Notes under the pieces: model-generated
Seen by the model: the letters and a program-made list of their open reading frames with translations, nothing else
Databases searched by the model: none
Told to the model about the DNA's origin: nothing
Part shown: positions 1-64,000 of the stretch, in pieces
How positions within the stretch are numbered: position 1 is the first letter of the stretch
Layout: each line of letters starts with the position of its first letter
Made by a program: the position numbers and the translations under genes
Source of the DNA: Gammaproteobacteria bacterium
Lineage (GTDB): Bacteria; Pseudomonadota; Gammaproteobacteria; Burkholderiales; Thiobacillaceae
Direction of reading: 5' to 3'
DNA length: 64,000 nucleotides
Assembly: GCA_018820765.1 (NCBI GenBank)
Contig: JAHJNN010000007.1
Location: forward strand, 1 to 64,000

Positions 1-126
1 AACTCAAACTCACGCCGCTAAATTAATAACGACGCTTCATTCAAGTGTGAGCATTTATGCTAGTTGTCAGACCAACCGAAGTCGATCCAACTACCGCAAC
101 AACACCCACACCTATCGGCTGTAAAT

Positions 127-138
127 TGTTAAAGATCA
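127..138 (-). promoter_or_regulatory. boxA-like antitermination site of an rRNA leader
   Basis: Read on the minus strand the site is TGATCTTTAACA, an 11/12 match to the rRNA boxA consensus TGCTCTTTAACA, which loads the Nus antitermination complex on rRNA transcripts. It lies about 45 nt downstream of a strong promoter (188-215) and the rest of the leader runs to position 1, so the 16S rRNA gene is expected just outside the left edge. No protein-coding gene is credible in 1-229. Confidence 0.75.
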
Positions 139-187
139 ATCTCTTACTGACTTCGCTTTCGTTGCGTTGCCGTTTCGAGAGGTGCGC

Positions 188-215
188 ATTCTACGTAGTT
201 CACATAAAACGTCAA
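188..215 (-). promoter_or_regulatory. rRNA operon promoter
   Basis: On the minus strand: -35 TTGACG (210-215), a 16-bp spacer and -10 TAGAAT (188-193), followed by a GC-rich discriminator GCGCACC as in stringently controlled rRNA promoters. It fires leftward into the boxA leader and sits directly downstream of the tRNA-fMet gene. Confidence 0.75.
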
Positions 216-229
216 CACTTATTTCGAAA

Positions 230-306
<77 letters not shown>

Positions 307-341
307 CCTGTCGCAATGAACCGCGTCAATCGAGAAGCGGA

Positions 342-371
342 ACTATAGCAAAGCGGATTCAGGCCCGTCAA
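342..371 (-). promoter_or_regulatory. promoter of tRNA-fMet
   Basis: On the minus strand: -35 TTGACG (366-371), an 18-bp spacer and -10 TATAGT (342-347), about 35 bp upstream of the mature tRNA 5' end. I see nothing else in 372-578. Confidence 0.65.
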
Positions 372-578
372 CACTTACCCGACACTTCTAACAGGCCATT
401 GTGTTCTCGATCCAATATCCCCAATGTTTTCAGTCGACTGGAGCAATCGATATTCGCGCAACCAAGCCCACGACATTGCGATTGGCGCCGCAAGGCCGGC
501 AACACTGCTCATTTGTTAGGCAGACAGCGCGCGAGCAAACTCGCTACCATTCAGCGTCTCTGTCGATTTGGAACCATC

Positions 579-1766
579 GTGCGCATCACTGAATTCTCCC
601 TCTCGCGCCTGCCGCGCATTGAGTTCGGCCCCGGCGTGCTCGCCAAGCTGCCGGCCATCGCCCGCAGCTATGGTACGCATGCCTTGCTCGTGGCCGGCGC
701 GGGTTCCTTGAAAGCGTCGCCCTTCTGGGCTGCCGTGACCAGCGGCCTGAAAATGCAGGGCATGTCGTGGCTGCACCTCGCGATTCCGGGCGAGCCGTCG
801 CCGCAGATGGTGGATGAGGCGGTGCGCGCCTTGCGCGCAGAGCCGGTGGATGTGGTCATCGGCATCGGTGGCGGCAGCGCGCTGGATGCCGCCAAGGCGA
901 TTGCCGGCCTGCTGAAACCCGGTAATTCGGTCATGGATCATCTGGAGGGCGTGGGCCCGGAACTGCCCTACATCGGCCCGGCCACGCCGTTCATTGCGGT
1001 GCCGACTACCGCGGGCACCGGCTCGGAGGCCACCAAGAATGCGGTGTTGAGCGTGCAGGGGCCGGACGGCTTCAAGAAATCCTTTCGCGACGAGAAACTG
1101 GTGGCAGAAGTCGCGCTGGTCGACCCGGATCTTTTAACAACCTGCCCGCCCGCCGTCATTGCAGCCAATGGCATGGACGCCTTCACCCAGCTGCTGGAAT
1201 CCTATGTGTCCAGCCGTGCTGCGCCGCTGACCGATTCGCTCGCCTGGGGCGGCATGAAGGCTGCACGCGACGGCCTGCTGGCCTTGTATGCGGATGCCGG
1301 AAACGCCGCGGCACGCGAGCGGATGGCCTATGCGGCGCTGGTGTCGGGCATCACGCTGGCGCAGGTCGGGCTCGGTTCGGTGCACGGGCTGGCCGCGCCC
1401 TTGGGGGCGTTTTTCCCGATTCCGCATGGCGTCGCGTGCGGCACGCTGGTGGCCACGGCCACGCGCATCAATATCGAGGCTCTGCGCGCACGCGAACCAG
1501 CGCATCCGGCGCTGGAAAAATACGCGCAGGTGGGACGCCTGCTGAGCCGCCAGGGACAACTGGATCAGGCGGCCGCGCACGCCGTCCTGGTCGACACCCT
1601 GGACGCCTGGACGCACGAACTTCGGCTGCCGACGCTGGCGCACTACGGCGTGACGCCAGCCGACATCCCGCACGTCGTGGCCAACAGCCGCGGCAGCAGC
1701 ATGAAAACAAATCCGGTCCGGCTCGACGACGCGGAAATCGCGGCCATCCTTGCGGCGCGAATCTGA
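579..1766 (+). CDS. iron-containing alcohol dehydrogenase family protein
   Basis: This is a 395-residue group III (Fe-ADH) oxidoreductase, predicted to reduce an aldehyde or oxidise an alcohol with NAD(P) in the cytoplasm; the substrate is unknown. I chose the GTG at 579 because it gives the usual family length and an N-terminus (RITEFSLSRLPRIEFG) that begins with the Rossmann-side strand; in-frame codons further upstream add non-homologous sequence. Visible motifs are GGGS at about 97-100, TTAGTGSEAT at about 143-152, and the metal-site region GMDAFTQLLE at about 198-207. The classical ligand pattern is D-x3-H; here it is D200-x3-Q204, while the two downstream histidines (VHG about 269, PHG about 283) are kept. 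It stands alone between the tRNA and the LemA pair. Confidence 0.88.
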   Translation: MRITEFSLSRLPRIEFGPGVLAKLPAIARSYGTHALLVAGAGSLKASPFWAAVTSGLKMQGMSWLHLAIPGEPSPQMVDEAVRALRAEPVDVVIGIGGGSALDAAKAIAGLLKPGNSVMDHLEGVGPELPYIGPATPFIAVPTTAGTGSEATKNAVLSVQGPDGFKKSFRDEKLVAEVALVDPDLLTTCPPAVIAANGMDAFTQLLESYVSSRAAPLTDSLAWGGMKAARDGLLALYADAGNAAARERMAYAALVSGITLAQVGLGSVHGLAAPLGAFFPIPHGVACGTLVATATRINIEALRAREPAHPALEKYAQVGRLLSRQGQLDQAAAHAVLVDTLDAWTHELRLPTLAHYGVTPADIPHVVANSRGSSMKTNPVRLDDAEIAAILAARI

Positions 1767-1832
1767 GGGCGGCGCGCTCAAGTTAGGCTGGGGCCATCCG
1801 CTATTTCTGCGTCAACGTATCTGGAGTGCGTC

Positions 1833-2405
1833 ATGTCCGGTCTTTTGGTGTTTTTTATCGTGCTGGGGCTGTTCGCCGTTTTCGGCGTGTTCATCTTCAA
1901 CCAGTTGGTGACGCTGAAGCACAACGTCGGCAAGGCGTGGTCGAACATCGACGTGCTGCTCAAGCAGCGCCACGACGAACTGCCCAAGCTGGTCGAGACC
2001 TGCAAGCAATACATGCAGTTCGAGCAGGAGACGCTGGAAAAAGTGATGCAGGCACGCAGCCAGGTGGCGAGCGCGCGTGCCTCGCACGACATTCCCGCAC
2101 TGGGTCAGGCCGAAGGCGCGCTGCGGCTGGGACTGGGCAATCTGTTTGCGGTTGCCGAGGCCTATCCCGAGCTGAAGACCAACGAAACCTTCCAGCATCT
2201 GCAGGCACGCATCACCGGGCTGGAGAACGCCATCGCCGACCGCCGCGAGTTCTACAACGACTCGGTCAACGTCAACAACGTGCGCGTCGAGCAGTTCCCC
2301 GACACCGTCGTCGCGCGCCTGTTCGGCTTCCGCCAGTTTCCGCTGCTGCGGTTTGCCGCGGAAGAGAAGAAAGACGTCGACCTGAAACAGCTCTTCAATC
2401 GCTGA
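1833..2405 (+). CDS. LemA family protein
   Basis: This 190-residue protein has an N-terminal membrane segment (about 4-26) followed by a long helical domain containing the family stretches NQLVTLKHNVGKAWSNIDV and LLKQRHDELPKLVE. LemA proteins are membrane-anchored with the helical part in the periplasm; their function is poorly defined and no catalytic activity is known. The TGA stop overlaps the ATG of the GIDE-domain gene (TGATG at 2403-2407), so the two are translationally coupled, a pairing seen in many proteobacteria. The ATG start at 1833 is used. Confidence 0.9.
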   Translation: MSGLLVFFIVLGLFAVFGVFIFNQLVTLKHNVGKAWSNIDVLLKQRHDELPKLVETCKQYMQFEQETLEKVMQARSQVASARASHDIPALGQAEGALRLGLGNLFAVAEAYPELKTNETFQHLQARITGLENAIADRREFYNDSVNVNNVRVEQFPDTVVARLFGFRQFPLLRFAAEEKKDVDLKQLFNR

Positions 2406-3313
2406 TGTTCCCCGCGCGCTGGGCGGCCGAATGGCGGCACGATTACGCCAATCTCGCGCTGGGCGGCGGCAACCTGCTCATCCTGCTGCTTGGCCTCAAG
2501 CTGCAATCGCGCATCGGCTGGCAGATCAGCTTTGCGCTGGTCGGGCTGACCAGCTTCTGGGCGTGGTACGCCAACCTCAAGCGCTACCGTACCGTGGCGG
2601 ACACGCCGACTTCGCGCATTGCCTCGGCGCCGCAGGGCTACATCGAACTCGTCGGGCGCGGCCAGCAGCCGCCGGGCGACGGCCTGGTCAGCCCGATCAG
2701 CGGGCTGCCCTGCCTGTGGTACCGCTACCGCGTCGAACGCAAGAACGGCGACCGCTGGGAGTATGTCGAATCCGGGATCTCGCACGACACCTTCGGCCTC
2801 AGCGACGGCAGCGGCCAGGTGCTGGTCGATCCCGATGGCGCGGAAATCATGACCTCGCACAAGCAGGTTACCAATTCCGGCGGCTACCGCAGGACCGAGT
2901 GGACCCTGATCGAAGGCGAGACGATTTACGTCATCGGCGAGCACGTCACCCTCGGCGGGCCCAACGCCGTGCTCGACAAGAAAGCGGATCTCGCCACGCT
3001 GCTGGCGGAATGGAAACGGGACAAGACCGCCCTGCTGGCGCGCTTCGACGCCAACCGTGACGGCGAAATCAGCCTCGACGAATGGGAGCGCGCGCGCCAG
3101 GCCGCGTCGGTCGAAATCGACCGCGCCCATCTCGACATCCGCCTGAAAGACGGCGTCCATCTGATGCGCCAGCCCGCGCATGGCCGTCCGTTCCTGATCG
3201 CCAACCGCGAGGTCACCGCGCTGGTGCGGCATTTCCGTCTGTGGAGCTGGGCGCACCTGGCGCTCATGCTCGGCGTCCTGCTGGGCCTGATGCTGATCGG
3301 CCGCGCGGGCTGA
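2405..3313 (+). CDS. GIDE-domain membrane protein with an EF-hand-like loop
   Basis: This 302-residue membrane protein starts at the ATG that overlaps the lemA stop. Hydrophobic segments lie at about 18-56 and at the C-terminus (about 280-298). The region between resembles the GIDE domain (E3-ubiquitin-ligase-like in eukaryotes, no RING in bacteria) that is commonly encoded beside LemA; the stretch GLPCLWYRYRVER (about 100-112) is typical. Residues 215-226 form a canonical calcium loop, D-x-N-x-D-G-x-I-x3-E (DANRDGEISLDE), which is not a standard part of the family. Role: probably an envelope-stress partner of LemA (inference). Whether the loop binds Ca2+ cannot be told from sequence. Confidence 0.8.
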   Translation: MFPARWAAEWRHDYANLALGGGNLLILLLGLKLQSRIGWQISFALVGLTSFWAWYANLKRYRTVADTPTSRIASAPQGYIELVGRGQQPPGDGLVSPISGLPCLWYRYRVERKNGDRWEYVESGISHDTFGLSDGSGQVLVDPDGAEIMTSHKQVTNSGGYRRTEWTLIEGETIYVIGEHVTLGGPNAVLDKKADLATLLAEWKRDKTALLARFDANRDGEISLDEWERARQAASVEIDRAHLDIRLKDGVHLMRQPAHGRPFLIANREVTALVRHFRLWSWAHLALMLGVLLGLMLIGRAG

Positions 3314-3371
3314 CGCTTGCCCAAGCGGGGCTCGCTACCTATAGTTGGAGTACGCACGGAGGACTTGAAAA

Positions 3372-3647
3372 ATGAAACCCGCCATTCCAGAAACCCCGCC
3401 TGACTACGATCACACCCGCATCATCGAGCGGCCAGATGGCTGTTACTGGATCGATGCCGAAACCGGTGAAGAGTACGGTCCCTTCGCAAGCCTGCTGGAA
3501 GCCGTGCAAGACATGGAGTACAACGCCGAAAGTGACTACGAGCCGGGCGAGACCGTGGAAGAAGCCGAAGACGAAATCGGCATCTCGGACTGGATCGACC
3601 CCGATACCGGCGAACCCGGCGAAGCAGCCCACCGCCCCGTCGAGTAA
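3372..3647 (+). CDS. small acidic hypothetical protein
   Basis: This 91-residue, strongly acidic protein has no signal peptide or membrane segment. A good ribosome-binding site (GGAGG at 3359-3363) precedes the ATG. Two motifs echo each other, WIDAETGEEYGPF (about 26-38) and WIDPDTGEPGE (about 74-84), suggesting an internal duplication. I do not recognise the family. Its base composition matches its neighbours, and it follows the GIDE gene on the same strand after 58 bp, so co-transcription is possible. Confidence 0.7.
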   Translation: MKPAIPETPPDYDHTRIIERPDGCYWIDAETGEEYGPFASLLEAVQDMEYNAESDYEPGETVEEAEDEIGISDWIDPDTGEPGEAAHRPVE

Positions 3648-3663
3648 GCCTTGATCGCGCCCC

Positions 3664-4071
3664 TCAGGCGCGCCGTCCCTTCTCCTCCGCTGCCCGCGCC
3701 TCGCGCTCGAAAACGTTATCGCGATAGGGATGGCCGCCCCGCAGCCAGGCGATCAACCCGGCCAGGGGATACAGCACCAGCATCAATGCCCCCCAGCGCT
3801 CGAACTGCTTGACGTGCGCGCGCTCATGGGCGCGCGTTGCACTCAGCGCATCTCGCGACACCCCCACCACAACATGCCCCAGCGTGATCGCCGCGATCGC
3901 GCCGCAGAACGGAAAACCGCGCCGCAGCACCCGGGCGGGCCAACCCCCCGCGGCTTCCAGCACGCCGTCCACCCGCTGCAGCACACCGCCGCTGCCGCGT
4001 GCAACGAGCGCAAGCAGCAAGCCGAGCAGGGTCGCCGGAAAAGACCATAAATAGAACCATATCCGCAGCAT
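3664..4071 (-). CDS. membrane protein with an HExxH motif
   Basis: This 135-residue protein has hydrophobic segments at about 3-25, 53-72 and 94-110. Between the last two lies H82-E-R-A-H86, matching the zinc-protease signature HExxH, with a later glutamate pair in FEREARAAEEK that could supply a third ligand. Several small bacterial inner-membrane proteins share this layout and are annotated only as hypothetical. It directly follows the ferredoxin-reductase gene at 4072 with no gap, so the two are probably one transcript. Proteolytic activity is unproven. Confidence 0.7.
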   Translation of the reverse strand: MLRIWFYLWSFPATLLGLLLALVARGSGGVLQRVDGVLEAAGGWPARVLRRGFPFCGAIAAITLGHVVVGVSRDALSATRAHERAHVKQFERWGALMLVLYPLAGLIAWLRGGHPYRDNVFEREARAAEEKGRRA

Positions 4072-5532
4072 TCAAGCGTCGGTCGCGCCGGCAAACCAGC
4101 GCACCTCGGGCAGGCCCTGGCCCACGAAATGCGCCCTCGCCCGTTCCAGCTGCGCCGCGGTCCCGGCCGCATACACGTCGAACCGGTGCAGGTCGGGATA
4201 ATCCGTCACGATGGCCGCCAGCACGCGGTCGAGATCGTCGGACTGCGCATGCGGCACGTAGTTGAAATTGTCCAGCGCATCGGTCCACGCGCGGCACAGG
4301 TTGTCCTGGTAATGCCCGGCCGCATCGGCCAGCCAGTGCAGGTCCATCGATTCGGCCAGCTCCAGCGACATGGCGTGCTGGATCAGGCTCTTGATCGGCG
4401 CAAAGCCGGCGCCAAAGGCGAGGAAGATCACCGGGCGCGGCGAATCCTCGTCCAGCACGAATTCGCCGTACGGCCCTTCCACGTCCACCGTGTCGTTGGC
4501 ATGCAGGCGGCTGAATACGGCTTCGGCAAACGCATCGCCGGGCCGGCGCGGAATCTGCACCTCGATGTGGCGGTCCTCGCATGGGCAACTGGCGATGGCA
4601 TAGCGCCCGCGCATCCCGTCGATCGACACGTCGATGCGCTGGCCGCCGAGGTAGCGCAATCGCTGGCTGCGCGGCGCAAGCAGATGCAGTGCGGCCACCT
4701 GCGGATTGAACACCTCGACCGATTTCACCCGGGCAGTGAGATTCTGCACCGGGATGTCGCGCGCGCCCGCCACGTTGGCCTCGATCACCACGTCGTTCAC
4801 CGGCGCGTAGGCGCACAGCAGGATGACCCCGGCGTCCTTCTCGGCATCCTTCAGCACATAGTCGTGGGCGTGGACCTTCTTCACCTCGCCCGCCAGCACA
4901 CGCGCCTTGCACTCGCCACAATTGCCGTTGCTGCAGCCGTAGTTGAGCGACACCCCGTTGCGCAGCGCGGCTTCCAGCAGCGTGTCGTTGCCCTCCACAA
5001 AAAACTCGTGGCCGCTGGGCTGGATGGTGACGTGGGCTGACATGATCTTGAGTATCCTTTCCTGCACAATCGCCGCCTGCGCCTGCTCGGCATCCGGCGG
5101 CACCTCGGCCAGATTGCGCAGCAGAAATGCGCGCACGGTGTGCAGCGCGTGGTGGGTCTCAGGGCTCGCGTCTTCGTCGATTTCCTCGATCTTCTCGTCC
5201 AGCCAAGTCATCACGCTGCCGTAATGCAGCAACAGGGCCCTGGCTGCCGCGTAATCGTTCCCAAGCTCGGTCAGGCGGGCCGCCAGCACCTCCTTGTCCG
5301 GCAGCGCACGCTCCAGCACCCGCTTGGCAAACGCCTTGTCCTTGATTTCGGTGACGCGGCGGAATTCCGCATCGTCGTCCCATTTCACCTCGGGAAACGC
5401 ACGCAGCAGCTCGTCGAGTTCGACCATGCCGTCGAAGGTCGCCAGCGTGCCGTTGCGGATCATTTCCTGCAGCGCATGGCGCGGCTGTGCGACCAGCTTG
5501 GCAACGCGGGAAAGCGGGAGCAGATGACTCAT
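4072..5532 (-). CDS. 2Fe-2S ferredoxin / FAD-NAD(P) reductase with N-terminal extension
   Basis: This is a 486-residue electron-transfer flavoprotein. Residues about 1-160 are a soluble helical region starting MSHLLPLSRVAKLVAQPRHAL, resembling a short winged-helix-like segment followed by a coiled region; I do not recognise this part as a named domain. From about 164 a plant-type ferredoxin domain supplies C200-x4-C205-x2-C208 and C240. It is followed by a FAD-binding barrel (RYAIASC, a variant of RxYS) and an NAD(P) domain with GAGFAPIKSLI. The same arrangement without the N-terminal part is found in CDP-6-deoxyglucoseen-reductase-like and phenol-hydroxylase reductase families. An internal ATG at about residue 164 could give a shorter ferredoxin-reductase, but the upstream codons read continuously and have coding character. 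Confidence 0.82.
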   Translation of the reverse strand: MSHLLPLSRVAKLVAQPRHALQEMIRNGTLATFDGMVELDELLRAFPEVKWDDDAEFRRVTEIKDKAFAKRVLERALPDKEVLAARLTELGNDYAAARALLLHYGSVMTWLDEKIEEIDEDASPETHHALHTVRAFLLRNLAEVPPDAEQAQAAIVQERILKIMSAHVTIQPSGHEFFVEGNDTLLEAALRNGVSLNYGCSNGNCGECKARVLAGEVKKVHAHDYVLKDAEKDAGVILLCAYAPVNDVVIEANVAGARDIPVQNLTARVKSVEVFNPQVAALHLLAPRSQRLRYLGGQRIDVSIDGMRGRYAIASCPCEDRHIEVQIPRRPGDAFAEAVFSRLHANDTVDVEGPYGEFVLDEDSPRPVIFLAFGAGFAPIKSLIQHAMSLELAESMDLHWLADAAGHYQDNLCRAWTDALDNFNYVPHAQSDDLDRVLAAIVTDYPDLHRFDVYAAGTAAQLERARAHFVGQGLPEVRWFAGATDA

Positions 5533-5634
5533 GGCGTGATGGTACCCCGTGCGCCTGACGGACAGAATCGGCAATTCACCAGATTCTGAATCCCTGATTC
5601 GAACGCCAGGTGCTTCTGCCAATACAATCGCAAC

Positions 5635-7332
5635 ATGCCCGCCATCACCACCCGCCCCTGCCCCGCCGATGCCCAGGCCGCCCTCGAACAGGCCGGCCTC
5701 ACGCCGGCGTGGGCCCGGCTCTATGCCGCGCGCGGCGTCACCCATCCCGAGCAGGTCGCCCACCGCTTGCCGCAGCTGCTGCCGCCCGCCGGGCTGCTGC
5801 ACATCGAGCGCGCCGCCGCCCTGCTGGCCGACGCCATTCAGGAAAAGAAGCGCCTGCTCATCATTGCCGACTACGACGCCGACGGCGCCACCGCCTGCGC
5901 GGTCGGCGTGCGCGGCCTCTCCCTGCTCGGCGCGCGGGTCGATTTCATCGTGCCCAACCGGCTCGAACACGGCTACGGCCTCACCCCCGACATCGTGAAG
6001 CTCGCCGCCGAGCGGCAACCCGACCTGCTGGTCACGGTCGACAACGGTATCGCCGCGGTCGATGGCGTGGCGGCGGCGAACGCACTCGGCATCCCGGTGC
6101 TGGTCACCGACCACCACCTGCCCGGCGACGCGCTGCCGGACGCCGTCTGCATCGTCAACCCGAACCAGCCCGGCTGCGGCTTCGCGTCGAAGAATCTGGC
6201 GGGCGTGGGCGTGATGTTCTACGTGCTGCTGGCATTGCGCGCCGAACTACGGCAGCGCGGCACCTATGCGGAAAAGGCCGAACCCGACCTGCGCGCCCTG
6301 CTCGATCTGGTCGCGCTCGGCACCGTCGCCGACGTCGTCAGGCTCGACGCCAACAACCGCACCCTGGTCGAGAACGGCCTGGCTCGGATGCGCGCAGGTA
6401 AGGCCAGCGCCGGCGTCAACGCGCTGTTCCGCGCCGCCGCGCGCGACCCCGCGCGCGCCACCGTGTTCGACCTCGGCTTCATGCTCGGCCCGCGCCTCAA
6501 CGCCGCCGGCCGCATCGACGACATGGCGCTCGGCATCGAATGCCTGCTGGCCGACGACCCCGCCACCGCGCAGCAGCTGGCGCAGCGGCTCGACGCCCTC
6601 AACCGCGCGCGGCGCGACGTCGAATCCGACATGCTGGAAGAAGCGCTCGCCATCCTCGCCGGCTTCAGCCCCACCGACAGCCACAGCCTCACCGCTTACC
6701 AGCCCGGCTGGCACATCGGCGTCATCGGCATCCTCGCCTCGCGGCTGAAGGACAAATTTCATCGCCCCACCATCGTGCTGGCCCAAAGTGAAGGCGGTGA
6801 ACTCAAGGGTTCCGGCCGTTCCATCCCCGGCCTGCACCTGCGCGACGCGCTCGACCTGGTCGACAAGCGCCATCCCGGCCTCATCCTCAAGTTCGGCGGC
6901 CATGCCATGGCGGCCGGGCTCAGCCTTGCCGCCGGCCGCCACGAGGAATTCGGACTGGCCTTCGAGACGGTGGTGCGCGAACTGATCGACCCGGCCGACC
7001 TGCAGGGCGTGATCGAAACCGACGGCGAACTGGCTGCTGCCGACCACAGCTATTCCCTCGCAGAGCAGCTCGACCGTGCGGTCTGGGGACAGGGCTTTCC
7101 CGCCCCGCTGTTTACCGCCACCTTCGATGTCGTGGCGCAGCGCGTCGTCGGCGAAAAGCATCTGAAACTGAAACTGGCGCGCGATGGGGCAATGTTCGAG
7201 GCCATGCATTTCTTCCACCCCGACCCGCTGCCCGGGCGGATCCATGCCGTGTATGCCCTGATGCCCAACGAATTCAATGGCCAGCAGACGCTGCAGCTGA
7301 AGCTGCAGCACTGGGAACCGGCGGCCGCATGA
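5635..7332 (+). CDS. recJ: single-stranded-DNA-specific exonuclease RecJ
   Basis: This 565-residue protein is a 5'-3' exonuclease acting on single-stranded DNA in RecF-pathway recombination, mismatch repair and base-excision repair. The DHH phosphoesterase motifs are all visible: DYDADG (about 80), TVDNG (about 139), TDHH (about 160) and GTVADVV (about 230). The DHHA1 part has SGRSIPGLHLRDAL and FGGHAMAAGLSL (about 420). The length is normal for proteobacterial RecJ. It is transcribed opposite to both neighbours. Confidence 0.95.
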   Translation: MPAITTRPCPADAQAALEQAGLTPAWARLYAARGVTHPEQVAHRLPQLLPPAGLLHIERAAALLADAIQEKKRLLIIADYDADGATACAVGVRGLSLLGARVDFIVPNRLEHGYGLTPDIVKLAAERQPDLLVTVDNGIAAVDGVAAANALGIPVLVTDHHLPGDALPDAVCIVNPNQPGCGFASKNLAGVGVMFYVLLALRAELRQRGTYAEKAEPDLRALLDLVALGTVADVVRLDANNRTLVENGLARMRAGKASAGVNALFRAAARDPARATVFDLGFMLGPRLNAAGRIDDMALGIECLLADDPATAQQLAQRLDALNRARRDVESDMLEEALAILAGFSPTDSHSLTAYQPGWHIGVIGILASRLKDKFHRPTIVLAQSEGGELKGSGRSIPGLHLRDALDLVDKRHPGLILKFGGHAMAAGLSLAAGRHEEFGLAFETVVRELIDPADLQGVIETDGELAAADHSYSLAEQLDRAVWGQGFPAPLFTATFDVVAQRVVGEKHLKLKLARDGAMFEAMHFFHPDPLPGRIHAVYALMPNEFNGQQTLQLKLQHWEPAAA

Positions 7333-7337
7333 CGGCC

Positions 7338-7365
7338 AAAAAAATGGCGGGGTGAGAACCCCGCC
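7338..7365 (-). terminator. intrinsic terminator for the ExbBD/TonB/porin operon
   Basis: A GGCGGGG/CCCCGCC stem (7346-7365) is preceded on the plus strand by seven A residues (7338-7344). For a leftward transcript this is a GC-rich hairpin followed by a U tract, placed after the last gene of the minus-strand operon. It may also block read-through from recJ. Confidence 0.7.
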
Positions 7366-7382
7366 AAACAAAGCACCATCGG

Positions 7383-7423
7383 AGAATGACACCTTGCCCA
7401 AGCCAGTTGGACGGTGTCATTCT
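7383..7423. repeat. perfect 11-bp inverted repeat between convergent genes
   Basis: The arms AGAATGACACC (7383-7393) and GGTGTCATTCT (7413-7423) are exact complements separated by 19 bp. It sits in the gap between recJ and the convergent operon, next to the terminator. There is no T run on either side, so it is either an auxiliary terminator stem or a protein site. Confidence 0.5.
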
Positions 7424-7494
7424 GCATGCGGACGATGACCTTTCGCTGCGGCGGGGACGCGCCAGGCATGGTCCGTTCGGCCCATTCCCTCCAA

Positions 7495-8130
7495 TCAGGG
7501 TTTCCCGCTCGCGCCGAGTTTTTCCCGGTCGAGACGGTCGCGCCAGATTTCCAGCAGGTTTTCCACTTCGACCTTTTTCAAGCCGGTGAAGGGCTCAGCC
7601 TGTGCCAGCGCATCCTGGCAGGATTTGTCGCGATATTTCTGCATCATCTCGCGGCCCAGCGTGTAGAGGCTGCCGTTGTGCGTCCGGCAAAACTGCAGAT
7701 CGCGCACCGTGCCCGACAGTTCGCCTTCCGTGTGTTTTTTGGCGGATTCCGTCTGCGCAAGCGTCTGCGCGGTGGCACGCTGCAGGGCCACACTGTCGGC
7801 CAGCTGCTTTTCGGTGTCGGCCAGACGCGTTTTCAACGCTTCGTTCTCCACTTGCGCGGCTTCAAGTTCAGCCTCCACTCGGCGGCGTGCCGCCCGCTCT
7901 CCTGCAAGCTGGCGCTTCGTGGCGCCGAATTTTTCCAGCTCGCGCTCGGCGGTTTCCTTGTCGGCCAGGGCCGCCGCCTTTTCCTGCTCGGCCAGCGCGC
8001 GCGCCTGCTCGATCTGCTGCACCTGCTGCTGCATGCGGCGCAGCATCTGCTTCTCGCGGCTGTCGTTCGCCGCCCAGGAAGGCGAGGTTGCGAGCACCAT
8101 CATCGCCAGCAGCAATGAAAAAGTTTTCAT
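7495..8130 (-). CDS. exported coiled-coil protein
   Basis: This 211-residue protein has a signal peptide (MKTFSLLLAMMVLATSPSWA) and a long coiled coil rich in Glu, Ala, Arg and Gln at about 25-145. It is followed by a small C-terminal domain with two Cys (FCRTHN and KSCQD), which could form a disulfide in the periplasm. The start ATG at 8130 overlaps the stop of the ankyrin gene (ATGA). As the last gene of the DUF2341-ExbB/ExbD/TonB/porin operon it is probably a periplasmic helper of that system (inference). I know no experimentally studied homologue. Confidence 0.8.
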   Translation of the reverse strand: MKTFSLLLAMMVLATSPSWAANDSREKQMLRRMQQQVQQIEQARALAEQEKAAALADKETAERELEKFGATKRQLAGERAARRRVEAELEAAQVENEALKTRLADTEKQLADSVALQRATAQTLAQTESAKKHTEGELSGTVRDLQFCRTHNGSLYTLGREMMQKYRDKSCQDALAQAEPFTGLKKVEVENLLEIWRDRLDREKLGASGKP

Positions 8131-8945
8131 TCGGTCGCCTCCGCAGGCAGGGGGCCGGGCAGGTCGGCCGTATCGGCGCCATGTTTCAGCAACAGACGCA
8201 TCATCTTGAAATCGCTGTAGGTATAGGCAATCCACAGCGGCGAATGGGCATACCTGTCGCCCGCTTCCAGCGGCGCACCCGCCTTGATGAGGGCGTCGGC
8301 GATGGCGTCTTGCCCCATCATGGTCGCGAGCGCCAGCGGCGTGCGGCCGTCACGATCGTAGCGCCGGAAGTCGGGGTGCGACGCGGCGAGCGCGCTCACG
8401 ACGCCCGCGTGCCCCTTGCGTATCGCAGCGTGCAGGGGCACATCGCCTTCGACATTCGCGCGGTCGGGGTTCGCCCCGGCGCGCAACAGCAGGCGGGTCG
8501 CCGGCACGTTTCCCTTGATCGCTGCCAGCGCGAGCGGCGTGTATCCACGCCAGCGGGCCTCGGTGTCCGCGCCGGCATCGAGAAGAAGCTGCACCAGTTC
8601 GATATTGTCGTGACGCACCGCGGCCATCAAGGGACTGTCGCCCCAGTAATCGCGCGCAGTGGGGCTGACGCCGCTTCCGAGCAATGCCTTGACCGTGTCC
8701 GCATCCTGTCGCGCGGCGGCCGCCAGGAGCCTGGCGGCATCACCTTGCGCCGGTTGAGGCGGAACGAAATTGCCGTCGGCCTGGATGCGCGCGAACGCCT
8801 CGGGCGCGCGCAGCGTCCGCTCGCTCGCGAGCGGCTGCGCGTCCGGCCGGATCAGCCAGCCGAGTTCGTTCGACTCCCAGGGGTGATCCGCCCACACCGG
8901 CGCGGAAATCAGCGCAGCCAGCAGGCAGATTCTAGAACTTGGCAT
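8127..8945 (-). CDS. exported ankyrin-repeat protein
   Basis: This 272-residue protein starts MPSSRICLLAALISAPVWA, a signal peptide, so I take the ATG at 8945 rather than an earlier in-frame Met. About five ankyrin repeats fill residues 85-260, with clear consensus pieces such as GDSPLMAAVRHDNIELVQLL and GYTPLALAAIKGNVPATRLL. The gene overlaps the end of the porin gene by 14 bp and the next gene by 3 bp, so it is translationally coupled on both sides. Ankyrin repeats mediate protein contacts; in this operon a periplasmic scaffold for the TonB/porin machinery is a reasonable guess, not a known function. Confidence 0.85.
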   Translation of the reverse strand: MPSSRICLLAALISAPVWADHPWESNELGWLIRPDAQPLASERTLRAPEAFARIQADGNFVPPQPAQGDAARLLAAAARQDADTVKALLGSGVSPTARDYWGDSPLMAAVRHDNIELVQLLLDAGADTEARWRGYTPLALAAIKGNVPATRLLLRAGANPDRANVEGDVPLHAAIRKGHAGVVSALAASHPDFRRYDRDGRTPLALATMMGQDAIADALIKAGAPLEAGDRYAHSPLWIAYTYSDFKMMRLLLKHGADTADLPGPLPAEATE

Positions 8946-10494
8946 TGAGATCGAGCTGGAACACGTCGATGGAAAGCGGCAATCCGCTGATTTCATCGGC
9001 CGACATCCAGCGCGCCGATAGCCAGGTGTTCTTGTAGATCCCGTAGGAACCGCCGATCATGAACCCCTTCGCGTTGGTGCCGCCGAGGTGGAAGTCAGAG
9101 TCGGTGAAGGCGTCGAGCACGGCGTCGCGTTCCAGGTAGCGGTAGCCGACGAAGGCCTGCCATTTTTCGAAATCGTTGACCTTGGGATAGCCGACGGTGA
9201 GCTTGACCTGGTAGCCGTCGGTTTCCGGCTCGATGTCCTGCCCGGTGCGCGCCAGGATCTCGGCGCGATCGAAACCGACGTTGCGCGCCCAGTCGATGCT
9301 GCCGGTCACGTGCAGCGGCTCCTGCCAGGCAAAATCGGCCACCAGGGTCAGGTTGGCGATGCGGTAGTCGGCCGCCAGCGCCCACAGGTTCGTGGTGTTG
9401 TCGCCGTCGTTGTCGATATTGATGAGGCTGTTGCCTTTTTGTGGAGAACGCACCGCAGTCGCATTGTTGAAGATGTCGTTCAACGCGGGGTTGGGAATGC
9501 CTGCGATGTTGCGGTAATCGTAAAGGCTCGCGCCTACTTTCACTCGTGTTGTCAGGCTGGGCATCCACTCGGCGCCGCCCTGGATGCCGACCAGCCACTT
9601 GTCCTTCGCGCGCACGTCGTTACCGTTTTCGTCGACTTCCTGCAGCGGGAAAGCGCCCGCCGTGACGAACGGCCGCCAGACGCGCTCCGCGTTCGGCCAG
9701 GGGCGGAAGGTGGCCGCGACGCCTTCGAAGCCGAGGTCGCCGTCCCACACCAGATCGGTGCTGAAGAAGGGGTTGGGAATGCGGCCGCCGCTGACGGTCA
9801 GCTCTTCGAGCGGGGTGAGCTTGAGAAAGGCACGGTCGAGCACCAGCGAATACTTGTTGCCGGTGGTGCCGAGCGTCTGGTTGGTCGAGACCGGGTCGGA
9901 CGTATTGCCGGTGCTGATGCGAATGCCCGCATCCACGCCCGACACGACGTTGGCGTTGAGGCCGAGCCGTAGGCGCATCCGCTCGCGGTGACGATCTTCC
10001 TGCGTATTCTCGATGTCTTGGCCGATGGTCTGGAATTGCTGCGGGGTTGCGTTGCCGCTGCCGAACAGGTCGGCCTGATAGCGCAGACGGATGTCGCCCT
10101 CCCACTTCAGGCGGTCCAGCCATTCGGGCACCGCGTTGACGTCGCCCCAGCGCTCCTGCTTCGCCTGCGCGACCACCTCCTCGCGGATCTGCTCGCGGAT
10201 TTCGTTGCGCACATGCTCGGGAATGTAGGTCACGCGCACCACGCCCTTGCCGGCTTCCGCTTCGGTGGCCTGGGCCTGGGCGGTTTTCTCGGATGCCTGC
10301 TGCTGCGCCTTTTTCAGCATCGCGTCGGCAGCCTCCTGCTTCAGCACGCCCTGATCCACCAGCAGCTGGATCAGGTTCAGCGTGGTTTCGTGCAGCAGCT
10401 CGATCTTCGCGCGCTCGTCGTCGGGCGCCGCCAGCGCGCTGCCCGAACACGCCGCCGCCACGGCCAGCGCCACCATTTTCCTTCGTATCGTCAT
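8932..10494 (-). CDS. putative porin (Porin_5-like outer-membrane beta barrel)
   Basis: This 520-residue outer-membrane protein has a signal peptide ending ACSGSALA (about 22), a periplasmic helical segment (about 28-130, with ERAKIELLHETTLNLIQLLVDQGVL) and a beta barrel with alternating aromatic strands. The last strand ends in LNAKF, with the terminal aromatic recognised by the BAM complex. The N-terminal helix followed by the barrel matches the family often annotated simply as putative porin. Its operon with ExbB, ExbD and TonB proteins suggests energised uptake, although a plain porin would not need TonB; the substrate is unknown. Confidence 0.85.
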   Translation of the reverse strand: MTIRRKMVALAVAAACSGSALAAPDDERAKIELLHETTLNLIQLLVDQGVLKQEAADAMLKKAQQQASEKTAQAQATEAEAGKGVVRVTYIPEHVRNEIREQIREEVVAQAKQERWGDVNAVPEWLDRLKWEGDIRLRYQADLFGSGNATPQQFQTIGQDIENTQEDRHRERMRLRLGLNANVVSGVDAGIRISTGNTSDPVSTNQTLGTTGNKYSLVLDRAFLKLTPLEELTVSGGRIPNPFFSTDLVWDGDLGFEGVAATFRPWPNAERVWRPFVTAGAFPLQEVDENGNDVRAKDKWLVGIQGGAEWMPSLTTRVKVGASLYDYRNIAGIPNPALNDIFNNATAVRSPQKGNSLINIDNDGDNTTNLWALAADYRIANLTLVADFAWQEPLHVTGSIDWARNVGFDRAEILARTGQDIEPETDGYQVKLTVGYPKVNDFEKWQAFVGYRYLERDAVLDAFTDSDFHLGGTNAKGFMIGGSYGIYKNTWLSARWMSADEISGLPLSIDVFQLDLNAKF

Positions 10495-10513
10495 AACGTT
10501 CTCGTGCTCATTT

Positions 10514-11161
10514 TCAGGCGCGTGAAGTCACGCGTATTTTCATCGGTTGCGGCATGTCCGCCGGCGGGCTGTCGCGCAAGGCACGCATGCCCTTCAACGC
10601 CTCTTTCAGCACTTCGTCCGCCTTCGCATCTCCGGTGCTGTCCACCAGGGCGGCGCGCGCCACCTGGCCGTCGCTGCCGATCCATACCTTCACGATCACC
10701 TTGTAGTTCTTGTTCTTCAGCGCCTTCTCACGCGAAAGCGCGGCCTGGAACGCCGAGTTCACTGCGTCGTTCACCAGCGCGTCGTACCAGGCCCAGGGGC
10801 TGCCGCCACCGCTACCCGGCAGCGTCGGCACACCGCGCGCGATGTCGGTCGCCATACCACCCGCCGGGCCTTCGGCGATGCCATCCGGTGGCGGCGCGTC
10901 GGCCTGCTGCGGCTCATCCGGCGTCGGCTGCGGTTCGTCCAGCTTCACCTCTTCCTTGATTTCCGGCTCGGGCGGCTTCTGCTCGGGCGGCGGTGGAGGC
11001 GGCGGCGGACGCATCAGGGTGATCTGGTGAACTTTCATTCTTTGCAGCGGGCCTTTCGGCGTCAGCATGTCTTTCAGCCACAGCGCGATGAGCACGGCGG
11101 CGACCAGCCCCGCCACCACCCCACCCCAGCGCACCCAGGCCGGCTTGCGGTCGTCCTCCAT
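10514..11161 (-). CDS. TonB family energy transducer
   Basis: This 215-residue protein has one N-terminal transmembrane helix (about 13-30), a proline/glutamate-rich spacer (about 50-90, with eight consecutive prolines) that spans the periplasm, and a C-terminal TonB domain (about 125-212). It carries energy from the ExbB-ExbD motor to outer-membrane partners. It starts 2 bp after the exbD stop. The presence of a dedicated TonB with its own motor argues that the operon serves one specific transport or export task. Confidence 0.87.
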   Translation of the reverse strand: MEDDRKPAWVRWGGVVAGLVAAVLIALWLKDMLTPKGPLQRMKVHQITLMRPPPPPPPPEQKPPEPEIKEEVKLDEPQPTPDEPQQADAPPPDGIAEGPAGGMATDIARGVPTLPGSGGGSPWAWYDALVNDAVNSAFQAALSREKALKNKNYKVIVKVWIGSDGQVARAALVDSTGDAKADEVLKEALKGMRALRDSPPADMPQPMKIRVTSRA

Positions 11162-11163
11162 GC

Positions 11164-11571
11164 CTATTTCGCGAGCTTCTGGGTCACCAGACCCATCTGC
11201 GTGATGCCCACCTGCCCCAGCAGGTCGAGCACTTCCATCACCTTGCCGTACTGCACCACCGTGTCGCCCTTGACCACGACCGGCAGGTCGGGCGTGCCCG
11301 CCTTGGCCGCCGCGAGCTGGGTGCGCAGTTCGTCCAGGGTCACCGGATAGGTATCGAGATAGACCTGCCCGGTATCGCTGATCGTGATCGCCTTGGTCTT
11401 GGGTTTGGCCAGGCTCGGTGTGTCGCTCGCCTTGGGCAGATTGACCTTGATGCCCTGCACCGAAGCGGTGGTCATGATGATGAAGATGACAAGCAGCACG
11501 TACGCCAGATCGAGCATCGGCGTGATGTTGATTTCATCGTAGGGTTCGTTGTCGTCGTGCGCGCTGGCCAT
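11164..11571 (-). CDS. exbD: ExbD/TolR biopolymer transport protein
   Basis: This 135-residue protein has the typical ExbD layout: a short cytoplasmic N-terminus (MASAHDDNEPYDEINITPML), one membrane helix (about 20-40) whose aspartate in TPMLDLAYVLLVIF is the proton-carrying residue of the family, and a periplasmic domain. It couples the proton-motive force to TonB. It is separated from the ExbB-type gene by a 165-bp MITE-like element (11575-11739). Confidence 0.92.
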   Translation of the reverse strand: MASAHDDNEPYDEINITPMLDLAYVLLVIFIIMTTASVQGIKVNLPKASDTPSLAKPKTKAITISDTGQVYLDTYPVTLDELRTQLAAAKAGTPDLPVVVKGDTVVQYGKVMEVLDLLGQVGITQMGLVTQKLAK

Positions 11572-11574
11572 GGC

Positions 11575-11739
11575 TAGTGTCGTGAATCAGAAATAGGGAA
11601 ACGTAGTGAAACGGATGGATTTTTTCGCAGGGCAAGGCGCGAGGAGGCGACATAGCCGGCTCTATGGCAACGACGAGTAACGCCGCCATGCGAAAAAAGA
11701 CGCCGTTTCATGTTGCGATATTTCTGACTCACGACACTA
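11575..11739. mobile_element. 165-bp MITE-like inverted-repeat element
   Basis: Terminal inverted repeats of 21 bp with one mismatch lie at 11575-11595 and 11719-11739 (outer ten bases TAGTGTCGTG). Complementarity continues inward in imperfect form (GTGAAACGG..TTTTTTCGCA against TGCGAAAAAA..CCGTTTCA), so the whole element can fold as one long hairpin. The ends are TA, as expected for a TA-duplicating (IS630/Tc1-type) non-autonomous element. It encodes nothing and splits the exbB and exbD genes. Confidence 0.75.
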
Positions 11740-11744
11740 ATGCC

Positions 11745-13412
11745 TCAGCGCGAATAGTTCTCGGCGAGCTTGGTGACCAGCTCGTCGATGAACACCCGCA
11801 TGTCCGACGTGATGGTCTTGATGCGCGAGTTCAGATAGTTGTAGCCGAACAGGGCCGGGATCGCGACGGCCATGCCCGCAGCCGTGGCCATCAGCGCCGC
11901 CGCGATGCCGGGGGCGATGGCGTTGACGTTGACATCGCCGGTGGCGGCGATGACCGCGAAGGTGATCATCACCCCCAGCACCGTGCCCAGGAGGCCGATG
12001 AACGGCCCGCCGGAAATCGCGATGGTGAGCAGCACCATCAGGCGGGTGAGCAGGCCCGATTCGCGCACCAGGCCGGTGTCGAGACTGGCGCGGATCGAGT
12101 CCAGCGCCTGCGGCGTGAGGTTCTTGTCCTTGTCCGTCAGGTGGCTGGCGTCGGTGTCCTTGAAGCGGTGCGACAGTTCCAGCGCGGCAATGTGATAGAG
12201 CCGGTAGAGCGGGGAATGCCGGAACGCGTCCGCTATCTGGGTCGACCTGTCGAGCGCACCGAGGTCGGACGACAATTCGCGGAACTGGTCGAGGAAGGCC
12301 CGGTTGGCCTTGTCCACCTTGTTCACGTACGCCGCCTTCGCGATCATCACCCACACCGCGACCACCAGCATCACGGCAAGCACGCCGATGGCGATCCAGC
12401 CGTCGAGCGTGAGCGCCTGGAACAGCGTGCCCCAGATGCCCCCGCCGCCGCTCTCGCCGACTTCGTCCTCGCCCAGCGCGACCAGCGAGCCCTCGGGGCC
12501 CTGCGCCGCCGCGACGGCGACCCAGGCGGCGGAGCGCGCCGCGCCGGCGAGCTGAATTTCGTCGGCTTCGCCGCTGTAGCCGTTCCCGACCGTCAACGGG
12601 CCCGAAGGGACGACCGCGCCGACCGCCTCGCCCGCCGGCTTGCCGTCGATATAGAGCTTGAGCACATCCGTCTCGACGACCACGGCCACGTGCTGCCATT
12701 TGCCGTCCGCCAGAGGGACGGCGGCCGTCACGCTCGCCTCGCCGGCCTGCACGTTCAGAATGCCGCCCGCCAACGCGGCGGAGAAACCGCCGGCCTGCAT
12801 CAGGCCGCCGTCGAGCACGGCGGGCTTCAGCCACATCGACGCGCTCCAGCCGCCGTTGGCCGACACCGCCGGCAGCGTCAGGCTTTGCGTCGTATCGAAC
12901 CTGGTGCCGCCGTTGGCAAACGAGGCGGCGATGCGCGTGCCGGTGAACGTCGTGGCGTTCAGCCCGTTCGGGCCGCTGTCGACCGGATTGCCGGCCAGCT
13001 CGTTGAAATGGAACACCGTGCTCGCCGCATCGTAGGTGGCTTTGGTATCCGATGCCGCAGGCGCCTCGATATTGCCGAAATACAGCCAGGCCTCGGTCTG
13101 CGCGGCGAGCGTCGGCAGCTTCACCCACACCAGTGCCAGCTGGTTGAGGCCGTCCCACTTCTCGATGTGGAACTTGAGTTCGGTGGCGTCGTCTCCCGCC
13201 ACCACACGCAGGTCGCTGCCGTCTTCATTGGCCGACAGGAAATCGAAATTGCCGGTGTGCAGGCGGATCAGCACCGGCGCATCGGCGACCTCGCCCGCCG
13301 GGTTGGTCAGCGTGATTTTCTTGCGCGCCGACCAGTCCTCGTTCCACCAGGCATGGCTGGTCGCGGAAAACAGGGAAAGCAACAGGGCAATCGCAACAGC
13401 AAGGACGCGCAT
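11745..13412 (-). CDS. DUF2341-LamG-MotA/TolQ/ExbB fusion protein
   Basis: This 555-residue protein has a signal peptide (MRVLAVAIALLLSLFSATSHA). It is followed by a DUF2341 domain (about 22-110, beginning WWNEDWSARKKITL), a concanavalin-like LamG domain (about 130-285), a transmembrane helix near 315-340, and a MotA/TolQ/ExbB proton-channel domain (about 340-545) with the GTVLGVMITF pore-helix segment. The architecture puts a large sugar- or protein-binding-type domain on the periplasmic face of an ExbB subunit. It is the first gene of the operon that continues with exbD, tonB, the porin, and the ankyrin and coiled-coil genes. A conserved palindrome lies about 70 bp upstream (13483-13498). 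Confidence 0.88.
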   Translation of the reverse strand: MRVLAVAIALLLSLFSATSHAWWNEDWSARKKITLTNPAGEVADAPVLIRLHTGNFDFLSANEDGSDLRVVAGDDATELKFHIEKWDGLNQLALVWVKLPTLAAQTEAWLYFGNIEAPAASDTKATYDAASTVFHFNELAGNPVDSGPNGLNATTFTGTRIAASFANGGTRFDTTQSLTLPAVSANGGWSASMWLKPAVLDGGLMQAGGFSAALAGGILNVQAGEASVTAAVPLADGKWQHVAVVVETDVLKLYIDGKPAGEAVGAVVPSGPLTVGNGYSGEADEIQLAGAARSAAWVAVAAAQGPEGSLVALGEDEVGESGGGGIWGTLFQALTLDGWIAIGVLAVMLVVAVWVMIAKAAYVNKVDKANRAFLDQFRELSSDLGALDRSTQIADAFRHSPLYRLYHIAALELSHRFKDTDASHLTDKDKNLTPQALDSIRASLDTGLVRESGLLTRLMVLLTIAISGGPFIGLLGTVLGVMITFAVIAATGDVNVNAIAPGIAAALMATAAGMAVAIPALFGYNYLNSRIKTITSDMRVFIDELVTKLAENYSR

Positions 13413-13443
13413 GGGGTTTCAACCGAAAGGAACCAAGCGCCGG

Positions 13444-13498
13444 ATTATCCGGACCGGCGATGACAGCGCGTAAAAGGCGGGATGAGCCGTTCGGGCCA
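13444..13498 (-). promoter_or_regulatory. operator palindrome and -10 of the DUF2341-ExbB operon
   Basis: TGAGCC-GTTC-GGGCCA (13483-13498) is a member of the window's TGAGCC-N4-GGCTCA family. On the minus strand a GATAAT hexamer (13444-13449) lies 44 bp from the palindrome centre, about 32 bp before the ATG. Confidence 0.55.
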
Positions 13499-13575
13499 TG
13501 CGCCGTCGGCATCGCCCTGCCGAGGCCCTGTTCCGCACACACCGCGGCGGGAAGATATTTCCGCCCTGCGCAAAC

Positions 13576-13598
13576 AAAAACCCCGCCGGTCGGCGGGG
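13576..13598 (-). terminator. intrinsic terminator of the 13694 PEP-CTERM gene
   Basis: CCCCGCCG-GT-CGGCGGGG (13581-13598) is preceded on the plus strand by five A residues, giving a hairpin plus U tract for leftward transcription about 95 bp after the stop of the PEP-CTERM gene. Confidence 0.75.
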
Positions 13599-13620
13599 TT
13601 CGAGGCCTACGCTGGATATC

Positions 13621-13643
13621 CCCTCTCCCCTTGGGGGAGGGGG
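13621..13643. repeat. GC-rich intergenic palindrome
   Basis: CCCTCTCCCC and GGGGGAGGGGG form a self-complementary block. Very similar runs occur in intergenic regions of many proteobacteria. It lies beside the terminator; no coding role. Confidence 0.5.
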
Positions 13644-13693
13644 TGTCAACAGGCTGAGGATCCCGCCATCTAGCGGGGTGCCCGGGCCGCGGC

Positions 13694-15172
13694 TTACGCG
13701 CGCTGCGCGTTGCGCCGACGCGCCATGAAACCGACCAGCCCCAGACCGGCCAGCAGCATGGCATAGGTTTCCGGCTCGGGGACCGGCGCCATGTTGACGC
13801 TGTAGAGCGTGGTGGTGTTGGAGACTTCGTTGGCGATAGCCAGGTAGTGCTTGCCGTCCATCACAAAGGCTTTCATGCCCTCGGGCGCGCGGTCGCCGTC
13901 GGTCACGATCATGTCGACGAAGCTGGCATTGGCCGGGTCGGTGATGTCGTACACCGCCACCGCGCCTTTCGTCGTGCGCTCCAGGCCGATGAAGGCGAAC
14001 GTGCGGCCGTCGATTTCCACCAGCTCCACCCCTTCCGGCTCGACGCCCTTGTCGTCGCTGCGGCCGTCGTCGTAGATGCCGCGTGCGATCGCCTCGGCAT
14101 CCAACTGGTTGCCGCTGTCGAACACCAGGTTGCCGTCGGTGTCGCGGATCGAGAACGAGCGGCCGCCGAAGGTGTAGAGCTCCGTTCCGGACGTCGAATC
14201 GAGCGTGGAAATATTCAGCTGCGCCAGGTCGGCGGGAGAGCCTGCGAGACCTGAATCCTTGACCCGCGCCTTGTCGCCGTCGTCCTCGCGCGTGTCGCCT
14301 TCGTTGGCCATCACCAGATAGGTCTGGCCGCCCGCTTCATAGGCGGCCACGGCGTCGGGCTGGTAGAAACCCTTGACGTCCGCTGCACGCAGTTCGATCG
14401 TGCCGTCCTTGTGGCTGGGGTCGATTGCGTTGCCCGGCAGCGAGAAATCCTTGGTGCCGAGGCCCACCACGCTGGTGAAGGTGTTCGTCCCGAGATCGAG
14501 CACCCCCATCGCGTTGGCTTCCTGCAGCGTGACGAAAGCGTGCGTGCCGGCGGCATTCAGCGTGATGTATTCGGGTTCGAAATCCATGCCGGGGGAACGC
14601 ACGCCGCTGCCCGTGATGGGCACGCCGGCAAAACCCGCCGTCGCCGCGACCGAACGGCTGCCCATGTCGATGATGCTGACACTGCCGGCGGGATCGAAGC
14701 CGCCATAGACCGTGGGCGTCGCCTCGTTCGCCACCAGCAGCTTGCTGCCGTCCGCCGTGAAGGCCAGCATGTCTGGCAGCGCGCCGACGCTGATCTGGTT
14801 GGTGCCGCTGGCCAGTGCACGGCTGGCGGTGTCGAACAGCACGACCTGCCCATTCGCGGTACGGTCGGCCGACGACTCGAACGCCATCGCCGCCATCCCG
14901 TTGTGGATCGCCACGCTGTTGATGAAGCCGAAACCGGTGGTATCGATATGCTGAACCAGGCTTCCGGTGCCGGCATTCAGCACGTCCACCCCGACCACGC
15001 CGGCCACCCACAGGGTGTTGGTGAGCGCGTCGAACGCCGGGACTTCGGACGTGACGCCGGCGGTATGGGACGCGGTCCATTCGAACTGGAATCCGCCGAT
15101 GGGCGATGCCGCCTGGACCGCGCCGGAGGCCATCAGGCCGAGCAGCAGGGCGGGAATGGGTTTGATGCGCAT
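13694..15172 (-). CDS. choice-of-anchor I family PEP-CTERM protein
   Basis: This 492-residue exported beta-propeller-like protein has a signal peptide (MRIKPIPALLLGLMASGAVQA), repeated strands with SVAIHNGMAAMAFES, and the phytase/esterase-like GVEPEGVELVEIDGRTFAF. It ends in a PEP-CTERM sorting signal (VPEPETYAMLLAGLGLVGF, then ARRR) that an exosortase cleaves during export. The ATG at 15172 follows GGAGAC and is preferred over an earlier in-frame Met. The family is named for its variable anchors; activity is not established, though related proteins are phosphatase-like. An operator palindrome lies at 15285-15300. Confidence 0.88.
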   Translation of the reverse strand: MRIKPIPALLLGLMASGAVQAASPIGGFQFEWTASHTAGVTSEVPAFDALTNTLWVAGVVGVDVLNAGTGSLVQHIDTTGFGFINSVAIHNGMAAMAFESSADRTANGQVVLFDTASRALASGTNQISVGALPDMLAFTADGSKLLVANEATPTVYGGFDPAGSVSIIDMGSRSVAATAGFAGVPITGSGVRSPGMDFEPEYITLNAAGTHAFVTLQEANAMGVLDLGTNTFTSVVGLGTKDFSLPGNAIDPSHKDGTIELRAADVKGFYQPDAVAAYEAGGQTYLVMANEGDTREDDGDKARVKDSGLAGSPADLAQLNISTLDSTSGTELYTFGGRSFSIRDTDGNLVFDSGNQLDAEAIARGIYDDGRSDDKGVEPEGVELVEIDGRTFAFIGLERTTKGAVAVYDITDPANASFVDMIVTDGDRAPEGMKAFVMDGKHYLAIANEVSNTTTLYSVNMAPVPEPETYAMLLAGLGLVGFMARRRNAQRA

Positions 15173-15233
15173 GATGTCTCCGCTGGGAATGATTAGGGCA
15201 TAAGCCGCGCCCGCATCGCGGACACGCACCGCA

Positions 15234-15300
15234 AGCCTAGCGGGGCATCATTGAAGTAAATGCGTCACCGGAGCCGTCCAGATACGGGCCGAACGGCTCA
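15234..15300 (-). promoter_or_regulatory. operator palindrome and -10 of the 13694-15172 gene
   Basis: On the minus strand TGAGCC-GTTC-GGCCCG (15285-15300) is followed by TAGGCT (15234-15239) centred 56 bp downstream. The first three bases of the palindrome are also the TGA stop codon of the upstream exoprotein gene. Confidence 0.55.
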
Positions 15301-18300
15301 TAGGCAGCCCGGACGGCTGGTGTCGCAGTCGCCGTGTCCGATCACCTCGGCGGTGATGAAGGTGGGCTTGAAGGCCTGCTTCAGTTCTTCCGCCGCGCGC
15401 GCGGCCTCTGCCAGGTTTTGCGACAGCGCGGCCGTGGTCGACGAGACGTCGCCGCCCGCGTTGCTGGCACCCGAAGACGCCGCCGCCACCGCGCTGGTGT
15501 CCGCGACCGGCGTGCCGGTTGAACTGCCCGAGACGGAGATGTTGTCCGCTCCAAGCACCACCTGCGCGGCGATATTGAGATTCCCCGCGCGGATGCCGGC
15601 GTCGCCGGCGTTGACCGTGCCCTTGGGGGCGATGAGGTCGACGTCGCCGGCGGTGACGCCGGGCGACTCCAGCGCACCGATACCGCTTCCGGACACCGCC
15701 CCCAACAATTCAAGCGTGGTAAGTCCGGTACTGGGATCGATCTTGATAACGGGCGGGGGAACGGCGGAGGCACTCTTCTTGCCTTTGCCCGCGTCGATGT
15801 CACCTTCGCTCGACCACAAGAGAACATCTCCGCCACCCACTGTCAGGATGCGGGACTGATTGACGAGGATATCGTCGCGCGAAAAGCCTCGGATATCACC
15901 CTCTGCCGACACCACAATTCCCAACACATTATTGCCCACATTGACCAGTGCGGCGGGCGTATTGGCAAGGCCCACGATGACATCGCCCCCTGGCGCCATG
16001 AAATCGATACCGCCCCCCTGTTCCGTTTTGACGCGGCTGGCGAACAGGTTGATATCACCCTCGTAGTGTTTGAAGGTGCCATCCGCATTCTTGTCCTCGA
16101 TGCCCGGGAAGACCGTCGCCAGCGCCGCATAGCCACGGGCATAGTCGGCAGCGTAATCGCTGTCCTGATTCAACGAGTCGCGGCCCGTGATACGCAAGGC
16201 GGTGTATAGCATCTTGACCACATGCGCCTTCTGCGCATTCTCATCGATCGCATCCACAGCCAGCACAGCGGCAAGCGCATTGTCTACCTCCAGCGTATCG
16301 TCGCCCGTCAGCCAGCGCGCCAGCCAGAGCGTCGTATCATCTGGCGAACCTGCCTGCAACTGGGCAAGCACACGATCGACCGTTCCGACATAATCGATAC
16401 TCGCAGCACCTACGCCTGCAGCCAACCTCAGGTCAGCGCCGCCTGACGGCAAGGCAGCATTATCGAGATTGCCTCGGCTCACAATGCCGCCCGAAGTGCC
16501 CAAATCGACATGTTCGCCTGCCGTAACCTCCAGTCGTCCCGGGCCGCCGATACGTATCTGCGCGTTGTCGCGCCGATCGGAAGTCGTGCCGAACACCACG
16601 CTGCGTCCCGCCTCGACGTGGCTGACATCCTGCGCACCGACATGCTGGATGTGCAGCGTGACGTCCCGCACATCTCCCCCGGCCTTGAGTTCGAGTCGCT
16701 TGGGCGTATTCAGTACGGTCGTGACCAGCGCGGTATTGAGGCCACTGACGTCGCCATTCAAGGCGTATACGCGTACAGGCTTGGAGTCGCTGCCGTGCAG
16801 CGGGTTTGTTGCATGCGCGTTGGGCGTCGTTCTGGGCGTGATCGGATTGACGATGAGCTTGGGAACCGCCGTGTCGCTGGTCGAAGCCGACGCGATGATG
16901 TTGGTAGGCTTGACGGCGCCAGGTACCAGCCCTGGATCCATGTCGCTCAAGGTCAGGCTGTTGTTGAATTTCGCGTTGCCAGCGCCCAGCAACTCGATCC
17001 CGCCTGTTGCGCTGGGGTTCATCGTCAACGGCGTCGTGCTGCCCGCTTCGCCAATCTCGATATCGCCCTGGAAGCTCGTCATGGCCAGACTGGACGGCAA
17101 CAGATACTGCGGCTGATCGGAGTTCGCATTGTTCAGGCGAGCGGTGTTTTGTCCCATCGAGGTGTTGCCAGACAGGCTCTCGAGTGCAATCGAGCTCTCC
17201 GCACCATAAGTCGAGAACAGACTACGGACGGGCTGCAGAAGCGCCGGGAAGGCAATACGTAAATTCCCGGCCGACTGCGGCAGAAGCTGCGGCGAAATGG
17301 CATTGCCCAGATTGACGTCGCCAGCCGCCCTCAAACGCGCGCTCGCATCGCCCAATGCCACCAGCGGCTTGATCGTGCCGCTCGCGCCGATGCCTCCGCC
17401 CGCCTGGACAAGAATATCGCCTCGCCCTGAATAATAGGTGCCCCCGAGCACATCCGTGCCGGCTTCCACGCGCACGTCGCCGCCCCCCGTCACCACCAGG
17501 GACGACGCATTGGGCGATGTGCCGGATGTGCGGCCCTGTGTCGCTGCGCTCGCCGAAACGTCCTTTACGGTACCGCCCGCGACCAGTGCCACATCGCCGC
17601 CGCCCAGCGCGCCCACGCCCTGCTGGAACTGATCGAAACGCACCCACCACGCGGGCTGTTTGTCGAAGAAGCCCGTTGTCGAATTGATCGCACCTTGGCG
17701 ATACAGCCATTCCGAATACAACTGCGACGTGGCCTTGCCGAGAATGTCGCCTTGCGCGCGCAATGCGACATCGCCGCCATTCTGCGAGAAGACTGGGTTG
17801 AGCACCGAAGCCGGTGTAGTGAATCCGCTCTCCAGGTCAGCCACGCGGCCGGCGGTATAAATCGCTGCCTTGTCATCCTTCAATTCGATGTTGCCGCCCG
17901 CTGCAACATGAATATCGCCAGTCCCGGTACGTACCAGCTTGCCTGCCGCAACTTCGACATTCCCCTTGCCGATTGCACTGGCACGCTGGGTAGCCAGAGG
18001 ATCGGCAGCCGTCTGATCGGCACCGCCAACCAGGCGGTACGTCCAGGATTCGCCCGCCAGCAAGGTGGCAGGTGCCGGCGTGGCAGCGCAAGTCGCCGTC
18101 GTGCAAGGTGTCGCATGGCTGAAGCCGTCAGAAAGATTACTGTTGATCTTGAGACTGTCCGCCGCGCGTAGGGTAAGGACACCCACCTCGCCATTGTCGC
18201 GCAAGCCTTTCAGGTTCCAGTCGGCGCTTAACGTCAGATCGCCGGTTGAACGTACTTCGACACCAGACAGGATATGAATATCAGGCTGCTCAAGGTCGGT

Positions 18301-21300
18301 CTTGATATTGGCATGGTTGGACGCGAATGCGGCGTTGTCGGCCTTGATCGCGGTGAGGCCTAGGATGCCGCCCGCATTCGCACTGCTGGCGTTGAGCGTG
18401 GCAATGTTGTCATATATCTTGACGGCCTCGACCGACACCGAGCGCGCGCTATTCAAGCCGCTGCTTTTCAGCGTAGTAATGTTCACACCGGTTGCTGTGC
18501 GTCCGGCACGCAACAACACGGTGCCACCCTGCCCGCCTGTGCCGCCGGACACATCGATGGCGCTGCCGGATGCCAGATCGAGCTTGCCGTCGCGGGTGCC
18601 GATCTCGATGTCGCCGCCCTCCTCGTTCGCGCCACTGGACTTGGCCGTGAGCTTGGCCGTGTCCTTCACATTCACAGCGTCATTCGCGAACAGCTCGATT
18701 CGGCCGGCGTCCTTGCCCGAGGCGTCGAGTTCGCCTGCCACGTCGAGCTTGCCGCTGTCGGCGGCGATGTGGATGTTGAGTGCTTTGACTTTGTCGGTCT
18801 CGGCGATGCTCACGTCGCCGTTGCGCACGCGCAGTCTGCGCTCGCCATCGAAGCCGCCCGTGTTGAGCGCGGTGTTGAATGTCGAGAAACTTGTGACTTG
18901 GTTTCCTTCATCGTCAAATTTGTTGAGCGTTTTCACATCGATGTCAGCGCGCGCGCCGTCGCCGCGTTTGCCGTCGGTATCCGGCGTTTCCGCACCGCTG
19001 ACGCTGCCGTCGGCCAGCGTAAAGCTGCCATTCGCCGCACGCACGATCAGCGTGCCAGCGTCGCCGCCCGCGGCTGCCGACACGTCGACCTTCGCCCCCT
19101 CGTCGAAGGTCACATTGCCGGTTCCGGCCACGATTTGGCCGGAATCGCTATCGATCTTACCCGTGCTGACGAATTCCGCCGTGCCACCCCAACTGGGTTT
19201 GCTCACGTCGAAGAACTGCACGGAGCGTCCGGCCACGTCGATCGTGGCGTTCTCGCCCAGCTCGATATTGCCGGCGGTGGCCGTGAGCTTGATGCTGCCT
19301 GAGGGTAATTCGGCGTGGGAATCGAAATCAACCGACGTGCCCTGCAACGCCCACTTCGCGCCCAGCGCGGTGACGGGCGCCAATACACGGTCGGCAGAGT
19401 GCTGCGCGACGCTCAACGTGTCCGTCGAGTCGAATGCCTGATCGGCGCCGCGTTCGCCGCTGATGCGCGCGACGTTCAGCGTCACAGGTGCGCTCACGTC
19501 CAGCTTGCCGGTGCCGGAGCCTACCAGTTCATTCGCCGTGACCGTCACCGCGCCAAAGCCCTGGATCGCCTTGTCGCCGGCGCCCAGCGTGAGCGTATCG
19601 GCTTTCACCTCGAGATTGCCGGTTCCCAGCGCGCCGCCTGCGGTAAACGACGCAGCATTATTGGGGTTGGTGAGGGTGAGGTTTTGCGCATTGAGCTGTG
19701 CGGTCTGGCCTGCGTTATCCAAACCCGCCAATCCCGCGCCCTGCAAGCTCAGGTTTTGCAGCACGGGTTTGCCGGCGTCGAGCTTGCCGACGACCACATC
19801 GCCATAGAGATCGAAGGTGGAATAGCTGGTGAGCGTCAGTTCGGCCAGATCGATGGCGTTCAACTCGTCCTGTGTATAGGTGAATCCTTCGCTGCCCACT
19901 GGCGCATTGCCGAAGTTGATGCGGCTGGCGCCCACTGCCAGATTGCCCGCGACGAGCACCCTGACCACATCACCGTTCACGCTCTTTTGCTGCTCGAATT
20001 TGGCCGTTCCCTTGAATGCATTTTCCTTCGTCGCGTCGAGCGTAATCGAATCGGCGGCAATCACCGTGCTGTCTGCCGCGCCGGTCAGTGTGCCCTGGCT
20101 GCGGTCCGGGCTGCCGGTGCGCGCAAAGCTGGCGCGCGTGGATGCCGCGCGCACGAGCGCGCCGTTGCCCGCCGTTTCGTAGTGCCCGGCATCGCCCGCA
20201 GGGCCTTGCGCATCGATTGCGCTGCCCGATTCGAGTTCAAGCGTACCTTTCGCCGCCAGCATGATTTCCCCGGCCTTCAATGCGTGGCTCGCGTCGTTGG
20301 CGAGCGTCACGCTATCGGCGCCTACCGTCAGCGTCGTGGTATCGCCGCTGACGGCTCGCGTCCCGCCGATGAACAGGCTTTCCGCGCCAAAGTCATTGAG
20401 CTTGCCGGCGTCGAGCACGACGACATCCGATGCGATCCCGTCTGGCGTGCCGCTAGTAATGGCCAGTTTCAGCGCGCTGATGTCCACCTGCGCACCACGT
20501 CCACCCTCCCCGGCCGCGAAGTCGTATACCGCATCGAGCTTCAGTGCATTGGTGCCGCTACCGGTGGTAGCCGCCGAGAGCAGACCCGCATCCTGCGGCC
20601 GGTTCCGGCTGTCGGCAAAGAACTTCGATGCGTTGGTCAAGGTGAACTCAGATCTTGCCAGCACCTGTTCGCGGGTCAGCACTTCGACCCCTTGCCAGTT
20701 CGCATCTTTCGGCGCATTCACGCGGGTATCGGTCAGGTAACCCGCAGCAACGCGCACCCCGTCCTGACGGCTATAGCTTTGGCCGGGCAACAGCCGAACA
20801 TCGGCATTCAGCTTGACTGCATAGGCTCCCGGCAACAACGCATAGTGCGCAGGCAACAGGGTATATACACCATCCGGCAGGCCTGGCACGCCGGAAAGAT
20901 ATACGGCGTCGCCGGGTGCACGATCGAATACGATCTTGTTTGCGGTCGCTTCGCCTACCTTGCGCGACTGATCGTTCTGCGCATCGGCCATGGCGTAGCC
21001 GCCGGTGTAACCTGGCATGATCGCGTAGATGTTGTCGTCGGCCAGGATGTCGTGCGATCCACCCGGCCCTGTAGTGAATTCATACGCCTGAATGTCGCCG
21101 CCTCCGGAGAGATCGACCTTCGCACCGGACTGCATGTCGACTGAGGCGCCGCTCGCGCGGATAGCCTTGCCGTCGAGATCGGCAACTTGCAGTTTGTCGA
21201 CTCTCGAAGCGTCGACGTCGAATATCCACGCGCGGCCATTCTCCACTTTGCCGAAGGGGGTCAGGCTGCCCGGTGTCGCAGCCACCGAGGTCAGGCTGCC

Positions 21301-24300
21301 ATTCTCGAATACCAGCGAGTCAGCGGCCTGAAGATCGATGCTGCCGAACGGTGCCCAGAGATTGCCCCCCTGAGCAATGTCGTCGGCGCGAACGGTCAGG
21401 CTACCCAAAACAGACCAAGGCTGGACTGGCGTATCGGTGGATCGCGTGAAAGCGACCGAATGGCCACTCGCATCGATCGTGTAAAGACTGTAGCTGGTGG
21501 GGGCCACCAATGCACCATGCAATAGCAGATCGGCAGCCGCCTTCAACTCGCCTTCGGGTCGTGCATTGGCGACTGAAATGCCGGCCAGCCGGATTTCTTC
21601 CGTGCCGATGAGTTCGGCACGGGCCATGCCACCAAGTGTCAATTCGCCGGCAAGCTCAAGCTGTCTGGCCGCGACCTTGAGCGTGCCGGTGCTCGTCGGC
21701 GCCGTGCTCGCGGCGCGGCGGCCCGGGTGGTAGTTGCCCAGCCGTACCGTTTCGGCGGAAACGGCCGCGTCGCCGCCAGCCGTCTGAATGCTGGCGGCAT
21801 CCAGCGTGACTTCGCGCAGAGGCAGGACCCGCCCGGCGCCGAGTTCCAGACCGTCTTCCAGGCGTATTGCGTCGCGGCTGGAAAGCCGCAACCGATCGAA
21901 ACCGGCAGCCTCGATTTTCACGGCAGACAGCATGGTCTGCGTACCGGCCAGTGAATCGCCTGCCTGCAGGCCGGTGGATTGTTCGGATGCGGTCTGTGCG
22001 AGATGCAATACCCGCTCCGGCAGCGGCACCCCGAGCGCAGGCTCTTCGAAAACGCCCAGCGTGAAGTCCAACATGCCGCCGCGATTACTTGCACTCCCGC
22101 CGTGCGCTGCGATTTCGCCGTCCAGCAGCGCCGCGTTCTGCGCCAGGACGGCGAGCGTCCCCGCATCGCTGCCTACCATGCGCCCCAGCCCGCCGGATTC
22201 GTTCGGGACATCCAGGCGCACCGGTACCGCCCCCGAGATATCGATGGTCGATCCCTCCTTTGCGACGACACCACCCGCACTCAGGGAAACCTGCCCGCCC
22301 GCAAGCACCTCGCCTTGCGTCAGGCCTTGGTTGTCGGTATAGGTCAGCGCACGTCCTGCCGCGTCGAGACGTGCGGCATCGCCCAGCCACACGGTGCCGA
22401 AGCTTTCGTCCGCGCTGGCTTCGATGGAGCCGCCTGTGGTCGCAACGCTGCCTTCGATATCCAGCAGGCGATAGGCTTCCAGCGTGATGTTCGCTTTCGG
22501 GTCGGTCTCGATGCGGGCGTTCTCACCGATGATGAGATCGCCGGTTTCGGCGGCCTTGAGGCCTGCCGACAGGTTGAGGCTCACCGCCTGGCGTACGCGA
22601 TCGTCGCGTACGCCCAACTGCCCAAGATTGGCGACCGGCGCGCCACTGGCACGCAAGCGATCCACCGTAGCCAGTTCGCGATTCGTCAGCGCGGCACGGA
22701 TTTGTGCATTCTCCGCGACCACCAGCGAGGTCAGCGCCTTCAGCGAGTAGTCGGCAAATCCTCCGTGCGCAAAGAAACCCGTATCGAGATCGATGGCATC
22801 GGCTGCCGCAAGCGGTGAGCCGCCCATCTGGATGCGATTGGCGCCGAGCGTGAGCGTCCCACCTTCACCAATGCCGTACGCATGGACATCGACGTCATCC
22901 CAGCCGCTGACGAAATATCCCCTGACGCTGATGTCGCCGCCGTTGCCCCCCGAAAGCTTCCCATTCACCTTGAGCCAGCTGCCGCCGTCGGCATCGAGCG
23001 ACACATCTTCGCCAAATACGATTTTTCCACGAGCGCGGTAACTCCCAGGCCCATCCGCGATCGTTTCCGCATTCAGCTTGATCGCGCCGCCGTCGATGCG
23101 CGAGGTGGCATCGTTCAGGCCCATGCCGGGCATGTCGTTCACCCACTGGCCGCGCGCACTCAGTGTGACACCGTCGGCAACGTCGATTGTCGGCGTCACA
23201 GGTATCGTCTGTCCCTTGACGAAGCGGGCAGCGATATCGATGGTACCTGCTTCGATGTCGGCCCCCAGGCTGACTTCCGGCGCCGCAATCGTCACCACAC
23301 CGTTGGCGGGCGCAGCTAGCGCCTCACGCACCGCGGCCGCCTGGTTGCTGTAGATCGCCAGTTCGCCGACCTTGCCTTCGCCGACGAGTGCGGGATCGAG
23401 CGTCAGAGTGGATTTCAGCTCGGCTGGCAGCGCATCTCCGAAACCGAATCCCGCGGGCAACAGTGCGCCTGTCGAGACCACCTCCACGCGTTGATTGAGT
23501 TTGTAGTCTTGGTAACCGTCGCTGCCCTTGTTGAGGTCAATAGCGGAAGCATCGTCATAGCCCAGCGTGAGCCTGGCACCGCGCGGCGCGATGCCCGCAT
23601 CCCGCTGCCGTTCGCCGGTGAGGGTGCGCCCGGCGACGCTGGCCTGCATCACGGTTCCGCTCATGCCGAATACTGAGACTGCGCCTGCATTCTTGCCCTC
23701 GGCATAACCGGGATCGTAGTTGTAGCTCTGGCCAAGATCGATTACCTCCTTGCGGTTCCAGCGCCCATAGTCCTTCACGTAGCGCGTGGCGATCCCGTCG
23801 AAATGGGTTTCTGCGTCGGCGTCGGCAATATCGACAAGCCTGCCATTGCTGGTAAGCAGCGTGGTTTTGACCTTGCCGGAGGTGTATTTCAGACTGCCGC
23901 CCGAGACATCGAAAACCGTACCGGACTCAATGATGGCTTCGCCCTGGGAGTGCAGTTCGATCGTTCCCCCCAGCGTCGAGCGTTCTGCCACCGTACGCTG
24001 CTCTTGTGCACGCAAGGCTTCCAGGCGATCCTTCGAGATCAGTGTCGATTCGCCTGCCTCGGCACGCGTGAGAGCGCGCTCCACATCCACGTAGACTTTT
24101 TCGTTGCGTATCGCTCCATCGCGGTTGACTGGAGAATCCTTCAATTCGTCGCCACGCAGTTCGACTTCCTGGACATTGCGCTCGACTGAGACTTCCACGT
24201 TTTCCAGGCCGGCCACATCGATTCGCGCGCCGCTTCCCAGATGCACGCGCGCGCTGGTCGAAACCGCCGTGTCTGCGCGCAGCAGCCCGCCTTCCTCGAT

Positions 24301-25662
24301 CAGATTCCGCACAGTATTGCCGGAACTTGCGTCCACCGCGTAGAAGCTCACCTTGCCAGACGGGGCATGAATCAGCGCGCCAGCTAAGGTCTCGCCGTTT
24401 TCACCCATTGCATCGCCTTCGACGCGGATGTCGCGACCTAGTACAACCACGCGGGATGGCTGATCGAGACCGATGTTGGCCGACCCATCATCAAGTTTTC
24501 CATCCTGGGTCATCGTGCCATCCTGCGTTTCCGGCAGGATCTCGGTCACGCTTCCCGCGCCCAGGGTCACCTGGCCGGTACGCTGCGAACTTGTATTCTG
24601 AGTGCCAGGTAGGTAGGCCGTATCCTTCGCCATCAGGTAAATCGAGCCGTTCGCCACCACCGACGTCGTGGCGCGCGCAATCCCTTTCTGGTTGACTGCA
24701 TACCCCACCATCGTCACGTTGCCGCGCGGCGTAGCCAGCTCACCAAGGTTGGTAACATGCCCAAGCTTGTCCTCGGCTGCCTCGGCGAGTGCAACCGTCT
24801 GGCCGTCGAGCGACCCGTCCTTCACATCGGTGTTCGCAGTGTCGAATGCATTGACTCCGGCCGGGCTGTCCACCTCGACCAGCAGCCCGCGCACATTGTT
24901 ATCGTCGCTTGCGCGCAGGTAGACCTTCGATCCTGCAGCGACAATGATCTGCCCGTCCGGAGCGTCGATTGTTCCCTTGTTCACCACGGTGGGCGCAATC
25001 AGCATCACCCGTCCGGAATTGCCCGCGCTGATGCGCGCGCCCTCCATCACCTTGATGAAGCCGTGCGCCGCGCCGTCATCCAGCGCCTTTTCGAACTGGG
25101 GCGATGCGGTCCTCGCCAGCAGGTTGCCGATGAATTCGTCCTGGATATTGAGGGTGGAAGCGGTGAACTGGTTGAGATTCACCTGCGACCCGCCCATGAA
25201 GGCGATGCCGTTGCTGTTGACCATGATGACGTTGGCCTTCTGCCCGGCGGCCTGCGAGATGCTGCCCGCAATAATGGTAGGGTTAGTGTCATGGATGCGG
25301 GCCAGCAGCGAGAAAACAGCATCCGGCACCAGATTCTTTGTAATGAGATCATCTACCTGGCGCACCTGAAGATCGTGCCCAGCACTGATGTTGCCCGTCT
25401 GAAAATTGACAATGGCCTTATTGCCGACCTGATTGATGTAGGCCTGTGTACCGCTCGCCTGATAACTCGCAATTGTTCCGGGTGCCGCGAAATTGGCACT
25501 CGCCACCGGCAATTCCGCCTGCACCGGCCCCGCCAGCAGCACGCCGGCCAGCGCCAGCGCCGGGCCGCTTGCAGCCTTGCCGTGCCGGCGCGCGGTTTCC
25601 GCCACCGGCACCATCATGCCTGACGTCGTGTTGAAAACCAGCCGATAGCGGTTGCGATTCAT
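15298..25662 (-). CDS. filamentous-haemagglutinin-like TpsA exoprotein (DUF3739)
   Basis: This 3454-residue giant is secreted by two-partner secretion. Residues 1-26 (MNRNRYRLVFNTTSGMMVPV) are the extended signal peptide region typical of TpsA proteins; the ATG at 25662 follows AAGGAG. The TPS haemagglutination-activity domain covers about 50-190 and contains NSNGIAF, a variant of the family NPNG motif. The centre is a long beta-helix with hundreds of short degenerate repeats. The C-terminus is the filamentous haemagglutinin DUF3739 region and ends in CDTSRPGCL, two Cys in the last nine residues. This resembles the C-terminal disulfide hook that tethers HMW1-type adhesins to their transporter. 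Probable role: a cell-surface adhesin or matrix protein. Its tpsB partner lies immediately upstream. Confidence 0.92.
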   Translation of the reverse strand: MNRNRYRLVFNTTSGMMVPVAETARRHGKAASGPALALAGVLLAGPVQAELPVASANFAAPGTIASYQASGTQAYINQVGNKAIVNFQTGNISAGHDLQVRQVDDLITKNLVPDAVFSLLARIHDTNPTIIAGSISQAAGQKANVIMVNSNGIAFMGGSQVNLNQFTASTLNIQDEFIGNLLARTASPQFEKALDDGAAHGFIKVMEGARISAGNSGRVMLIAPTVVNKGTIDAPDGQIIVAAGSKVYLRASDDNNVRGLLVEVDSPAGVNAFDTANTDVKDGSLDGQTVALAEAAEDKLGHVTNLGELATPRGNVTMVGYAVNQKGIARATTSVVANGSIYLMAKDTAYLPGTQNTSSQRTGQVTLGAGSVTEILPETQDGTMTQDGKLDDGSANIGLDQPSRVVVLGRDIRVEGDAMGENGETLAGALIHAPSGKVSFYAVDASSGNTVRNLIEEGGLLRADTAVSTSARVHLGSGARIDVAGLENVEVSVERNVQEVELRGDELKDSPVNRDGAIRNEKVYVDVERALTRAEAGESTLISKDRLEALRAQEQRTVAERSTLGGTIELHSQGEAIIESGTVFDVSGGSLKYTSGKVKTTLLTSNGRLVDIADADAETHFDGIATRYVKDYGRWNRKEVIDLGQSYNYDPGYAEGKNAGAVSVFGMSGTVMQASVAGRTLTGERQRDAGIAPRGARLTLGYDDASAIDLNKGSDGYQDYKLNQRVEVVSTGALLPAGFGFGDALPAELKSTLTLDPALVGEGKVGELAIYSNQAAAVREALAAPANGVVTIAAPEVSLGADIEAGTIDIAARFVKGQTIPVTPTIDVADGVTLSARGQWVNDMPGMGLNDATSRIDGGAIKLNAETIADGPGSYRARGKIVFGEDVSLDADGGSWLKVNGKLSGGNGGDISVRGYFVSGWDDVDVHAYGIGEGGTLTLGANRIQMGGSPLAAADAIDLDTGFFAHGGFADYSLKALTSLVVAENAQIRAALTNRELATVDRLRASGAPVANLGQLGVRDDRVRQAVSLNLSAGLKAAETGDLIIGENARIETDPKANITLEAYRLLDIEGSVATTGGSIEASADESFGTVWLGDAARLDAAGRALTYTDNQGLTQGEVLAGGQVSLSAGGVVAKEGSTIDISGAVPVRLDVPNESGGLGRMVGSDAGTLAVLAQNAALLDGEIAAHGGSASNRGGMLDFTLGVFEEPALGVPLPERVLHLAQTASEQSTGLQAGDSLAGTQTMLSAVKIEAAGFDRLRLSSRDAIRLEDGLELGAGRVLPLREVTLDAASIQTAGGDAAVSAETVRLGNYHPGRRAASTAPTSTGTLKVAARQLELAGELTLGGMARAELIGTEEIRLAGISVANARPEGELKAAADLLLHGALVAPTSYSLYTIDASGHSVAFTRSTDTPVQPWSVLGSLTVRADDIAQGGNLWAPFGSIDLQAADSLVFENGSLTSVAATPGSLTPFGKVENGRAWIFDVDASRVDKLQVADLDGKAIRASGASVDMQSGAKVDLSGGGDIQAYEFTTGPGGSHDILADDNIYAIMPGYTGGYAMADAQNDQSRKVGEATANKIVFDRAPGDAVYLSGVPGLPDGVYTLLPAHYALLPGAYAVKLNADVRLLPGQSYSRQDGVRVAAGYLTDTRVNAPKDANWQGVEVLTREQVLARSEFTLTNASKFFADSRNRPQDAGLLSAATTGSGTNALKLDAVYDFAAGEGGRGAQVDISALKLAITSGTPDGIASDVVVLDAGKLNDFGAESLFIGGTRAVSGDTTTLTVGADSVTLANDASHALKAGEIMLAAKGTLELESGSAIDAQGPAGDAGHYETAGNGALVRAASTRASFARTGSPDRSQGTLTGAADSTVIAADSITLDATKENAFKGTAKFEQQKSVNGDVVRVLVAGNLAVGASRINFGNAPVGSEGFTYTQDELNAIDLAELTLTSYSTFDLYGDVVVGKLDAGKPVLQNLSLQGAGLAGLDNAGQTAQLNAQNLTLTNPNNAASFTAGGALGTGNLEVKADTLTLGAGDKAIQGFGAVTVTANELVGSGTGKLDVSAPVTLNVARISGERGADQAFDSTDTLSVAQHSADRVLAPVTALGAKWALQGTSVDFDSHAELPSGSIKLTATAGNIELGENATIDVAGRSVQFFDVSKPSWGGTAEFVSTGKIDSDSGQIVAGTGNVTFDEGAKVDVSAAAGGDAGTLIVRAANGSFTLADGSVSGAETPDTDGKRGDGARADIDVKTLNKFDDEGNQVTSFSTFNTALNTGGFDGERRLRVRNGDVSIAETDKVKALNIHIAADSGKLDVAGELDASGKDAGRIELFANDAVNVKDTAKLTAKSSGANEEGGDIEIGTRDGKLDLASGSAIDVSGGTGGQGGTVLLRAGRTATGVNITTLKSSGLNSARSVSVEAVKIYDNIATLNASSANAGGILGLTAIKADNAAFASNHANIKTDLEQPDIHILSGVEVRSTGDLTLSADWNLKGLRDNGEVGVLTLRAADSLKINSNLSDGFSHATPCTTATCAATPAPATLLAGESWTYRLVGGADQTAADPLATQRASAIGKGNVEVAAGKLVRTGTGDIHVAAGGNIELKDDKAAIYTAGRVADLESGFTTPASVLNPVFSQNGGDVALRAQGDILGKATSQLYSEWLYRQGAINSTTGFFDKQPAWWVRFDQFQQGVGALGGGDVALVAGGTVKDVSASAATQGRTSGTSPNASSLVVTGGGDVRVEAGTDVLGGTYYSGRGDILVQAGGGIGASGTIKPLVALGDASARLRAAGDVNLGNAISPQLLPQSAGNLRIAFPALLQPVRSLFSTYGAESSIALESLSGNTSMGQNTARLNNANSDQPQYLLPSSLAMTSFQGDIEIGEAGSTTPLTMNPSATGGIELLGAGNAKFNNSLTLSDMDPGLVPGAVKPTNIIASASTSDTAVPKLIVNPITPRTTPNAHATNPLHGSDSKPVRVYALNGDVSGLNTALVTTVLNTPKRLELKAGGDVRDVTLHIQHVGAQDVSHVEAGRSVVFGTTSDRRDNAQIRIGGPGRLEVTAGEHVDLGTSGGIVSRGNLDNAALPSGGADLRLAAGVGAASIDYVGTVDRVLAQLQAGSPDDTTLWLARWLTGDDTLEVDNALAAVLAVDAIDENAQKAHVVKMLYTALRITGRDSLNQDSDYAADYARGYAALATVFPGIEDKNADGTFKHYEGDINLFASRVKTEQGGGIDFMAPGGDVIVGLANTPAALVNVGNNVLGIVVSAEGDIRGFSRDDILVNQSRILTVGGGDVLLWSSEGDIDAGKGKKSASAVPPPVIKIDPSTGLTTLELLGAVSGSGIGALESPGVTAGDVDLIAPKGTVNAGDAGIRAGNLNIAAQVVLGADNISVSGSSTGTPVADTSAVAAASSGASNAGGDVSSTTAALSQNLAEAARAAEELKQAFKPTFITAEVIGHGDCDTSRPGCL

Positions 25663-25720
25663 TGGGGTTCTCCTTATGTGCGCCGGCATGCCGAAAGGCT
25701 GCGCGGGATTCGTCCTGCCT

Positions 25721-25776
25721 ACCTTAACGCTGGGGTACGTCTTGCCTGTGTCATCCGGAATGAGCCGATCGGCTCA
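25721..25776 (-). promoter_or_regulatory. operator palindrome and -10 between tpsB and tpsA
   Basis: TGAGCC-GATC-GGCTCA (25761-25776) is a perfect 16-bp palindrome, 2 bp past the tpsB stop and 99 bp before tpsA. TAAGGT (25721-25726, minus strand) lies 45 bp from its centre. This implies that tpsA has its own promoter in addition to any read-through from tpsB. Confidence 0.6.
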
Positions 25777-25777
25777 T

Positions 25778-27355
25778 TCACCATTCGTAGCCCAGCCTGA
25801 AATGCGCGCGGCTGTCGCCGCGTTCGGTATTACCCAGGTTCATCAAGGCCACCGCCCAGTCCAGGCCGACCGATACGCCGTGCCAGCCCTTGAGCCGCAT
25901 GCCCAGCCCGGCGCCCGCCAGGGTGAAGCGGTCGTCGGCTGTGATCGGTTTGCGTACGTGCACGTAACCGCCGTCGACGAATGCCAGCAGATGCAGTTCG
26001 TCGAGCGATTCGGTCACCTTCCTGGCATGGTTCGGCGTGCGCGCCTCCAGGCTCAGTGAGACGCCGTTATCGCCCAGCGCGGCGGACTCCAGATAGCCGC
26101 GCACGGTGTCAGTGCCGCCGATGGCGTACTGCTCGTTGGAAATCAGCGGCTGGGCGGCGATCTGCCAGCCGCCGCGCACCTCGGCACCCCAGCCGCTCAT
26201 CCAGCTTTCCTCGTGCGAAAACGTGCCGCGCAGGTAGCTGTAGTCCGGCCGCCCCTTGTAGCGCTTGTCGGCAAATTCCTGTTCGTCCGCGACCAGCCCC
26301 CGCAGATGGAAGTTGAATGCCACGCCGGCTTTCGTCGTGCGGCCCCGCCCGGATTCGACACGGCCCAGCCAGGAACCGTCCCAGCCCAGGGTGAACGGCA
26401 GGTAGGTGATGGGCGAGCTGAAATTGCCGCTGTCGACGAGCGCCACCGACTGATCGAAGTCCTTGTAATCCGCCCCCAGAGTCGCAGTATGGAAAAAATT
26501 CTCGCTACGGCTGCGCAGCGGCACGATGTAGCGCGCGCCGGCGATCAAGCCGCTCCCAACCACGTTGAGCGTGCCCACCGCCGCCACGTCGGAATCCGAT
26601 TTCACGCCGTACAGCGCCAGGTAATTTCCGGATGCCAGCGGCCAGGTATAGCTGGCCGAAAACACGCGGCTCTCGTCAGTGTTCTCCGGCGCGGTCTGCA
26701 CCGTGATGCCCAGACCATGCTGCTTCTGCCACAGGTTGTCCCAGCGCAGGCTGGCGGAAAGCCGGGTGCGCGTGGTGTCCTGGCTGTAGCGGTCGTTGAG
26801 TTCGACATTGCCGTGCAAGGGCAATTGATCCTGCACTTTCAGATCCACTTCCACCGTGCCCGGCGTCTTGCCGGGGCGCAGCACCGGCGTGATCTTGCGG
26901 TCGCCGCTGCGATTGAGCGCCGCCAGCTCCTTCTGCATCTGCGGGAAGTTCGGCACGGTGCCTTCGGCCAGCTCGGGTGCGGCTGCCCGGATCTCGCCCA
27001 GGCTGAAGTAGCGCGACTCCACCACGCGCAGCCGATCCACCGGCGCCTCGGTCACGGCGAGCTTCACCAGGCCGCCGTCCACCTTCTGCTGCGGAATGCT
27101 CACCAGCACGGTGAGATAACCCGCGCCGTGGTAGGCCTTCTCCAGCGCCTCGCGCGCCTTTTCCACGTCGGAGAGGGTTTTCTTTTCGCCCAGGTGCGGA
27201 TACACCGCCTGCTCGACCACCACCACCGGCAACAGCGTCGTGCCTTCCACCCGGTATTCGAATACGTCGAAGCTGGCTTCCTGCGCGTGGGCCGGCATGC
27301 CCGCCAACATCAAAACAAACCACGCCAGCCTTTTATTCATGAGCGTTTTAATCAT
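25778..27355 (-). CDS. TpsB outer-membrane transporter (ShlB/FhaC/HecB family)
   Basis: This 525-residue protein has a signal peptide (to about AHAQ), two POTRA domains (about 30-185; TEAPVDRLRVVESRYF) and a 16-strand Omp85-type barrel ending LGYEW. The lid-loop region carries VRGYLESAALGDNG, equivalent to the conserved VRGY motif. It exports the adjacent TpsA. Starts at 27367, 27355 or 27340 are all possible; none has a strong ribosome-binding site. I chose 27355 because it gives a compact signal peptide. Confidence 0.92.
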   Translation of the reverse strand: MIKTLMNKRLAWFVLMLAGMPAHAQEASFDVFEYRVEGTTLLPVVVVEQAVYPHLGEKKTLSDVEKAREALEKAYHGAGYLTVLVSIPQQKVDGGLVKLAVTEAPVDRLRVVESRYFSLGEIRAAAPELAEGTVPNFPQMQKELAALNRSGDRKITPVLRPGKTPGTVEVDLKVQDQLPLHGNVELNDRYSQDTTRTRLSASLRWDNLWQKQHGLGITVQTAPENTDESRVFSASYTWPLASGNYLALYGVKSDSDVAAVGTLNVVGSGLIAGARYIVPLRSRSENFFHTATLGADYKDFDQSVALVDSGNFSSPITYLPFTLGWDGSWLGRVESGRGRTTKAGVAFNFHLRGLVADEQEFADKRYKGRPDYSYLRGTFSHEESWMSGWGAEVRGGWQIAAQPLISNEQYAIGGTDTVRGYLESAALGDNGVSLSLEARTPNHARKVTESLDELHLLAFVDGGYVHVRKPITADDRFTLAGAGLGMRLKGWHGVSVGLDWAVALMNLGNTERGDSRAHFRLGYEW

Positions 27356-27451
27356 TGTCGACGACATAATTTGCAAAACAGCAGCAAACCTTTGCCGATG
27401 CGGCAAAGGTTTGCTGGCTCCGTGCCTGCTCTTCTGAACGAGCCAGACCAC

Positions 27452-27487
27452 AAAAGCAAAAATCCACCCCGCGTTGCCGCGGGGTGG
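27452..27487 (-). terminator. intrinsic terminator of the 27535 gene
   Basis: A 24-nt hairpin CCACCCCGCG..CGCGGGGTGG (27464-27487) is followed in the leftward direction by a T-rich tract. It separates the 27535-29019 gene from the tpsB/tpsA pair. Confidence 0.8.
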
Positions 27488-27534
27488 AAGTCAGACTGTC
27501 CGGGTTCAACCACGCCCGGACCGGTCAAGCTTGC

Positions 27535-29019
27535 TTACTCGGCCAGCGCCTGGGGTGCGCAGAAGTTGCCGTTGCGCGTGCCCTTGTGCACTTTGGTCTC
27601 GTTGCCGGCATGGGTGAACACGCCGTTGGCCTGGAACACGCCACGCAGCGACACCAGCGCCGGGTTGGCGAAGGTGTTCTTCAGCGAGGTCAGGAAGGTG
27701 CCGTAGGGCGTGGTCGACGGCCACAGCATTTCCAGTTCCGGCGCCGCATCGTAGTAGCCCTTCACCACGTTGGTGCGCTGGTTGGTGTCGGCCATCCAGC
27801 CGTCGGCATTGCCGTCGGTGTCGCTGGCCACGGCAACCTGAACCGCGTTGGGCGACACGCCATCGAGCTTGACCAGCTTCCAGCCGGCGGCCGGCGCGTT
27901 TTCCAGCGAGATCCAGCCGGCGGCGTAGGTGCCCAGGCCATCAGCCACGTTGTTGGGGTTCTTGCCGCCGTTGCGACGGATCACGCAGTTGCGCGCATCA
28001 CCCGTGCCCGAACCTTCGAACAGGCCGAACGCGCCGCCGAAATCGTCGTAGTTGCCGGTGACGGCATCACCCGAGCTGGAGTTGAAGGCCACAGGGTTCA
28101 CGCCACCGCCCGAAAAATCGACCGCCTTCGGATTCTTGAAGCCAACAGTGGGGCTGGCGTTGCCGCAGGAGTTGTTGAGGAAGTACACGTTGGACGAAGC
28201 CTGGGTGCCGGAGGTTTCAACGCGGCGGCACAGGTTGATCACGCCGGCGTCACCGGAGAGGGCGCCGTTAGCGACGTAGGCAAAGTTTTGGCTGTCAACG
28301 ATGGCGGCATACTCTTCCTTGCTGATGCTAGGCTGGCAGGCGCCGGGCGTGTAGTTACCCGCGACGCAGGAAACGCCGCCGGCGGAGACCGGCAGACGGC
28401 CTTCGGCAACCTGCTTGGCCATCATGGCGTCGTAGAGGCTCTCGCTCACCATCACGCCAAAGCCCTGGCCGGCGAAGCCGCCGTTCAGCACGGTGCCGGT
28501 GGTGGACGGGTCGGTGACGGGGATGCTCAGCGCGCCGGTGTTGGCCATGCCCACCCACACGTTGGTGTCGACGTCGGTCAGGCCGGCATGCGGCACGATC
28601 GCCGTGGTGCTGTCGAGGCCGCACTGCAGGGTGGCGTCGTTACAGTTGTTCACGTCCGCCCACTTGGTCAGCGCGGCCTGGTCGATTACCGGGCCCACGC
28701 CGTCGAAGGAACCATTGGTGTCACGCTTAACCACCGCGAAGGGGCCGGCGAACTGGCCGTCGGTCGAGCTGGTAGTACACACGGTAACGCGACCGTCGCT
28801 GGTGCTGCCGTTGATGGTGAAAGACACCACGTTGCCGGAGCCGCCGGTGCAGTTGGCGCCCACCACGTTGGCGAAGGAGCTGGACAGCGCGGATGCGCCG
28901 GACACGTACACGGTGTTGGCAGGCGTCACGCCGTAGAGGGTTTGCAGGCTGCCAGTGGCGGCGAAAGCGGGGACCACGCTCAGGGAAGCGACGGCCAGGG
29001 CGATTTGGGACAATTTCAT
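27535..29019 (-). CDS. secreted protein, periplasmic-binding-protein-like
   Basis: This 494-residue protein has a clear signal peptide (MKLSQIALAVASLSVVPAFA). The mature part begins with VYVSGASALSSSF, like the I-x-x-SGASA opening of PstS-type phosphate-binding proteins, and contains eight or more Cys likely to form disulfides. There is no lipobox, membrane segment or PEP-CTERM tail, so it is probably free in the periplasm or outside the cell. Function is not established; a phosphate- or anion-binding role is an inference from the distant resemblance. It is flanked by the tps genes and a PEP-CTERM gene. Confidence 0.75.
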   Translation of the reverse strand: MKLSQIALAVASLSVVPAFAATGSLQTLYGVTPANTVYVSGASALSSSFANVVGANCTGGSGNVVSFTINGSTSDGRVTVCTTSSTDGQFAGPFAVVKRDTNGSFDGVGPVIDQAALTKWADVNNCNDATLQCGLDSTTAIVPHAGLTDVDTNVWVGMANTGALSIPVTDPSTTGTVLNGGFAGQGFGVMVSESLYDAMMAKQVAEGRLPVSAGGVSCVAGNYTPGACQPSISKEEYAAIVDSQNFAYVANGALSGDAGVINLCRRVETSGTQASSNVYFLNNSCGNASPTVGFKNPKAVDFSGGGVNPVAFNSSSGDAVTGNYDDFGGAFGLFEGSGTGDARNCVIRRNGGKNPNNVADGLGTYAAGWISLENAPAAGWKLVKLDGVSPNAVQVAVASDTDGNADGWMADTNQRTNVVKGYYDAAPELEMLWPSTTPYGTFLTSLKNTFANPALVSLRGVFQANGVFTHAGNETKVHKGTRNGNFCAPQALAE

Positions 29020-29054
29020 GATCTAACTCCTGAATTCAGTAAACAATCGGGTGG

Positions 29055-29079
29055 GGCTGCCGACAACGTGCCGGCAGCC
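29055..29079. other. intergenic hairpin
   Basis: GGCTGCCG and CGGCAGCC are complementary arms separated by a 9-nt loop, between two minus-strand genes. There is no T run, so it may be an mRNA-stabilising or attenuating stem rather than a terminator. Confidence 0.4.
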
Positions 29080-29145
29080 ATAGTCAAAACAATTCGATTC
29101 GCGCCATTTGCGCTCACGCGCACAAACGGCAGCCACAGCCAGCGA

Positions 29146-30036
29146 TCAAGCCAGCTTGCGGCGACGGCTCACCATGAAGCCCACCAGGCCCAGACCGGCC
29201 AGCATCATGGCGTAGGTCTCGGCTTCCGGCACGGGCGCGGTGGCGTAGCTCAACTGGGCGGTGGCCACATCGAAGCTCCACACGCCGGCGTACTTGACGA
29301 CGGTGGCTTGGCTACCGGCGACGCTGGAGCTATTGACCAGGGAATAGAAGTTCAGATCGCCGCTGGCGGTACCCGTGGAAGTGAAGCTGGTCGCACCATT
29401 CCAGTTATTTTTGCTGCCATTCTCGAAGTAAACGTTCGCTGCATCGCCTGAATCAAACATGTTGGCGCCCGCGGTATTGAGGTCTGCGCCATGGGTGCTG
29501 TTGGTGGCATCAGCATTGGCAGCAATGACGTAGGTGTCCACGTTATCCATGCCAAATACCTGGCCGTTGGTGGCGGTGATGCTGCTGGCAGCCGAGGTGG
29601 ACAGATAGCGGTTGGTGCCCACACCGGGAGCAAAAGTGGGCGTACCGTCCATGGCCTTGACGTCGAACTTGAGATCGGCCGCGCCGATCACGGAAGGCGT
29701 TGCAAAAGTGGTGTAGACCGAACCGTAGTTCAGCGTCTGCATCTGGCCGGCCAGGCCGGTGGAAAAGCTGCCCATATCTGAGAAGGTGCCAGCATCCAGA
29801 TCCCACACCAGCTTGACGCCGGTTTGCGTCGGTGCAACGGCGGCGGTGAACTGGTCCAGGCGCAGCCCCAGATCGACCGCAAAGGACGCGTTGTTGGACA
29901 CGCTCACCAGGCTGGCGAACATGTCTCCGCCACTTGTTGGCATAGCGATCGCGTTGTCATTGCTGTCGGCGATTTTCGCCTGGGCGACACCGGAGGCGGC
30001 CAGCATGGCGGCCAGGGCGATAAGTTTGAGTTTCAT
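29146..30036 (-). CDS. PEP-CTERM sorting domain protein
   Basis: This 296-residue exported protein has a signal peptide (MKLKLIALAAMLAASGVAQA), a beta-rich Ser/Thr/Asn/Ala-rich body and the sorting signal VPEAETYAMMLAGLGLVGF followed by SRRRK. The ATG at 30036 follows AGAGGAG. Such proteins are cut by an exosortase and delivered to the surface or matrix; no catalytic motif is visible. A palindromic operator lies 175 bp upstream. Confidence 0.85.
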   Translation of the reverse strand: MKLKLIALAAMLAASGVAQAKIADSNDNAIAMPTSGGDMFASLVSVSNNASFAVDLGLRLDQFTAAVAPTQTGVKLVWDLDAGTFSDMGSFSTGLAGQMQTLNYGSVYTTFATPSVIGAADLKFDVKAMDGTPTFAPGVGTNRYLSTSAASSITATNGQVFGMDNVDTYVIAANADATNSTHGADLNTAGANMFDSGDAANVYFENGSKNNWNGATSFTSTGTASGDLNFYSLVNSSSVAGSQATVVKYAGVWSFDVATAQLSYATAPVPEAETYAMMLAGLGLVGFMVSRRRKLA

Positions 30037-30160
30037 GTAGTGCTCCTCTTTTAAAAAAAGACCCAGAAAGTTGTAAAGCTTTCCGCCCCCTTGTGGGGCA
30101 GGCCTGCCGGCAAACGGCAAACCAACCGGAAATCGAGCCCGTGTGACTACGGACAGGGGA

Positions 30161-30226
30161 ACTTTAGGGAACGTGGATGACACCCGATGGGGAGTAGGGG
30201 CAGGAAAAACTGAGCCGGATGGCTCA
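30161..30226 (-). promoter_or_regulatory. operator palindrome and -10 of the 29146-30036 gene
   Basis: TGAGCC-GGAT-GGCTCA (30211-30226) has perfect 6-bp arms. On the minus strand TAAAGT (30161-30166) is centred 55 bp from it, leaving a leader of about 115 nt. Confidence 0.6.
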
Positions 30227-30252
30227 TCCGTCGCACGGCGGCGGAAAGCAGA

Positions 30253-30388
30253 GCGCCCGCGCGTTGCGCGGGCTTCAAGATTCAAGGTACAAGTTACAAG
30301 GTGTTCGTGGAAAGTATGAAGTCGACTGCTTCGCCAAGACCTTGCAACTTGAAACTTGCGCCTTGAAGCCCGTGCAACGCGCGGGCGC
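30253..30388. repeat. CAAGTT heptad inverted element, copy A
   Basis: GC-rich outer arms (GCGCCCGCGCGTTGC and its complement) enclose runs of CAAG-type heptads (TTCAAGATTCAAGGTACAAG on the left, CTTGCAACTTGAAACTTG on the right) around a 40-bp centre starting GTGTTCGTGG. The element ends one base before the stop codon of epsA. With the operator above it accounts for most of 30037-30389. Confidence 0.75.
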
Positions 30389-30389
30389 A

Positions 30390-31169
30390 CTATTCCGCAT
30401 CCCCGCGCACCCCCTGTGCGCGCAAAAACCCCAGCGCGATGGCCTTGGCGACGGCCTGGCCGCGGGTGCGGACGATGAGCTTTTTCATCGCGTGACGCAG
30501 ATGGTTTTTGACGGTGAGCATCGACAGGCCGAGGATGGCGGCGATTTCGTCGTTGGTCTTGCCGTCGCGCACCCAGGTCAGCACTTCGACTTCGCGCGCG
30601 GTGACGAGTCCGCTTGGGCGCTTGGTGTGGGTCTGGGCGCGCGCCTCGTTGGCGAGCACGCGCGCCAGGGTAGCGAGCAGGTGCGGCAGCAGGATGTCGA
30701 GATACATTTCAAGGCGGCCGTCGAACGGCGCGCGCACCCGCGAGAAGCTGGCATAGCCCTTGATCTGTCCGTCAATCCAGCCCATGCCATGGAAGGCGAC
30801 GTTCTTCAGTTCGAGATCGGTGAGCCGGGCGTTCCAGCCGCCCGGCTCCTCGGGCAGCGCCGCAATCAGGCGTGGCACGCCGGCAATCTGCCATTCCTGC
30901 GCCAGATGATTGACCAGGCCGCTGCCCGGATGGATGACGCGCTGGTAATGATCGTCCTTGAAGTAGCGGCAGGCGGTGAAGCGCTCGTGCAGCAGATAGC
31001 CGCTTTCATCCGCCACCCCGCACAGCAGGATTTCGTGGGGAATGAGCGACTGCAGCGGGCCATGCACCCAGCTGAAAAAATGGTGACGCAGCGAAACCCG
31101 GCGCGAGGCGAGCAGAATGCGCGCCAGATGGCCGCATTCTTCGTCGGTCAGTTCGTTTGCGTTATGCAT
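30390..31169 (-). CDS. epsA: EpsA-type LuxR-family regulator of PEP-CTERM/EPS genes
   Basis: This 259-residue protein has an N-terminal effector-like domain (about 1-185) and a C-terminal LuxR/NarL helix-turn-helix (about 193-250; LVTAREVEVLTWVRDGKTND then IAAILGLSMLTVKNHL). This is the layout of EpsA, the transcription regulator found beside exosortase/PEP-CTERM and exopolysaccharide loci. The ATG at 31169 is used; the 27 codons upstream run into repeat element B. No phosphoacceptor receiver domain is present. It is flanked on both sides by CAAGTT repeat elements. It is my candidate for binding the TGAGCC palindromes (inference). Confidence 0.85.
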   Translation of the reverse strand: MHNANELTDEECGHLARILLASRRVSLRHHFFSWVHGPLQSLIPHEILLCGVADESGYLLHERFTACRYFKDDHYQRVIHPGSGLVNHLAQEWQIAGVPRLIAALPEEPGGWNARLTDLELKNVAFHGMGWIDGQIKGYASFSRVRAPFDGRLEMYLDILLPHLLATLARVLANEARAQTHTKRPSGLVTAREVEVLTWVRDGKTNDEIAAILGLSMLTVKNHLRHAMKKLIVRTRGQAVAKAIALGFLRAQGVRGDAE

Positions 31170-31223
31170 GAAGCCCCCTGTGGGCAGCGAGCATAGGCGT
31201 GTGCGATGACAGTGAAATGACAG

Positions 31224-31350
31224 ATTCAAGTTGCAAGATGCACGTTGCAAGATTCAAGTTGCAAGTTTCAAGGTGTTCGTGGCCGGGCGGGAGGCCGCTC
31301 GATCCGCCTGAACCTTGCAACTTGAATCTTGAAGCCCGCGAAGCGGGCGC
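31224..31350. repeat. CAAGTT heptad inverted element, copy B
   Basis: The left arm has five or six heptads (TTCAAGTTGCAAG repeated), then GTGTTCGTGG as in copy A. The right arm is CTTGCAACTTGAATCTTGAA with a GC-rich end AGCCCGCGAAGCGGGCGC. It lies between epsA and the divergent EAL/GGDEF gene. Confidence 0.75.
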
Positions 31351-31422
31351 TCTAGCTGTTCACACGCGCGTAACGCTTCTCCCCTATCGTCGTCAACTCT
31401 GCCTTCCCTCGTCCCCCCCGCT

Positions 31423-33240
31423 ATGAGCCACGACGAATTGCGCCCTCACCTGGAACACATTCTGGAAAATGCGCGGCTGATGACGCTGCTGCAACCGGTG
31501 TTCGATCTGGTGGAGGGGCGAATGATGGGTTACGAAGCCCTGTCGCGCGGGCCCTCGAACAGCCCGCTGCATGCGCCGCAGGCGCTGTTCCGCGTGGCCG
31601 AGCAGCACGGCATGCTGGCCGCGCTGGACTGGGCCTGCGTACGGATGGCGCTCAAGACTTTTGCGCAGCTGGATCTGTCGGGACGGCTGTTCGTGAATAT
31701 GTCGCCCATCAGCCTGCTGGACGCCAGCTTTGCGCCGGACGCGATGCTGGCAGCGCTGGATCAAGTCGGCCTGACCAGCAGCCAGGTAGTGATCGAAATC
31801 ACCGAAAATACCGCCGCACTCGACTACGGCGATCTGCGGCAAGCCGTTTCACTGCTGCGCGCAGCCGGCATCGAAGTGGCCATCGACGATCTCGGCGAGG
31901 GGTTTTCCAGCCTGCGCCTGTGGTCGGAACTGAAGCCGGCCTTCGTCAAGATCGACAAGCATTTCATCGCCGATATCCACCAGGACCCGCACAAGATCCA
32001 GTTCGTGCGCTCGATCAAGCAGTTGGCCGAGGGTGCCCATTCCTTCGTGATTGCCGAAGGCGTGGAAAACGTGTCCGAACTGGCGGTGCTGAAAGACCTC
32101 GGCATCCGCTACGCGCAGGGCTATCTGATCGGTCGTCCTTCACCGGTGCCGATCCGGCTGCCGCCGCGCGAGGTGCTGGCCTGCCTGCAATCCGGAACGG
32201 TCAGCGTGTTCCCCACGCCACGCGGACGCGACGGCCTGCACGTCTCGGCCGGCAAGCTGGTCATGCCCGCGCCGTGCGTCGCGCCGGCGACCCCCAGCCA
32301 GGACGTGCTCGAACTGATGATGCTCAACCCCGACCAGCATGCGGTGGCCGTGGTAGACAACGGCATTCCGGTCGGCATCATCCATCGCCCCGCCGTGCTC
32401 GACCGCTTCATCGGCCTGTACGGCCGCGAACTCTACGGCAAGAAACCCTGCTCCGACTTCATGGATGCCGACCCGCTCATCGTCGACAAGGCCACGCGCA
32501 TGACCGAGCTGTCGGAACTGGTGGTGAAAAAAGGCAAGACGGCCTTCACCCAGGGCTTCGTCATCACCGCGGAAGGGCGCTACCTGGGACTGGGCTCGGG
32601 TTTCGACCTGATGCGCGAAGTCACCGAAATGCAGATCGTCGCCGCGCGCTACGCCAACCCGCTGACTGGCCTGCCCGGCAACGTGCCGATCCAGGAACAC
32701 ATGGAACGCCTGCTCGTCAACGAGCAGACCTTCGTCACCGCGTATTTCGATCTCGACCACTTCAAGCCCTACAACGACGTCTACGGCTTCCGCCGCGGCG
32801 ACAACATCATCCAGTTGCTGGCGCGCATCCTGCAGGAAAGCTGCGTCCCCGAGCTCGATTTCATCGGTCACATCGGCGGCGACGATTTCGTCGTGCTGTT
32901 CCAGAGCCTCGACTGGGAAGTGCGCTGTCACGGCATGCTGGTACGCTTCGATCGCGAATGCCTGGCCCTGTTCAACCCGGAGCACGTGGAAGCGGGTGGC
33001 TACTACAGCGAAGACCGGCGCGGGACAATGGCATTTCACACCTTGGTGTCGCTATCCATCGGCGCCGTGCTGGTCGATCCCTCCCATTTCCACCAGTACC
33101 AGGAAGTCGCCCGCGCCGCATCCGAAGCCAAGCACCTCGCCAAACGCATCGACGGCAGCAGCCTGTTCGTCGACCAGCGGCGCATGCCTTTCGGCCGCAG
33201 GCTGGCCGAGGAGCCCCTGCCCGAGGCGGATTGCGCCTGA
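31423..33240 (+). CDS. EAL-CBS-GGDEF cyclic-di-GMP enzyme
   Basis: This 605-residue soluble protein has three parts. The EAL phosphodiesterase domain (about 10-245) keeps LLQPVFDL, YEALSRG, VNMSP, EITE, AIDDLGEGFSS, FVKID and EGVEN, so it looks catalytically competent. A CBS-pair-like region (about 270-395; VLELMMLNPDQHAVAVVDNG) may sense a nucleotide. The GGDEF domain (about 415-585) has the signature GGDDF rather than GGDEF or GGEEF, with the Mg-binding FDLDHFKPYND. It could make or degrade c-di-GMP or use GTP only as a regulator. Beside epsA and an EPS cluster it probably controls matrix production. Its stop codon is followed directly by repeat element C. Confidence 0.9.
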   Translation: MSHDELRPHLEHILENARLMTLLQPVFDLVEGRMMGYEALSRGPSNSPLHAPQALFRVAEQHGMLAALDWACVRMALKTFAQLDLSGRLFVNMSPISLLDASFAPDAMLAALDQVGLTSSQVVIEITENTAALDYGDLRQAVSLLRAAGIEVAIDDLGEGFSSLRLWSELKPAFVKIDKHFIADIHQDPHKIQFVRSIKQLAEGAHSFVIAEGVENVSELAVLKDLGIRYAQGYLIGRPSPVPIRLPPREVLACLQSGTVSVFPTPRGRDGLHVSAGKLVMPAPCVAPATPSQDVLELMMLNPDQHAVAVVDNGIPVGIIHRPAVLDRFIGLYGRELYGKKPCSDFMDADPLIVDKATRMTELSELVVKKGKTAFTQGFVITAEGRYLGLGSGFDLMREVTEMQIVAARYANPLTGLPGNVPIQEHMERLLVNEQTFVTAYFDLDHFKPYNDVYGFRRGDNIIQLLARILQESCVPELDFIGHIGGDDFVVLFQSLDWEVRCHGMLVRFDRECLALFNPEHVEAGGYYSEDRRGTMAFHTLVSLSIGAVLVDPSHFHQYQEVARAASEAKHLAKRIDGSSLFVDQRRMPFGRRLAEEPLPEADCA

Positions 33241-33360
33241 GTTACAAGTTACAAGTTACAAGTTACAAGTTACAAGTTACAAGATTCAAGCAAAGCGAGT
33301 GGCTTCCTGCCTCGCCACGGATACCTTGCAACTTATAACTTGCAGCTTGCCTCTTGTATC
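33241..33360. repeat. CAAGTT heptad inverted element, copy C
   Basis: Six nearly perfect tandem copies of the heptad GTTACAA start immediately after the upstream stop codon. A centre containing GCGAGTGGCTTCCTGCC follows, then CTTGCAACTTATAACTTGCA. It forms the 3' end of the convergent serine-protease gene, adding about 27 codons to it. Confidence 0.75.
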
Positions 33361-34282
33361 TCGCTGCCCCGACCAGCCCCAAGCCTGCCACCAGCATCAG
33401 CCACGCGTGCGGTTCGGGCACGGGCGCGGCCAGCGTCGATTCGATCCAGGGCAGGTAGGATGCGACGACAGTGCCGCCGCCGATCGAGCCGAACAGCACA
33501 TTGCTGCCGGAGGACAGACGGGTGTTGCCGTTGAAGGCGGCGATGCCCGCGATCTTCCACACGCCGTTGTCGTTGACGAACACCGGGCTGCCTGAATCGC
33601 CGCCGGCGAACTGCGCCTCGATCGTTGCGCCCAGCGTCAGATTGGCCGAGATGGGTGGACCGAACACATTGCTGGACGAATCCGGACCGTCGAAATCGAA
33701 CACGAAGATTTCATCGTGCTGGCCACCGTCGTCGTCCTTCAACAGCTCGTCCACCCGGTTTTTCCCCACCCGTTTGACGCTGGCGTTGGCACCGCTGGTG
33801 ACACCGCTGACACCATCGCCGCCGCCGCCATAGCCGACGACAGTCAGCGTCTGGCTGCTCAAGCTGCCACCATACAGGTCGTACATCGGCACCGCACCCG
33901 CAATCGGCGCGCTCAGCGTGACGATCGCCAGGTCGTCGTGCCAGACGCCGTCCGCGCCCGGCGCCGTGCCGGCATACCCCGGGAACACGGTAATCGCCGT
34001 GGCGCTCAGGGTATGCGTGAGATTGCCGCCTACGTTGAGGGTAAAACTGACGTTGCCTGGCGTGGCCACCTGGCCGCCCACCACATGCGCGGCCGTGAGC
34101 ACGTGCTGGCTATCGAGCAACGCGCCGGAGAAGATGCCGCCGTTGATGCGGACCGCCCCCACGCCCGCCCAAAGCGAACCGGCCGAATTGACGTCCACGT
34201 TGCCGCCCACCAACGCGCGTGCAGATGGGCTGCCCAGTGCGGCCATGAATGCCAGGCCTAAAACGACTCCACGCCGGTTCAT
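33263..34282 (-). CDS. trypsin-like serine protease, PEP-CTERM
   Basis: This 339-residue exported protease has a signal peptide (to about SARA). The chymotrypsin-fold catalytic triad is visible: H66 in LTAAHV, D117 in HDDLAIV and S230 in GGDSGSPVF. A PEP-CTERM signal follows (VPEPHAWLMLVAGLGLVGAA then RYKR). Normal family members end a few residues after the basic cluster; here about 27 more residues (AASYKLQ..LVTCNL) are a translation of repeat element C. The original stop has therefore been lost and replaced by repeat-derived codons. Whether the tail disturbs sorting is unknown. The start at 34282 has only a weak ribosome-binding site. Confidence 0.88.
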   Translation of the reverse strand: MNRRGVVLGLAFMAALGSPSARALVGGNVDVNSAGSLWAGVGAVRINGGIFSGALLDSQHVLTAAHVVGGQVATPGNVSFTLNVGGNLTHTLSATAITVFPGYAGTAPGADGVWHDDLAIVTLSAPIAGAVPMYDLYGGSLSSQTLTVVGYGGGGDGVSGVTSGANASVKRVGKNRVDELLKDDDGGQHDEIFVFDFDGPDSSSNVFGPPISANLTLGATIEAQFAGGDSGSPVFVNDNGVWKIAGIAAFNGNTRLSSGSNVLFGSIGGGTVVASYLPWIESTLAAPVPEPHAWLMLVAGLGLVGAARYKRQAASYKLQGIRGEAGSHSLCLNLVTCNL

Positions 34283-34298
34283 CGTCGAACGGACAGGT

Positions 34299-34823
34299 TT
34301 ACATGCGGCGCTTGGCGCGCTCGATCATCAACCCGACCATGCCGACGCCGGCAAGCATCAGCAGCCAGCCCTTCGGCTCCGGCACCGGAACGGCCTGCAG
34401 CACGCCGCCGTAGCTGCCGCCCAGCGTCCCGGTCACGTTGCCCGACACCACGAATGCGTAGTCGTTGGCCGAAGCCAGGGCGGCGAAGATCGAAAGCGTG
34501 TAGTCGGTCAGCGACGTCTGGATGTCGCTGACGATCGTGGCGCCCAGGCTGTCCTTGAACGCCACCGCGAAATCCTCGATGGCGAACTCCTGCCCTGCGA
34601 ATTGCGGAATATCCAGGTTGATCGTGACGGCGGTGCCGACCGTGGCGGACATCGGCAGGATGTCGAAAATGTATACGTCGCTGAACGACGCGCCGGCGGC
34701 GAACGAGTTGCCGATGCTGACGGTCTGGCCGCTCAGGTTGCCGAGATCGCTCGGGCCGATGGCGGCGGCAGTTCCCACGAATCCGGCCAGCAGCAGGCCG
34801 AGCAAAGCTTTAATGCGGTACAT
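34299..34823 (-). CDS. FxDxF-like PEP-CTERM protein
   Basis: This 174-residue exported protein has a signal peptide (MYRIKALLGLLLAGFVGTAAA), a compact beta domain containing FSDVYIFDI (similar to the FxDxF PEP-CTERM subfamily) and the sorting signal VPEPKGWLLMLAGVGMVGL followed by ERAKRR. It ends 16 bp before the protease gene begins, so the two may be co-transcribed. No enzymatic motif is seen. Two degenerate operator-like palindromes lie 208-243 bp upstream. Confidence 0.8.
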   Translation of the reverse strand: MYRIKALLGLLLAGFVGTAAAIGPSDLGNLSGQTVSIGNSFAAGASFSDVYIFDILPMSATVGTAVTINLDIPQFAGQEFAIEDFAVAFKDSLGATIVSDIQTSLTDYTLSIFAALASANDYAFVVSGNVTGTLGGSYGGVLQAVPVPEPKGWLLMLAGVGMVGLMIERAKRRM

Positions 34824-35030
34824 GACGTTCTCCCAAATAAAGGCGGCAAGCAGAACCATCCAAAGCGCGTGAACGACTGGCAACCGGCTGTCTGCGCATA
34901 CGACGCTTCTCCCAAAGCCGCGCAGATCCTGGCATTTCCGACCCCGCCTCGCGACGGGTGTGGCTTTTCAGCACGCAGGCAGTTTCGCGCACCGATATTG
35001 CAGCAGGTGGTGTTCGCAACGCGGCGGGCA

Positions 35031-35066
35031 TGGCACGTTCGGGCCAGGGACGGGACATTCGGGCCA
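35031..35066. promoter_or_regulatory. two degenerate operator-like palindromes
   Basis: TGGCAC-GTTC-GGGCCA (35031-35046) and CGGGAC-ATTC-GGGCCA (35051-35066) are spaced 20 bp centre to centre, two helical turns, and resemble the half-sites found upstream of other exported genes here. They could serve either the leftward PEP-CTERM gene or the rightward small gene at 35144. I see nothing else in 34824-35143. Confidence 0.4.
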
Positions 35067-35143
35067 TCAAAATTTCACGCGCTGTCATACGCAGAACACC
35101 TTGAAGCGGCAGGATGGCCGTTCCGGTCAATTCAGGGGAACCC

Positions 35144-35383
35144 ATGGACACGCGAAACGAAGCACTCACCGCGCAGGCCGATCTGCTGGCGGAGGAGGCG
35201 CTGCACGAACTCGGCGATGCGCCGCCGCTCGACGAGCTGGATGAATACGCCGAACAATGCGACTACGCCGGCTGCTACCCGTGGCTGGCAGACGTCATCT
35301 GCGCGCACCCGCACGACAGCGCCATTCGTTGCGCCCTGCACGGCGGCGACGCGGCAGAGGACGACTCCGAGTTTTCATGCTGA
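35144..35383 (+). CDS. small acidic Cys-containing protein
   Basis: This 79-residue acidic protein (MDTRNEALTAQADLLAEEAL) contains five Cys in its C-terminal two thirds (QCDYAGCYPW, VICAHP, IRCAL, FSC) and no signal peptide. AGGGGA precedes the ATG at 35144, which I prefer over an in-frame Met ten codons upstream. I do not recognise a family. It is one of the few plus-strand genes in this part and is divergent from the PEP-CTERM gene at 34299-34823. Confidence 0.55.
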   Translation: MDTRNEALTAQADLLAEEALHELGDAPPLDELDEYAEQCDYAGCYPWLADVICAHPHDSAIRCALHGGDAAEDDSEFSC

Positions 35384-35451
35384 GCCGCGCAGCCCATGCG
35401 GCCCGGTCGTGAGGCTGGACGCCGTGAGGTTCATCGAAACCGCTTCCGCAC

Positions 35452-35476
35452 AAAAAAGACCCGCCGTGAGGCGGGC
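35452..35476 (-). terminator. intrinsic terminator of the 35613 PEP-CTERM gene
   Basis: GCCCGCCTCACGGCGGGT followed by six T (minus strand) lies about 140 bp past the stop of the PEP-CTERM gene. The remaining gap to 35612 has a second self-complementary stretch, TATCGCCCG/CGGGCGATG, near 35519-35538. Confidence 0.75.
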
Positions 35477-35612
35477 CAAGGATGCGCGTGAACGCATTCG
35501 GTGAAACTTTCCCCGGGTATCGCCCGGTCGGGCGATGCCGTTCAGGGGTGGCTCACGCCTCGAGGCTGGCGGCTTCGCGCGCCATTATTGGTTTCGTCGA
35601 TGAACGCATGAT

Positions 35613-36632
35613 TTATTTCGATCTGGCACGCCGGCGCGCGGCGGCAACACCGACCAGACCCAGACCGGCCAGCATCATGGCGTAGGTTTCAGCCTCGGGA
35701 ACGGCCTGGACGTACAGGCCGGACGAACTCAGCAGGTTCGCCCCTTCGGGCAATATCAGGCTGTCGTCCAGGGAGGCCAGGGCGAAATCCGCCATGCCGC
35801 CGTTCGAGCCGCTGACATTGAGCGTGGCAGTCAGCTGGAAAGCCTGATCGTAGGCAAAGATGAACTCGCCTTCGATATCCTGCGACAGCGTGGATTTTCC
35901 CTTGCCCGACAGGCTGGAGGTCTGGCTGAACAGGGTTTGGCTCTGGTCGGCTTCGCCGCACGAGTTGTACCAGTAGTAGCAATACGTGCCGGTCGAGTAG
36001 CCGATATTCAGGCTGTAGCCCGCCGATCCGTTCTTGCTCGAAGCCATCACGCCGTCCAGCACGGAAGCGAAGCTTGCCGTGCCGAGGCCGGTGCCGCCGG
36101 AAATCACGAACCAGTCGCTCCAGGTCGACGTGGCATTGGCGGAACTGCTGCCGTAGTTGTAGTAATTGCCGGCGCCATTGCTGCCCGGTACCCATTTGGT
36201 TTCCGCGCGCGCCTTGAGCTGGGCGACATCTGCCGAGGCCTCGGCGTGGTAGCCGTAGCCTTTGCGATTCAGCTCCAGTTCCACCATCGCGCCATCCGGA
36301 CTTGAATCGTATTCGCTGAAATTGCCGCTGCTGGTGCCAACCGAGTAGCTCATGCTGCCGCTCACGCTGGACGATGTCGAGGCGCTATTCAGGAGGACAG
36401 AGGGCTGGATGACGGCATAAGGATCACGCAATTCGAGTCTACCGCCGGGGGCCAGTTCGAGTCTTCCACCGGAATCCCGGATGGAGATCGATCCCGCATC
36501 CACGATACGGTCAGCGATCCCGCTACCCGTTGTAATCGTGCCTGCCTGGACGCCGGCACTGGCCATGATCAGACCCGCCATGAGCAGGGATTGACGGACA
36601 CCAACCTGTTTTGCTGCTTTCACGCGCTTCAT
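35613..36632 (-). CDS. PEP-CTERM sorting domain protein
   Basis: This 339-residue exported protein starts MKRVKAAKQVGVRQSLLMAG, with a cleavable signal peptide ending ASAGVQA. The body is rich in Ser, Gly, Tyr and Asn with short repeats (GGRLELAPGGRLEL) and a Tyr/Trp patch with one Cys pair (TGTYCYYWYNSCGE). The sorting signal is VPEAETYAMMLAGLGLVGV then ARRR. No enzymatic motif is visible; a matrix structural protein is likely. Its sorting-signal DNA is almost identical to that of the next gene, suggesting duplication or gene conversion. Confidence 0.83.
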   Translation of the reverse strand: MKRVKAAKQVGVRQSLLMAGLIMASAGVQAGTITTGSGIADRIVDAGSISIRDSGGRLELAPGGRLELRDPYAVIQPSVLLNSASTSSSVSGSMSYSVGTSSGNFSEYDSSPDGAMVELELNRKGYGYHAEASADVAQLKARAETKWVPGSNGAGNYYNYGSSSANATSTWSDWFVISGGTGLGTASFASVLDGVMASSKNGSAGYSLNIGYSTGTYCYYWYNSCGEADQSQTLFSQTSSLSGKGKSTLSQDIEGEFIFAYDQAFQLTATLNVSGSNGGMADFALASLDDSLILPEGANLLSSSGLYVQAVPEAETYAMMLAGLGLVGVAAARRRARSK

Positions 36633-36747
36633 GATTTTCCTTTATTCAAATGATACGAGAGGGTTATCGGGTACAAGGATGTCAAGCCGGCCCCACGGCC
36701 AGTCCCTTCACTGCTCTCCGCAAATTGATTGTTTTAAGGGGCAAGCT

Positions 36748-37452
36748 TTATTGTTTTAAGGCGATGCGACGGCGCGCGGCGGCAACACCGACCAGGCCCA
36801 GACCGGCCAGCATCATGGCGTAGGTTTCCGCCTCGGGAACCGGCGTCACCGCCGCCATGAACGGGGTCAGGCCGACGAACTTTTTCTCCAGGAACGCCAG
36901 CGAAGGGCTTGCGCCGGTCGAGGCCAGCAACAGGTTTTCCACCGTTACGTTGATCGCCCGGGTGCTTTCCCACATGGACAGGTTGATCGAAGCCTCCGCA
37001 GCCCAGTTGTGGGCAGACACACCCATCAGGTTGAGCGGGGAAAGCGACGCAATGGAAGCCGTGGTATCGGTCAGCGGCGACGCGATGTCGAACACGCGCA
37101 TCTGGCCGGCGACATCGGCCGTGCTGCCCAATCCAAGCAGCAGGTAGTCGCCTCGTTCGGCCAGATCCACGCTATCGAACGACCAGCCGTCATGCGCCGT
37201 CACCTTGATATTGACGGTGTCGTTGGTCAGCGCGAAACCTGCGCCATTGAGCGACGTGGCCTTGAAATCGACCGGGGTGAAATACAGCGTATCGCCCGAC
37301 ACGGCGGCCGGTCCGAACAGGCCCAGCAGCGCATCGTCGAAAGTGAAATCGATGGTATTGCCCGCCAGGGTGACGGAGGCCGCGAAAGTGGCTCCGGAGA
37401 GGGCCTGGCCCAGCAGGAAAATGCCGGCCACAAGGGTTTTCACGCGCTTCAC
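36748..37452 (-). CDS. FxDxF-like PEP-CTERM protein
   Basis: This 234-residue exported protein starts with GTG at 37452 (AAAGGAG ribosome-binding site), has a signal peptide ending GATFA, a beta-rich body and the signal VPEAETYAMMLAGLGLVGV then ARRR. The N-terminal region has TIDFTFDDALLGLFG. About 900 bp without any gene lie upstream, containing a tandem duplication and, at 38212-38227, an operator palindrome with a well-placed -10. The mRNA may therefore have a leader of about 700 nt. Confidence 0.83.
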   Translation of the reverse strand: MKRVKTLVAGIFLLGQALSGATFAASVTLAGNTIDFTFDDALLGLFGPAAVSGDTLYFTPVDFKATSLNGAGFALTNDTVNIKVTAHDGWSFDSVDLAERGDYLLLGLGSTADVAGQMRVFDIASPLTDTTASIASLSPLNLMGVSAHNWAAEASINLSMWESTRAINVTVENLLLASTGASPSLAFLEKKFVGLTPFMAAVTPVPEAETYAMMLAGLGLVGVAAARRRIALKQ

Positions 37453-37613
37453 GGATTGCTCCTTTGCTTGTCATGAGATCGGGATCGGCCGCCGGACACC
37501 GTCGTCCGCGACATCACGCCCATCTCCAATCGAAACTTCAAAAACAGCTCAGCCGCAAGCTGCCTGTCCAGGCGCAAAACGCCCATGCAAACAAAACTCA
37601 GCGCACGCCGGAG

Positions 37614-37814
37614 GAATCTGCAGAAAACACGCAGCGCCTTAACGGCGTGCGCATGAGATATCGCTGGGCAATCGCCCGGCGAAACAGAAAAGGTCGGGGC
37701 ATGGGAGATACCCCTTCCAGGCGTCAAACCATCGACGCAGACTGCTATTCACGCGCACTGCCTGCTACTTTATTTTGTGCAGCTTGTCGGGCCGGGTTGC
37801 CGGTTCTATCGTCC
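37614..37814 (-). repeat. tandem intergenic unit 1 (candidate structured RNA)
   Basis: It shares with unit 2 (37925-38137) blocks such as CGGCGTGCGCATG, GATATCG, CACGCGCACTGC, a CTTTATT block and GTCC. On the minus strand it contains the hairpin TCGCCGGGC-GATT-GCCCAGCGA. I see no convincing protein frame in 37453-38351. Confidence 0.5.
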
Positions 37815-37924
37815 AGCCTGCCCCGCCCTGCTGCTTTATAACCACTTGTTATTCGCCTTGCGGCGAGATTCTTCCTGCCCGTATTCCGAGATGGCCGAAA
37901 CCAGCCCCAGGCGCGCGTCGAAAC

Positions 37925-38137
37925 GAAATCTGCAATAGGCAATGCCGCGCAGCACCGTCTCGGCGTGCGCATGGGATATCGTTGAAAAAAATCCAACGAT
38001 CACAGGACATGACAAACCCTGGGAGGGCGTTTGTCCGGACATCGAAACAACCGATGCCCACTGCTTTTCACGCGCACTGCTTGTTGCTTTATTGTGTACA
38101 GCTATTGTTTTGTCGCGGACCTTCGAATCTGTTGTCC
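37925..38137 (-). repeat. tandem intergenic unit 2 (candidate structured RNA)
   Basis: This is a diverged copy of unit 1, about 310 bp to its right. The hairpin equivalent to that of unit 1 is ATCGTTG..CAACGAT: the stem is kept while its bases differ, which points to an RNA structure. It lies just downstream of the 38162-38227 promoter/operator. Confidence 0.5.
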
Positions 38138-38161
38138 GAATGGCTTCCTCGACTGTGGTGA

Positions 38162-38227
38162 ATCTTAACGGGCCAATATTTCAGGGCTTCGTGTTGAAGT
38201 GCGGCCTGCGATGAGCCTATCGGCTCA
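38162..38227 (-). promoter_or_regulatory. operator palindrome and -10 for a leftward transcript
   Basis: TGAGCC-TATC-GGCTCA (38212-38227) has TAAGAT (38162-38167, minus strand) centred exactly 55 bp away, the same geometry as at 15.2, 30.2, 39.9 and 45.3 kb. The transcript would run through the tandem units toward the 37452 gene. Confidence 0.55.
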
Positions 38228-38258
38228 TGTAACGGTGAGCCTGCGATCAGGCAAGGCG
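38202..38258. repeat. 57-bp perfect direct repeat, copy 1
   Basis: Identical over 57 bp to 40162-40218. It contains the operator palindrome and ends GATCAGGCAAGGCG. Confidence 0.85.
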
Positions 38259-38295
38259 GCTCGGCCGAGCCGGATACTGCCCGGGGCCTGGCGCA

Positions 38296-38327
38296 TAAAA
38301 AACGGGCGGCCCGAAGGCCGCCCGTTT
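38296..38327 (-). terminator. intrinsic terminator of the PhoX-like gene
   Basis: The stem CGGGCGGCC-TTCG-GGCCGCCCG is followed leftward by T6. Terminator and adjacent gene end are duplicated at 44070-44150. Confidence 0.85.
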
Positions 38328-38351
38328 CGTTTACTGCTTACCGCTTGCTGC

Positions 38352-39776
38352 TTACTTCACCGACCTGCGACGTGCAGCGGCAAAGCCGACCAGGCCAAGA
38401 CCAGCCAGCATCATGGCGTAAGTTTCAGCTTCGGGAACGGGAACGGCAGTGATCATCATGGTGCGATCCACACCGCCGGTGGGATGCTGGATGTTCACAT
38501 AAGCCTTGTTCGGGTCGGTCGGGTCGAAGAACAGACCGGAGAACTCGGAGCCCGGGGTGCCATTGGACGCCCAACGAGCGACGCCTTCGCCGGCATCGAG
38601 CAGATCGCCGTCGTGGTTGATGTCCTTGGCGAACCAGATGTCGTCGTCGACGCCGCCATTGCGGTCTTCGATGATGTAGACGTTGCCTTCGCTATCGATG
38701 GCGATGTTGTCAGGGTTGGTGAAGGCGGCGCTGCCCACAGCCAGACCCGTTGCCAGATCGATGGTGTTCGCGTTGGCGAACACGCTCATCTCGCCGGTCG
38801 TCAGGTTCGTCAGGTAGACCTCATTGGTTCCGGTGGTGGCCACGAAAATCGCCTCATCCCCGTTGGCCAGGTTCGCGATGTCCATGTCTTCCGGACGATT
38901 GTAGGCAGTGCTGGCAATCGCGTCCTGACCCTGGCGACCATCGACGGCGCCGGTAGAAGTCAGATTGACCCCTGCAAGCGCAGCGCCATTGGCGTCGGTA
39001 ATCGCAGCCCAGGTATAAGCACCCGTAGCGTTGCTGTTAGCGCCTGCACCCACCTTCAGTGCGAAGGTCTGACCTGCGGCGAAGTAGTCATCGCCGTTGG
39101 TAGCGTTGGCATTGGCCGAGGTGTACTTGTAAATGCCGCCACCGTTCAATTCGTCGATGAAATAAAGATTCTTGTTGCTGTCGAAAACCAGGCCTTCGTG
39201 CGAAACGCGCGGAATGATGCTGCGCTCGACGAAGTTGATGGAACCGACCGCAGCCGTCGGATTGGTGATCTCGAACAAACGGCCTTTGGTGTTGCTGGCG
39301 CTGGCGGCAGTGGAGCTGAAGCTTTCTTCAGCCGTCAGGTAGCTGCCCCACGGGGTCCAACGCGAAGCGTCACCGGCAGTGAAGCCAAGTGTGCCTGGTG
39401 CGACGATGGTCTTGGTGGCGAAGCCATTCAGCAAGTCGATGCGCTGCACGCCCGCTGCGGGATTGGTTGCATCGAACTGCTCGAAAGGCATGAACAGGTA
39501 ACGATTAGCGTCCGGGCCAGAGGTGTTCATGGCGATCATGTCCCAGTTGCCGGGGTTGGCTTCGCCCAGAGCGAGCTGGTTGGTGCGGTCAGCGATTGAT
39601 ACCTGGCTGAAGTTGGGGCTGGACAGCGTGATGGGCGTTGCCGGAGTTGCCGTCGCGCCGGCGGAGGCAGCGAGCGGGGTGAAGATGGCGAAATTGGTGC
39701 TGGCTGCCTGAGCACCACCGGCGATCGTGACGAGCACGGCAGACAGCAGTACGTTGAGTGGCTTGCGTGCAAACAT
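38352..39776 (-). CDS. PhoX/DUF839-like PEP-CTERM protein
   Basis: This 474-residue exported protein has a signal peptide (MFARKPLNVLLSAVLVTIAG to GGAQA). The body matches the PhoX/DUF839 beta-propeller family: SRWTPWGSYLTAEES, VSHEGLVFDSNKNLYFIDE, RPEDMDI and NPDNIAIDSEGNVYIIEDRN. PhoX enzymes are Ca/Fe-dependent alkaline phosphatases; whether this protein keeps the cofactor ligands cannot be judged here. It ends with VPEAETYAMMLAGLGLVGF then AARRR. GGGAGG precedes the ATG at 39776. The operator and -10 lie 70-134 bp upstream and the terminator follows at 38296. Confidence 0.85.
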   Translation of the reverse strand: MFARKPLNVLLSAVLVTIAGGAQAASTNFAIFTPLAASAGATATPATPITLSSPNFSQVSIADRTNQLALGEANPGNWDMIAMNTSGPDANRYLFMPFEQFDATNPAAGVQRIDLLNGFATKTIVAPGTLGFTAGDASRWTPWGSYLTAEESFSSTAASASNTKGRLFEITNPTAAVGSINFVERSIIPRVSHEGLVFDSNKNLYFIDELNGGGIYKYTSANANATNGDDYFAAGQTFALKVGAGANSNATGAYTWAAITDANGAALAGVNLTSTGAVDGRQGQDAIASTAYNRPEDMDIANLANGDEAIFVATTGTNEVYLTNLTTGEMSVFANANTIDLATGLAVGSAAFTNPDNIAIDSEGNVYIIEDRNGGVDDDIWFAKDINHDGDLLDAGEGVARWASNGTPGSEFSGLFFDPTDPNKAYVNIQHPTGGVDRTMMITAVPVPEAETYAMMLAGLGLVGFAAARRRSVK

Positions 39777-39844
39777 GGAAAACCTCCCTGGTAGATTTTG
39801 AGCGGAATATTCGTGATTGCCGGCCGGGCCAGTAATCACGAACG

Positions 39845-39910
39845 AATATATTCATCGCCTGTTACATCTCGTCCGAGTCGAGCCAGGGCGAAAATGAGCC
39901 AATTGGAGCC
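39845..39910 (-). promoter_or_regulatory. operator palindrome and -10 of the PhoX-like gene
   Basis: TGAGCC-AATT-GGAGCC (39895-39910, one arm imperfect) has TATATT (39845-39850, minus strand) centred 55 bp away. The leader then contains an inverted repeat around 39808-39852 (AATATTCGTGATT and its complement). Confidence 0.55.
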
Positions 39911-39952
39911 TGGACCACGTGCACATGGCTGGCCGATGCCCAGTTTTGAGTC

Positions 39953-40014
39953 GTCACACCGGCGGAGGCCTGTGTCCAGTTGAATCGCTGGATACCGGCC
40001 TCCGCCGGCATGAC
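39953..40014. repeat. REP-like hairpin repeat
   Basis: GTCACACCGGCGGAGGCC..CCAG and CTGGATACCGGCCTCCGCC..GAC form a long imperfect stem with an 8-nt loop. CTGGATxCCGGCxTxxGCCGGxATGAC-type repeats are common between proteobacterial genes. Confidence 0.65.
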
Positions 40015-40050
40015 GAATGATGACTGCGACTTGAATCCTGCTTTTCGAAA

Positions 40051-40170
40051 CACACCGGCGCGCGGCCGGCGACCCTGCTCACCGCGGGAACAAATTAGCC
40101 TTCACGATATGCGGTTCGACGCGGAACACGTTGGGGATCACGCCGGCGGCCCTGCGCGCGTCGGCCTGCG
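40051..40170 (-). pseudogene. internally deleted fragment of the metallophosphatase gene
   Basis: 40051-40134 matches 44147-44230 (3' end of the metallophosphatase, encoding VFRVEPHIVKANLFPR). 40137-40170 matches 44509-44542 from inside the same gene, so 278 bp are missing between the two blocks. The fragment joins directly onto the 57-bp repeat copy. It is non-functional and lies between the PhoX-like gene and the subtilase. Confidence 0.8.
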
Positions 40171-40218
40171 ATGAGCCTATCGGCTCATGTAACGGTGAGC
40201 CTGCGATCAGGCAAGGCG
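40162..40218. repeat. 57-bp perfect direct repeat, copy 2
   Basis: Same 57 bp as 38202-38258, including the operator palindrome (40172-40187). There is no -10 at the expected 55-bp distance, because the copy ends in the gene fragment. Its right end supplies the stop codon and last codons of the subtilase. Confidence 0.85.
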
Positions 40219-42591
40219 TCGCCGCATCGCCGCGAGCAGGCCTGCGCCGAGCAGCAGCAGCGCCCACGGTGGCATCGGCACATCGCCGTCGTTACCGCCC
40301 TCGCTGATCGCCGCCACGCTGAAGGTCTGCATCGCCGAGGGCGCGGCGCTGTACTGGCTGTCGCCCGGCTGGGTGGCTTCGAGCGTGCAGAGCCCCGCCG
40401 TCAATAGCGTGACGGTATTGCTGCTGGCGCCGCACACCGCGGGCGTCAGCGAAGCGATGCCCACCGGCAATCCGGAACTGGCGGTGCCGGTCACGCCGAA
40501 CGGCGCGGCCCCCAGCGTTTGCCCGGCAACGGCGGCAAAACTGATGGTTTGCGCGAGCAGGGTGACGTTGAAGCTCCGCGTGACTGTGGGGGCGGCGGCA
40601 TAGCCGGCGTTGCCGGCCTGGTTTGCCGCGATCGTGCAGATGCCGCCGGCGATCGAACTGACCACGTCGCCCGCAACCGTGCATACCGTTTGCGTCTGGC
40701 TGCTGAACGTCACCGCCAAACCCGAACTGGCCGTGGCGCTCAGGCTGAAGGCCGAGTTCACCGGCATGTCGCCGATGGGATTGAACGCAATGCTCTGCGC
40801 CTGCTGCAGCGTCCAGGCGAGCTGGACCGCGCCGCTCGCTGCCGACTTGCCGTCGACCGCGATGCGGTAGGTCGTCCCCGCCGTGGCCGCGAAGCTCAGG
40901 CCGCTGGCGCTGCCCGCCGAGCCGTCGTTGTCGTTCGAGGCGGCCTCGGCCAGCACCGCAACGCCGCTGCCGGTATACACCGCCAGCACGGTATCGAAGC
41001 CGCTGCCGTGCGTATCGAAGCTGGCCGTGCCGGATGCCGCCGGCGTCCACTGCCACCACACCGATTTGCCGCCGCTGGTTGCCGCGTGAGCGGGTTCGCC
41101 CGCCTCCAGCGTCGCATTCAGGTTCCAGCCCGCGGCGATGCCGCTGGTGCCATCCAGCACCACGGCCTGGGCGAATGCATCGTTGAGCGGCGCCCCCTGG
41201 GCGGCGAGCAGATCGACGCGCGGCTTGACGATGCCGTTGCGCGCATCCGTGACCGGTTTTCCGCTCGCGGTGAGGCGGCTCAATCGGCCAGCGGCGGTAT
41301 CGCCCGGGAACGCCTGCGCCAGCACCGCGACCGCGCCGGTGACCACGGGCGCCGACAGCGAGGTGCCCGCGACGGTGGCACCGGTCACCGTGGTCAGCGC
41401 GCCAGGCGCGAGCAGCGTCAGAAAGCTGGCGCTATTGGAAAAGCACGTCACCTTGTCGGCTGCCGTCACGCTGTCGGTGCAATCCGGCTCCGGACCGGTC
41501 CAGGTGAGCCCGCCCACGTTGGCGTCGTAGACCGCGCCGACCGACACCGCTTCCGGCGTGCAGGCCGGGTTGGCGATGCCGTCGGAAAAGCCGTCGTTGC
41601 CGCTGGACACGACGCTCAGCATGCCGGCATTGCGGGCGTCGATGATCGGTTGCCGGTAGGGGTTGCTGAAGTTGCTGCTGCACGCGGCGGTGTATTTGAC
41701 CCCGTTGCCCAGGCTCATGTTGATGGCCACGATGTTGTAGAGCGCGCGGTTGGCGATGGCCCAGTCGATGCCGCCGATGACGTCGACGCTGCTGGCCGAG
41801 TTGCTGTCGAACACGTCGATCGCGACGATGCCCGCGCCGGGCGCGACCGCCGTTGCGGTGCCCGCCACCCAGGTGCCATGGCCGTGGGCATCGCGGGCAT
41901 TGTCCTCGGGCGCGGTATCGAGCGCCACCACCACGCGGCAGCCTGCGGGCACGCCGGGTGCGGTGCAGGATCCGAATTCGCTGCGGGTGTAATCGACGCC
42001 GGTATCGAGCACCGCCACCGTGGCGCCGCTGCCGGTGCGGCCCATGATCTGATTGACCAGGGGCTGGCCGATCAGCGGCAGCGTTTCGACCAGATGCGGA
42101 TACAGCTTGGTGTCCTCGAACACCGCCGTCACCTCCCCGCGCGCCAGCAGCCGCAGCAGCGCCCCGGCATCGCGGAAGCGCAGGAAAGCCATGGGGATGT
42201 GCCGGTAGTCCCGGCGCAGTTCCGTATCCAGAGCAGGCAATGCCGACAGTGCCCGCGCCTTGAGCGCGCGATAGCGTTCGGCGCGCAGCGCGGTCGCCGC
42301 CGCATCCTCCGCCCTGAGCGCGCGCTGGCTCAGATGGCGCTCGAGCTCGGTATCGATCGCGGCATCCCCGAACAGCACGAGCAATTCGCGCACCTCGCCC
42401 GCCTGCACCTTGCGCCAGGTCTCCGGCGCGATCTTGTCCGCGACCGCAGCCGGAACCGCGAGCGCTTCGACACCCGCCTGCGCCTGCCGGTATGGCATGA
42501 GCGTTATCGATGCGAGCGCCAGCAGGAAGACGAAACGGAACAGGCCTGCAGCCAGGCCCGTCCGCTTATCCAAAAAAGTGCGCGCATCCAT
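40207..42591 (-). CDS. S8 subtilisin-like protease with XrtH-type C-terminal tail
   Basis: This 794-residue exported protease has a signal sequence (about 13-40) and a propeptide-like helical region to about 170. The catalytic residues are D196 (AVLDTGVD), H238 (GHGTWVAG) and S411 (GTSLSAP), with the oxyanion Asn in SSGNDG. After the protease come a pre-peptidase C-like beta domain (about 475-585) and two similar Ig-like repeats each with a Cys pair (about 590-760). The tail VPMPPWALLLLGAGLLAAMRRR is a short P-P-W motif, hydrophobic helix and Arg cluster. It is not a PEP-CTERM signal but resembles the IPTLxxW class sorted by exosortase H, which is encoded next door. The last codons overlap the 57-bp repeat. 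Confidence 0.88.
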   Translation of the reverse strand: MDARTFLDKRTGLAAGLFRFVFLLALASITLMPYRQAQAGVEALAVPAAVADKIAPETWRKVQAGEVRELLVLFGDAAIDTELERHLSQRALRAEDAAATALRAERYRALKARALSALPALDTELRRDYRHIPMAFLRFRDAGALLRLLARGEVTAVFEDTKLYPHLVETLPLIGQPLVNQIMGRTGSGATVAVLDTGVDYTRSEFGSCTAPGVPAGCRVVVALDTAPEDNARDAHGHGTWVAGTATAVAPGAGIVAIDVFDSNSASSVDVIGGIDWAIANRALYNIVAINMSLGNGVKYTAACSSNFSNPYRQPIIDARNAGMLSVVSSGNDGFSDGIANPACTPEAVSVGAVYDANVGGLTWTGPEPDCTDSVTAADKVTCFSNSASFLTLLAPGALTTVTGATVAGTSLSAPVVTGAVAVLAQAFPGDTAAGRLSRLTASGKPVTDARNGIVKPRVDLLAAQGAPLNDAFAQAVVLDGTSGIAAGWNLNATLEAGEPAHAATSGGKSVWWQWTPAASGTASFDTHGSGFDTVLAVYTGSGVAVLAEAASNDNDGSAGSASGLSFAATAGTTYRIAVDGKSAASGAVQLAWTLQQAQSIAFNPIGDMPVNSAFSLSATASSGLAVTFSSQTQTVCTVAGDVVSSIAGGICTIAANQAGNAGYAAAPTVTRSFNVTLLAQTISFAAVAGQTLGAAPFGVTGTASSGLPVGIASLTPAVCGASSNTVTLLTAGLCTLEATQPGDSQYSAAPSAMQTFSVAAISEGGNDGDVPMPPWALLLLGAGLLAAMRRRLA

Positions 42592-42675
42592 CCGGCCGCA
42601 GGCTAACCGGCTTGCATGACAGCCATGCGTCCTGCGGCATAAGCCGGCCAAGCTTAGGGTAACGCTGATTTATTC

Positions 42676-42764
42676 CGTCATCGCGAGGAGCGTAGCGACG
42701 TGGCGATCCAGAGTTCGTTGATTGCGCTGACTTTCTGGATTGCTTCGCTTCGCTCGCAATGACG
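42676..42764. repeat. REP-like palindromic intergenic repeat
   Basis: CGTCATCGCGAGGAGCGTAG..GCGATCCAG and CTGGATTGCTTCGCTTCGCT..ATGACG form a long stem-loop. This CGTCATTGCGAG..CAATCCAG type is widespread between genes in many bacteria. Confidence 0.8.
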
Positions 42765-42790
42765 AGAATAGGGACTTGTTCAGGATTTCC

Positions 42791-43396
42791 TTAGCTACGG
42801 CGGGATTCGAACGACTTGTGCAGCAATGCTGCCGCGAAAGCTAGCGCGAGGCTCAACGCAAAACGCCCGCCCCCGTCCATCACCCGCGTCCAGTCGACCC
42901 GCAGCGAGGCCGCGTCCGCTGCGGGATCGAGCGAGTAGCTCAGCAAGTCGCCGATCGAGCTGGCCAGCACCAGCGGGACATCGAGTGCTTCTAGCACGAG
43001 CAGGCAGGGCAGGCTCAGCAGCAGCCTCAGCAGCCGCGCACGCCAGTGCGGGAGCGGCCAGACCAGTGCCGCCGCCACCAGCACGACCGGATGGATGAGC
43101 GCGACATACAGGGGCGTCGAGGCATGCACCGTCAGACCGGCAGGCAGGATCTGTCCCCCCACCAGCATCGCGCGTTCGGCGATCACCTGGGTATCGAACA
43201 CATATTCATGGCCGAGTGCGATGCCCAGGTAAACCACCCCGAAATCCGGCAGTACCCAATCCAGAATGCGCTCGTACAGGGGTAGCCAGAAATGGGCGTA
43301 ATGCCAGCCCCACGCCCATGCCGCCCAGAGCAGAAAAGGCAGCCAGATCAGCAGGCGCAGGACGATGCCAGGCACGATGCTTCGCCCGTCATTCAT
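42791..43396 (-). CDS. exosortase H-associated membrane protein
   Basis: This 201-residue protein has four or five hydrophobic segments (about 8-28, 48-62, 90-115, 122-150, 178-195) and no catalytic motif. Its ATG overlaps the xrtH stop (ATGA), the usual placement of the accessory membrane protein that accompanies exosortase H. Its biochemical role is unknown; the co-occurrence suggests it assists XrtH in the inner membrane. Confidence 0.8.
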   Translation of the reverse strand: MNDGRSIVPGIVLRLLIWLPFLLWAAWAWGWHYAHFWLPLYERILDWVLPDFGVVYLGIALGHEYVFDTQVIAERAMLVGGQILPAGLTVHASTPLYVALIHPVVLVAAALVWPLPHWRARLLRLLLSLPCLLVLEALDVPLVLASSIGDLLSYSLDPAADAASLRVDWTRVMDGGGRFALSLALAFAAALLHKSFESRRS

Positions 43397-43944
43397 GGCT
43401 GGCGTGGCGCCTCGCGTCCCAGCAGAATCAGAAAGAACACCAGACAGGCCGCCACCAGCAGCACCGGCAATACCGTGCCGTGCAGCACCCCGAACCAGGC
43501 GCGGTTATTCAGGAAGGCATGCCAGAGCACCACGATGCGCATCTGATTGAGCGCGAACACCAGCAGCGTTCCGGCAATCAGGCCAGGCAGGCGCGTGCGC
43601 CAGGCGAAGGGATAGGCGATGAAAGCCGCCGCCAGCAGGAACAGGGTTTCCATCCCTTCGCAGCCGTTGAGGATATTGAGCCGCCCCGCCGCGGCCACCA
43701 GGCGGTGCCCTTCGGCATGCACCTGAAATGCCGGCCACAACCGGTCGATGATCCATGCAGCCGGGCGGACGGTGAGTTCATCGATGAACACCCGCTCCAC
43801 CGCAGAGTCCCGCCCCATCTCCCAGCCGTATTGCAGGGCGAAAAAAACGGCCAGAAAAATCAGCAGCACACGCCAGGGCTGTCGTCGCCGCGCTTGCGCG
43901 CGCGACTCGGCTTCGATGATTTCGGAATGGCTTGGAGGATGCAT
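43393..43944 (-). CDS. xrtH: exosortase H (XrtH)
   Basis: This 183-residue integral-membrane cysteine transpeptidase is short, as is typical of XrtH. The exosortase triad is visible: C95 in NGCEGME, R136 in LNQMRIV and H155 in VLHGTVLP. Membrane segments flank each motif. I use the ATG at 43944; the 35 upstream codons are Arg-rich and unlike an exosortase N-terminus. It recognises IPTLxxW-like C-terminal signals; the neighbouring subtilase is its obvious substrate candidate. The PEP-CTERM proteins of the window would need a different exosortase encoded elsewhere. Confidence 0.88.
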   Translation of the reverse strand: MHPPSHSEIIEAESRAQARRRQPWRVLLIFLAVFFALQYGWEMGRDSAVERVFIDELTVRPAAWIIDRLWPAFQVHAEGHRLVAAAGRLNILNGCEGMETLFLLAAAFIAYPFAWRTRLPGLIAGTLLVFALNQMRIVVLWHAFLNNRAWFGVLHGTVLPVLLVAACLVFFLILLGREAPRQP

Positions 43945-44069
43945 GCAGGCAATACTAGCGCGCCAATGTTGTCGCCTTGTGTTGCGGTAGCGCCGGTTCC
44001 AGCGGCGGCCGCGTAATCGCCTCAACGCCGGCAGGGCTCGAATGAGCACTGTCCGTACTGGAATCCGCC

Positions 44070-44150
44070 AAAAAACGGGCGGCCCGAAGGCCGCCCGTTT
44101 CGCTTAATGCTTACCGCTTGCTGCTTACTTCACCACTTGCGACGTGCACG
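44070..44150 (-). terminator. terminator duplicated with a PEP-CTERM gene end
   Basis: 44072-44150 repeats 38297-38375 (terminator stem plus the last codons of a PEP-CTERM gene) with few changes. Here it ends the metallophosphatase transcript. The hairpin is at 44076-44098 with an A run on its left, giving a U tract for leftward RNA. Confidence 0.8.
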
Positions 44151-44174
44151 CCGGCGCGCGGCCGGCGGCTCCGC

Positions 44175-45203
44175 TCACCGCGGGAACAAATTGGCCTTCA
44201 CGATATGCGGTTCGACGCGGAACACGTTGGAGTCGCGCGGATTGACGAACACTTCGACCCAATGGACGTTCTGCGCGCCGAAGTTTTCCACGCGCGTGAC
44301 GTTCTCCAGCATCTGGCGGCCCGACGGCTGGACCGGAGCGGCGAGCGGCTTGTCGACGCGGAAGTAATGGCTGTCGCCATGCGCCAGCAACACCGGCTTG
44401 CCGAACGCGATAGCCTGCTGCGTGATGCGCTCGAGCACCTTGTTGAAGCCTTGGCGCTCTGGGTCGGTAGACGGCAGGTCGAACCTGGGGTTGGCCTGCA
44501 TGGCGATCATCACGCCGGCGGCTCTGCGCGCGTCGGCCTGCGCGAACACCTCGTCGACCCACGCCAGCGCAGCTGCTTCGCGCGCCTGGACTTCGGCCAG
44601 GCGGTCGGGACGCGGCGCATCGTAGCTGTCGGCCGGGTCGATCTGGTTCCACGGGTCGAGGCCGTTGTTGCTGCCGACCACGTGCAGCGTCGCCATCATG
44701 GCGCCGTTGAAGCTCCACATCATGTTCTCGACGTAGTCCTCGAAGCCTGCCATCGCTGCCTGGGTGCGCACCGGGAAGCGATGCTGGCCGCCGGTCATGC
44801 CGGGAACCGGGTAGAAGATCTCACGGAATTTGGCCAGGCGCTCGGTCGGCAGATAGTTGCCGTTGTTGGTGCGGTGGCAGTCCGTCCAGTCGTTGTCGCC
44901 CGGCGTCACGATCACGCCGTCGCGCAGGGTCTGGAACTGGTCGAAGCGCTTGTGCAGCAACGCGTCGTCGCAACGCTCGCTGCCGGCCTTGACGTCGCCG
45001 GTATGCACAACGAAACGCACATGCGGCGCCGCATTGATGTTCGAAATCACCTGATCGAATTTCGTCTCGACCGACGTGCCGTAGGGCACGTCGCCGATCA
45101 GCGCAAACGAGGCCGAGCCATGGCGCCAGCCGTCCGCCGCGGCATGCGTGCCCAACGTCATCAGCACCGCTGCAGCCAGCATGCCCAGGGTATGTTTCTT
45201 CAT
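44175..45203 (-). CDS. exported metallophosphoesterase family protein
   Basis: This 342-residue protein has a signal peptide (MKKHTLGMLAAAVLMTLGTH to AAAD). The calcineurin-like motifs are FALIGDVPYG, HTGDVKAGSE, TPGDNDWTDC and, near the C-terminus, LLAHGDSHYF, giving the expected D/H/N metal ligands. It is a probable periplasmic or secreted phosphomonoesterase or diesterase. There is no sorting tail. The 3' end is partly duplicated at 40051-40170. An operator palindrome lies 82 bp upstream. Confidence 0.87.
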   Translation of the reverse strand: MKKHTLGMLAAAVLMTLGTHAAADGWRHGSASFALIGDVPYGTSVETKFDQVISNINAAPHVRFVVHTGDVKAGSERCDDALLHKRFDQFQTLRDGVIVTPGDNDWTDCHRTNNGNYLPTERLAKFREIFYPVPGMTGGQHRFPVRTQAAMAGFEDYVENMMWSFNGAMMATLHVVGSNNGLDPWNQIDPADSYDAPRPDRLAEVQAREAAALAWVDEVFAQADARRAAGVMIAMQANPRFDLPSTDPERQGFNKVLERITQQAIAFGKPVLLAHGDSHYFRVDKPLAAPVQPSGRQMLENVTRVENFGAQNVHWVEVFVNPRDSNVFRVEPHIVKANLFPR

Positions 45204-45234
45204 TTCAGCGCTCCGGATAATCAAAGGAACGCCG

Positions 45235-45300
45235 AGCTTACCGACTGAACATGATAGGCCGATGTCGTGGTCGGCCTCCGGGGCTGACCCGTTCGGCTTA
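45235..45300 (-). promoter_or_regulatory. operator palindrome and -10 of the metallophosphatase gene
   Basis: TGACCC-GTTC-GGCTTA (45285-45300) is a slightly degenerate family member. TAAGCT (45235-45240, minus strand) is centred 55 bp from it. Confidence 0.5.
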
Positions 45301-45310
45301 TGCAGGTTTC

Positions 45311-45420
45311 GAGATTCAAGACACACGATTCAAGAGGCAAGTTACAAGGCTCAAGGGGGCGAGCGGCTGCATGCCAGGCCACGATTTACTTGCAACTTGC
45401 GTCTTGAAACTTGAAACTTC
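45311..45420. repeat. CAAGTT heptad inverted element, copy D
   Basis: The left arm GATTCAAGACACACGATTCA.. and the right arm CTTGCAACTTGCGTCTTGAA.. enclose a centre (GCGAGCGGCTGCATGCC) like that of copy C. It ends 7 bp before the rhomboid start codon. Confidence 0.7.
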
Positions 45421-45427
45421 CGTTGTC

Positions 45428-46021
45428 ATGCCGCCGATCACCCTCGCTCTCATCCTGCTGAACGTCCTGGTCTATGCGCTCGGCATGGCCACCGGCCCGG
45501 AAATCGTGCGCGTGTTCGGACTGTGGCCGCCGGGATCGGGGGGTGCGTTTCATGTCTGGCAACTGGTCACCTACAGCTTTGTGCATGGCACGCTGCTGCA
45601 CCTCGCCTTCAACATGATCGCCGTCTGGATGTTCGGCGCCGCGCTGGAAAAACGCTGGGGCGACCTGCGCTACCTGCTGACCTACCTGATCAGCGTCGTC
45701 GTCGCCGCCATGACGCAGATCGCCGTCAGCGGCTATTTCCTGCACGCCAGCGGCCCCGTCGTCGGCGCATCGGGCGGCGTGTTCGGCCTGCTGCTGGCCT
45801 ATGCGATGTACTTTCCCACCCGGGTCATCAGCATCGTCTTCCTGCCCTTCATCCAGATCCCCGCGCGCACCTTCGTACTCGGCTACGGCGCCGTCGAACT
45901 GTTACTGGGAGTCACCGGCACCGCCGCCGGCGTCGCCCACTTCGCCCATCTGGGCGGGCTGTTCGGCGGCTGGCTCAGCGTGCAGTATTTTCGGGGGCGC
46001 GGGGTATTCGGCAGGCGCTAG
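45428..46021 (+). CDS. rhomboid family intramembrane serine protease
   Basis: This 197-residue protein has six hydrophobic segments. The catalytic serine is S115 in GASGGVFG and the histidine lies in HFAHLGGLFGG (H171 or H174); the HGTLLHLAFNM segment is the conserved H-x4-N-type helix. Rhomboids cut substrate transmembrane helices. I use the ATG at 45428, since upstream codons translate repeat element D. No ribosome-binding site is visible because the repeat occupies that position, so translation may be weak or leaderless. Confidence 0.9.
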   Translation: MPPITLALILLNVLVYALGMATGPEIVRVFGLWPPGSGGAFHVWQLVTYSFVHGTLLHLAFNMIAVWMFGAALEKRWGDLRYLLTYLISVVVAAMTQIAVSGYFLHASGPVVGASGGVFGLLLAYAMYFPTRVISIVFLPFIQIPARTFVLGYGAVELLLGVTGTAAGVAHFAHLGGLFGGWLSVQYFRGRGVFGRR

Positions 46022-46061
46022 GGCGCCCACCCTGTCTCATGAAACCTGCCCACCAGACAAA

Positions 46062-46433
46062 TTACGTACGATGCAGCGGCAATAGGCGCAGGCGTGTACG
46101 AGTTGGGTCGACTGTCAGCAAAGCGCCTTCCCGCAGTTCAGACTCCATCTGGCGCAGCGCGGCAGCAACCTGAGTGCCGATTGTGTCCGGGTTGACGTCC
46201 TCTGCGCGAATTTGCACGACACTGGGCTTCTCGCCATGCGTTGCAGCCAGAATCGCGCTGAAATCAAGGTCGTGGGTGAGCACGACATAATCGTTTGCCG
46301 CCGCATAGGTCATGATTTCGGAATCTGGCGCATTGACCTTCCCGACTTCCGACCAATGGGCAGCTTGCATACCCAATCCGCTTAGCAAACCCACCCAGCG
46401 CGGCGACAGGTTCATGTCAACGAGCACTTTCAT
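46062..46433 (-). CDS. DUF5615 PIN-like toxin candidate
   Basis: This 123-residue protein starts MKVLVDMNLSPRWVGLLSGL, the PIN-fold opening with the first acidic residue at D6; THDLDFSAIL supplies further acidic residues. DUF5615 proteins are predicted ribonuclease toxins paired with DUF433 proteins. Its ATG overlaps the stop of the DUF433 gene (ATGA), supporting a toxin-antitoxin pair. Confidence 0.85.
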   Translation of the reverse strand: MKVLVDMNLSPRWVGLLSGLGMQAAHWSEVGKVNAPDSEIMTYAAANDYVVLTHDLDFSAILAATHGEKPSVVQIRAEDVNPDTIGTQVAAALRQMESELREGALLTVDPTRTRLRLLPLHRT

Positions 46434-46663
46434 GCGTTGGCCAGCATGACCTCGCGTTCCTCGGCACGCCAGGCGGCATAGCGCAGTGCCTGCATGATGT
46501 CTTCACGTTCGAGGTAGGGATAGTCTGCGAGGATTTCTTCAATGCTGCGCCCCGCACCGACTTGTCCCACAACCATGCCAACCGTGACGCGCATCCCGCG
46601 AATGCAGGCTTTTCCCCCCATCACATCGGGTTGCTGGGTAATGCGATCGAGTCCCTGTGTCAT
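46430..46663 (-). CDS. DUF433 antitoxin-like protein
   Basis: This 77-residue protein has the typical DUF433 core: DVMGGKACIRGMRVTVGMVV, then EEILADYPYLEREDIMQAL. The domain contains a helix-turn-helix and is thought to bind both DNA and the DUF5615 partner. The ATG at 46663 gives the family length; 32 upstream in-frame codons are not conserved in character. It lies downstream of galE. Confidence 0.85.
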   Translation of the reverse strand: MTQGLDRITQQPDVMGGKACIRGMRVTVGMVVGQVGAGRSIEEILADYPYLEREDIMQALRYAAWRAEEREVMLANA

Positions 46664-46792
46664 GGCCGCTCCCGAATCAAATGCACTCAATAAATGCGCC
46701 AAGCATAGTCCAGAACCTGAAAGCTGGCACACAGCCCCCCCATCCAGCTTCAGCCACAACTTGCGCCCTGCCTCTCGTAACCTGCACCTGCC

Positions 46793-47803
46793 TTACGCGT
46801 ACCCGTCCGGGTTCCCCGACTGCCAGCGCCAGGCATCTGCGCACATCCGCGCCAGGTCGTATTCCGCGCGCCAGCCCAGCTCCTGCTCTGCCCGCGTCGG
46901 ATCGGCCCAGCATTGCGCGACGTCCCCTGCGCGGCGCGCGACGATCCGGTACGGCACCGGCTTGCCGCTGGCCGCCTCGAAGGCATGCACCATGTCGAGC
47001 ACGCTCACCCCGCGTCCGGTGCCCAGGTTCCAGGTTTGCACCCCGCCCAGCTGCTGCAGCCTGTTCAGCGCCGCCACATGCCCGCGCGCCAGGTCGACCA
47101 CGTGGATGTAGTCGCGCACGCCGGTGCCGTCCGGCGTCGGGTAGTCGCCGCCGAACACGTTGAGATGCGGCCGGCGCCCCACCGCCACCTGCGCCACAAA
47201 CGGCATCAGGTTGTTGGGAATGCCGCGCGGATCCTCGCCGATGAGCCCCGATTCGTGCGCGCCCACCGGATTGAAATAGCGCAGCAGTGCAATGTTCCAG
47301 CCCGCATCCGCTCGCGCCACGTCGCGCAGCATCTGCTCGATGAAGAGCTTGGACCAGCCATAGGGATTGGTTGCCGACAGCGGAAAATCCTCGGTGATCG
47401 GCACCGTCGCCGGGTCGCCGTACACCGTGGCCGACGACGAAAACACCACCGCCTTCACCCCCGCTGCCGCCATCTCCTCGAACAGCGCGATGCTGCCCGC
47501 GATGTTGTTGTCGTAATACAGCAGCGGCTTGTCCACCGACTCGCCCACCGCCTTCAGTCCGGCAAAATGCACCACCGCGTCGAACGCATGGCCGGCGAAC
47601 AATGCGCGCAGCGCCGCACGGTCGCGGATGTCGCCCTGCACGAAGTCCACCGGCCGGCCCGCAATCTGCGCCACCCGCTCCAGCGACTTCACGCTGCTGT
47701 TCGACAGATTGTCGAACACCACCACCTCGTGCCCCGCCGCCAGGCATTCCACTGCGGTGTGCGATCCGATGTAGCCGGCACCGCCGGTCAGCAACACTTT
47801 CAA
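46793..47803 (-). CDS. galE: UDP-glucose 4-epimerase
   Basis: This roughly 336-residue short-chain dehydrogenase interconverts UDP-glucose and UDP-galactose, supplying galactose for the exopolysaccharide. The NAD motif GGAGYIGSH is at about 7-15; the catalytic serine/tyrosine region is SSSATVYG and Y-G-W-S-K (YxxxK). The start is best taken as TTG at 47803: GGAGG (47811-47815) sits 7 nt before it, whereas the ATG at 47818 would contain that ribosome-binding site inside its own coding sequence. The alternative start adds only five residues. Confidence 0.93.
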
Positions 47804-47942
47804 TTCGCTTCCTCCCATTCGTTAATTTGTTTCCGGCAGACACCTTCCCCGTCCCGGCTTGTCCACCCGAATCCTGCCCGTCAAGCCCTGGACACCGCTT
47901 CCGACGGTGTTCGAGTAAATCGAAGCGACAAGTATCCGGCGG

Positions 47943-48239
47943 TTAACTGCGTGCTCGCCACAGCGTCGGATTGCGCGCGCTATGGAACACCGCGAGTACG
48001 ACTATCGTTTCCGCGCGAATCCTGAAATAAATGTAATAAGGAAAGCGCCGCACAACCGCCTTGCGAACGCCATTGAGCACCTCGGGAAAAGAACTTGGGT
48101 TGCCGGCAATCAAGTGCAACAGCCGTTCGACCTCAGCGAGAAAAGCACCACCAAGACCCGGCTGCTCCCGTTCATACCAATCAGCTGCTGAATCGAACTC
48201 CTGCCTGGCTTGAGGCCGGAAGACCACGCCCCTGGTCAT
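47943..48239 (-). CDS. RelE/ParE family toxin
   Basis: This 98-residue protein has the ParE-type core: ARQEFDSAADWYEREQPGLG, then VRRFPYYIYFRI and VLAVFHSARNP. Such toxins target gyrase or ribosome-bound mRNA. It overlaps the end of the partner antitoxin gene by 4 bp, the usual antitoxin-first order. Confidence 0.88.
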   Translation of the reverse strand: MTRGVVFRPQARQEFDSAADWYEREQPGLGGAFLAEVERLLHLIAGNPSSFPEVLNGVRKAVVRRFPYYIYFRIRAETIVVLAVFHSARNPTLWRARS

Positions 48240-48466
48240 TTTTTCCAGCGTTCAACTGCATCACCCTTGATCTCATCCCATGTCGCGACGTTCGCTGGCG
48301 ATGCATCGTCTTCAGACATGCGGCCTTCGATCTCTTGCTTCTCGTCGGCAGTCGGTGGCAGCAAGCCCACCTCGCGTGCGATGGAATCCCAGATTTCCTG
48401 CACCAGTGTCACGCGCTGCTCAATTGGGAGACGATCAATCCCCAAATCACGAAGTACATGGCCCAT
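48236..48466 (-). CDS. addiction-module antitoxin component
   Basis: This 76-residue protein contains LPIEQRVTLVQEIWDSIARE, the hallmark of the putative addiction-module component family paired with ParE-type toxins, and an acidic C-terminus for toxin binding. The ATG at 48466 has a strong AAGGAG ribosome-binding site. Confidence 0.87.
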   Translation of the reverse strand: MGHVLRDLGIDRLPIEQRVTLVQEIWDSIAREVGLLPPTADEKQEIEGRMSEDDASPANVATWDEIKGDAVERWKK

Positions 48467-48501
48467 GTCAATCTCCTTAACCGATCCGAATTCATTATCC
48501 G

Positions 48502-48694
48502 TCACATCCCGGTCAATGCACCCGCGCGTGGCACGAACTTCCCCGGACATGGCTGGAACCGTCTCTCCCTGATCAACGCTGCCCGCAACGATGCCCACCT
48601 GCCGGCCGCCGACCGGTTCACAGTCGCCCATATTGCCTGCCTCCACTTGACGCAGGCGAATCCGGATGCGCGCTTGTGCGACTTTATCCCGCAC
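48502..48694 (-). pseudogene. decayed RelE/HigB-type toxin remnant
   Basis: One frame encodes RDKVAQARIRIRLRQVEAGN then MGDCEPVG, closely like the start of addiction-module killer proteins (A-x-ARI-x-x-RI..GN-x-GD-x-x-PVG). After that the expected G-x-ELRI..GPGYRVYF segment is absent from the frame, while another frame contains a weak echo (CPGKFVPRAG) before a TGA. At least one frameshift is needed; no start codon with a ribosome-binding site remains. Confidence 0.45.
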
Positions 48695-48743
48695 AGATTG
48701 CCGGCAAGGCGGCAATGTCTGCATCCAGATCGGCGCTTCTGGT

Positions 48744-49034
48744 TTATGCGGCCAGTTTTCTGAGTACTTCAGGTGCCACCGCCGCCACGCGCAACAGGGT
48801 TCGCGCCGCCCCAGTGGGCTCGCGCCGCCCTTGCTCCCACTCCTGCAAGGTGCGCACCGATACCCCCAGCAGTGCCGCGAATTGAGCCTGCGATAGCCCA
48901 GAAGCGTTGCGCGCCTCTACAATGGGCGAAACCTCAATATGGGTCGTCCGTGCGGCGCGTCCGGTCTTCATCTGGCGCACCGATTGCAGAAGCTTTTGCC
49001 CAAGCTCTTCGCCGGTCATGGATTTGTCAGTCAT
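48744..49034 (-). CDS. helix-turn-helix antitoxin (NadS/HigA-like)
   Basis: This 96-residue protein has an Xre-type helix-turn-helix, ARNASGLSQAQFAALLGVSV then RTLQEWEQGRREPTGAARTL. The ATG at 49034 follows GAGGAG by 7 nt. It is the usual partner of HigB-1-type toxins; the adjacent toxin gene is frameshifted, so this antitoxin may be an orphan. Confidence 0.85.
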   Translation of the reverse strand: MTDKSMTGEELGQKLLQSVRQMKTGRAARTTHIEVSPIVEARNASGLSQAQFAALLGVSVRTLQEWEQGRREPTGAARTLLRVAAVAPEVLRKLAA

Positions 49035-49340
49035 GGTCAAGCTCCTCTTTAATGGCTTTCAGCAAATTCGCTGGGATGTTTCCGCGCACCGCCTTGGCAT
49101 AGATCACCAGCAACCAGATCACGCCGTTTTCCAGCCGGTTGAAATAAATTACCCGCACCCCGCCGCGCTTACCCATGCCAGAACGCGACCAGCGCACCTT
49201 GCGGCAGCCACCAGAGCCTGGGATCACGTCGCCAGCCAGCGGATTGGCTGCATCCAGCCAATAAATTCGAGCCGCTCATCCTCAGACCAGATCGACTTCG
49301 CATCGGCGGCAAAGACTTCGGTTTCACCAACGGTGTGCAT
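49027..49340 (-). pseudogene. HigB-like RelE-family toxin, frameshifted
   Basis: From the ATG at 49340 the frame reads MHTVGETEVFAADAKSIWSE and continues into EFIGW, then stops. A -1 shift near 49267 restores WLDAANPLAGDVIPGSGGCR and the conserved remainder (RKVRWSRSGMGKRGGVRVIY) to the stop at 49027. A single missing base therefore breaks an otherwise well-preserved toxin; sequencing error is the alternative. It overlaps the antitoxin start. Confidence 0.75.
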
Positions 49341-49425
49341 GACCTAAACCATACGTCAGCGACGTATTAATGTCAACGGTGTCAAAGAGGAGTTGGGGGG
49401 ATTACCCAAGGCACGGGACCGACAT

Positions 49426-50211
49426 TCAGTCACGCCCCAGCAACAACTGCCGAGCCGCGCCCAGAATGAACAGCGTATTCGTCACCAGATACCGCTTCCA
49501 CAGCCGCCCCGGCTCGGATAGCAAACGGTGCAGCCATTCCAGCCCGTTGTCGCGCATCCAGGCCGGCGCGCGCTGCACCGTGCCGGCGTGGAAATCGAAC
49601 GCCGCGCCCACCCCGATCATCACCGCCTTGACCCGCAAGGGGCTTGCATCAAAGGCATCGCTCCCGCGATGCTCGGCCATCCAGCGTTCCTGCTTGGGGC
49701 AGCCCAGGCCCACGAACACGATGCCCGCGCCACTGGCGTTGATGCGGTCCACCGCCGCCGCGTCCTCCTCCGGCGTCAGCGCGCGGAACGGCGGCGACTC
49801 CATCGTGATGCGCAACTCGGGAAACGCCGCCAACAAGCGCCGCTCCAGCAAACCCAGCGTCGCCTCGGTGCTGCCGTAGCAATACACCGGCAGATATTCT
49901 GCCGCCGCCCGCTCGCACAGCGCCCACATCAGATCCGGTCCGCTAATGCGCGGCTGCCCCGCAAACCCCTGCCGCCGCAGCATCCACGCCACCGGCGCGC
50001 CGTCCGGCGTCGCCATGTCCGAACCATTGATGATGTCGCGATACCCCGCATCGCGCGACGCGCTCACCACCACATGCACATTGCAGATCGTCACATAGCG
50101 GCTTTCGTGCGCATGCGCCCAGCCGAGCAGACGCGCCATCGCGGCGTCCCACGACAGCGCGTCGATCTGTGCGCCCAGCACCTGCCCTGTTTTGCGATGC
50201 TGAAGCGTCAA
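49426..50211 (-). CDS. WecB/TagA/CpsF family glycosyltransferase
   Basis: This 261-residue protein is predicted to transfer N-acetylmannosamine(uronate) or a related sugar onto a lipid-linked acceptor in polysaccharide synthesis. Family motifs are TICNVHVVVSA, GSDMATPDGAPVAW, VYCYGST, and VFVGLGCPKQERWM with VKAVMIGVGAAFDFHAGTV. It is full length. Its first part is a close duplicate of 50910-51179. Its ATG overlaps the end of the vapC-like gene (ATGA), so it is now transcribed with the toxin-antitoxin pair. Confidence 0.9.
   Translation of the reverse strand: MTLQHRKTGQVLGAQIDALSWDAAMARLLGWAHAHESRYVTICNVHVVVSASRDAGYRDIINGSDMATPDGAPVAWMLRRQGFAGQPRISGPDLMWALCERAAAEYLPVYCYGSTEATLGLLERRLLAAFPELRITMESPPFRALTPEEDAAAVDRINASGAGIVFVGLGCPKQERWMAEHRGSDAFDASPLRVKAVMIGVGAAFDFHAGTVQRAPAWMRDNGLEWLHRLLSEPGRLWKRYLVTNTLFILGAARQLLLGRD
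49914..50183. repeat. 270-bp direct repeat, copy 1 (inside the intact wecB-type gene)
   Basis: Nearly identical, about six differences, to 50910-51179. It encodes the N-terminal region from GAQIDALSW to PDLMWALC. Confidence 0.88.
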
Positions 50212-50573
50212 GTCAGTTCTACGGCCTGCACATTCAGGCCAGGCACGATATGGAGTTGTTGATCGTTAGTCAGCAAAGTGGCGCCTGCATCCAGGGCTGT
50301 TGCCGCAATCAGGGCATCGGGCAGTTTCAGGCGAAACTGCCGTCGCAGCGAAATCGTCCGATCCCGAATCGCGTCCGTCAGCGGATACCGGGCGATCTCA
50401 TCCAGAAAACCACGCACAACCTGATCGTCGTCCGGGGAAAGCGCGGGAAAGGACAGCAACTCGATTTCAGTAATAACCGACACCCCGAAATCGCCCTGCG
50501 GCAAAGAATGCCGTAGTCGACCGCCCAGCAGATAAATCACTACATTGGTATCGAGCAGGAATTTCACTGCCAT
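50208..50573 (-). CDS. PIN-domain toxin (VapC-like)
   Basis: This 121-residue protein opens FLLDTNVVIYLLGG (first acidic residue of the PIN site). It has SVITEIELLSFP (Glu), KLPDALIAATAL (Asp) and LLTNDQQL (last Asp), so all four catalytic acids are present. It is a predicted Mg-dependent ribonuclease. It overlaps the antitoxin gene by 10 bp and the following wecB-type gene by 4 bp. Confidence 0.9.
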   Translation of the reverse strand: MAVKFLLDTNVVIYLLGGRLRHSLPQGDFGVSVITEIELLSFPALSPDDDQVVRGFLDEIARYPLTDAIRDRTISLRRQFRLKLPDALIAATALDAGATLLTNDQQLHIVPGLNVQAVELT

Positions 50574-50800
50574 TCCTCGCGCATCGCACGTTGAGCGGCA
50601 ACCCCATCCACATCGGCAAGGCCGGGGATGGCTCCCGCGAACCGCATCAGCCCACCCTGCGCCACACGGGGAGACTTGGCTTCCACCTCATCGACGATAA
50701 CCATCACCTCATGCGTACCAGGCTGAATACTGTCCGGCAATTTGAGCGTCAAAGTGCGCTCTTCAGATATCTCGCATTGCATAGTCACCGCATACATCAT
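50564..50800 (-). CDS. VapB-like antitoxin
   Basis: This 78-residue protein has a short beta-rich N-terminus (TLTLKLPDSIQPGTHEVMVI) and a Glu/Arg C-terminal helix (AAQRAMREEWQ) of the type that wraps PIN toxins. It starts with tandem ATG codons after GGGGGTGA. Between this gene and the broken wecB copy, 50801-50909 holds no recognisable feature. Confidence 0.75.
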   Translation of the reverse strand: MMYAVTMQCEISEERTLTLKLPDSIQPGTHEVMVIVDEVEAKSPRVAQGGLMRFAGAIPGLADVDGVAAQRAMREEWQ

Positions 50801-50883
50801 TCACCCCCGATCGTTTCAAGCTCAACACTGGCCAGCCACGATCCAGTTGTCCGCAAGCGCCGCCCATTGCCTGCATCTTGCCT

Positions 50884-51225
50884 TCATTTTCCATGCATCG
50901 CCACATCGCCGCACAGCGCCCACATCAGATCCGGCCCGCTAATGCGCGGCTGCCCCGCAAACCCCTGCCGCCGCCGCATCCACGCCACCGGCGCGCCGTC
51001 CGGCGTCGCCATGTCCGAACCGTTGATGATGTCGCGATACCCCGCATCGCGCGACGCGCTCACCACCACATGCACATTGCAGATCGTCACATAGCGGCTT
51101 TCGTGCGCATGCGCCCAGCCGAGCAGGCGCGCCATCGCGTCGTCCCACGACAGCGCGTCGATCTGCGCGCCCAGCACCTTGCCGGTAATTCGACGATCCA
51201 ATGCCTGTTCCCTTCCTGTTGTCAT
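50884..51225 (-). pseudogene. truncated wecB-type gene, 5' part only
   Basis: It starts MTTGREQALDRRITGKVLGA and matches the intact wecB-type protein through PDLMWALC; the frame then runs into unrelated codons (GDVAMHGK) and stops. The C-terminal half, with the catalytic PKQE motif, is missing. The vapBC-like pair lies between this fragment and the intact copy. The repeated DNA is 50910-51179. Confidence 0.85.
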
Positions 51226-51303
51226 TCAATTATTCAGCCAAGCACACCGCCCGCTAAGCATGCGGCCTCAACCGCCGCCCCCTGAAGCTGTAAATCGCAC
51301 ACC

Positions 51304-51672
51304 CTACTCCCGCCGCACCGGCCCCACGCGTCGCCCGATTGCATGGCTTATCCCTATCCCGGCCACGATCCCCAGCGCGTCCGCCAGCCAGTCGTCCAGG
51401 CCGGGCTGGCGTCCGGGCAAGGCAAACTGATGCCACTCGTCCCATCCTGCCAACAGCAACGTGCCAGCCAGAACCCACGGCCAGGTGCGCCGCCCAAACG
51501 CCACCAGCAGCAACCCCGACAGCACCGCATACCACCCCAGATGCGCGAGCTTGTCCCACGGCGGCGGAATCATCCCGGCCGCCTCGGGCTGGCTATTGCC
51601 CCAGAAATAGAACGACAGCAACAGCGCAACGAGTAACAGCGCATGACGATGAAAACGTGGAACACTGCTCAT
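51304..51672 (-). CDS. VanZ family membrane protein
   Basis: This 122-residue protein has four hydrophobic segments and the VanZ signature: WDKLAHLGWYAVLSGLLLVA and AGWDEWHQFALPGRQPGLDD. Similar proteins are frequent in exopolysaccharide/exosortase clusters; the molecular role is unknown. Its ATG overlaps the end of the upstream glycosyltransferase gene by 4 bp. Confidence 0.85.
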   Translation of the reverse strand: MSSVPRFHRHALLLVALLLSFYFWGNSQPEAAGMIPPPWDKLAHLGWYAVLSGLLLVAFGRRTWPWVLAGTLLLAGWDEWHQFALPGRQPGLDDWLADALGIVAGIGISHAIGRRVGPVRRE

Positions 51673-52856
51673 GAGGCATCCCGACTCTTCTGTTCCAGCA
51701 CCCCGTCATAAATCTCCATCAGGCGCCGGTAATTCACCTCCGCCGAAAACTCCGCTTCGTATTGTGCCCGCGCCTTGCGCCCCATTTCCGCCATCTGCGC
51801 CGGATTCGCCTGTGCCCACGCCATCTTGTCGGCCAGGTCGCGCGGATCGCCCGGCTCGAACAGCAGCCCGGTTTCGCCATCGCGCACGATATCCGCCAAT
51901 GCACCGATTCGGCTGGCGATCACCGGCAAGCCGGATGCAAAAGCCTCCGCGATGGTGCGCGGAAAGTTCTCATAACAAATGCTCGGTACCACCAGCGCAA
52001 GCGCGCGGCTCATTTCGCCTCGCACCGCCTCACCCGGCTGGCTGCCCAGGCGGGTTACGCCGGGCACCCCATCCAGCAAGCCTGCTTCGGGACCCTCGCC
52101 CGCCACCCGCAAAGTAGCATCGGACAGCTGCGCCATGGCTTTCGCCAAGGTTGCCACGCCCTTCTCGACCGACAGGCGCCCCACAAACAACAAGCCCGCA
52201 CGAGGAGCGGGAGCAGGCGCATCAAAATCCACGAAATTCGGCTTCACCACCACGCGATCGGCAGGTAGTCCGCCTTCGATGAACTTGCCCCGGCAAAACT
52301 CGTTCAACGCAATGTAACGCGCCACCTTGCTGCGATACGTGCCCAGCCCGCGGTGTAGCGCCAGCATCCCCGCCAGCGCCGCCGATGCCGCATGCGAACC
52401 GCGATAGCACGCCCGCGCCACTCCGCGCCAGGGAACATGCCCCATGCAGTCCTCGCACACCTTGCCCTCGCGCAGAAATAGCGCGTTCAGGCACATCAGG
52501 CGAAAGTTGTGCAGCGTCTGCACGACCGGCACGCCGGAACGCTCGGCAGCCCAATACAGCGAAGGCGAAATCAGCGGAAAGGTGTTGTGAGCGTGGATCA
52601 CATCGGGGCGAAAACTGCGAATCCGCTCACCCAGTTCTTGCTGCGTTCGATCGGACCACAGGGTAGTGCGTGCCAGCGAAAGCGACGACATCCCCGCCAC
52701 ATCATCATTGCTGCGAAACCAGGGTTCCACTTCATGGCCGTGCGCACGCAGCAAGGCAATTTCAGACTCGACCACCGTATCTTCGCCACCGCGATGCTGG
52801 TAGGCCCCGTGAACGACGAGTATGCGGTACAGCGGTGAGTTTGCTGGCACGACCAA
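51669..52856 (-). CDS. glycosyltransferase family 4 protein
   Basis: This 395-residue GT-B enzyme has an N-terminal acceptor domain (VHGAYQHRGGEDTVVESEIA, HAHNTFPLISP) and a C-terminal nucleotide-sugar domain (GLLFVGRLSVEKGVATLAKA, then ALALVVPSICYENFPRTIAE, the E-x7-E region). A Cys cluster, LMCLNALFLREGKVCEDCMG, resembles a zinc-binding insert seen in some members. The start is uncertain: TTG at 52856 or GTG at 52850, neither with a good ribosome-binding site. It belongs to the EPS operon. Confidence 0.88.
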   Translation of the reverse strand: MVVPANSPLYRILVVHGAYQHRGGEDTVVESEIALLRAHGHEVEPWFRSNDDVAGMSSLSLARTTLWSDRTQQELGERIRSFRPDVIHAHNTFPLISPSLYWAAERSGVPVVQTLHNFRLMCLNALFLREGKVCEDCMGHVPWRGVARACYRGSHAASAALAGMLALHRGLGTYRSKVARYIALNEFCRGKFIEGGLPADRVVVKPNFVDFDAPAPAPRAGLLFVGRLSVEKGVATLAKAMAQLSDATLRVAGEGPEAGLLDGVPGVTRLGSQPGEAVRGEMSRALALVVPSICYENFPRTIAEAFASGLPVIASRIGALADIVRDGETGLLFEPGDPRDLADKMAWAQANPAQMAEMGRKARAQYEAEFSAEVNYRRLMEIYDGVLEQKSRDAS

Positions 52857-52872
52857 CTTTCGGAAGCGTGGC

Positions 52873-53502
52873 CTAGGGACGGCGACAGATGCAAATCATC
52901 GACATGGGAAGGACCGGAATATTGACGTTGCGCACCGTTCCCCACTGAAAATCAACGAAACCCTGCTCCTCGAAAATCTGCCGCATCCAGCGTCGGGAGA
53001 AAAACTTGATGTGCCCGCCATCCCAGAGTGGACTGTGCACAATGTCCCATTTGTTGAAAACCGAATAAAGAATGTTCTTCCAGTAGGAACCAAACTCCGG
53101 CGTGCAGGTTAAAACGTGCCCCCCTTTCCGAACGTGGGCCTTCTTGAAACTGACCAGATGGCGCGGCAGGAAAAGATGCTCGATCACATCGGTCGAAAAG
53201 ACCAGGTCGAATTCGCCCAATCCATACTTCTCCGCGGGCTCGTAGCATGAACCCTCGACAACATTGAGTTCCGGGTAGCGCTGTGAACACAGGCCGAGTT
53301 GCGCTGCATCAGGTTCGATGCCTACATAGCGGATGCCCATCTTTCTGATTTCATCGCCGAGCATGCCCATGCCAGAACCTACTTCCAGCACACTGGTCGG
53401 CTTAAGGACACGGATCTGATCGAGAATGGCCGCATAGATTTTTTTGTTCTCTCGTGTCGGCTCTAGGTTGCTTGCATCGTAAGAATGCAGTTCAGTGGTC
53501 AT
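52873..53502 (-). CDS. class I SAM-dependent methyltransferase
   Basis: This 209-residue protein has SAM-binding motif I VLEVGSGMGMLG (about 38-49), an acidic end of strand 2 (GIEPDA), motif post-I FDLVFSTDVIEHL and GGHVLTCTPEFG. It has a typical UbiG-like fold. In this cluster it probably methylates a sugar or the glycan terminus. It overlaps the upstream glycosyltransferase gene by 11 bp. Confidence 0.88.
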   Translation of the reverse strand: MTTELHSYDASNLEPTRENKKIYAAILDQIRVLKPTSVLEVGSGMGMLGDEIRKMGIRYVGIEPDAAQLGLCSQRYPELNVVEGSCYEPAEKYGLGEFDLVFSTDVIEHLFLPRHLVSFKKAHVRKGGHVLTCTPEFGSYWKNILYSVFNKWDIVHSPLWDGGHIKFFSRRWMRQIFEEQGFVDFQWGTVRNVNIPVLPMSMICICRRP

Positions 53503-54694
53503 GCGTCAACTCCCGTTTAACATTATTCAAGGCTTGCGTGGCATGCAATCCAGCAGGTTCGCCATCCAGAAATTCAACCAGCTTTCCAGCTATCTCATCG
53601 GTTTCAAAACAATCGAGGTAACGCTTGCGGCTGGCAATGCCTGCTTTCTCCATGATCACCCCGGAATCAAGCCACTCGACGATCAAGCGTGCAGCCCCAG
53701 CCGAATCGCCGAGGGGAATGAACCGCCCCTCCAGGCCATCCCTGAACACCTCTGGAATCCCGCCCACAGCGGGCGCAAAGAGCGGCAGGCCACGGGAAAG
53801 CGCCTCGATCAGGGTCAATGGCAGGTTTTCCATATGCGCCACATGAAGGCAGGCACGGTGCGCCGGCATCAGCGCTGCCGCGTGGGCAACAAATCCCTTG
53901 AAATGCACCTGCTTCTCGACACCCAACTCACTTGCCAGCGCCTCCAGCATTGCACGGTCCGGGCCATCCCCCACCAGGGTGAGCGTCAAGGTTCTGCCGA
54001 GCTTTGCTGCAGCATGCACGATCTCGATGGCATAACGTTGATTCTTGCGATACTCCAGCGTGCCAATAGTAATGAGGTCATTGCGTTCAGCCTCAAAAAC
54101 GGGATCACCGGGGTCAGCCAGAAAGTTGGGAATCACTTGCGACCGCACGCGTCCAACAGCAGGAATACGCTGCAGGAGTTCACGCCGCATGAAATCAGAC
54201 ACGCACACTAGCGCATCGACCTGCGGCAGGATGGTCGCTTCCTGCTGCCGGATCCCGCGGAACAGCCTGCCTTCGCGCGGAATCGCGCCCTTGTCCACCC
54301 ACTCGTCCGCCTGCGACAGGTTGAAGTGCACCACCATCGCCACCGTCTGCACGTCCGAGACGCGCGCACGCAACGCCGCCCGAGCGGACAAGGGGCACTG
54401 GGCATAGATGACACAGGGCCGTCCGTCAGCCAAGCGCAGCTGCAACGCACGCTGCAGTAAGACCGCATGCCAGTGGCGATACCACCAGACGCTCGCGGAC
54501 CGGCTTAGGCGATCGATCACGCGCCGCAATCCGAAGAGGGGATACACCAGCCAACGTGGCTGGCCGAATGGCGTCACCAGTACCACCGGCCTGTTCCGGC
54601 CCACCAGCCAGTCGCGCACGGCGCGAACGTGCGTCTGCACGCCCGTCTCGCCCTGCTCGCGCAGCATGCTTGCAATCAGGACAGGCCGAGACAT
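53492..54694 (-). CDS. glycosyltransferase family 4 protein
   Basis: This 400-residue GT-B enzyme contains an IGTLEYRKNQRYAIEIVHAA segment (start of the C-terminal Rossmann domain), LVGDGPDRAMLEALASELGV, and LHVAHMENLPLTLIEALSRG (E-x7-E). The N-terminus is SRPVLIASMLREQGETGVQT, a donor-loop-type start. It overlaps both neighbours (11 and 19 bp), so it is tightly coupled in the EPS operon. Confidence 0.88.
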   Translation of the reverse strand: MSRPVLIASMLREQGETGVQTHVRAVRDWLVGRNRPVVLVTPFGQPRWLVYPLFGLRRVIDRLSRSASVWWYRHWHAVLLQRALQLRLADGRPCVIYAQCPLSARAALRARVSDVQTVAMVVHFNLSQADEWVDKGAIPREGRLFRGIRQQEATILPQVDALVCVSDFMRRELLQRIPAVGRVRSQVIPNFLADPGDPVFEAERNDLITIGTLEYRKNQRYAIEIVHAAAKLGRTLTLTLVGDGPDRAMLEALASELGVEKQVHFKGFVAHAAALMPAHRACLHVAHMENLPLTLIEALSRGLPLFAPAVGGIPEVFRDGLEGRFIPLGDSAGAARLIVEWLDSGVIMEKAGIASRKRYLDCFETDEIAGKLVEFLDGEPAGLHATQALNNVKRELTHDH

Positions 54695-55836
54695 CGTCCT
54701 ACCCCGGTCGCAAAGTTTTGAGCCATGGTCTCAATGGAATAACGGTGACTGGCCACTTCGGCCGCCGCCCGCATCCGCGCCAGTTTGGCGGAATCGTTGA
54801 GAAGACTCTCGATCGCCTCGGCGAAAGCCGAAGCTTGAGGTGCCGTGATCAAGCCATTGATACCCGGCTCCAGATACTCGATTTCCGGGCTATGCAGGGG
54901 CAGATCCGTCGTCAACAAAGGCAAACGCGCGCAAAACGCATCGAGTATGCCCAAGCCCACCAGGCCAGGGTTCAACCACATTTCTGCAAGGCTAAGCAAC
55001 GCTGCCTTTTCCCTGCCGAATTTGGGTCCGGCCCACTGTACCCAGGAGCGTTCGCGCGCATATTCCGCAATCTGCTTACTCATCGGCCCGCCCCCCACGA
55101 TCAGCAGACGGAATTCAGGATGATGCTGGTGGACGCTATCGGCCGACTCCATCAACAAATCAAACCGCTTGTTCTCGTAGAGGCTGCCGCAATAGATCGC
55201 GATACGACAATTCGCCGGCCAACCCAATTCATCCCGCAATTGCGAGCGTTTCGTATCGGTCACATCAGCCAGGTGCTCGCGCAACTCACGTGTATCGATT
55301 GCATTCTGCACCACCGTAATGTGTGCGGGATCGAAGCCCTGCTGCGCCACATACCGTCCGGCATCGTCGGTATAGGCAAACCACCAATTCGCCCAATGCA
55401 AGGAACGGCGTTTGAAACGCTCGCCGCGCGCGTGAGGATCAGCCTGCCTGTCATACCCGTGACTCCAGTAGGCCAAGCGTTTCAGCCCAAGTCCGTGCAA
55501 CGCGGCCAGCAGGTAATTCAACAGGTTCTTGTTGGCATGTTCCACCACCACCATGTCTGCCGCCAGCCAGGGGCGGAGTACCGGAATCACCAGCACCTTG
55601 CCGAACAGCATGGAACTGTTGACCCCATGCCCGAGCGGCGCCGGCAGAGCGGCATGATCACCACGCGCCGCTTCCCCGCGCCACGGCATGCCGTACACCA
55701 CCGTCAGCCGGACATCCAGGTCAGCCAGAATTCTTTCCAGTTCGAGAAAAAATGGAACACGATATTGCTTCATGACGGGCTGAATGATGCAGACGGCATA
55801 TTGCTTTTTTTGTTTTGAGTCGACTTTCGAAGTCAT
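54676..55836 (-). CDS. glycosyltransferase family 4 protein
   Basis: This 386-residue GT-B enzyme contains IAIYCGSLYENKRFDLLMES, LLIVGGGPMSKQIAEYA and EMWLNPGLVGLGILDAFCAR. It begins KKQYAVCIIQPVMKQYRVPF. The ATG at 55836 is chosen; thirteen upstream codons lack support and the ribosome-binding site is weak in either case. Sugar specificity cannot be predicted. Confidence 0.85.
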   Translation of the reverse strand: MTSKVDSKQKKQYAVCIIQPVMKQYRVPFFLELERILADLDVRLTVVYGMPWRGEAARGDHAALPAPLGHGVNSSMLFGKVLVIPVLRPWLAADMVVVEHANKNLLNYLLAALHGLGLKRLAYWSHGYDRQADPHARGERFKRRSLHWANWWFAYTDDAGRYVAQQGFDPAHITVVQNAIDTRELREHLADVTDTKRSQLRDELGWPANCRIAIYCGSLYENKRFDLLMESADSVHQHHPEFRLLIVGGGPMSKQIAEYARERSWVQWAGPKFGREKAALLSLAEMWLNPGLVGLGILDAFCARLPLLTTDLPLHSPEIEYLEPGINGLITAPQASAFAEAIESLLNDSAKLARMRAAAEVASHRYSIETMAQNFATGVGRCLGLS

Positions 55837-55899
55837 AGAAACATCCAACAAATTTGCCGAGAGGAAGCAAGCCAAAGGGTATCCACGGTAATTGAGCGA

Positions 55900-56901
55900 T
55901 CAGCTGGTGATTCGGTCCAGCCATTTGAATTTGGGGAACAGCTGCTTTTTCAAAACTATGGGAATCAGCACACCTGCTGCAAAAAGAACGGGGAGAAACA
56001 GCAGCACGAAATTGACTCCATCCCATGAAATAAATTTGAGCATCACCGCCTTAGTCGCACCGATAGCCAGGGTATTCATCAAATAAATAGAAAAAGTCAG
56101 GCTCCCGAGGTAAATTAAAGTGTTGCTTCCAATGAATTCGCGCCTGCATAAACCATGCAGTGCAGGAATGGAAAGCAATGCCGCAACAATCCAACCACGG
56201 CCGCTGTGCCAACCGAGGGCCAGGAAAAACACCAATCCAATCAAGCCTGGAATCCACAAACGATCCACCCATTGGACATATCGTTCCCAAAACGTGATCG
56301 CCAATCCACCCAGCACGAAAAAGAGAAAATACTTGCTGAACTGACCCAGGCCCAGAAACTGAATTGGCGGCGCAAACTGGAGCAAAACACCAATCACCAA
56401 CAACGGCCATAACCGACCTTTCGTAATGGTGAACAAGGCCAAGCAGACCACGGAAAGCAGAAACAATACGTAGACATACCAAAGGAAAGACGACACGCTT
56501 TGCATTGGGAACAACACAAGATCCAGCAGTGCGCCCATTCCCTTTACTGGATTGTCCACATGCACGAATGCCTGTGCGCCCCATTTCCCGACAAACACGA
56601 TTCCGGCGAATAGAAAATAAGCCGGCATCAACCGCATAAAACGCTTGCGGGTACTGGAGGTGAATTCCGCAAAATCCGTTACAGGCTGCGCACGCAGAAA
56701 AAATACAATGCCGCTCAGGAATATGAAAAAAGCCATGTGAAAGGAATAGACTGCTCCTTTGGCCTCTGAATACCATTCATTGCCCAAGGGTGGCTGACGC
56801 GCCACGACGTGGCCGAACACTACGAGCAGGATCGCCAAGCCCTTCGCTCGATCGATATCCAGAAGACGTGCGTGTGAATCAGGTTTGTGTATATTTGACA
56901 T
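55900..56901 (-). CDS. acyltransferase 3 family protein
   Basis: This 333-residue inner-membrane protein has about ten transmembrane helices and the family opening RLLDIDRAKGLAILLVVFGH, with the conserved His in VFGHVV. Such enzymes O-acetylate or O-succinylate exported polysaccharides. Base composition is visibly more AT-rich than the flanking genes, suggesting acquisition from outside. It is separated from its neighbours by short gaps rather than overlaps. Confidence 0.88.
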   Translation of the reverse strand: MSNIHKPDSHARLLDIDRAKGLAILLVVFGHVVARQPPLGNEWYSEAKGAVYSFHMAFFIFLSGIVFFLRAQPVTDFAEFTSSTRKRFMRLMPAYFLFAGIVFVGKWGAQAFVHVDNPVKGMGALLDLVLFPMQSVSSFLWYVYVLFLLSVVCLALFTITKGRLWPLLVIGVLLQFAPPIQFLGLGQFSKYFLFFVLGGLAITFWERYVQWVDRLWIPGLIGLVFFLALGWHSGRGWIVAALLSIPALHGLCRREFIGSNTLIYLGSLTFSIYLMNTLAIGATKAVMLKFISWDGVNFVLLFLPVLFAAGVLIPIVLKKQLFPKFKWLDRITS

Positions 56902-56945
56902 GGCAAAAAATAACTGAGAATGGTTTCCCTGGGTTGCCTAACCAA

Positions 56946-58013
56946 CTAGTCCCTGTGCAGACGCCTGCGCAGCTTGGCAAAAGGCCTTTCAACCAGGAAA
57001 TACATTGAAGTTGCAAACAACAGGGCAAACACAAAGCCCAGAAGTGCGCGAGGTATCTGTTCCTTGATCACTTGATCTGCAAAATCCAACGCCATGCCAT
57101 GGCACAAATAAAAGGAAAATGACACCACCCCAAAAAAACGCACCGGTCTCCAATTCATCCAGCGAAACACCAACCATTCAGGATGACGGACGGCCAACCA
57201 AAAAATTGGCAACAAAGCGATACCCTGAACCGTATAACGCAACGTCTCCCTAAAACGCTCATCGCGAAAAATGAACGTAATCAACAACAACATCAGAGCA
57301 CCGACGAGTATCAGGTAAGCGCTTCTATCCCTCCCCCCGATTTTCCATTCCGGGTCTGAAACCGGATTTCGCCATACACCCAGAATGCAACCAAACAGCA
57401 GGGAATCGAATCTTGCATCCGTAGCAGAATAAGTATGGCGCCAAGTGATGGCATGCTCAAAAACAAGCCACATGCGCCACGCCAGAACAGCCACACACAT
57501 AACAAGAAACAGCCGCGCAACATCGGGAAAACTCTTGCGCCGCGCGGCTGCCCAAAATAAAAGCGGGAATACCAAATAGAAATGCTCTTCGACAGCAAGC
57601 GACCAGTACACTCCGGTTGCTGGCACAAAATATGCGCCGCCATGTTCAATGCTGTAGTAATTCGTTAAAAAGAAAACCTGAGACAACACGGCCTCTAGTC
57701 GCATCTTGTGTTCCGCAACTCCGAATATGCCAAGCAAAAAAAACAGTACCAGTACGACATAAAGCGGCGGGAAAATCCTGTACGCACGGCGCAAATAAAA
57801 CTTCTTGAAGCTGATCGAGCCGGTGTGTTCAAGCTCTCTGCGCAATAAGGTCGTGATCAGGTAGCCGCTTAAAAAGAAAAATATGGTGACGCCAAACCCT
57901 CCCGGCACGATGTAACCCCACCCAGCATGCGCGACAAAAACCAGCATGGCAGCCAATGCCCTTATGCCATCCAGAGATGGAATATAAAAGCTGTAACCTT
58001 GCGTGTTTCTCAT
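56946..58013 (-). CDS. acyltransferase 3 family protein (OafA/YrhL-like)
   Basis: This 355-residue membrane protein starts MRNTQGYSFYIPSLDGIRAL, with the family R-A-L-A motif and the catalytic His in VFVAHAGWG. GVTIFFFLSGYLITTLLRRE is the classical second motif. I take the ATG at 58013; a GTG at 58079 would start inside the upstream gene. Like its neighbour it is AT-rich. It probably adds acyl groups to the EPS. Confidence 0.9.
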   Translation of the reverse strand: MRNTQGYSFYIPSLDGIRALAAMLVFVAHAGWGYIVPGGFGVTIFFFLSGYLITTLLRRELEHTGSISFKKFYLRRAYRIFPPLYVVLVLFFLLGIFGVAEHKMRLEAVLSQVFFLTNYYSIEHGGAYFVPATGVYWSLAVEEHFYLVFPLLFWAAARRKSFPDVARLFLVMCVAVLAWRMWLVFEHAITWRHTYSATDARFDSLLFGCILGVWRNPVSDPEWKIGGRDRSAYLILVGALMLLLITFIFRDERFRETLRYTVQGIALLPIFWLAVRHPEWLVFRWMNWRPVRFFGVVSFSFYLCHGMALDFADQVIKEQIPRALLGFVFALLFATSMYFLVERPFAKLRRRLHRD

Positions 58014-58038
58014 TTTCTGCCCAGTTGAGTGCCAGGTT

Positions 58039-59337
58039 TCATAATCGCGTTTTGGAGGACGTCCAAAATTCAGGGTCACGTTTCACCAATACTGGCACCT
58101 GTCCAATGGGTAGCGCCTCCCCTAACTTAAGCTGCACTGCACGAGCATCCAGGGTTTCGTACTGAACCGCCCGCCAGTCCACAGGTGGTACCCACTCCAC
58201 TCTTTCACGACTATTCCAGACTATGTGGGCACGACGCTTACCGCGCTGCAATTCGCACATCCAAATGTGATCCCGCGAAAAACAATGATTCACTGAGGCG
58301 CCATCCAACCAACGCATGGTCTGCATGTAGGAAACGATCGCTGGGCCTGTCTGCAAACTTTTGGGATCGCCGCGCAACATAGTGGTTTCCCACGAATACC
58401 AGTAAAACCGGTCAAGTCCAGCCACCGCCCCCAAAATCAGAGCGCGTGCAATGTAACCGCTTAATTCGTTATGATTTCTTGGCCAGTTCGGGTTGGGGGT
58501 TTCGTTCGCCAACGGCAGCCAGTATCCGGTTTCGGTATTCCAGAGCGGCAGATGCGACAGTCCATGTTTTGCCATGACTCCACGAATGAGGCCGATGTGT
58601 TCCGGCATCCGCTCAGGTTTCTGCGGGTAAAAATGATGGGCGACGACATCGGTGAAGTCTTTGCCGCCCCGGCTCAAATATAAATCCAAGCGTCCACCCA
58701 AATCGGTAAAACCAGGAGCGACAAGTTTGTTCTTTGGATCGATTTCCCTGATTACCCGGTGCGCGACGCGCCCCAACTCGACCATGGTCTGGACACTGCC
58801 TGCATAAAACCCCCTACCTTTGTCGATTTCGTCGAAGGTCGGCTCGTTCCAGAGTTCGTAGTATTGGATGCGCCCCTTGTAACGGGTCGCCACAGTGCGC
58901 ACGTAGTCTTCCCAGTCACGCATATCACGCGGAGGAGAGTTGCCACCTTTTCCATAGATAAAGGGCTCATTCGGTCGCGATGCAGCCCATCGCGGCGTGA
59001 TACCGAGCGTCAGTACGGGCTCGACACCATGCTGCCCGGCCAGGGCAACGAGCGTGTCCAGCCGTTTGAAGTCCCATGTGTCCTGAGCAGGTTCCAGCCG
59101 TTCCCACGACACCGCAGCATCCCAAAATCGCCAAGCGCCGAAACGCGCGATCGGCCATGGCGTGGTTGTGTCGGCACGATGGAGATGCATGCCGAAATAA
59201 GTTCGGGTGATCGTATTGCCTGGGCCTTCAAGGCGAATTTCAGTCGCACTGCTGCCACTGATGAAAAGCGCCGCCCCCAGCACAACCATACTGGCAATCC
59301 ATTGCGGTTTTCGATGCAGTAGCGAAGAGAATGTCAT
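58039..59337 (-). CDS. exported glycoside hydrolase, GH39/clan GH-A-like
   Basis: This 432-residue protein has an N-terminal signal/anchor segment (about 11-31). It adopts a clan GH-A TIM-barrel pattern: acid/base E165 in YELWNEP and nucleophile E269 in WNTETGYW, with HHFYP between them. The sequence resembles GH39-type enzymes often found in polysaccharide clusters. It may trim or release the nascent EPS in the periplasm. Its ATG overlaps the stop of the upstream glycosyltransferase (ATGA). Confidence 0.83.
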   Translation of the reverse strand: MTFSSLLHRKPQWIASMVVLGAALFISGSSATEIRLEGPGNTITRTYFGMHLHRADTTTPWPIARFGAWRFWDAAVSWERLEPAQDTWDFKRLDTLVALAGQHGVEPVLTLGITPRWAASRPNEPFIYGKGGNSPPRDMRDWEDYVRTVATRYKGRIQYYELWNEPTFDEIDKGRGFYAGSVQTMVELGRVAHRVIREIDPKNKLVAPGFTDLGGRLDLYLSRGGKDFTDVVAHHFYPQKPERMPEHIGLIRGVMAKHGLSHLPLWNTETGYWLPLANETPNPNWPRNHNELSGYIARALILGAVAGLDRFYWYSWETTMLRGDPKSLQTGPAIVSYMQTMRWLDGASVNHCFSRDHIWMCELQRGKRRAHIVWNSRERVEWVPPVDWRAVQYETLDARAVQLKLGEALPIGQVPVLVKRDPEFWTSSKTRL

Positions 59338-60212
59338 GCCGACTTGCCAGATGAGGTAGACATCCCTCGCAGCAGGGGTGAAAAGATCAACTTGATATAA
59401 GGTCGCAGCCACACCAGTGGCCATGCGGGCCCCGCATACCGGCTGCACATCACCCGCCAAGGTTGGGGTGGCAAGCCTTTCGGCGACGTGATTTTTTTCC
59501 AGCGGGTGCGCAACGGCAGACTGGGATCGTTGTAACTGCCGGTTACGTTATTGTCGTTGTTGCAGCGCCCAGCGAAGCCCGGCATCAACCAAATGGGTAT
59601 GCCCGCCTTGTGTGCGCGGAATCCGTAATCGTTGTCGCCCATGGCGTGCCGGTACACATTGTCGAGCAGGCCGATCCGTTCATAGACAAGGCGTGGCACC
59701 AGCACACAGTTGCCGTTCATGGTTGAAACGGGAATCGGCGCATTCCCCGGCTGGACATTACGTCGCTTGAGCTGATTGATAGGCGAGATGGCCACCGAAC
59801 CGCCATAGCTGAGCTCACCGGCCTCATTGTCGGTCGAACCCACGACAATGCAGGGCTGGCCCGACTCTGTACGCATCCGGGTCTCGGTTTCCAGCAGGCA
59901 GTCGAGCGCATGCGGATAGAGCAAGGTATCGTCGTTCAGCCACAGCACATAATCGGGGGCCAGCGGCAAGGCGCGCTGCCAGGCGCGCAACATGCCCCGG
60001 TTCCAGAACAGGCTGCCGTCACCCTGCTCGATGATGACGTCCGGAAACACCGCCCGCACCGCCTCGGCGGTGCCATCCGTGCTGCCGTCGTCCACCAGCA
60101 CCAGCGTGCGGGTAACCGTCTCGGGCAGATTGCATGCGTAATAGCCCGCGATGGACGCAAGCGTCTTGTCTCGCCGGTTGTGGCAGGCCATCAGCGCCAC
60201 CACGCTTTTCAT
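59334..60212 (-). CDS. glycosyltransferase family 2 protein
   Basis: This 292-residue GT-A enzyme opens KSVVALMACHNRRDKTLASI, followed by LVLVDDGSTDGTAEAV (nucleotide-binding) and YVLWLNDDTLLYP (metal-binding DxD-like NDD). HAMGDNDYGFRAHKAG contains the acceptor-side acidic motif. The C-terminal tail is hydrophobic (about 262-280) and may touch the membrane. The start at 60212 overlaps the polymerase stop by 4 bp. Confidence 0.9.
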   Translation of the reverse strand: MKSVVALMACHNRRDKTLASIAGYYACNLPETVTRTLVLVDDGSTDGTAEAVRAVFPDVIIEQGDGSLFWNRGMLRAWQRALPLAPDYVLWLNDDTLLYPHALDCLLETETRMRTESGQPCIVVGSTDNEAGELSYGGSVAISPINQLKRRNVQPGNAPIPVSTMNGNCVLVPRLVYERIGLLDNVYRHAMGDNDYGFRAHKAGIPIWLMPGFAGRCNNDNNVTGSYNDPSLPLRTRWKKITSPKGLPPQPWRVMCSRYAGPAWPLVWLRPYIKLIFSPLLRGMSTSSGKSA

Positions 60213-61603
60213 CGCGGCACACCCCCTGCATGCTGCACCCCGGTTGTCCGGGCGGACTGCGCTTTGGCTGCGGCAGGCTTCTGCTGATATTGCAGAACAA
60301 GCCCAAGCACGACTCCTAGGAACAAGCCCTGAGGGTACGTGGGCGAGTAGGGAATATTGAAAAGCGCGAACGACATCAATATTCCCAGCATCGCATAACC
60401 CGTCATGTTGTCGTATGGCCCGTCCGCCAAGCGGATGGCGCCGCGAAACAGGTAGAGATTGAACGCGAGGAAAGCCGTCAGGCCAATCAGACCGTGACGC
60501 AGCAGAAACTGGACATAATAATTGTGCGGTGCAAACGCGATCTCCCTGCCGCCTTGACCTTCGGGGCGCTTGAATCCGCTTCCGTAGGGCTCGCCCATCA
60601 CCCAGGTGCGCGGTCCCGCCCCCGCCCACTGGCTCAACAGAAAGTCCCACCCCTTCACGCGGCCGACGAACGTACCTTCGGTCGTGCTGGTTGCCTTGCT
60701 CGCCAGATCGGTGACCGACGAGGTCGCGCTGCCGAGCTTGCCCGTCGCCAGCAAGGGGCCAAGGACTAGCGCGGTGACCCCTGCGATCACCAGCATGCGG
60801 CCCGCGAGCCTGCCCTTGTTCTGGCGCACGATGAAAAGCGCCAGCAGCGCCGGCAGGAAGGACGCCACCCAAACTGAGCGGTGCTGCAATACCAGCACAG
60901 TCAGGGCCAGCAGCGGCAGCAGGAAGCGCCAGCCTGCGAGGCTGTTGCCGGTAGCCATCGCATATACCAGCAGGATCATCGCCACGCCAAGCATCCAGGT
61001 CTGTTGCGAATTGATCACCCGAAAGGCGACCCCCGTGTTGTCCATATAGCGCCATACAGGCTCGACCCAGTCCAGCCCGGTGGCGTCGGCCACCCAGCGG
61101 TAACACACGACCAGCAAGATCATGAGCACGACCGGGAACAGCCACCCGAGCATGCGCGCGATGCGCTCGCGCGACCACTCGAAGCTCGCAAAATAGACGA
61201 TCCCGGTCATGTAATAGAAATCGCCACGAAATTCCACGCCTGAGAGGGTGCCGTTCTTGAGCAAGCCCAGCAGGAACGCCACCACCATCAGGGCGATCAA
61301 AATCAGCAGCGATCTGGGCAAGCGTACGGCTGCGCCAGGCCGCATCAGACGAAGGAAAGCCACCCCCGCCATGGGCGCGAACAACAAATCCTGCGGATAG
61401 ACCTTCAGGGCGAGATTGAAGGCGAACAGATAACCGTTGGCAGTTTCCACCAGAAACAGGAGCAGAATCGCCGCCGCGCCGACCAGCGGCGTCATGAACA
61501 GGCCAGCGACCAGAAACACCAGCCCGAGCGCAAACAAAAACGCGATCACAAAGGGCAGCGCGGTAAAGAACCCGCCCAGCAGGGTGTAAACGAATTCAAG
61601 CAT
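60209..61603 (-). CDS. O-antigen-ligase/Wzy-like polysaccharide polymerase
   Basis: This 464-residue protein has about twelve transmembrane helices and a large periplasmic loop (about 300-370) containing GRVKGWDFLLSQWAGAGPRT and FAPHNYYVQFLLRHGLIGLT, the H-N-x-Y region typical of the Wzy/WaaL (O-antigen ligase-like) family. It is the likely polymerase or ligase of the EPS. The ATG at 61603 follows GGAGAATCACC. Confidence 0.87.
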   Translation of the reverse strand: MLEFVYTLLGGFFTALPFVIAFLFALGLVFLVAGLFMTPLVGAAAILLLFLVETANGYLFAFNLALKVYPQDLLFAPMAGVAFLRLMRPGAAVRLPRSLLILIALMVVAFLLGLLKNGTLSGVEFRGDFYYMTGIVYFASFEWSRERIARMLGWLFPVVLMILLVVCYRWVADATGLDWVEPVWRYMDNTGVAFRVINSQQTWMLGVAMILLVYAMATGNSLAGWRFLLPLLALTVLVLQHRSVWVASFLPALLALFIVRQNKGRLAGRMLVIAGVTALVLGPLLATGKLGSATSSVTDLASKATSTTEGTFVGRVKGWDFLLSQWAGAGPRTWVMGEPYGSGFKRPEGQGGREIAFAPHNYYVQFLLRHGLIGLTAFLAFNLYLFRGAIRLADGPYDNMTGYAMLGILMSFALFNIPYSPTYPQGLFLGVVLGLVLQYQQKPAAAKAQSARTTGVQHAGGVPR

Positions 61604-62759
61604 GGTGATTCTCCTGCATCGCCGCCCGGCCGGCGCCCGTACTCTGCTCACCGCTAGGGCGGTACAACGCCAGATATTCGTTCACGCCACGTTCCATACC
61701 AAAGCGCCGCTGAGCGATAACCGGATATTCTGCGCGAATGGCTGCACGCACGGGCGACGGCATCCGCATCAGCGTCTCAATCCCCACTGCCACTTCCTCC
61801 GAGGTAGTGCCGCAATACACCAGATGCGGAAAATCGACACGAAAGTCCCTGAGGCCGGCCACATCCGAGAACAGTGCGGGCAGGCCAGTCCCCAACGCCT
61901 CGATGGCGGCGATGCCGAAGCCTTCGTAAATGGAAGGCATGACGAAGGCATCCGCCGCCTGCAGAAGCGGCAGCACATCGCCCAAGCCGCCCACGAAATG
62001 TATACGGTCGGCCACACCCAAGGCTCGAGCCAGTTCGCGCTCCGGCTCGCCCACCTCCTCAATGCCCGCATGCAGATAGACCAACCGCGCGTCGGACGGC
62101 AGCATAGCCATGGCCTCGATCACTGCGGTGTGATTCTTGATCGACGAGCAATTACCGATGCTGGCAATGACGAAATCCTGCTCACCGACCCCAAACCGCT
62201 TGCGTGCAGCGGCACGCGCCTCATGCGTGGTTTCAGTGAAGCGTAAATTGTTGTACCAGTTCCAGACAAGCGTAGTAGGCAGCCGGTAATGACGTCGTTC
62301 CGTGTCATGCACGGAAGTACTGATTGCGACATGCCGCACGCCCATCCGGTTCAGCAGACGCCGCTGCACCCCCCGGCGCCATTGCAGATTGCCTGTGAAG
62401 GCGAAAGCGTTGTGCACGGTGCGCAAAATGACAGGAACCCGCACAGACTTTGCAACCAGCCCGAACCAGAAATTGGCTGCCTCCGTATGCAAATGGAGCA
62501 CGTCGTAGTCCCCCGCTTGTATTAATTTACGGACTCTGAGGAAAAAGCCCGGCGAACGCGAGAAAGGAATGTGATGCAGGCGATAGCCAGCGTCCTCGAA
62601 ACGTTTGGCATATGGCCCGCTAGTGGTGCCGGTGGACAGCACGTCCAGCATGACGCCTTCAGCCTGAAACAGCGGCGCAGCGGCGACCAGCATGGTCTCG
62701 GCCCCGGAAGGTTTCAGTTCGCCGAGCACATGCAGCACGCGCAAGGGGTTGCTCATCAC
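61596..62759 (-). CDS. glycosyltransferase family 4 protein
   Basis: This 387-residue GT-B enzyme contains VLHVLGELKPSGAETMLVAA (N-terminal), FVIASIGNCSSIKNHTAVIE (C-domain start) and AFVMPSIYEGFGIAAIEALG (E-x7-E). It overlaps the polymerase gene by 8 bp and the upstream transferase by 4 bp. Specificity is unknown. Confidence 0.9.
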   Translation of the reverse strand: MMSNPLRVLHVLGELKPSGAETMLVAAAPLFQAEGVMLDVLSTGTTSGPYAKRFEDAGYRLHHIPFSRSPGFFLRVRKLIQAGDYDVLHLHTEAANFWFGLVAKSVRVPVILRTVHNAFAFTGNLQWRRGVQRRLLNRMGVRHVAISTSVHDTERRHYRLPTTLVWNWYNNLRFTETTHEARAAARKRFGVGEQDFVIASIGNCSSIKNHTAVIEAMAMLPSDARLVYLHAGIEEVGEPERELARALGVADRIHFVGGLGDVLPLLQAADAFVMPSIYEGFGIAAIEALGTGLPALFSDVAGLRDFRVDFPHLVYCGTTSEEVAVGIETLMRMPSPVRAAIRAEYPVIAQRRFGMERGVNEYLALYRPSGEQSTGAGRAAMQENHHA

Positions 62760-63934
62760 CCCTCCGCCATTTGGTCGTATACGGCCTGCCAGGCATCCGC
62801 CACGGGAACGATATGGAAACGCTCCCGCGCCAAAGCCAGACCCCGTTCAGCGTAACCAAGGCGCAATGACGGATCGGCAGCAAATTCCAGCATGGCCTGC
62901 GCAACCGCATCAGACGAACGCACGTCGACTAACCGGCCAGCACGCCCATGATCCAGCGTCCACGGTACGCCCCCGCTGGACTCTCCGCCGATGACGGGAA
63001 TGCCGCGTGACATCGCTTCGATCAGCGCCATCGGCTGGGCTTCTACCAGGGATGGGTGTACCAACACATCAACTTCACTGCCAACCCTGGCCATCAGCGT
63101 GCTGTAGGGCACTTGACCAACAAACTCGATTCCTTGATCCAAGCCACGTTCACGCGCCCATTGCCCCCCTACTTCTTGCGCCCCATGACCCACACCAAAC
63201 ATGAGAAAGCGCGCGTCAGGGTATTGCTTGCGCAGTTTTGCAAACGCCTCAATGGCGATATGGCCATTCTTGTATGCGCCCCATCCCATGAGGATGGAGG
63301 CAAAGGTCAAGGGGCGATCCCCTGAGTTTGAAACAGCGGATTGCACAAATACATGCTCGGGCATGCCATTGGGAATTACTTCTGTCGCACCGCGATAGAG
63401 AATGTATTTACGTAAATGCTCATCCACATAAGGCGATACCGAAACAATTCTCCGCGCCCGGCTGATCACGCGATAAGCCATGAGGGTTCGTGCGATGCGA
63501 TAGGGGATAAAGTTGTGCCACAGGTAGCGCAGGGGGGTGTCGTGTGCGGTAATCACATGCGGAATGCCACTGAGTTGAACGGGCATCGCATATTCATACG
63601 TCCACTGCGCATGGATGATATCCGGCTTCTCACGCGCGATGGCGTGTTGCAGATAGTCGCGTTCCACCTTGAAGAAATTACGTGCCGGACGCACCCCCTT
63701 GGGGCCGAGGCACAAGCGCAGGTTTTCACCCTGCAATACGATTTCTTCCTTGACTGCGGCATCACAACTGAACACCACCAGTTTCTGGCCGCGCTTGAGC
63801 AGTTCACGGCACAGAAGGTTCACCGGTGTGCCGCCCTGCCCTTTTGGCAGATCGTCGCGCCATTGCGCCGGGTCGATGAATTCGCGGAAATCTGCCACGT
63901 TGATAGGGCCGGTCATGCCGAGGGTATAGCTCAT
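62756..63934 (-). CDS. glycosyltransferase family 4 protein
   Basis: This 392-residue GT-B enzyme contains DIIHAQWTYEYAMPVQLSGI, TFASILMGWGAYKNGHIAIE and VDVLVHPSLVEAQPMALIEA with SRGIPVIGGESSGG. The ATG at 63934 overlaps a TGA belonging to the gene that enters from the right edge. Confidence 0.9.
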   Translation of the reverse strand: MSYTLGMTGPINVADFREFIDPAQWRDDLPKGQGGTPVNLLCRELLKRGQKLVVFSCDAAVKEEIVLQGENLRLCLGPKGVRPARNFFKVERDYLQHAIAREKPDIIHAQWTYEYAMPVQLSGIPHVITAHDTPLRYLWHNFIPYRIARTLMAYRVISRARRIVSVSPYVDEHLRKYILYRGATEVIPNGMPEHVFVQSAVSNSGDRPLTFASILMGWGAYKNGHIAIEAFAKLRKQYPDARFLMFGVGHGAQEVGGQWARERGLDQGIEFVGQVPYSTLMARVGSEVDVLVHPSLVEAQPMALIEAMSRGIPVIGGESSGGVPWTLDHGRAGRLVDVRSSDAVAQAMLEFAADPSLRLGYAERGLALARERFHIVPVADAWQAVYDQMAEG

Positions 63935-64000
63935 ATCGTTTTCAGTTCCAGTGTGTGAGTCAGCCCGTTACGTGCGGCGCCATGAGAATCGGCGATGATG
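63931..64000 (-). CDS. partial gene, C-terminal end only
   Basis: An open frame enters from the right edge and ends in TGA at 63931-63933, overlapping the next ATG (ATGA). The last residues are IIADSHGAARNGLTHTLELK. Too little is present to identify it; the overlap suggests another member of the EPS operon. Confidence 0.5.
   Translation of the reverse strand, partial: IIADSHGAARNGLTHTLELKTI

Follow-up and report, generated by a model that had tools for sequence, protein, structure and literature searches.

Upstream of several leftward genes for exported proteins, a Thiobacillaceae contig (JAHJNN010000007.1, assembly GCA_018820765.1) repeats one short palindrome, which raises the question of which regulator reads it and at what kind of promoter. 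We analysed the first 64,000 nt of this contig (hereafter the window) alongside the rest of the genome and other genomes. The published control site of PEP-CTERM genes is that of sigma-54 and PrsR, and its authors expected further motifs (Haft 2006, PMC1569441).

A recurring palindrome ahead of exported-protein genes

The first-pass annotation had described TGAGCC-N4-GGCTCA as a palindrome preceding most exported-protein operons. A genome-wide search confirmed it as a real recurring element: the exact form has four copies in the 3.44 Mb genome, all inside the window (25761, 30211, 38212 and 40172), and the reversed-pattern control has none. The other sites first listed are approximate, with two mismatches each at 13483, 15285 and 45285 and three at 39895. 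Window enrichment of the loose palindrome was dropped as an argument, since up to three mismatches gave 35 matches against 40.6 expected, no significant enrichment. The fuller operator spans 18 bp, ATRRNCCGWWCGGNYYAT. We trained an 18-bp matrix on 32 sites from outside Thiobacillus, which were gathered with a pattern framed after the window sites had been seen and include some probable chance sites (e.g. L135); it returned nine window matches of at least 10 bits (7468, 13482, 15284, 25760, 35030, 35519, 38211, 40171 and 45284) versus 0-2 in six Markov-simulated windows. The match at 35519 was absent from the earlier list; the site at 30210 scored only 7.4 bits, and 39894 is absent among the matrix matches listed. 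Some palindromes fall where the preceding gene reaches its 3′ end. The sites, their promoter elements and the genes downstream are:

7468-7485, minus strand: operator-like site, missing from the earlier list; weak second element AGGTCAT 7435-7441, -10-like CAGAAT 7419-7424; doubtful downstream gene
13482-13499, minus strand: 18-bp EpsA-type operator of the short-spacing class; half-Pho CTGTCAT 13460-13466, -10 GATAAT 13444-13449; DUF2341-MotA/ExbB gene 11745-13412
15284-15301, minus strand: operator; half-Pho-like CTTCAAT 15250-15256, -10 TAGGCT 15234-15239; choice-of-anchor I PEP-CTERM gene 13694-15172
25760-25777, minus strand: short-spacing class with a perfect palindrome; second element (25737-25743) and -10 (TAAGGT 25721-25726) both weak; gene 15298-25662 for a two-partner-secretion exoprotein of 3454 aa
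30210-30227, minus strand: operator just downstream of epsA; half-Pho GTGTCAT 30177-30183, -10 TAAAGT 30161-30166; PEP-CTERM gene 29146-30036
30390-31250, minus strand: epsA, LuxR-type regulator (TIGR03020, 281.4 bits, cut-off 170)
35030-35047, minus strand: weaker operator; half-Pho-like CTGCAAT 34997-35003, GAAACT at the -10 place with no TANNNT; PEP-CTERM-like gene 34299-34823
38211-38228, minus strand: operator; half-Pho CTGAAAT 38178-38184, -10 TAAGAT 38162-38167; next PEP-CTERM gene 36748-37452, after roughly 700 nt with no convincing gene
39894-39911, minus strand: degenerate operator, 3 mismatches; half-Pho ATGTAAC 39861-39867, -10 TATATT 39845-39850; PhoX-family PEP-CTERM gene 38352-39776
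40171-40188, no strand assigned: duplicate of the 38211 palindrome within a 71-nt duplication
45284-45301, minus strand: operator; half-Pho CTATCAT 45251-45257, -10 TAAGCT 45235-45240; putative exported-protein gene 44175-45203

The spacing is as fixed as first claimed. From palindrome centre to -10 centre it measures 55 bp at 30.2, 38.2, 39.9 and 45.3 kb and 56 bp at 15.3 kb, and 44-45 bp at 13.5 and 25.8 kb. The PEP-CTERM gene 36748-37452 would be the target of the 38211 operator. The displaced copy at 40172 is indeed an exact palindrome but belongs to the duplication of the 38212 region; its promoter part scores poorly, with no good promoter element, and it is probably inert. The product of 44175-45203 has no Pfam match at E ≤ 0.001, leaving its earlier label of metallophosphatase unconfirmed, and 34299-34823 scored 19.6 bits as PEP-CTERM in one search (cut-off 20.7) and 23.1 in another.

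The association with exported-protein operons holds for this cluster but not generally. Of 14 PEP-CTERM matches outside the window, three have a palindrome of at least 10 bits within about 1.5 kb (11.6, 11.8 and 15.5 bits, the last in a long repeat) and 11 lack one of that score and distance; the PEP-CTERM gene 33263-34282, in the window, has none of its own. In other genomes, PEP-CTERM-like genes are again found downstream of the palindrome. A Pfam test of nine operator-downstream proteins elsewhere, hand-picked partly for looking like known kinds, identified four ShlB/FhaC two-partner transporters, two DUF2341-ExbB proteins and two PhoX proteins, and one further gene encodes a two-partner-secretion exoprotein. 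Genes bearing the operator include PEP-CTERM, two-partner-secretion, ExbB and PhoX phosphatase genes.

EpsA and its association with the palindrome

EpsA had been named as a candidate binder, with coordinates (30390-31169) that we correct to the full ORF, 30390-31250. The protein carries a GerE (LuxR) helix-turn-helix (PF00196, 3.8e-16). Its predicted structure (pLDDT 79.5) matched full-length QscR, RhlR, CviR, SdiA and TraR in Foldseek (E ~1e-10 to QscR and RhlR), with TM-scores of only ~0.3-0.5 and rmsd mostly 10-16 Å over the full length, which probably reflects domain arrangement; the CepR2 ligand domain reached a TMt of up to 0.64. The model thus appears to contain an autoinducer-binding-domain-like fold, as in those regulators. 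The tra box is likewise a palindromic site of 18-bp size. Unlike those proteins, EpsA is linked to PEP-CTERM clusters and would be used with a Pho half-site. Although its family TIGR03020 is named for XrtB/PEP-CTERM association and EpsA lies above the family cut-off, the exosortase-like gene of the window (43393-44049) resembles XrtM below cut-off (69.5 bits, cut-off 125) and had no XrtB match. In the open-licence literature, we found no targets for the EpsA family.

Among the Thiobacillus genomes sampled, the palindrome was present in 15/15 EpsA-positive versus 4/21 EpsA-negative genomes (p = 7e-7), and the reversed pattern in 3/36. Across the order, the exact 18-mer occurred in 20/62 EpsA-positive versus 8/337 other genomes (p = 4e-12), or 17/59 versus 8/337 (p = 4e-10) without the three genomes whose sites had contributed to framing the pattern; the reversed pattern, counted by eye, gave 2/62 versus 18/337 (p = 0.75). 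In two of these eight other genomes, G345 and G401, the examined stretch does encode an EpsA-like protein. All 14 flanked Thiobacillus loci have the palindrome downstream of epsA, no more than about 230 bp from the matched end of the gene; the fifteenth (L073) is cut at a contig end, with no palindrome in the remaining stretch. At non-Thiobacillus epsA loci, a palindrome was nearby (within at most 1.5 kb on either side) in 8/35 (control 0), or 11/35 in a second count (control 1). Other families likewise have epsA loci with an adjacent palindrome, and two of these loci fall outside the order. Locus L095, which has no clean frame, was left out.

Co-occurrence and adjacency therefore back EpsA, which we propose as the operator-binding protein, but 42/62 EpsA-positive genomes in the order sample lack the exact 18-mer. 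These include Thiobacillus G652 (L180), which has a TGAGCC palindrome beside epsA and no broad-18-mer match. A universal EpsA operator was ruled out: 20 distant EpsA loci together gave eight TGAGCC forms versus six in the control, and no other recurring palindrome near these genes was convincing. In one clade of TIGR03020 (families f26, f197, f12, f22 and f3), 0/8 rows had such a site in the examined stretches. A branch of the EpsA tree separates these eight rows from the others (support 90/91, below the tool's star and with a long-branch warning), but 14/42 remaining rows likewise lack a site in the examined stretch.

A half-Pho element downstream of the palindrome

An unsupervised motif search recovered a second element, CTGTMAT-N10-TANNNT, downstream of the palindrome (log-likelihood 164 with 40 starts, versus 80-86 in eight shuffles of 15 starts each). 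An exported-looking gene gave the orientation of 63 of the 103 sites, while eight were ambiguous and 32 had no such gene; the oriented set feeds both this search and the 18-bp matrix, and at least one orientation, that of L300, is probably wrong because its PhoX gene lies on the opposite side. The element emerges only once shifts of 1 bp and of one helical turn are allowed, and a column-by-column profile without shifts stayed at or below 0.30 bits at every position after the palindrome.

Of the two halves of a PhoB box, CTGTMAT corresponds to the downstream one, and its upstream partner is absent. The sequence at the place of the upstream half scored like random 7-mers (mean -7.9 versus -8.7 bits) and two direct repeats with an 11-bp period were not found, so the element differs from a canonical Pho box. 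When a model was built from pstS promoters alone (15 distinct strings), it located a Pho half-site and, 10 bp further downstream, a TAN3T -10, with a score of at least 6 bits, in 36/76 site clusters, 25 of them at offsets 25-26 and four at 14-15; random positions (20 draws) gave 3-9/76 anywhere and 0-1 at offsets 25-27. The 40 clusters below 6 bits are in part chance 18-mers, and in L098 the palindrome adjoins a Thiobacillus-type epsA yet has no half-Pho element and -10. The non-Thiobacillus palindrome-promoter matrix topped the 95th background percentile in 19/23 pstS upstream regions, a control that is lenient because random positions take in coding DNA. Twenty of the 23 were in the canonical register (L317, L326 and L328 on another); the set comprised 25 loci less two cut at contig ends, and many are orthologs within Thiobacillus. 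Two points led us to reject the box as a -35: its distance to the -10 is 10 bp, and pstS promoters have it at the same place. The genome has eight scoring PhoB-like regulators, of which one, the PhoB ortholog (TIGR02154, 364 bits), exceeds the cut-off of 296.

These promoters resemble Pho box promoters (PMC1906773, PMC4415409, PMC3333781), in which a CTGTCAT-type 7-mer lies 10 bp upstream of a TAN3T -10, and PhoX is among their targets here; they differ in keeping the downstream half only, with an upstream palindrome taking part instead.

A candidate EpsA and PhoB promoter and its alternatives

On balance, we favour a scheme in which EpsA at the palindrome acts on half-Pho sigma-70 promoters that need both an EpsA signal and phosphate starvation. 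The palindrome would be the operator of EpsA, a LuxR-type (TraR/QscR-like) regulator encoded within the cluster, whose dimer would sit near -65, or near -54 where the spacing is shorter by one helical turn. A single PhoB half-site 10 bp upstream of the -10 would replace the -35; pstS promoters carry this half-site together with a partner, which is absent here. EpsA would most likely provide the missing stability or RNA-polymerase contact, perhaps making an EpsA-and-PhoB gate. The earlier proposal of an activator near -55/-65 thus keeps its bound factor, backed by co-occurrence, epsA adjacency and conservation across families, but had missed the PhoB-like second box. While operator, fixed geometry, half-Pho element and the co-occurrence and adjacency of epsA are legible in the DNA, we infer from them the binding of EpsA and PhoB, activation over repression, the AND logic, the ligand and the phosphate control. 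More tentatively, and with somewhat less than even confidence, the promoters may form an undescribed composite class in which EpsA replaces one PhoB protomer. The EpsA dimer and the single half-site would together make the activation complex, and assembly of a PEP-CTERM/two-partner-secretion surface coat would be gated by phosphate starvation AND the EpsA ligand, both in several of the order's families and in at least one family beyond the order.

The CTGTMAT box might instead serve another OmpR/PhoB-family regulator or a phosphate-independent promoter element, with EpsA still at the palindrome. The half-site is single, 40/76 clusters lack a good box and seven further PhoB-like regulators score in the genome; we nevertheless consider this unlikely, as box and 10-bp distance equal those of pstS promoters in the same genomes and two operator-bearing genes in other families encode PhoX phosphatases. 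Only slightly less credible is EpsA as a repressor or anti-activator blocking PhoB-driven promoters: position relative to the half-site does not itself give the sign, and QscR, the best structural match, is titled a repressor in its entry. Helically phased sites at about -65/-54, upstream of polymerase, are however typical of activators, and the second Pho half is absent, which makes a helper plausible.

That a different regulator, co-inherited with epsA, binds the palindrome is improbable. Co-occurrence cannot separate neighbours and most EpsA-positive genomes lack the exact site, but epsA adjoins the site in every flanked Thiobacillus locus and in other families, and EpsA has a LuxR-like fold. 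Proteins of that type bind dyads of such a length. A sigma-54/PrsR enhancer site is very hard to sustain, although the target genes are of the same class (PMC1569441): the promoters carry a -10 and half-Pho box, and -24(GG)/-12(GC) motifs with up to two mismatches were not in excess in the window (34 versus 42 expected). The PrsK/PrsR system shares a common cis site upstream of PEP-CTERM genes and a phylogenetic profile tying in the regulator; it differs in its sigma-54 -24/-12 promoters and NtrC-type PrsR, against the sigma-70-type -10, LuxR-type EpsA and half-Pho element here. Equally remote is the idea that the palindrome is no operator but a repeat or a hairpin such as a terminator or REP element. 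Palindromes at gene 3′ ends and the duplicated 38212/40172 pair would suit it, but half-sites vary across families while symmetry and downstream geometry persist.

In this sulfur bacterium and its relatives, then, a site recurs at a fixed distance before secreted-protein genes; EpsA probably docks there and seems to act jointly with the phosphate-starvation switch. The analysis offers a further PEP-CTERM control motif with a named regulator, operator and promoter architecture, all readily testable, and proposes targets for the EpsA family. It would tie an exported surface-protein system, PhoX-type phosphatases included, to phosphate control.

The palindrome and its target genes

The first-pass annotation had placed copies of one palindrome, TGAGCC-N4-GGCTCA, upstream of unrelated leftward genes in the window; those at 25761, 30211, 38212 and 40172 proved exact, and the remaining main sites carried 2–3 mismatches. 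A loose form of the pattern (≤3 mismatches) occurred 35 times in the window against 40.6 expected, and the loose pattern alone is therefore no evidence. Across the whole genome (3,439,345 bases), the exact palindrome occurred in four copies, all within one 14.4-kb part of the window, and a reversed-pattern control had no exact match. The longer form ATGAGCC-N4-GGCTCAT (≤3 mismatches) was found at 78 places versus 31 for its control. The window was also scanned with matrices trained without Thiobacillus sequences, in which the palindrome and a second element (a half-Pho box with its -10) were summed at fixed offsets. The top eight places, given as starts of an 18-mer operator that begins 1 bp before the palindrome (45284, 13482, 7468, 38211, 25760, 15284, 35030 and 30210), all scored best leftward, with totals of 29.0 to 18.6 versus a maximum of 15.2 in six simulated windows. 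The second element contributed little at 7468 (1.4 bits) and 25760 (-0.6 bits). The site at 39895 was not caught by the palindrome matrix, yet has a good half-Pho box and -10. Outside the window, two sites in the genome had a fitting second element (C17:10534 and C3:65832), the former preceding a putative exported-protein gene with a GTG start. The following genes lie behind the window's operators.

Genes following operators in the window
after 13482, leftward: DUF2341-MotA/ExbB gene
after 15284, leftward: choice-of-anchor I PEP-CTERM gene
after 25760, leftward: TPS exoprotein gene (3454 aa)
after 30210 and after 35030, leftward: PEP-CTERM genes
after 38211, leftward: PEP-CTERM gene, via a long leader
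after 39894, leftward: PhoX-family PEP-CTERM gene
after 45284, leftward: putative exported-protein gene, no Pfam match

An apparent operon at 8932-13412 (DUF2341-MotA/ExbB fusion, ExbD, TonB, Porin_5) stands behind a single operator. In the long leader (37450-38160) separating the 38.2-kb promoter from the PEP-CTERM gene 36748-37452, one segment occurs twice in diverged form, at a distance of ~319 bp (59 nt, 81%; 37 nt, 84%). The palindrome there is carried by a 71-nt segment present as two direct copies (92%), 38202-38272 and 40162-40232, which lie 1960 bp apart; good promoter elements occur in the 38.2-kb copy only. Between the two palindromes is an imperfect inverted repeat (39941-40026; 39-nt arms, 79% complementary, 8-nt gap). 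The exosortase-family protein at 43393-44049 is nearest XrtM, scoring below the XrtM cut-off. The stretch 46062-48724, which separates the exosortase region from glycosyltransferase genes, holds a ParE toxin/antitoxin pair as well as a DUF5615/PIN-like gene. At locus L281 (genome G000, contig C16), two identical operator-like 18-mers (214 and 1629) within a longer near-identical repeat flank a PEP-CTERM C-terminus, one per side, and are probably not operators.

The window's kinds of gene recurred downstream of sites in other loci. Of nine hand-picked downstream proteins, four were ShlB/FhaC-type transporters, of which L098 belongs to a Thiobacillus-type locus and L290, L292 and L288 to other families. 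Two were PhoX phosphatases, both likewise in other families (L300, 581 bits; L287, 563 bits), and the rest were two DUF2341-ExbB proteins (L048 and L052, Thiobacillus) and one protein with weak, mixed matches (L289). Two further downstream proteins were a TPS exoprotein (L057) and a PPIC-type protein (L286), and PEP-CTERM-like tails followed the sites in many loci. Compared with random positions, which include coding DNA, a signal-peptide-like gene with an ATG and ribosome-binding site 35-360 bp away on either side was found at 23 of 59 sites (random mean 5.3, max 10), and sorting-signal tails at 11/59 (random mean 1.1, max 4). Of the 14 PEP-CTERM matches outside the window, three had a palindrome score ≥10 within ~1.5 kb.

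Co-occurrence with EpsA

The distribution of the palindrome was compared with that of EpsA, encoded in the window by a LuxR-type regulator gene (30390-31250, minus strand). Among 36 Thiobacillus genomes (our own plus 35 relatives), 19 carried the exact palindrome, 3 the reversed pattern and 15 EpsA (TIGR03020 above cut-off). The palindrome was present in 15/15 genomes with EpsA versus 4/21 without (Fisher test, P = 7e-7); these four were G019, G022, G026 and G031, and in G022 part of an EpsA is encoded where a contig ends. An exact palindrome was located downstream of epsA, ~230 bp or less from the matched end, in all 14 Thiobacillus loci with flanking sequence, the fifteenth ending at its contig end. 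Loci L075-L081 of Thiobacillus genomes, including G031, encode a divergent EpsA-like paralogue scoring below the family cut-off, with the recognition helix TVRNQ or TIRNQ versus TVKNH in EpsA.

We expanded the comparison to 399 genomes of the order, using a broader operator, ATRRNCCGWWCGGNYYAT, framed from related sites of other genomes, at L108, L109, L114, L115, L215 and L221. EpsA (E ≤ 1e-50) was found in 62 genomes and the exact broad operator in 28, which equated to 20/62 with EpsA versus 8/337 without (P = 4e-12), leaving 42 of the 62 lacking it. Removal of the pattern-framing genomes with EpsA (G000, G541, G591) gave 17/59 versus 8/337 (P = 4e-10), and the reversed pattern, counted manually from the table, occurred in 20/399 (2/62 and 18/337; P = 0.75). 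Of the eight operator-bearing genomes without EpsA, two (G345 and G401) have a gene for an EpsA-like protein within the sequence retrieved. In stretches around non-Thiobacillus epsA, a site with ≤1 mismatch was present in 8/35 loci (control 0), including G080 and G228 from outside the order, and a Thiobacillus-only matrix reached at least 11 bits in 11/35 (control 1). Against the link with EpsA stand the 42 genomes lacking the exact operator and the TGAGCC form, which was not in excess in 20 pooled distant EpsA loci. In the EpsA tree, which carries a long-branch warning, one branch side held eight rows without a site (support 90/91, below the tool's star) and the other had sites in 28/42 rows. 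G359 has one EpsA within the site-less clade and a second near two operators (L288).

A half-Pho box downstream of the operator

An unsupervised motif search of the sequence following 51 site representatives, which included those of the window, yielded CTGTCAT-N10-TANNNT. Its log-likelihood was 164 (best of 40 starts), and eight shuffles (best of 15 starts) reached 80-86. Among the 32 representatives scoring >5, the element lay 25-27 bp past the 18-mer in 23 and at 14-15 bp, one helical turn closer, in four. The Pho literature gives a spacing of 10 bp between Pho boxes and a downstream TAN3T -10 (PMC1906773), the E. coli motif as CTGTCAT in 11-nt units (PMC4415409) and the D. vulgaris box as (c/t)GT(n)AC (PMC3333781). 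The element downstream of the palindromes thus has the same layout as Pho promoters. The genome's own pstS promoter reads TGAAAT-N5-TGTAAT-N10-TAGTAT, and a PhoB ortholog is encoded. Of 23 regions upstream of pstS, many of them orthologs, 19 scored above the 95th percentile of background (10.8) with a non-Thiobacillus palindrome-promoter matrix, and 20 were in the canonical register. In the reverse test, a model from pstS promoters only reached at least 6 bits in 36/76 site clusters, with an offset of 25-26 in 25 of them and of 14-15 in four, compared to 3-9 matches anywhere and 0-1 at 25-27 in 20 random-position draws. Unlike the full Pho box, palindrome promoters lacked the upstream half, which averaged -7.9 bits at site clusters versus -8.7 at random, and +8.7 upstream of pstS, on whose promoters the model was trained.

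A proposed model for joint control

EpsA has a LuxR-type HTH and matches the family model TIGR03020 at 281 bits. Its AlphaFold model (pLDDT 79.5, from 18 sequences) points to a protein built like a quorum-sensing receptor, because Foldseek matched it to full-length QscR, RhlR, CviR, SdiA and TraR (E down to 1.4e-10); TM-scores to full-length LuxR proteins were ~0.3-0.5, with a TMt of up to 0.64 to the CepR2 ligand domain. LuxR-type dimers bind dyads of ~18 bp. The tra box, which we take to be ~18 bp long, is presumably partly alike the operator here; no paper containing the tra-box string was found.

The PEP-CTERM regulatory site in the published account is a sigma-54/PrsR site; the authors of that account anticipated further regulators and motifs, and neither 'EpsA' nor 'palindrom' occurs in its main text (PMC1569441). 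Another study mapped an RpoN-dependent pepA (PMC9850573). No description of an EpsA operator was found in the open-licence literature, the sole literature covered, and this negative is limited accordingly.

The operator, its geometry, the half-Pho box and the linkage to epsA are established in sequence. The promoter classes differ by one turn, which argues for contact on one helix face. EpsA would bind the operator and activate, PhoB would use a single half-site, and together they may form an AND gate at the palindrome promoters.
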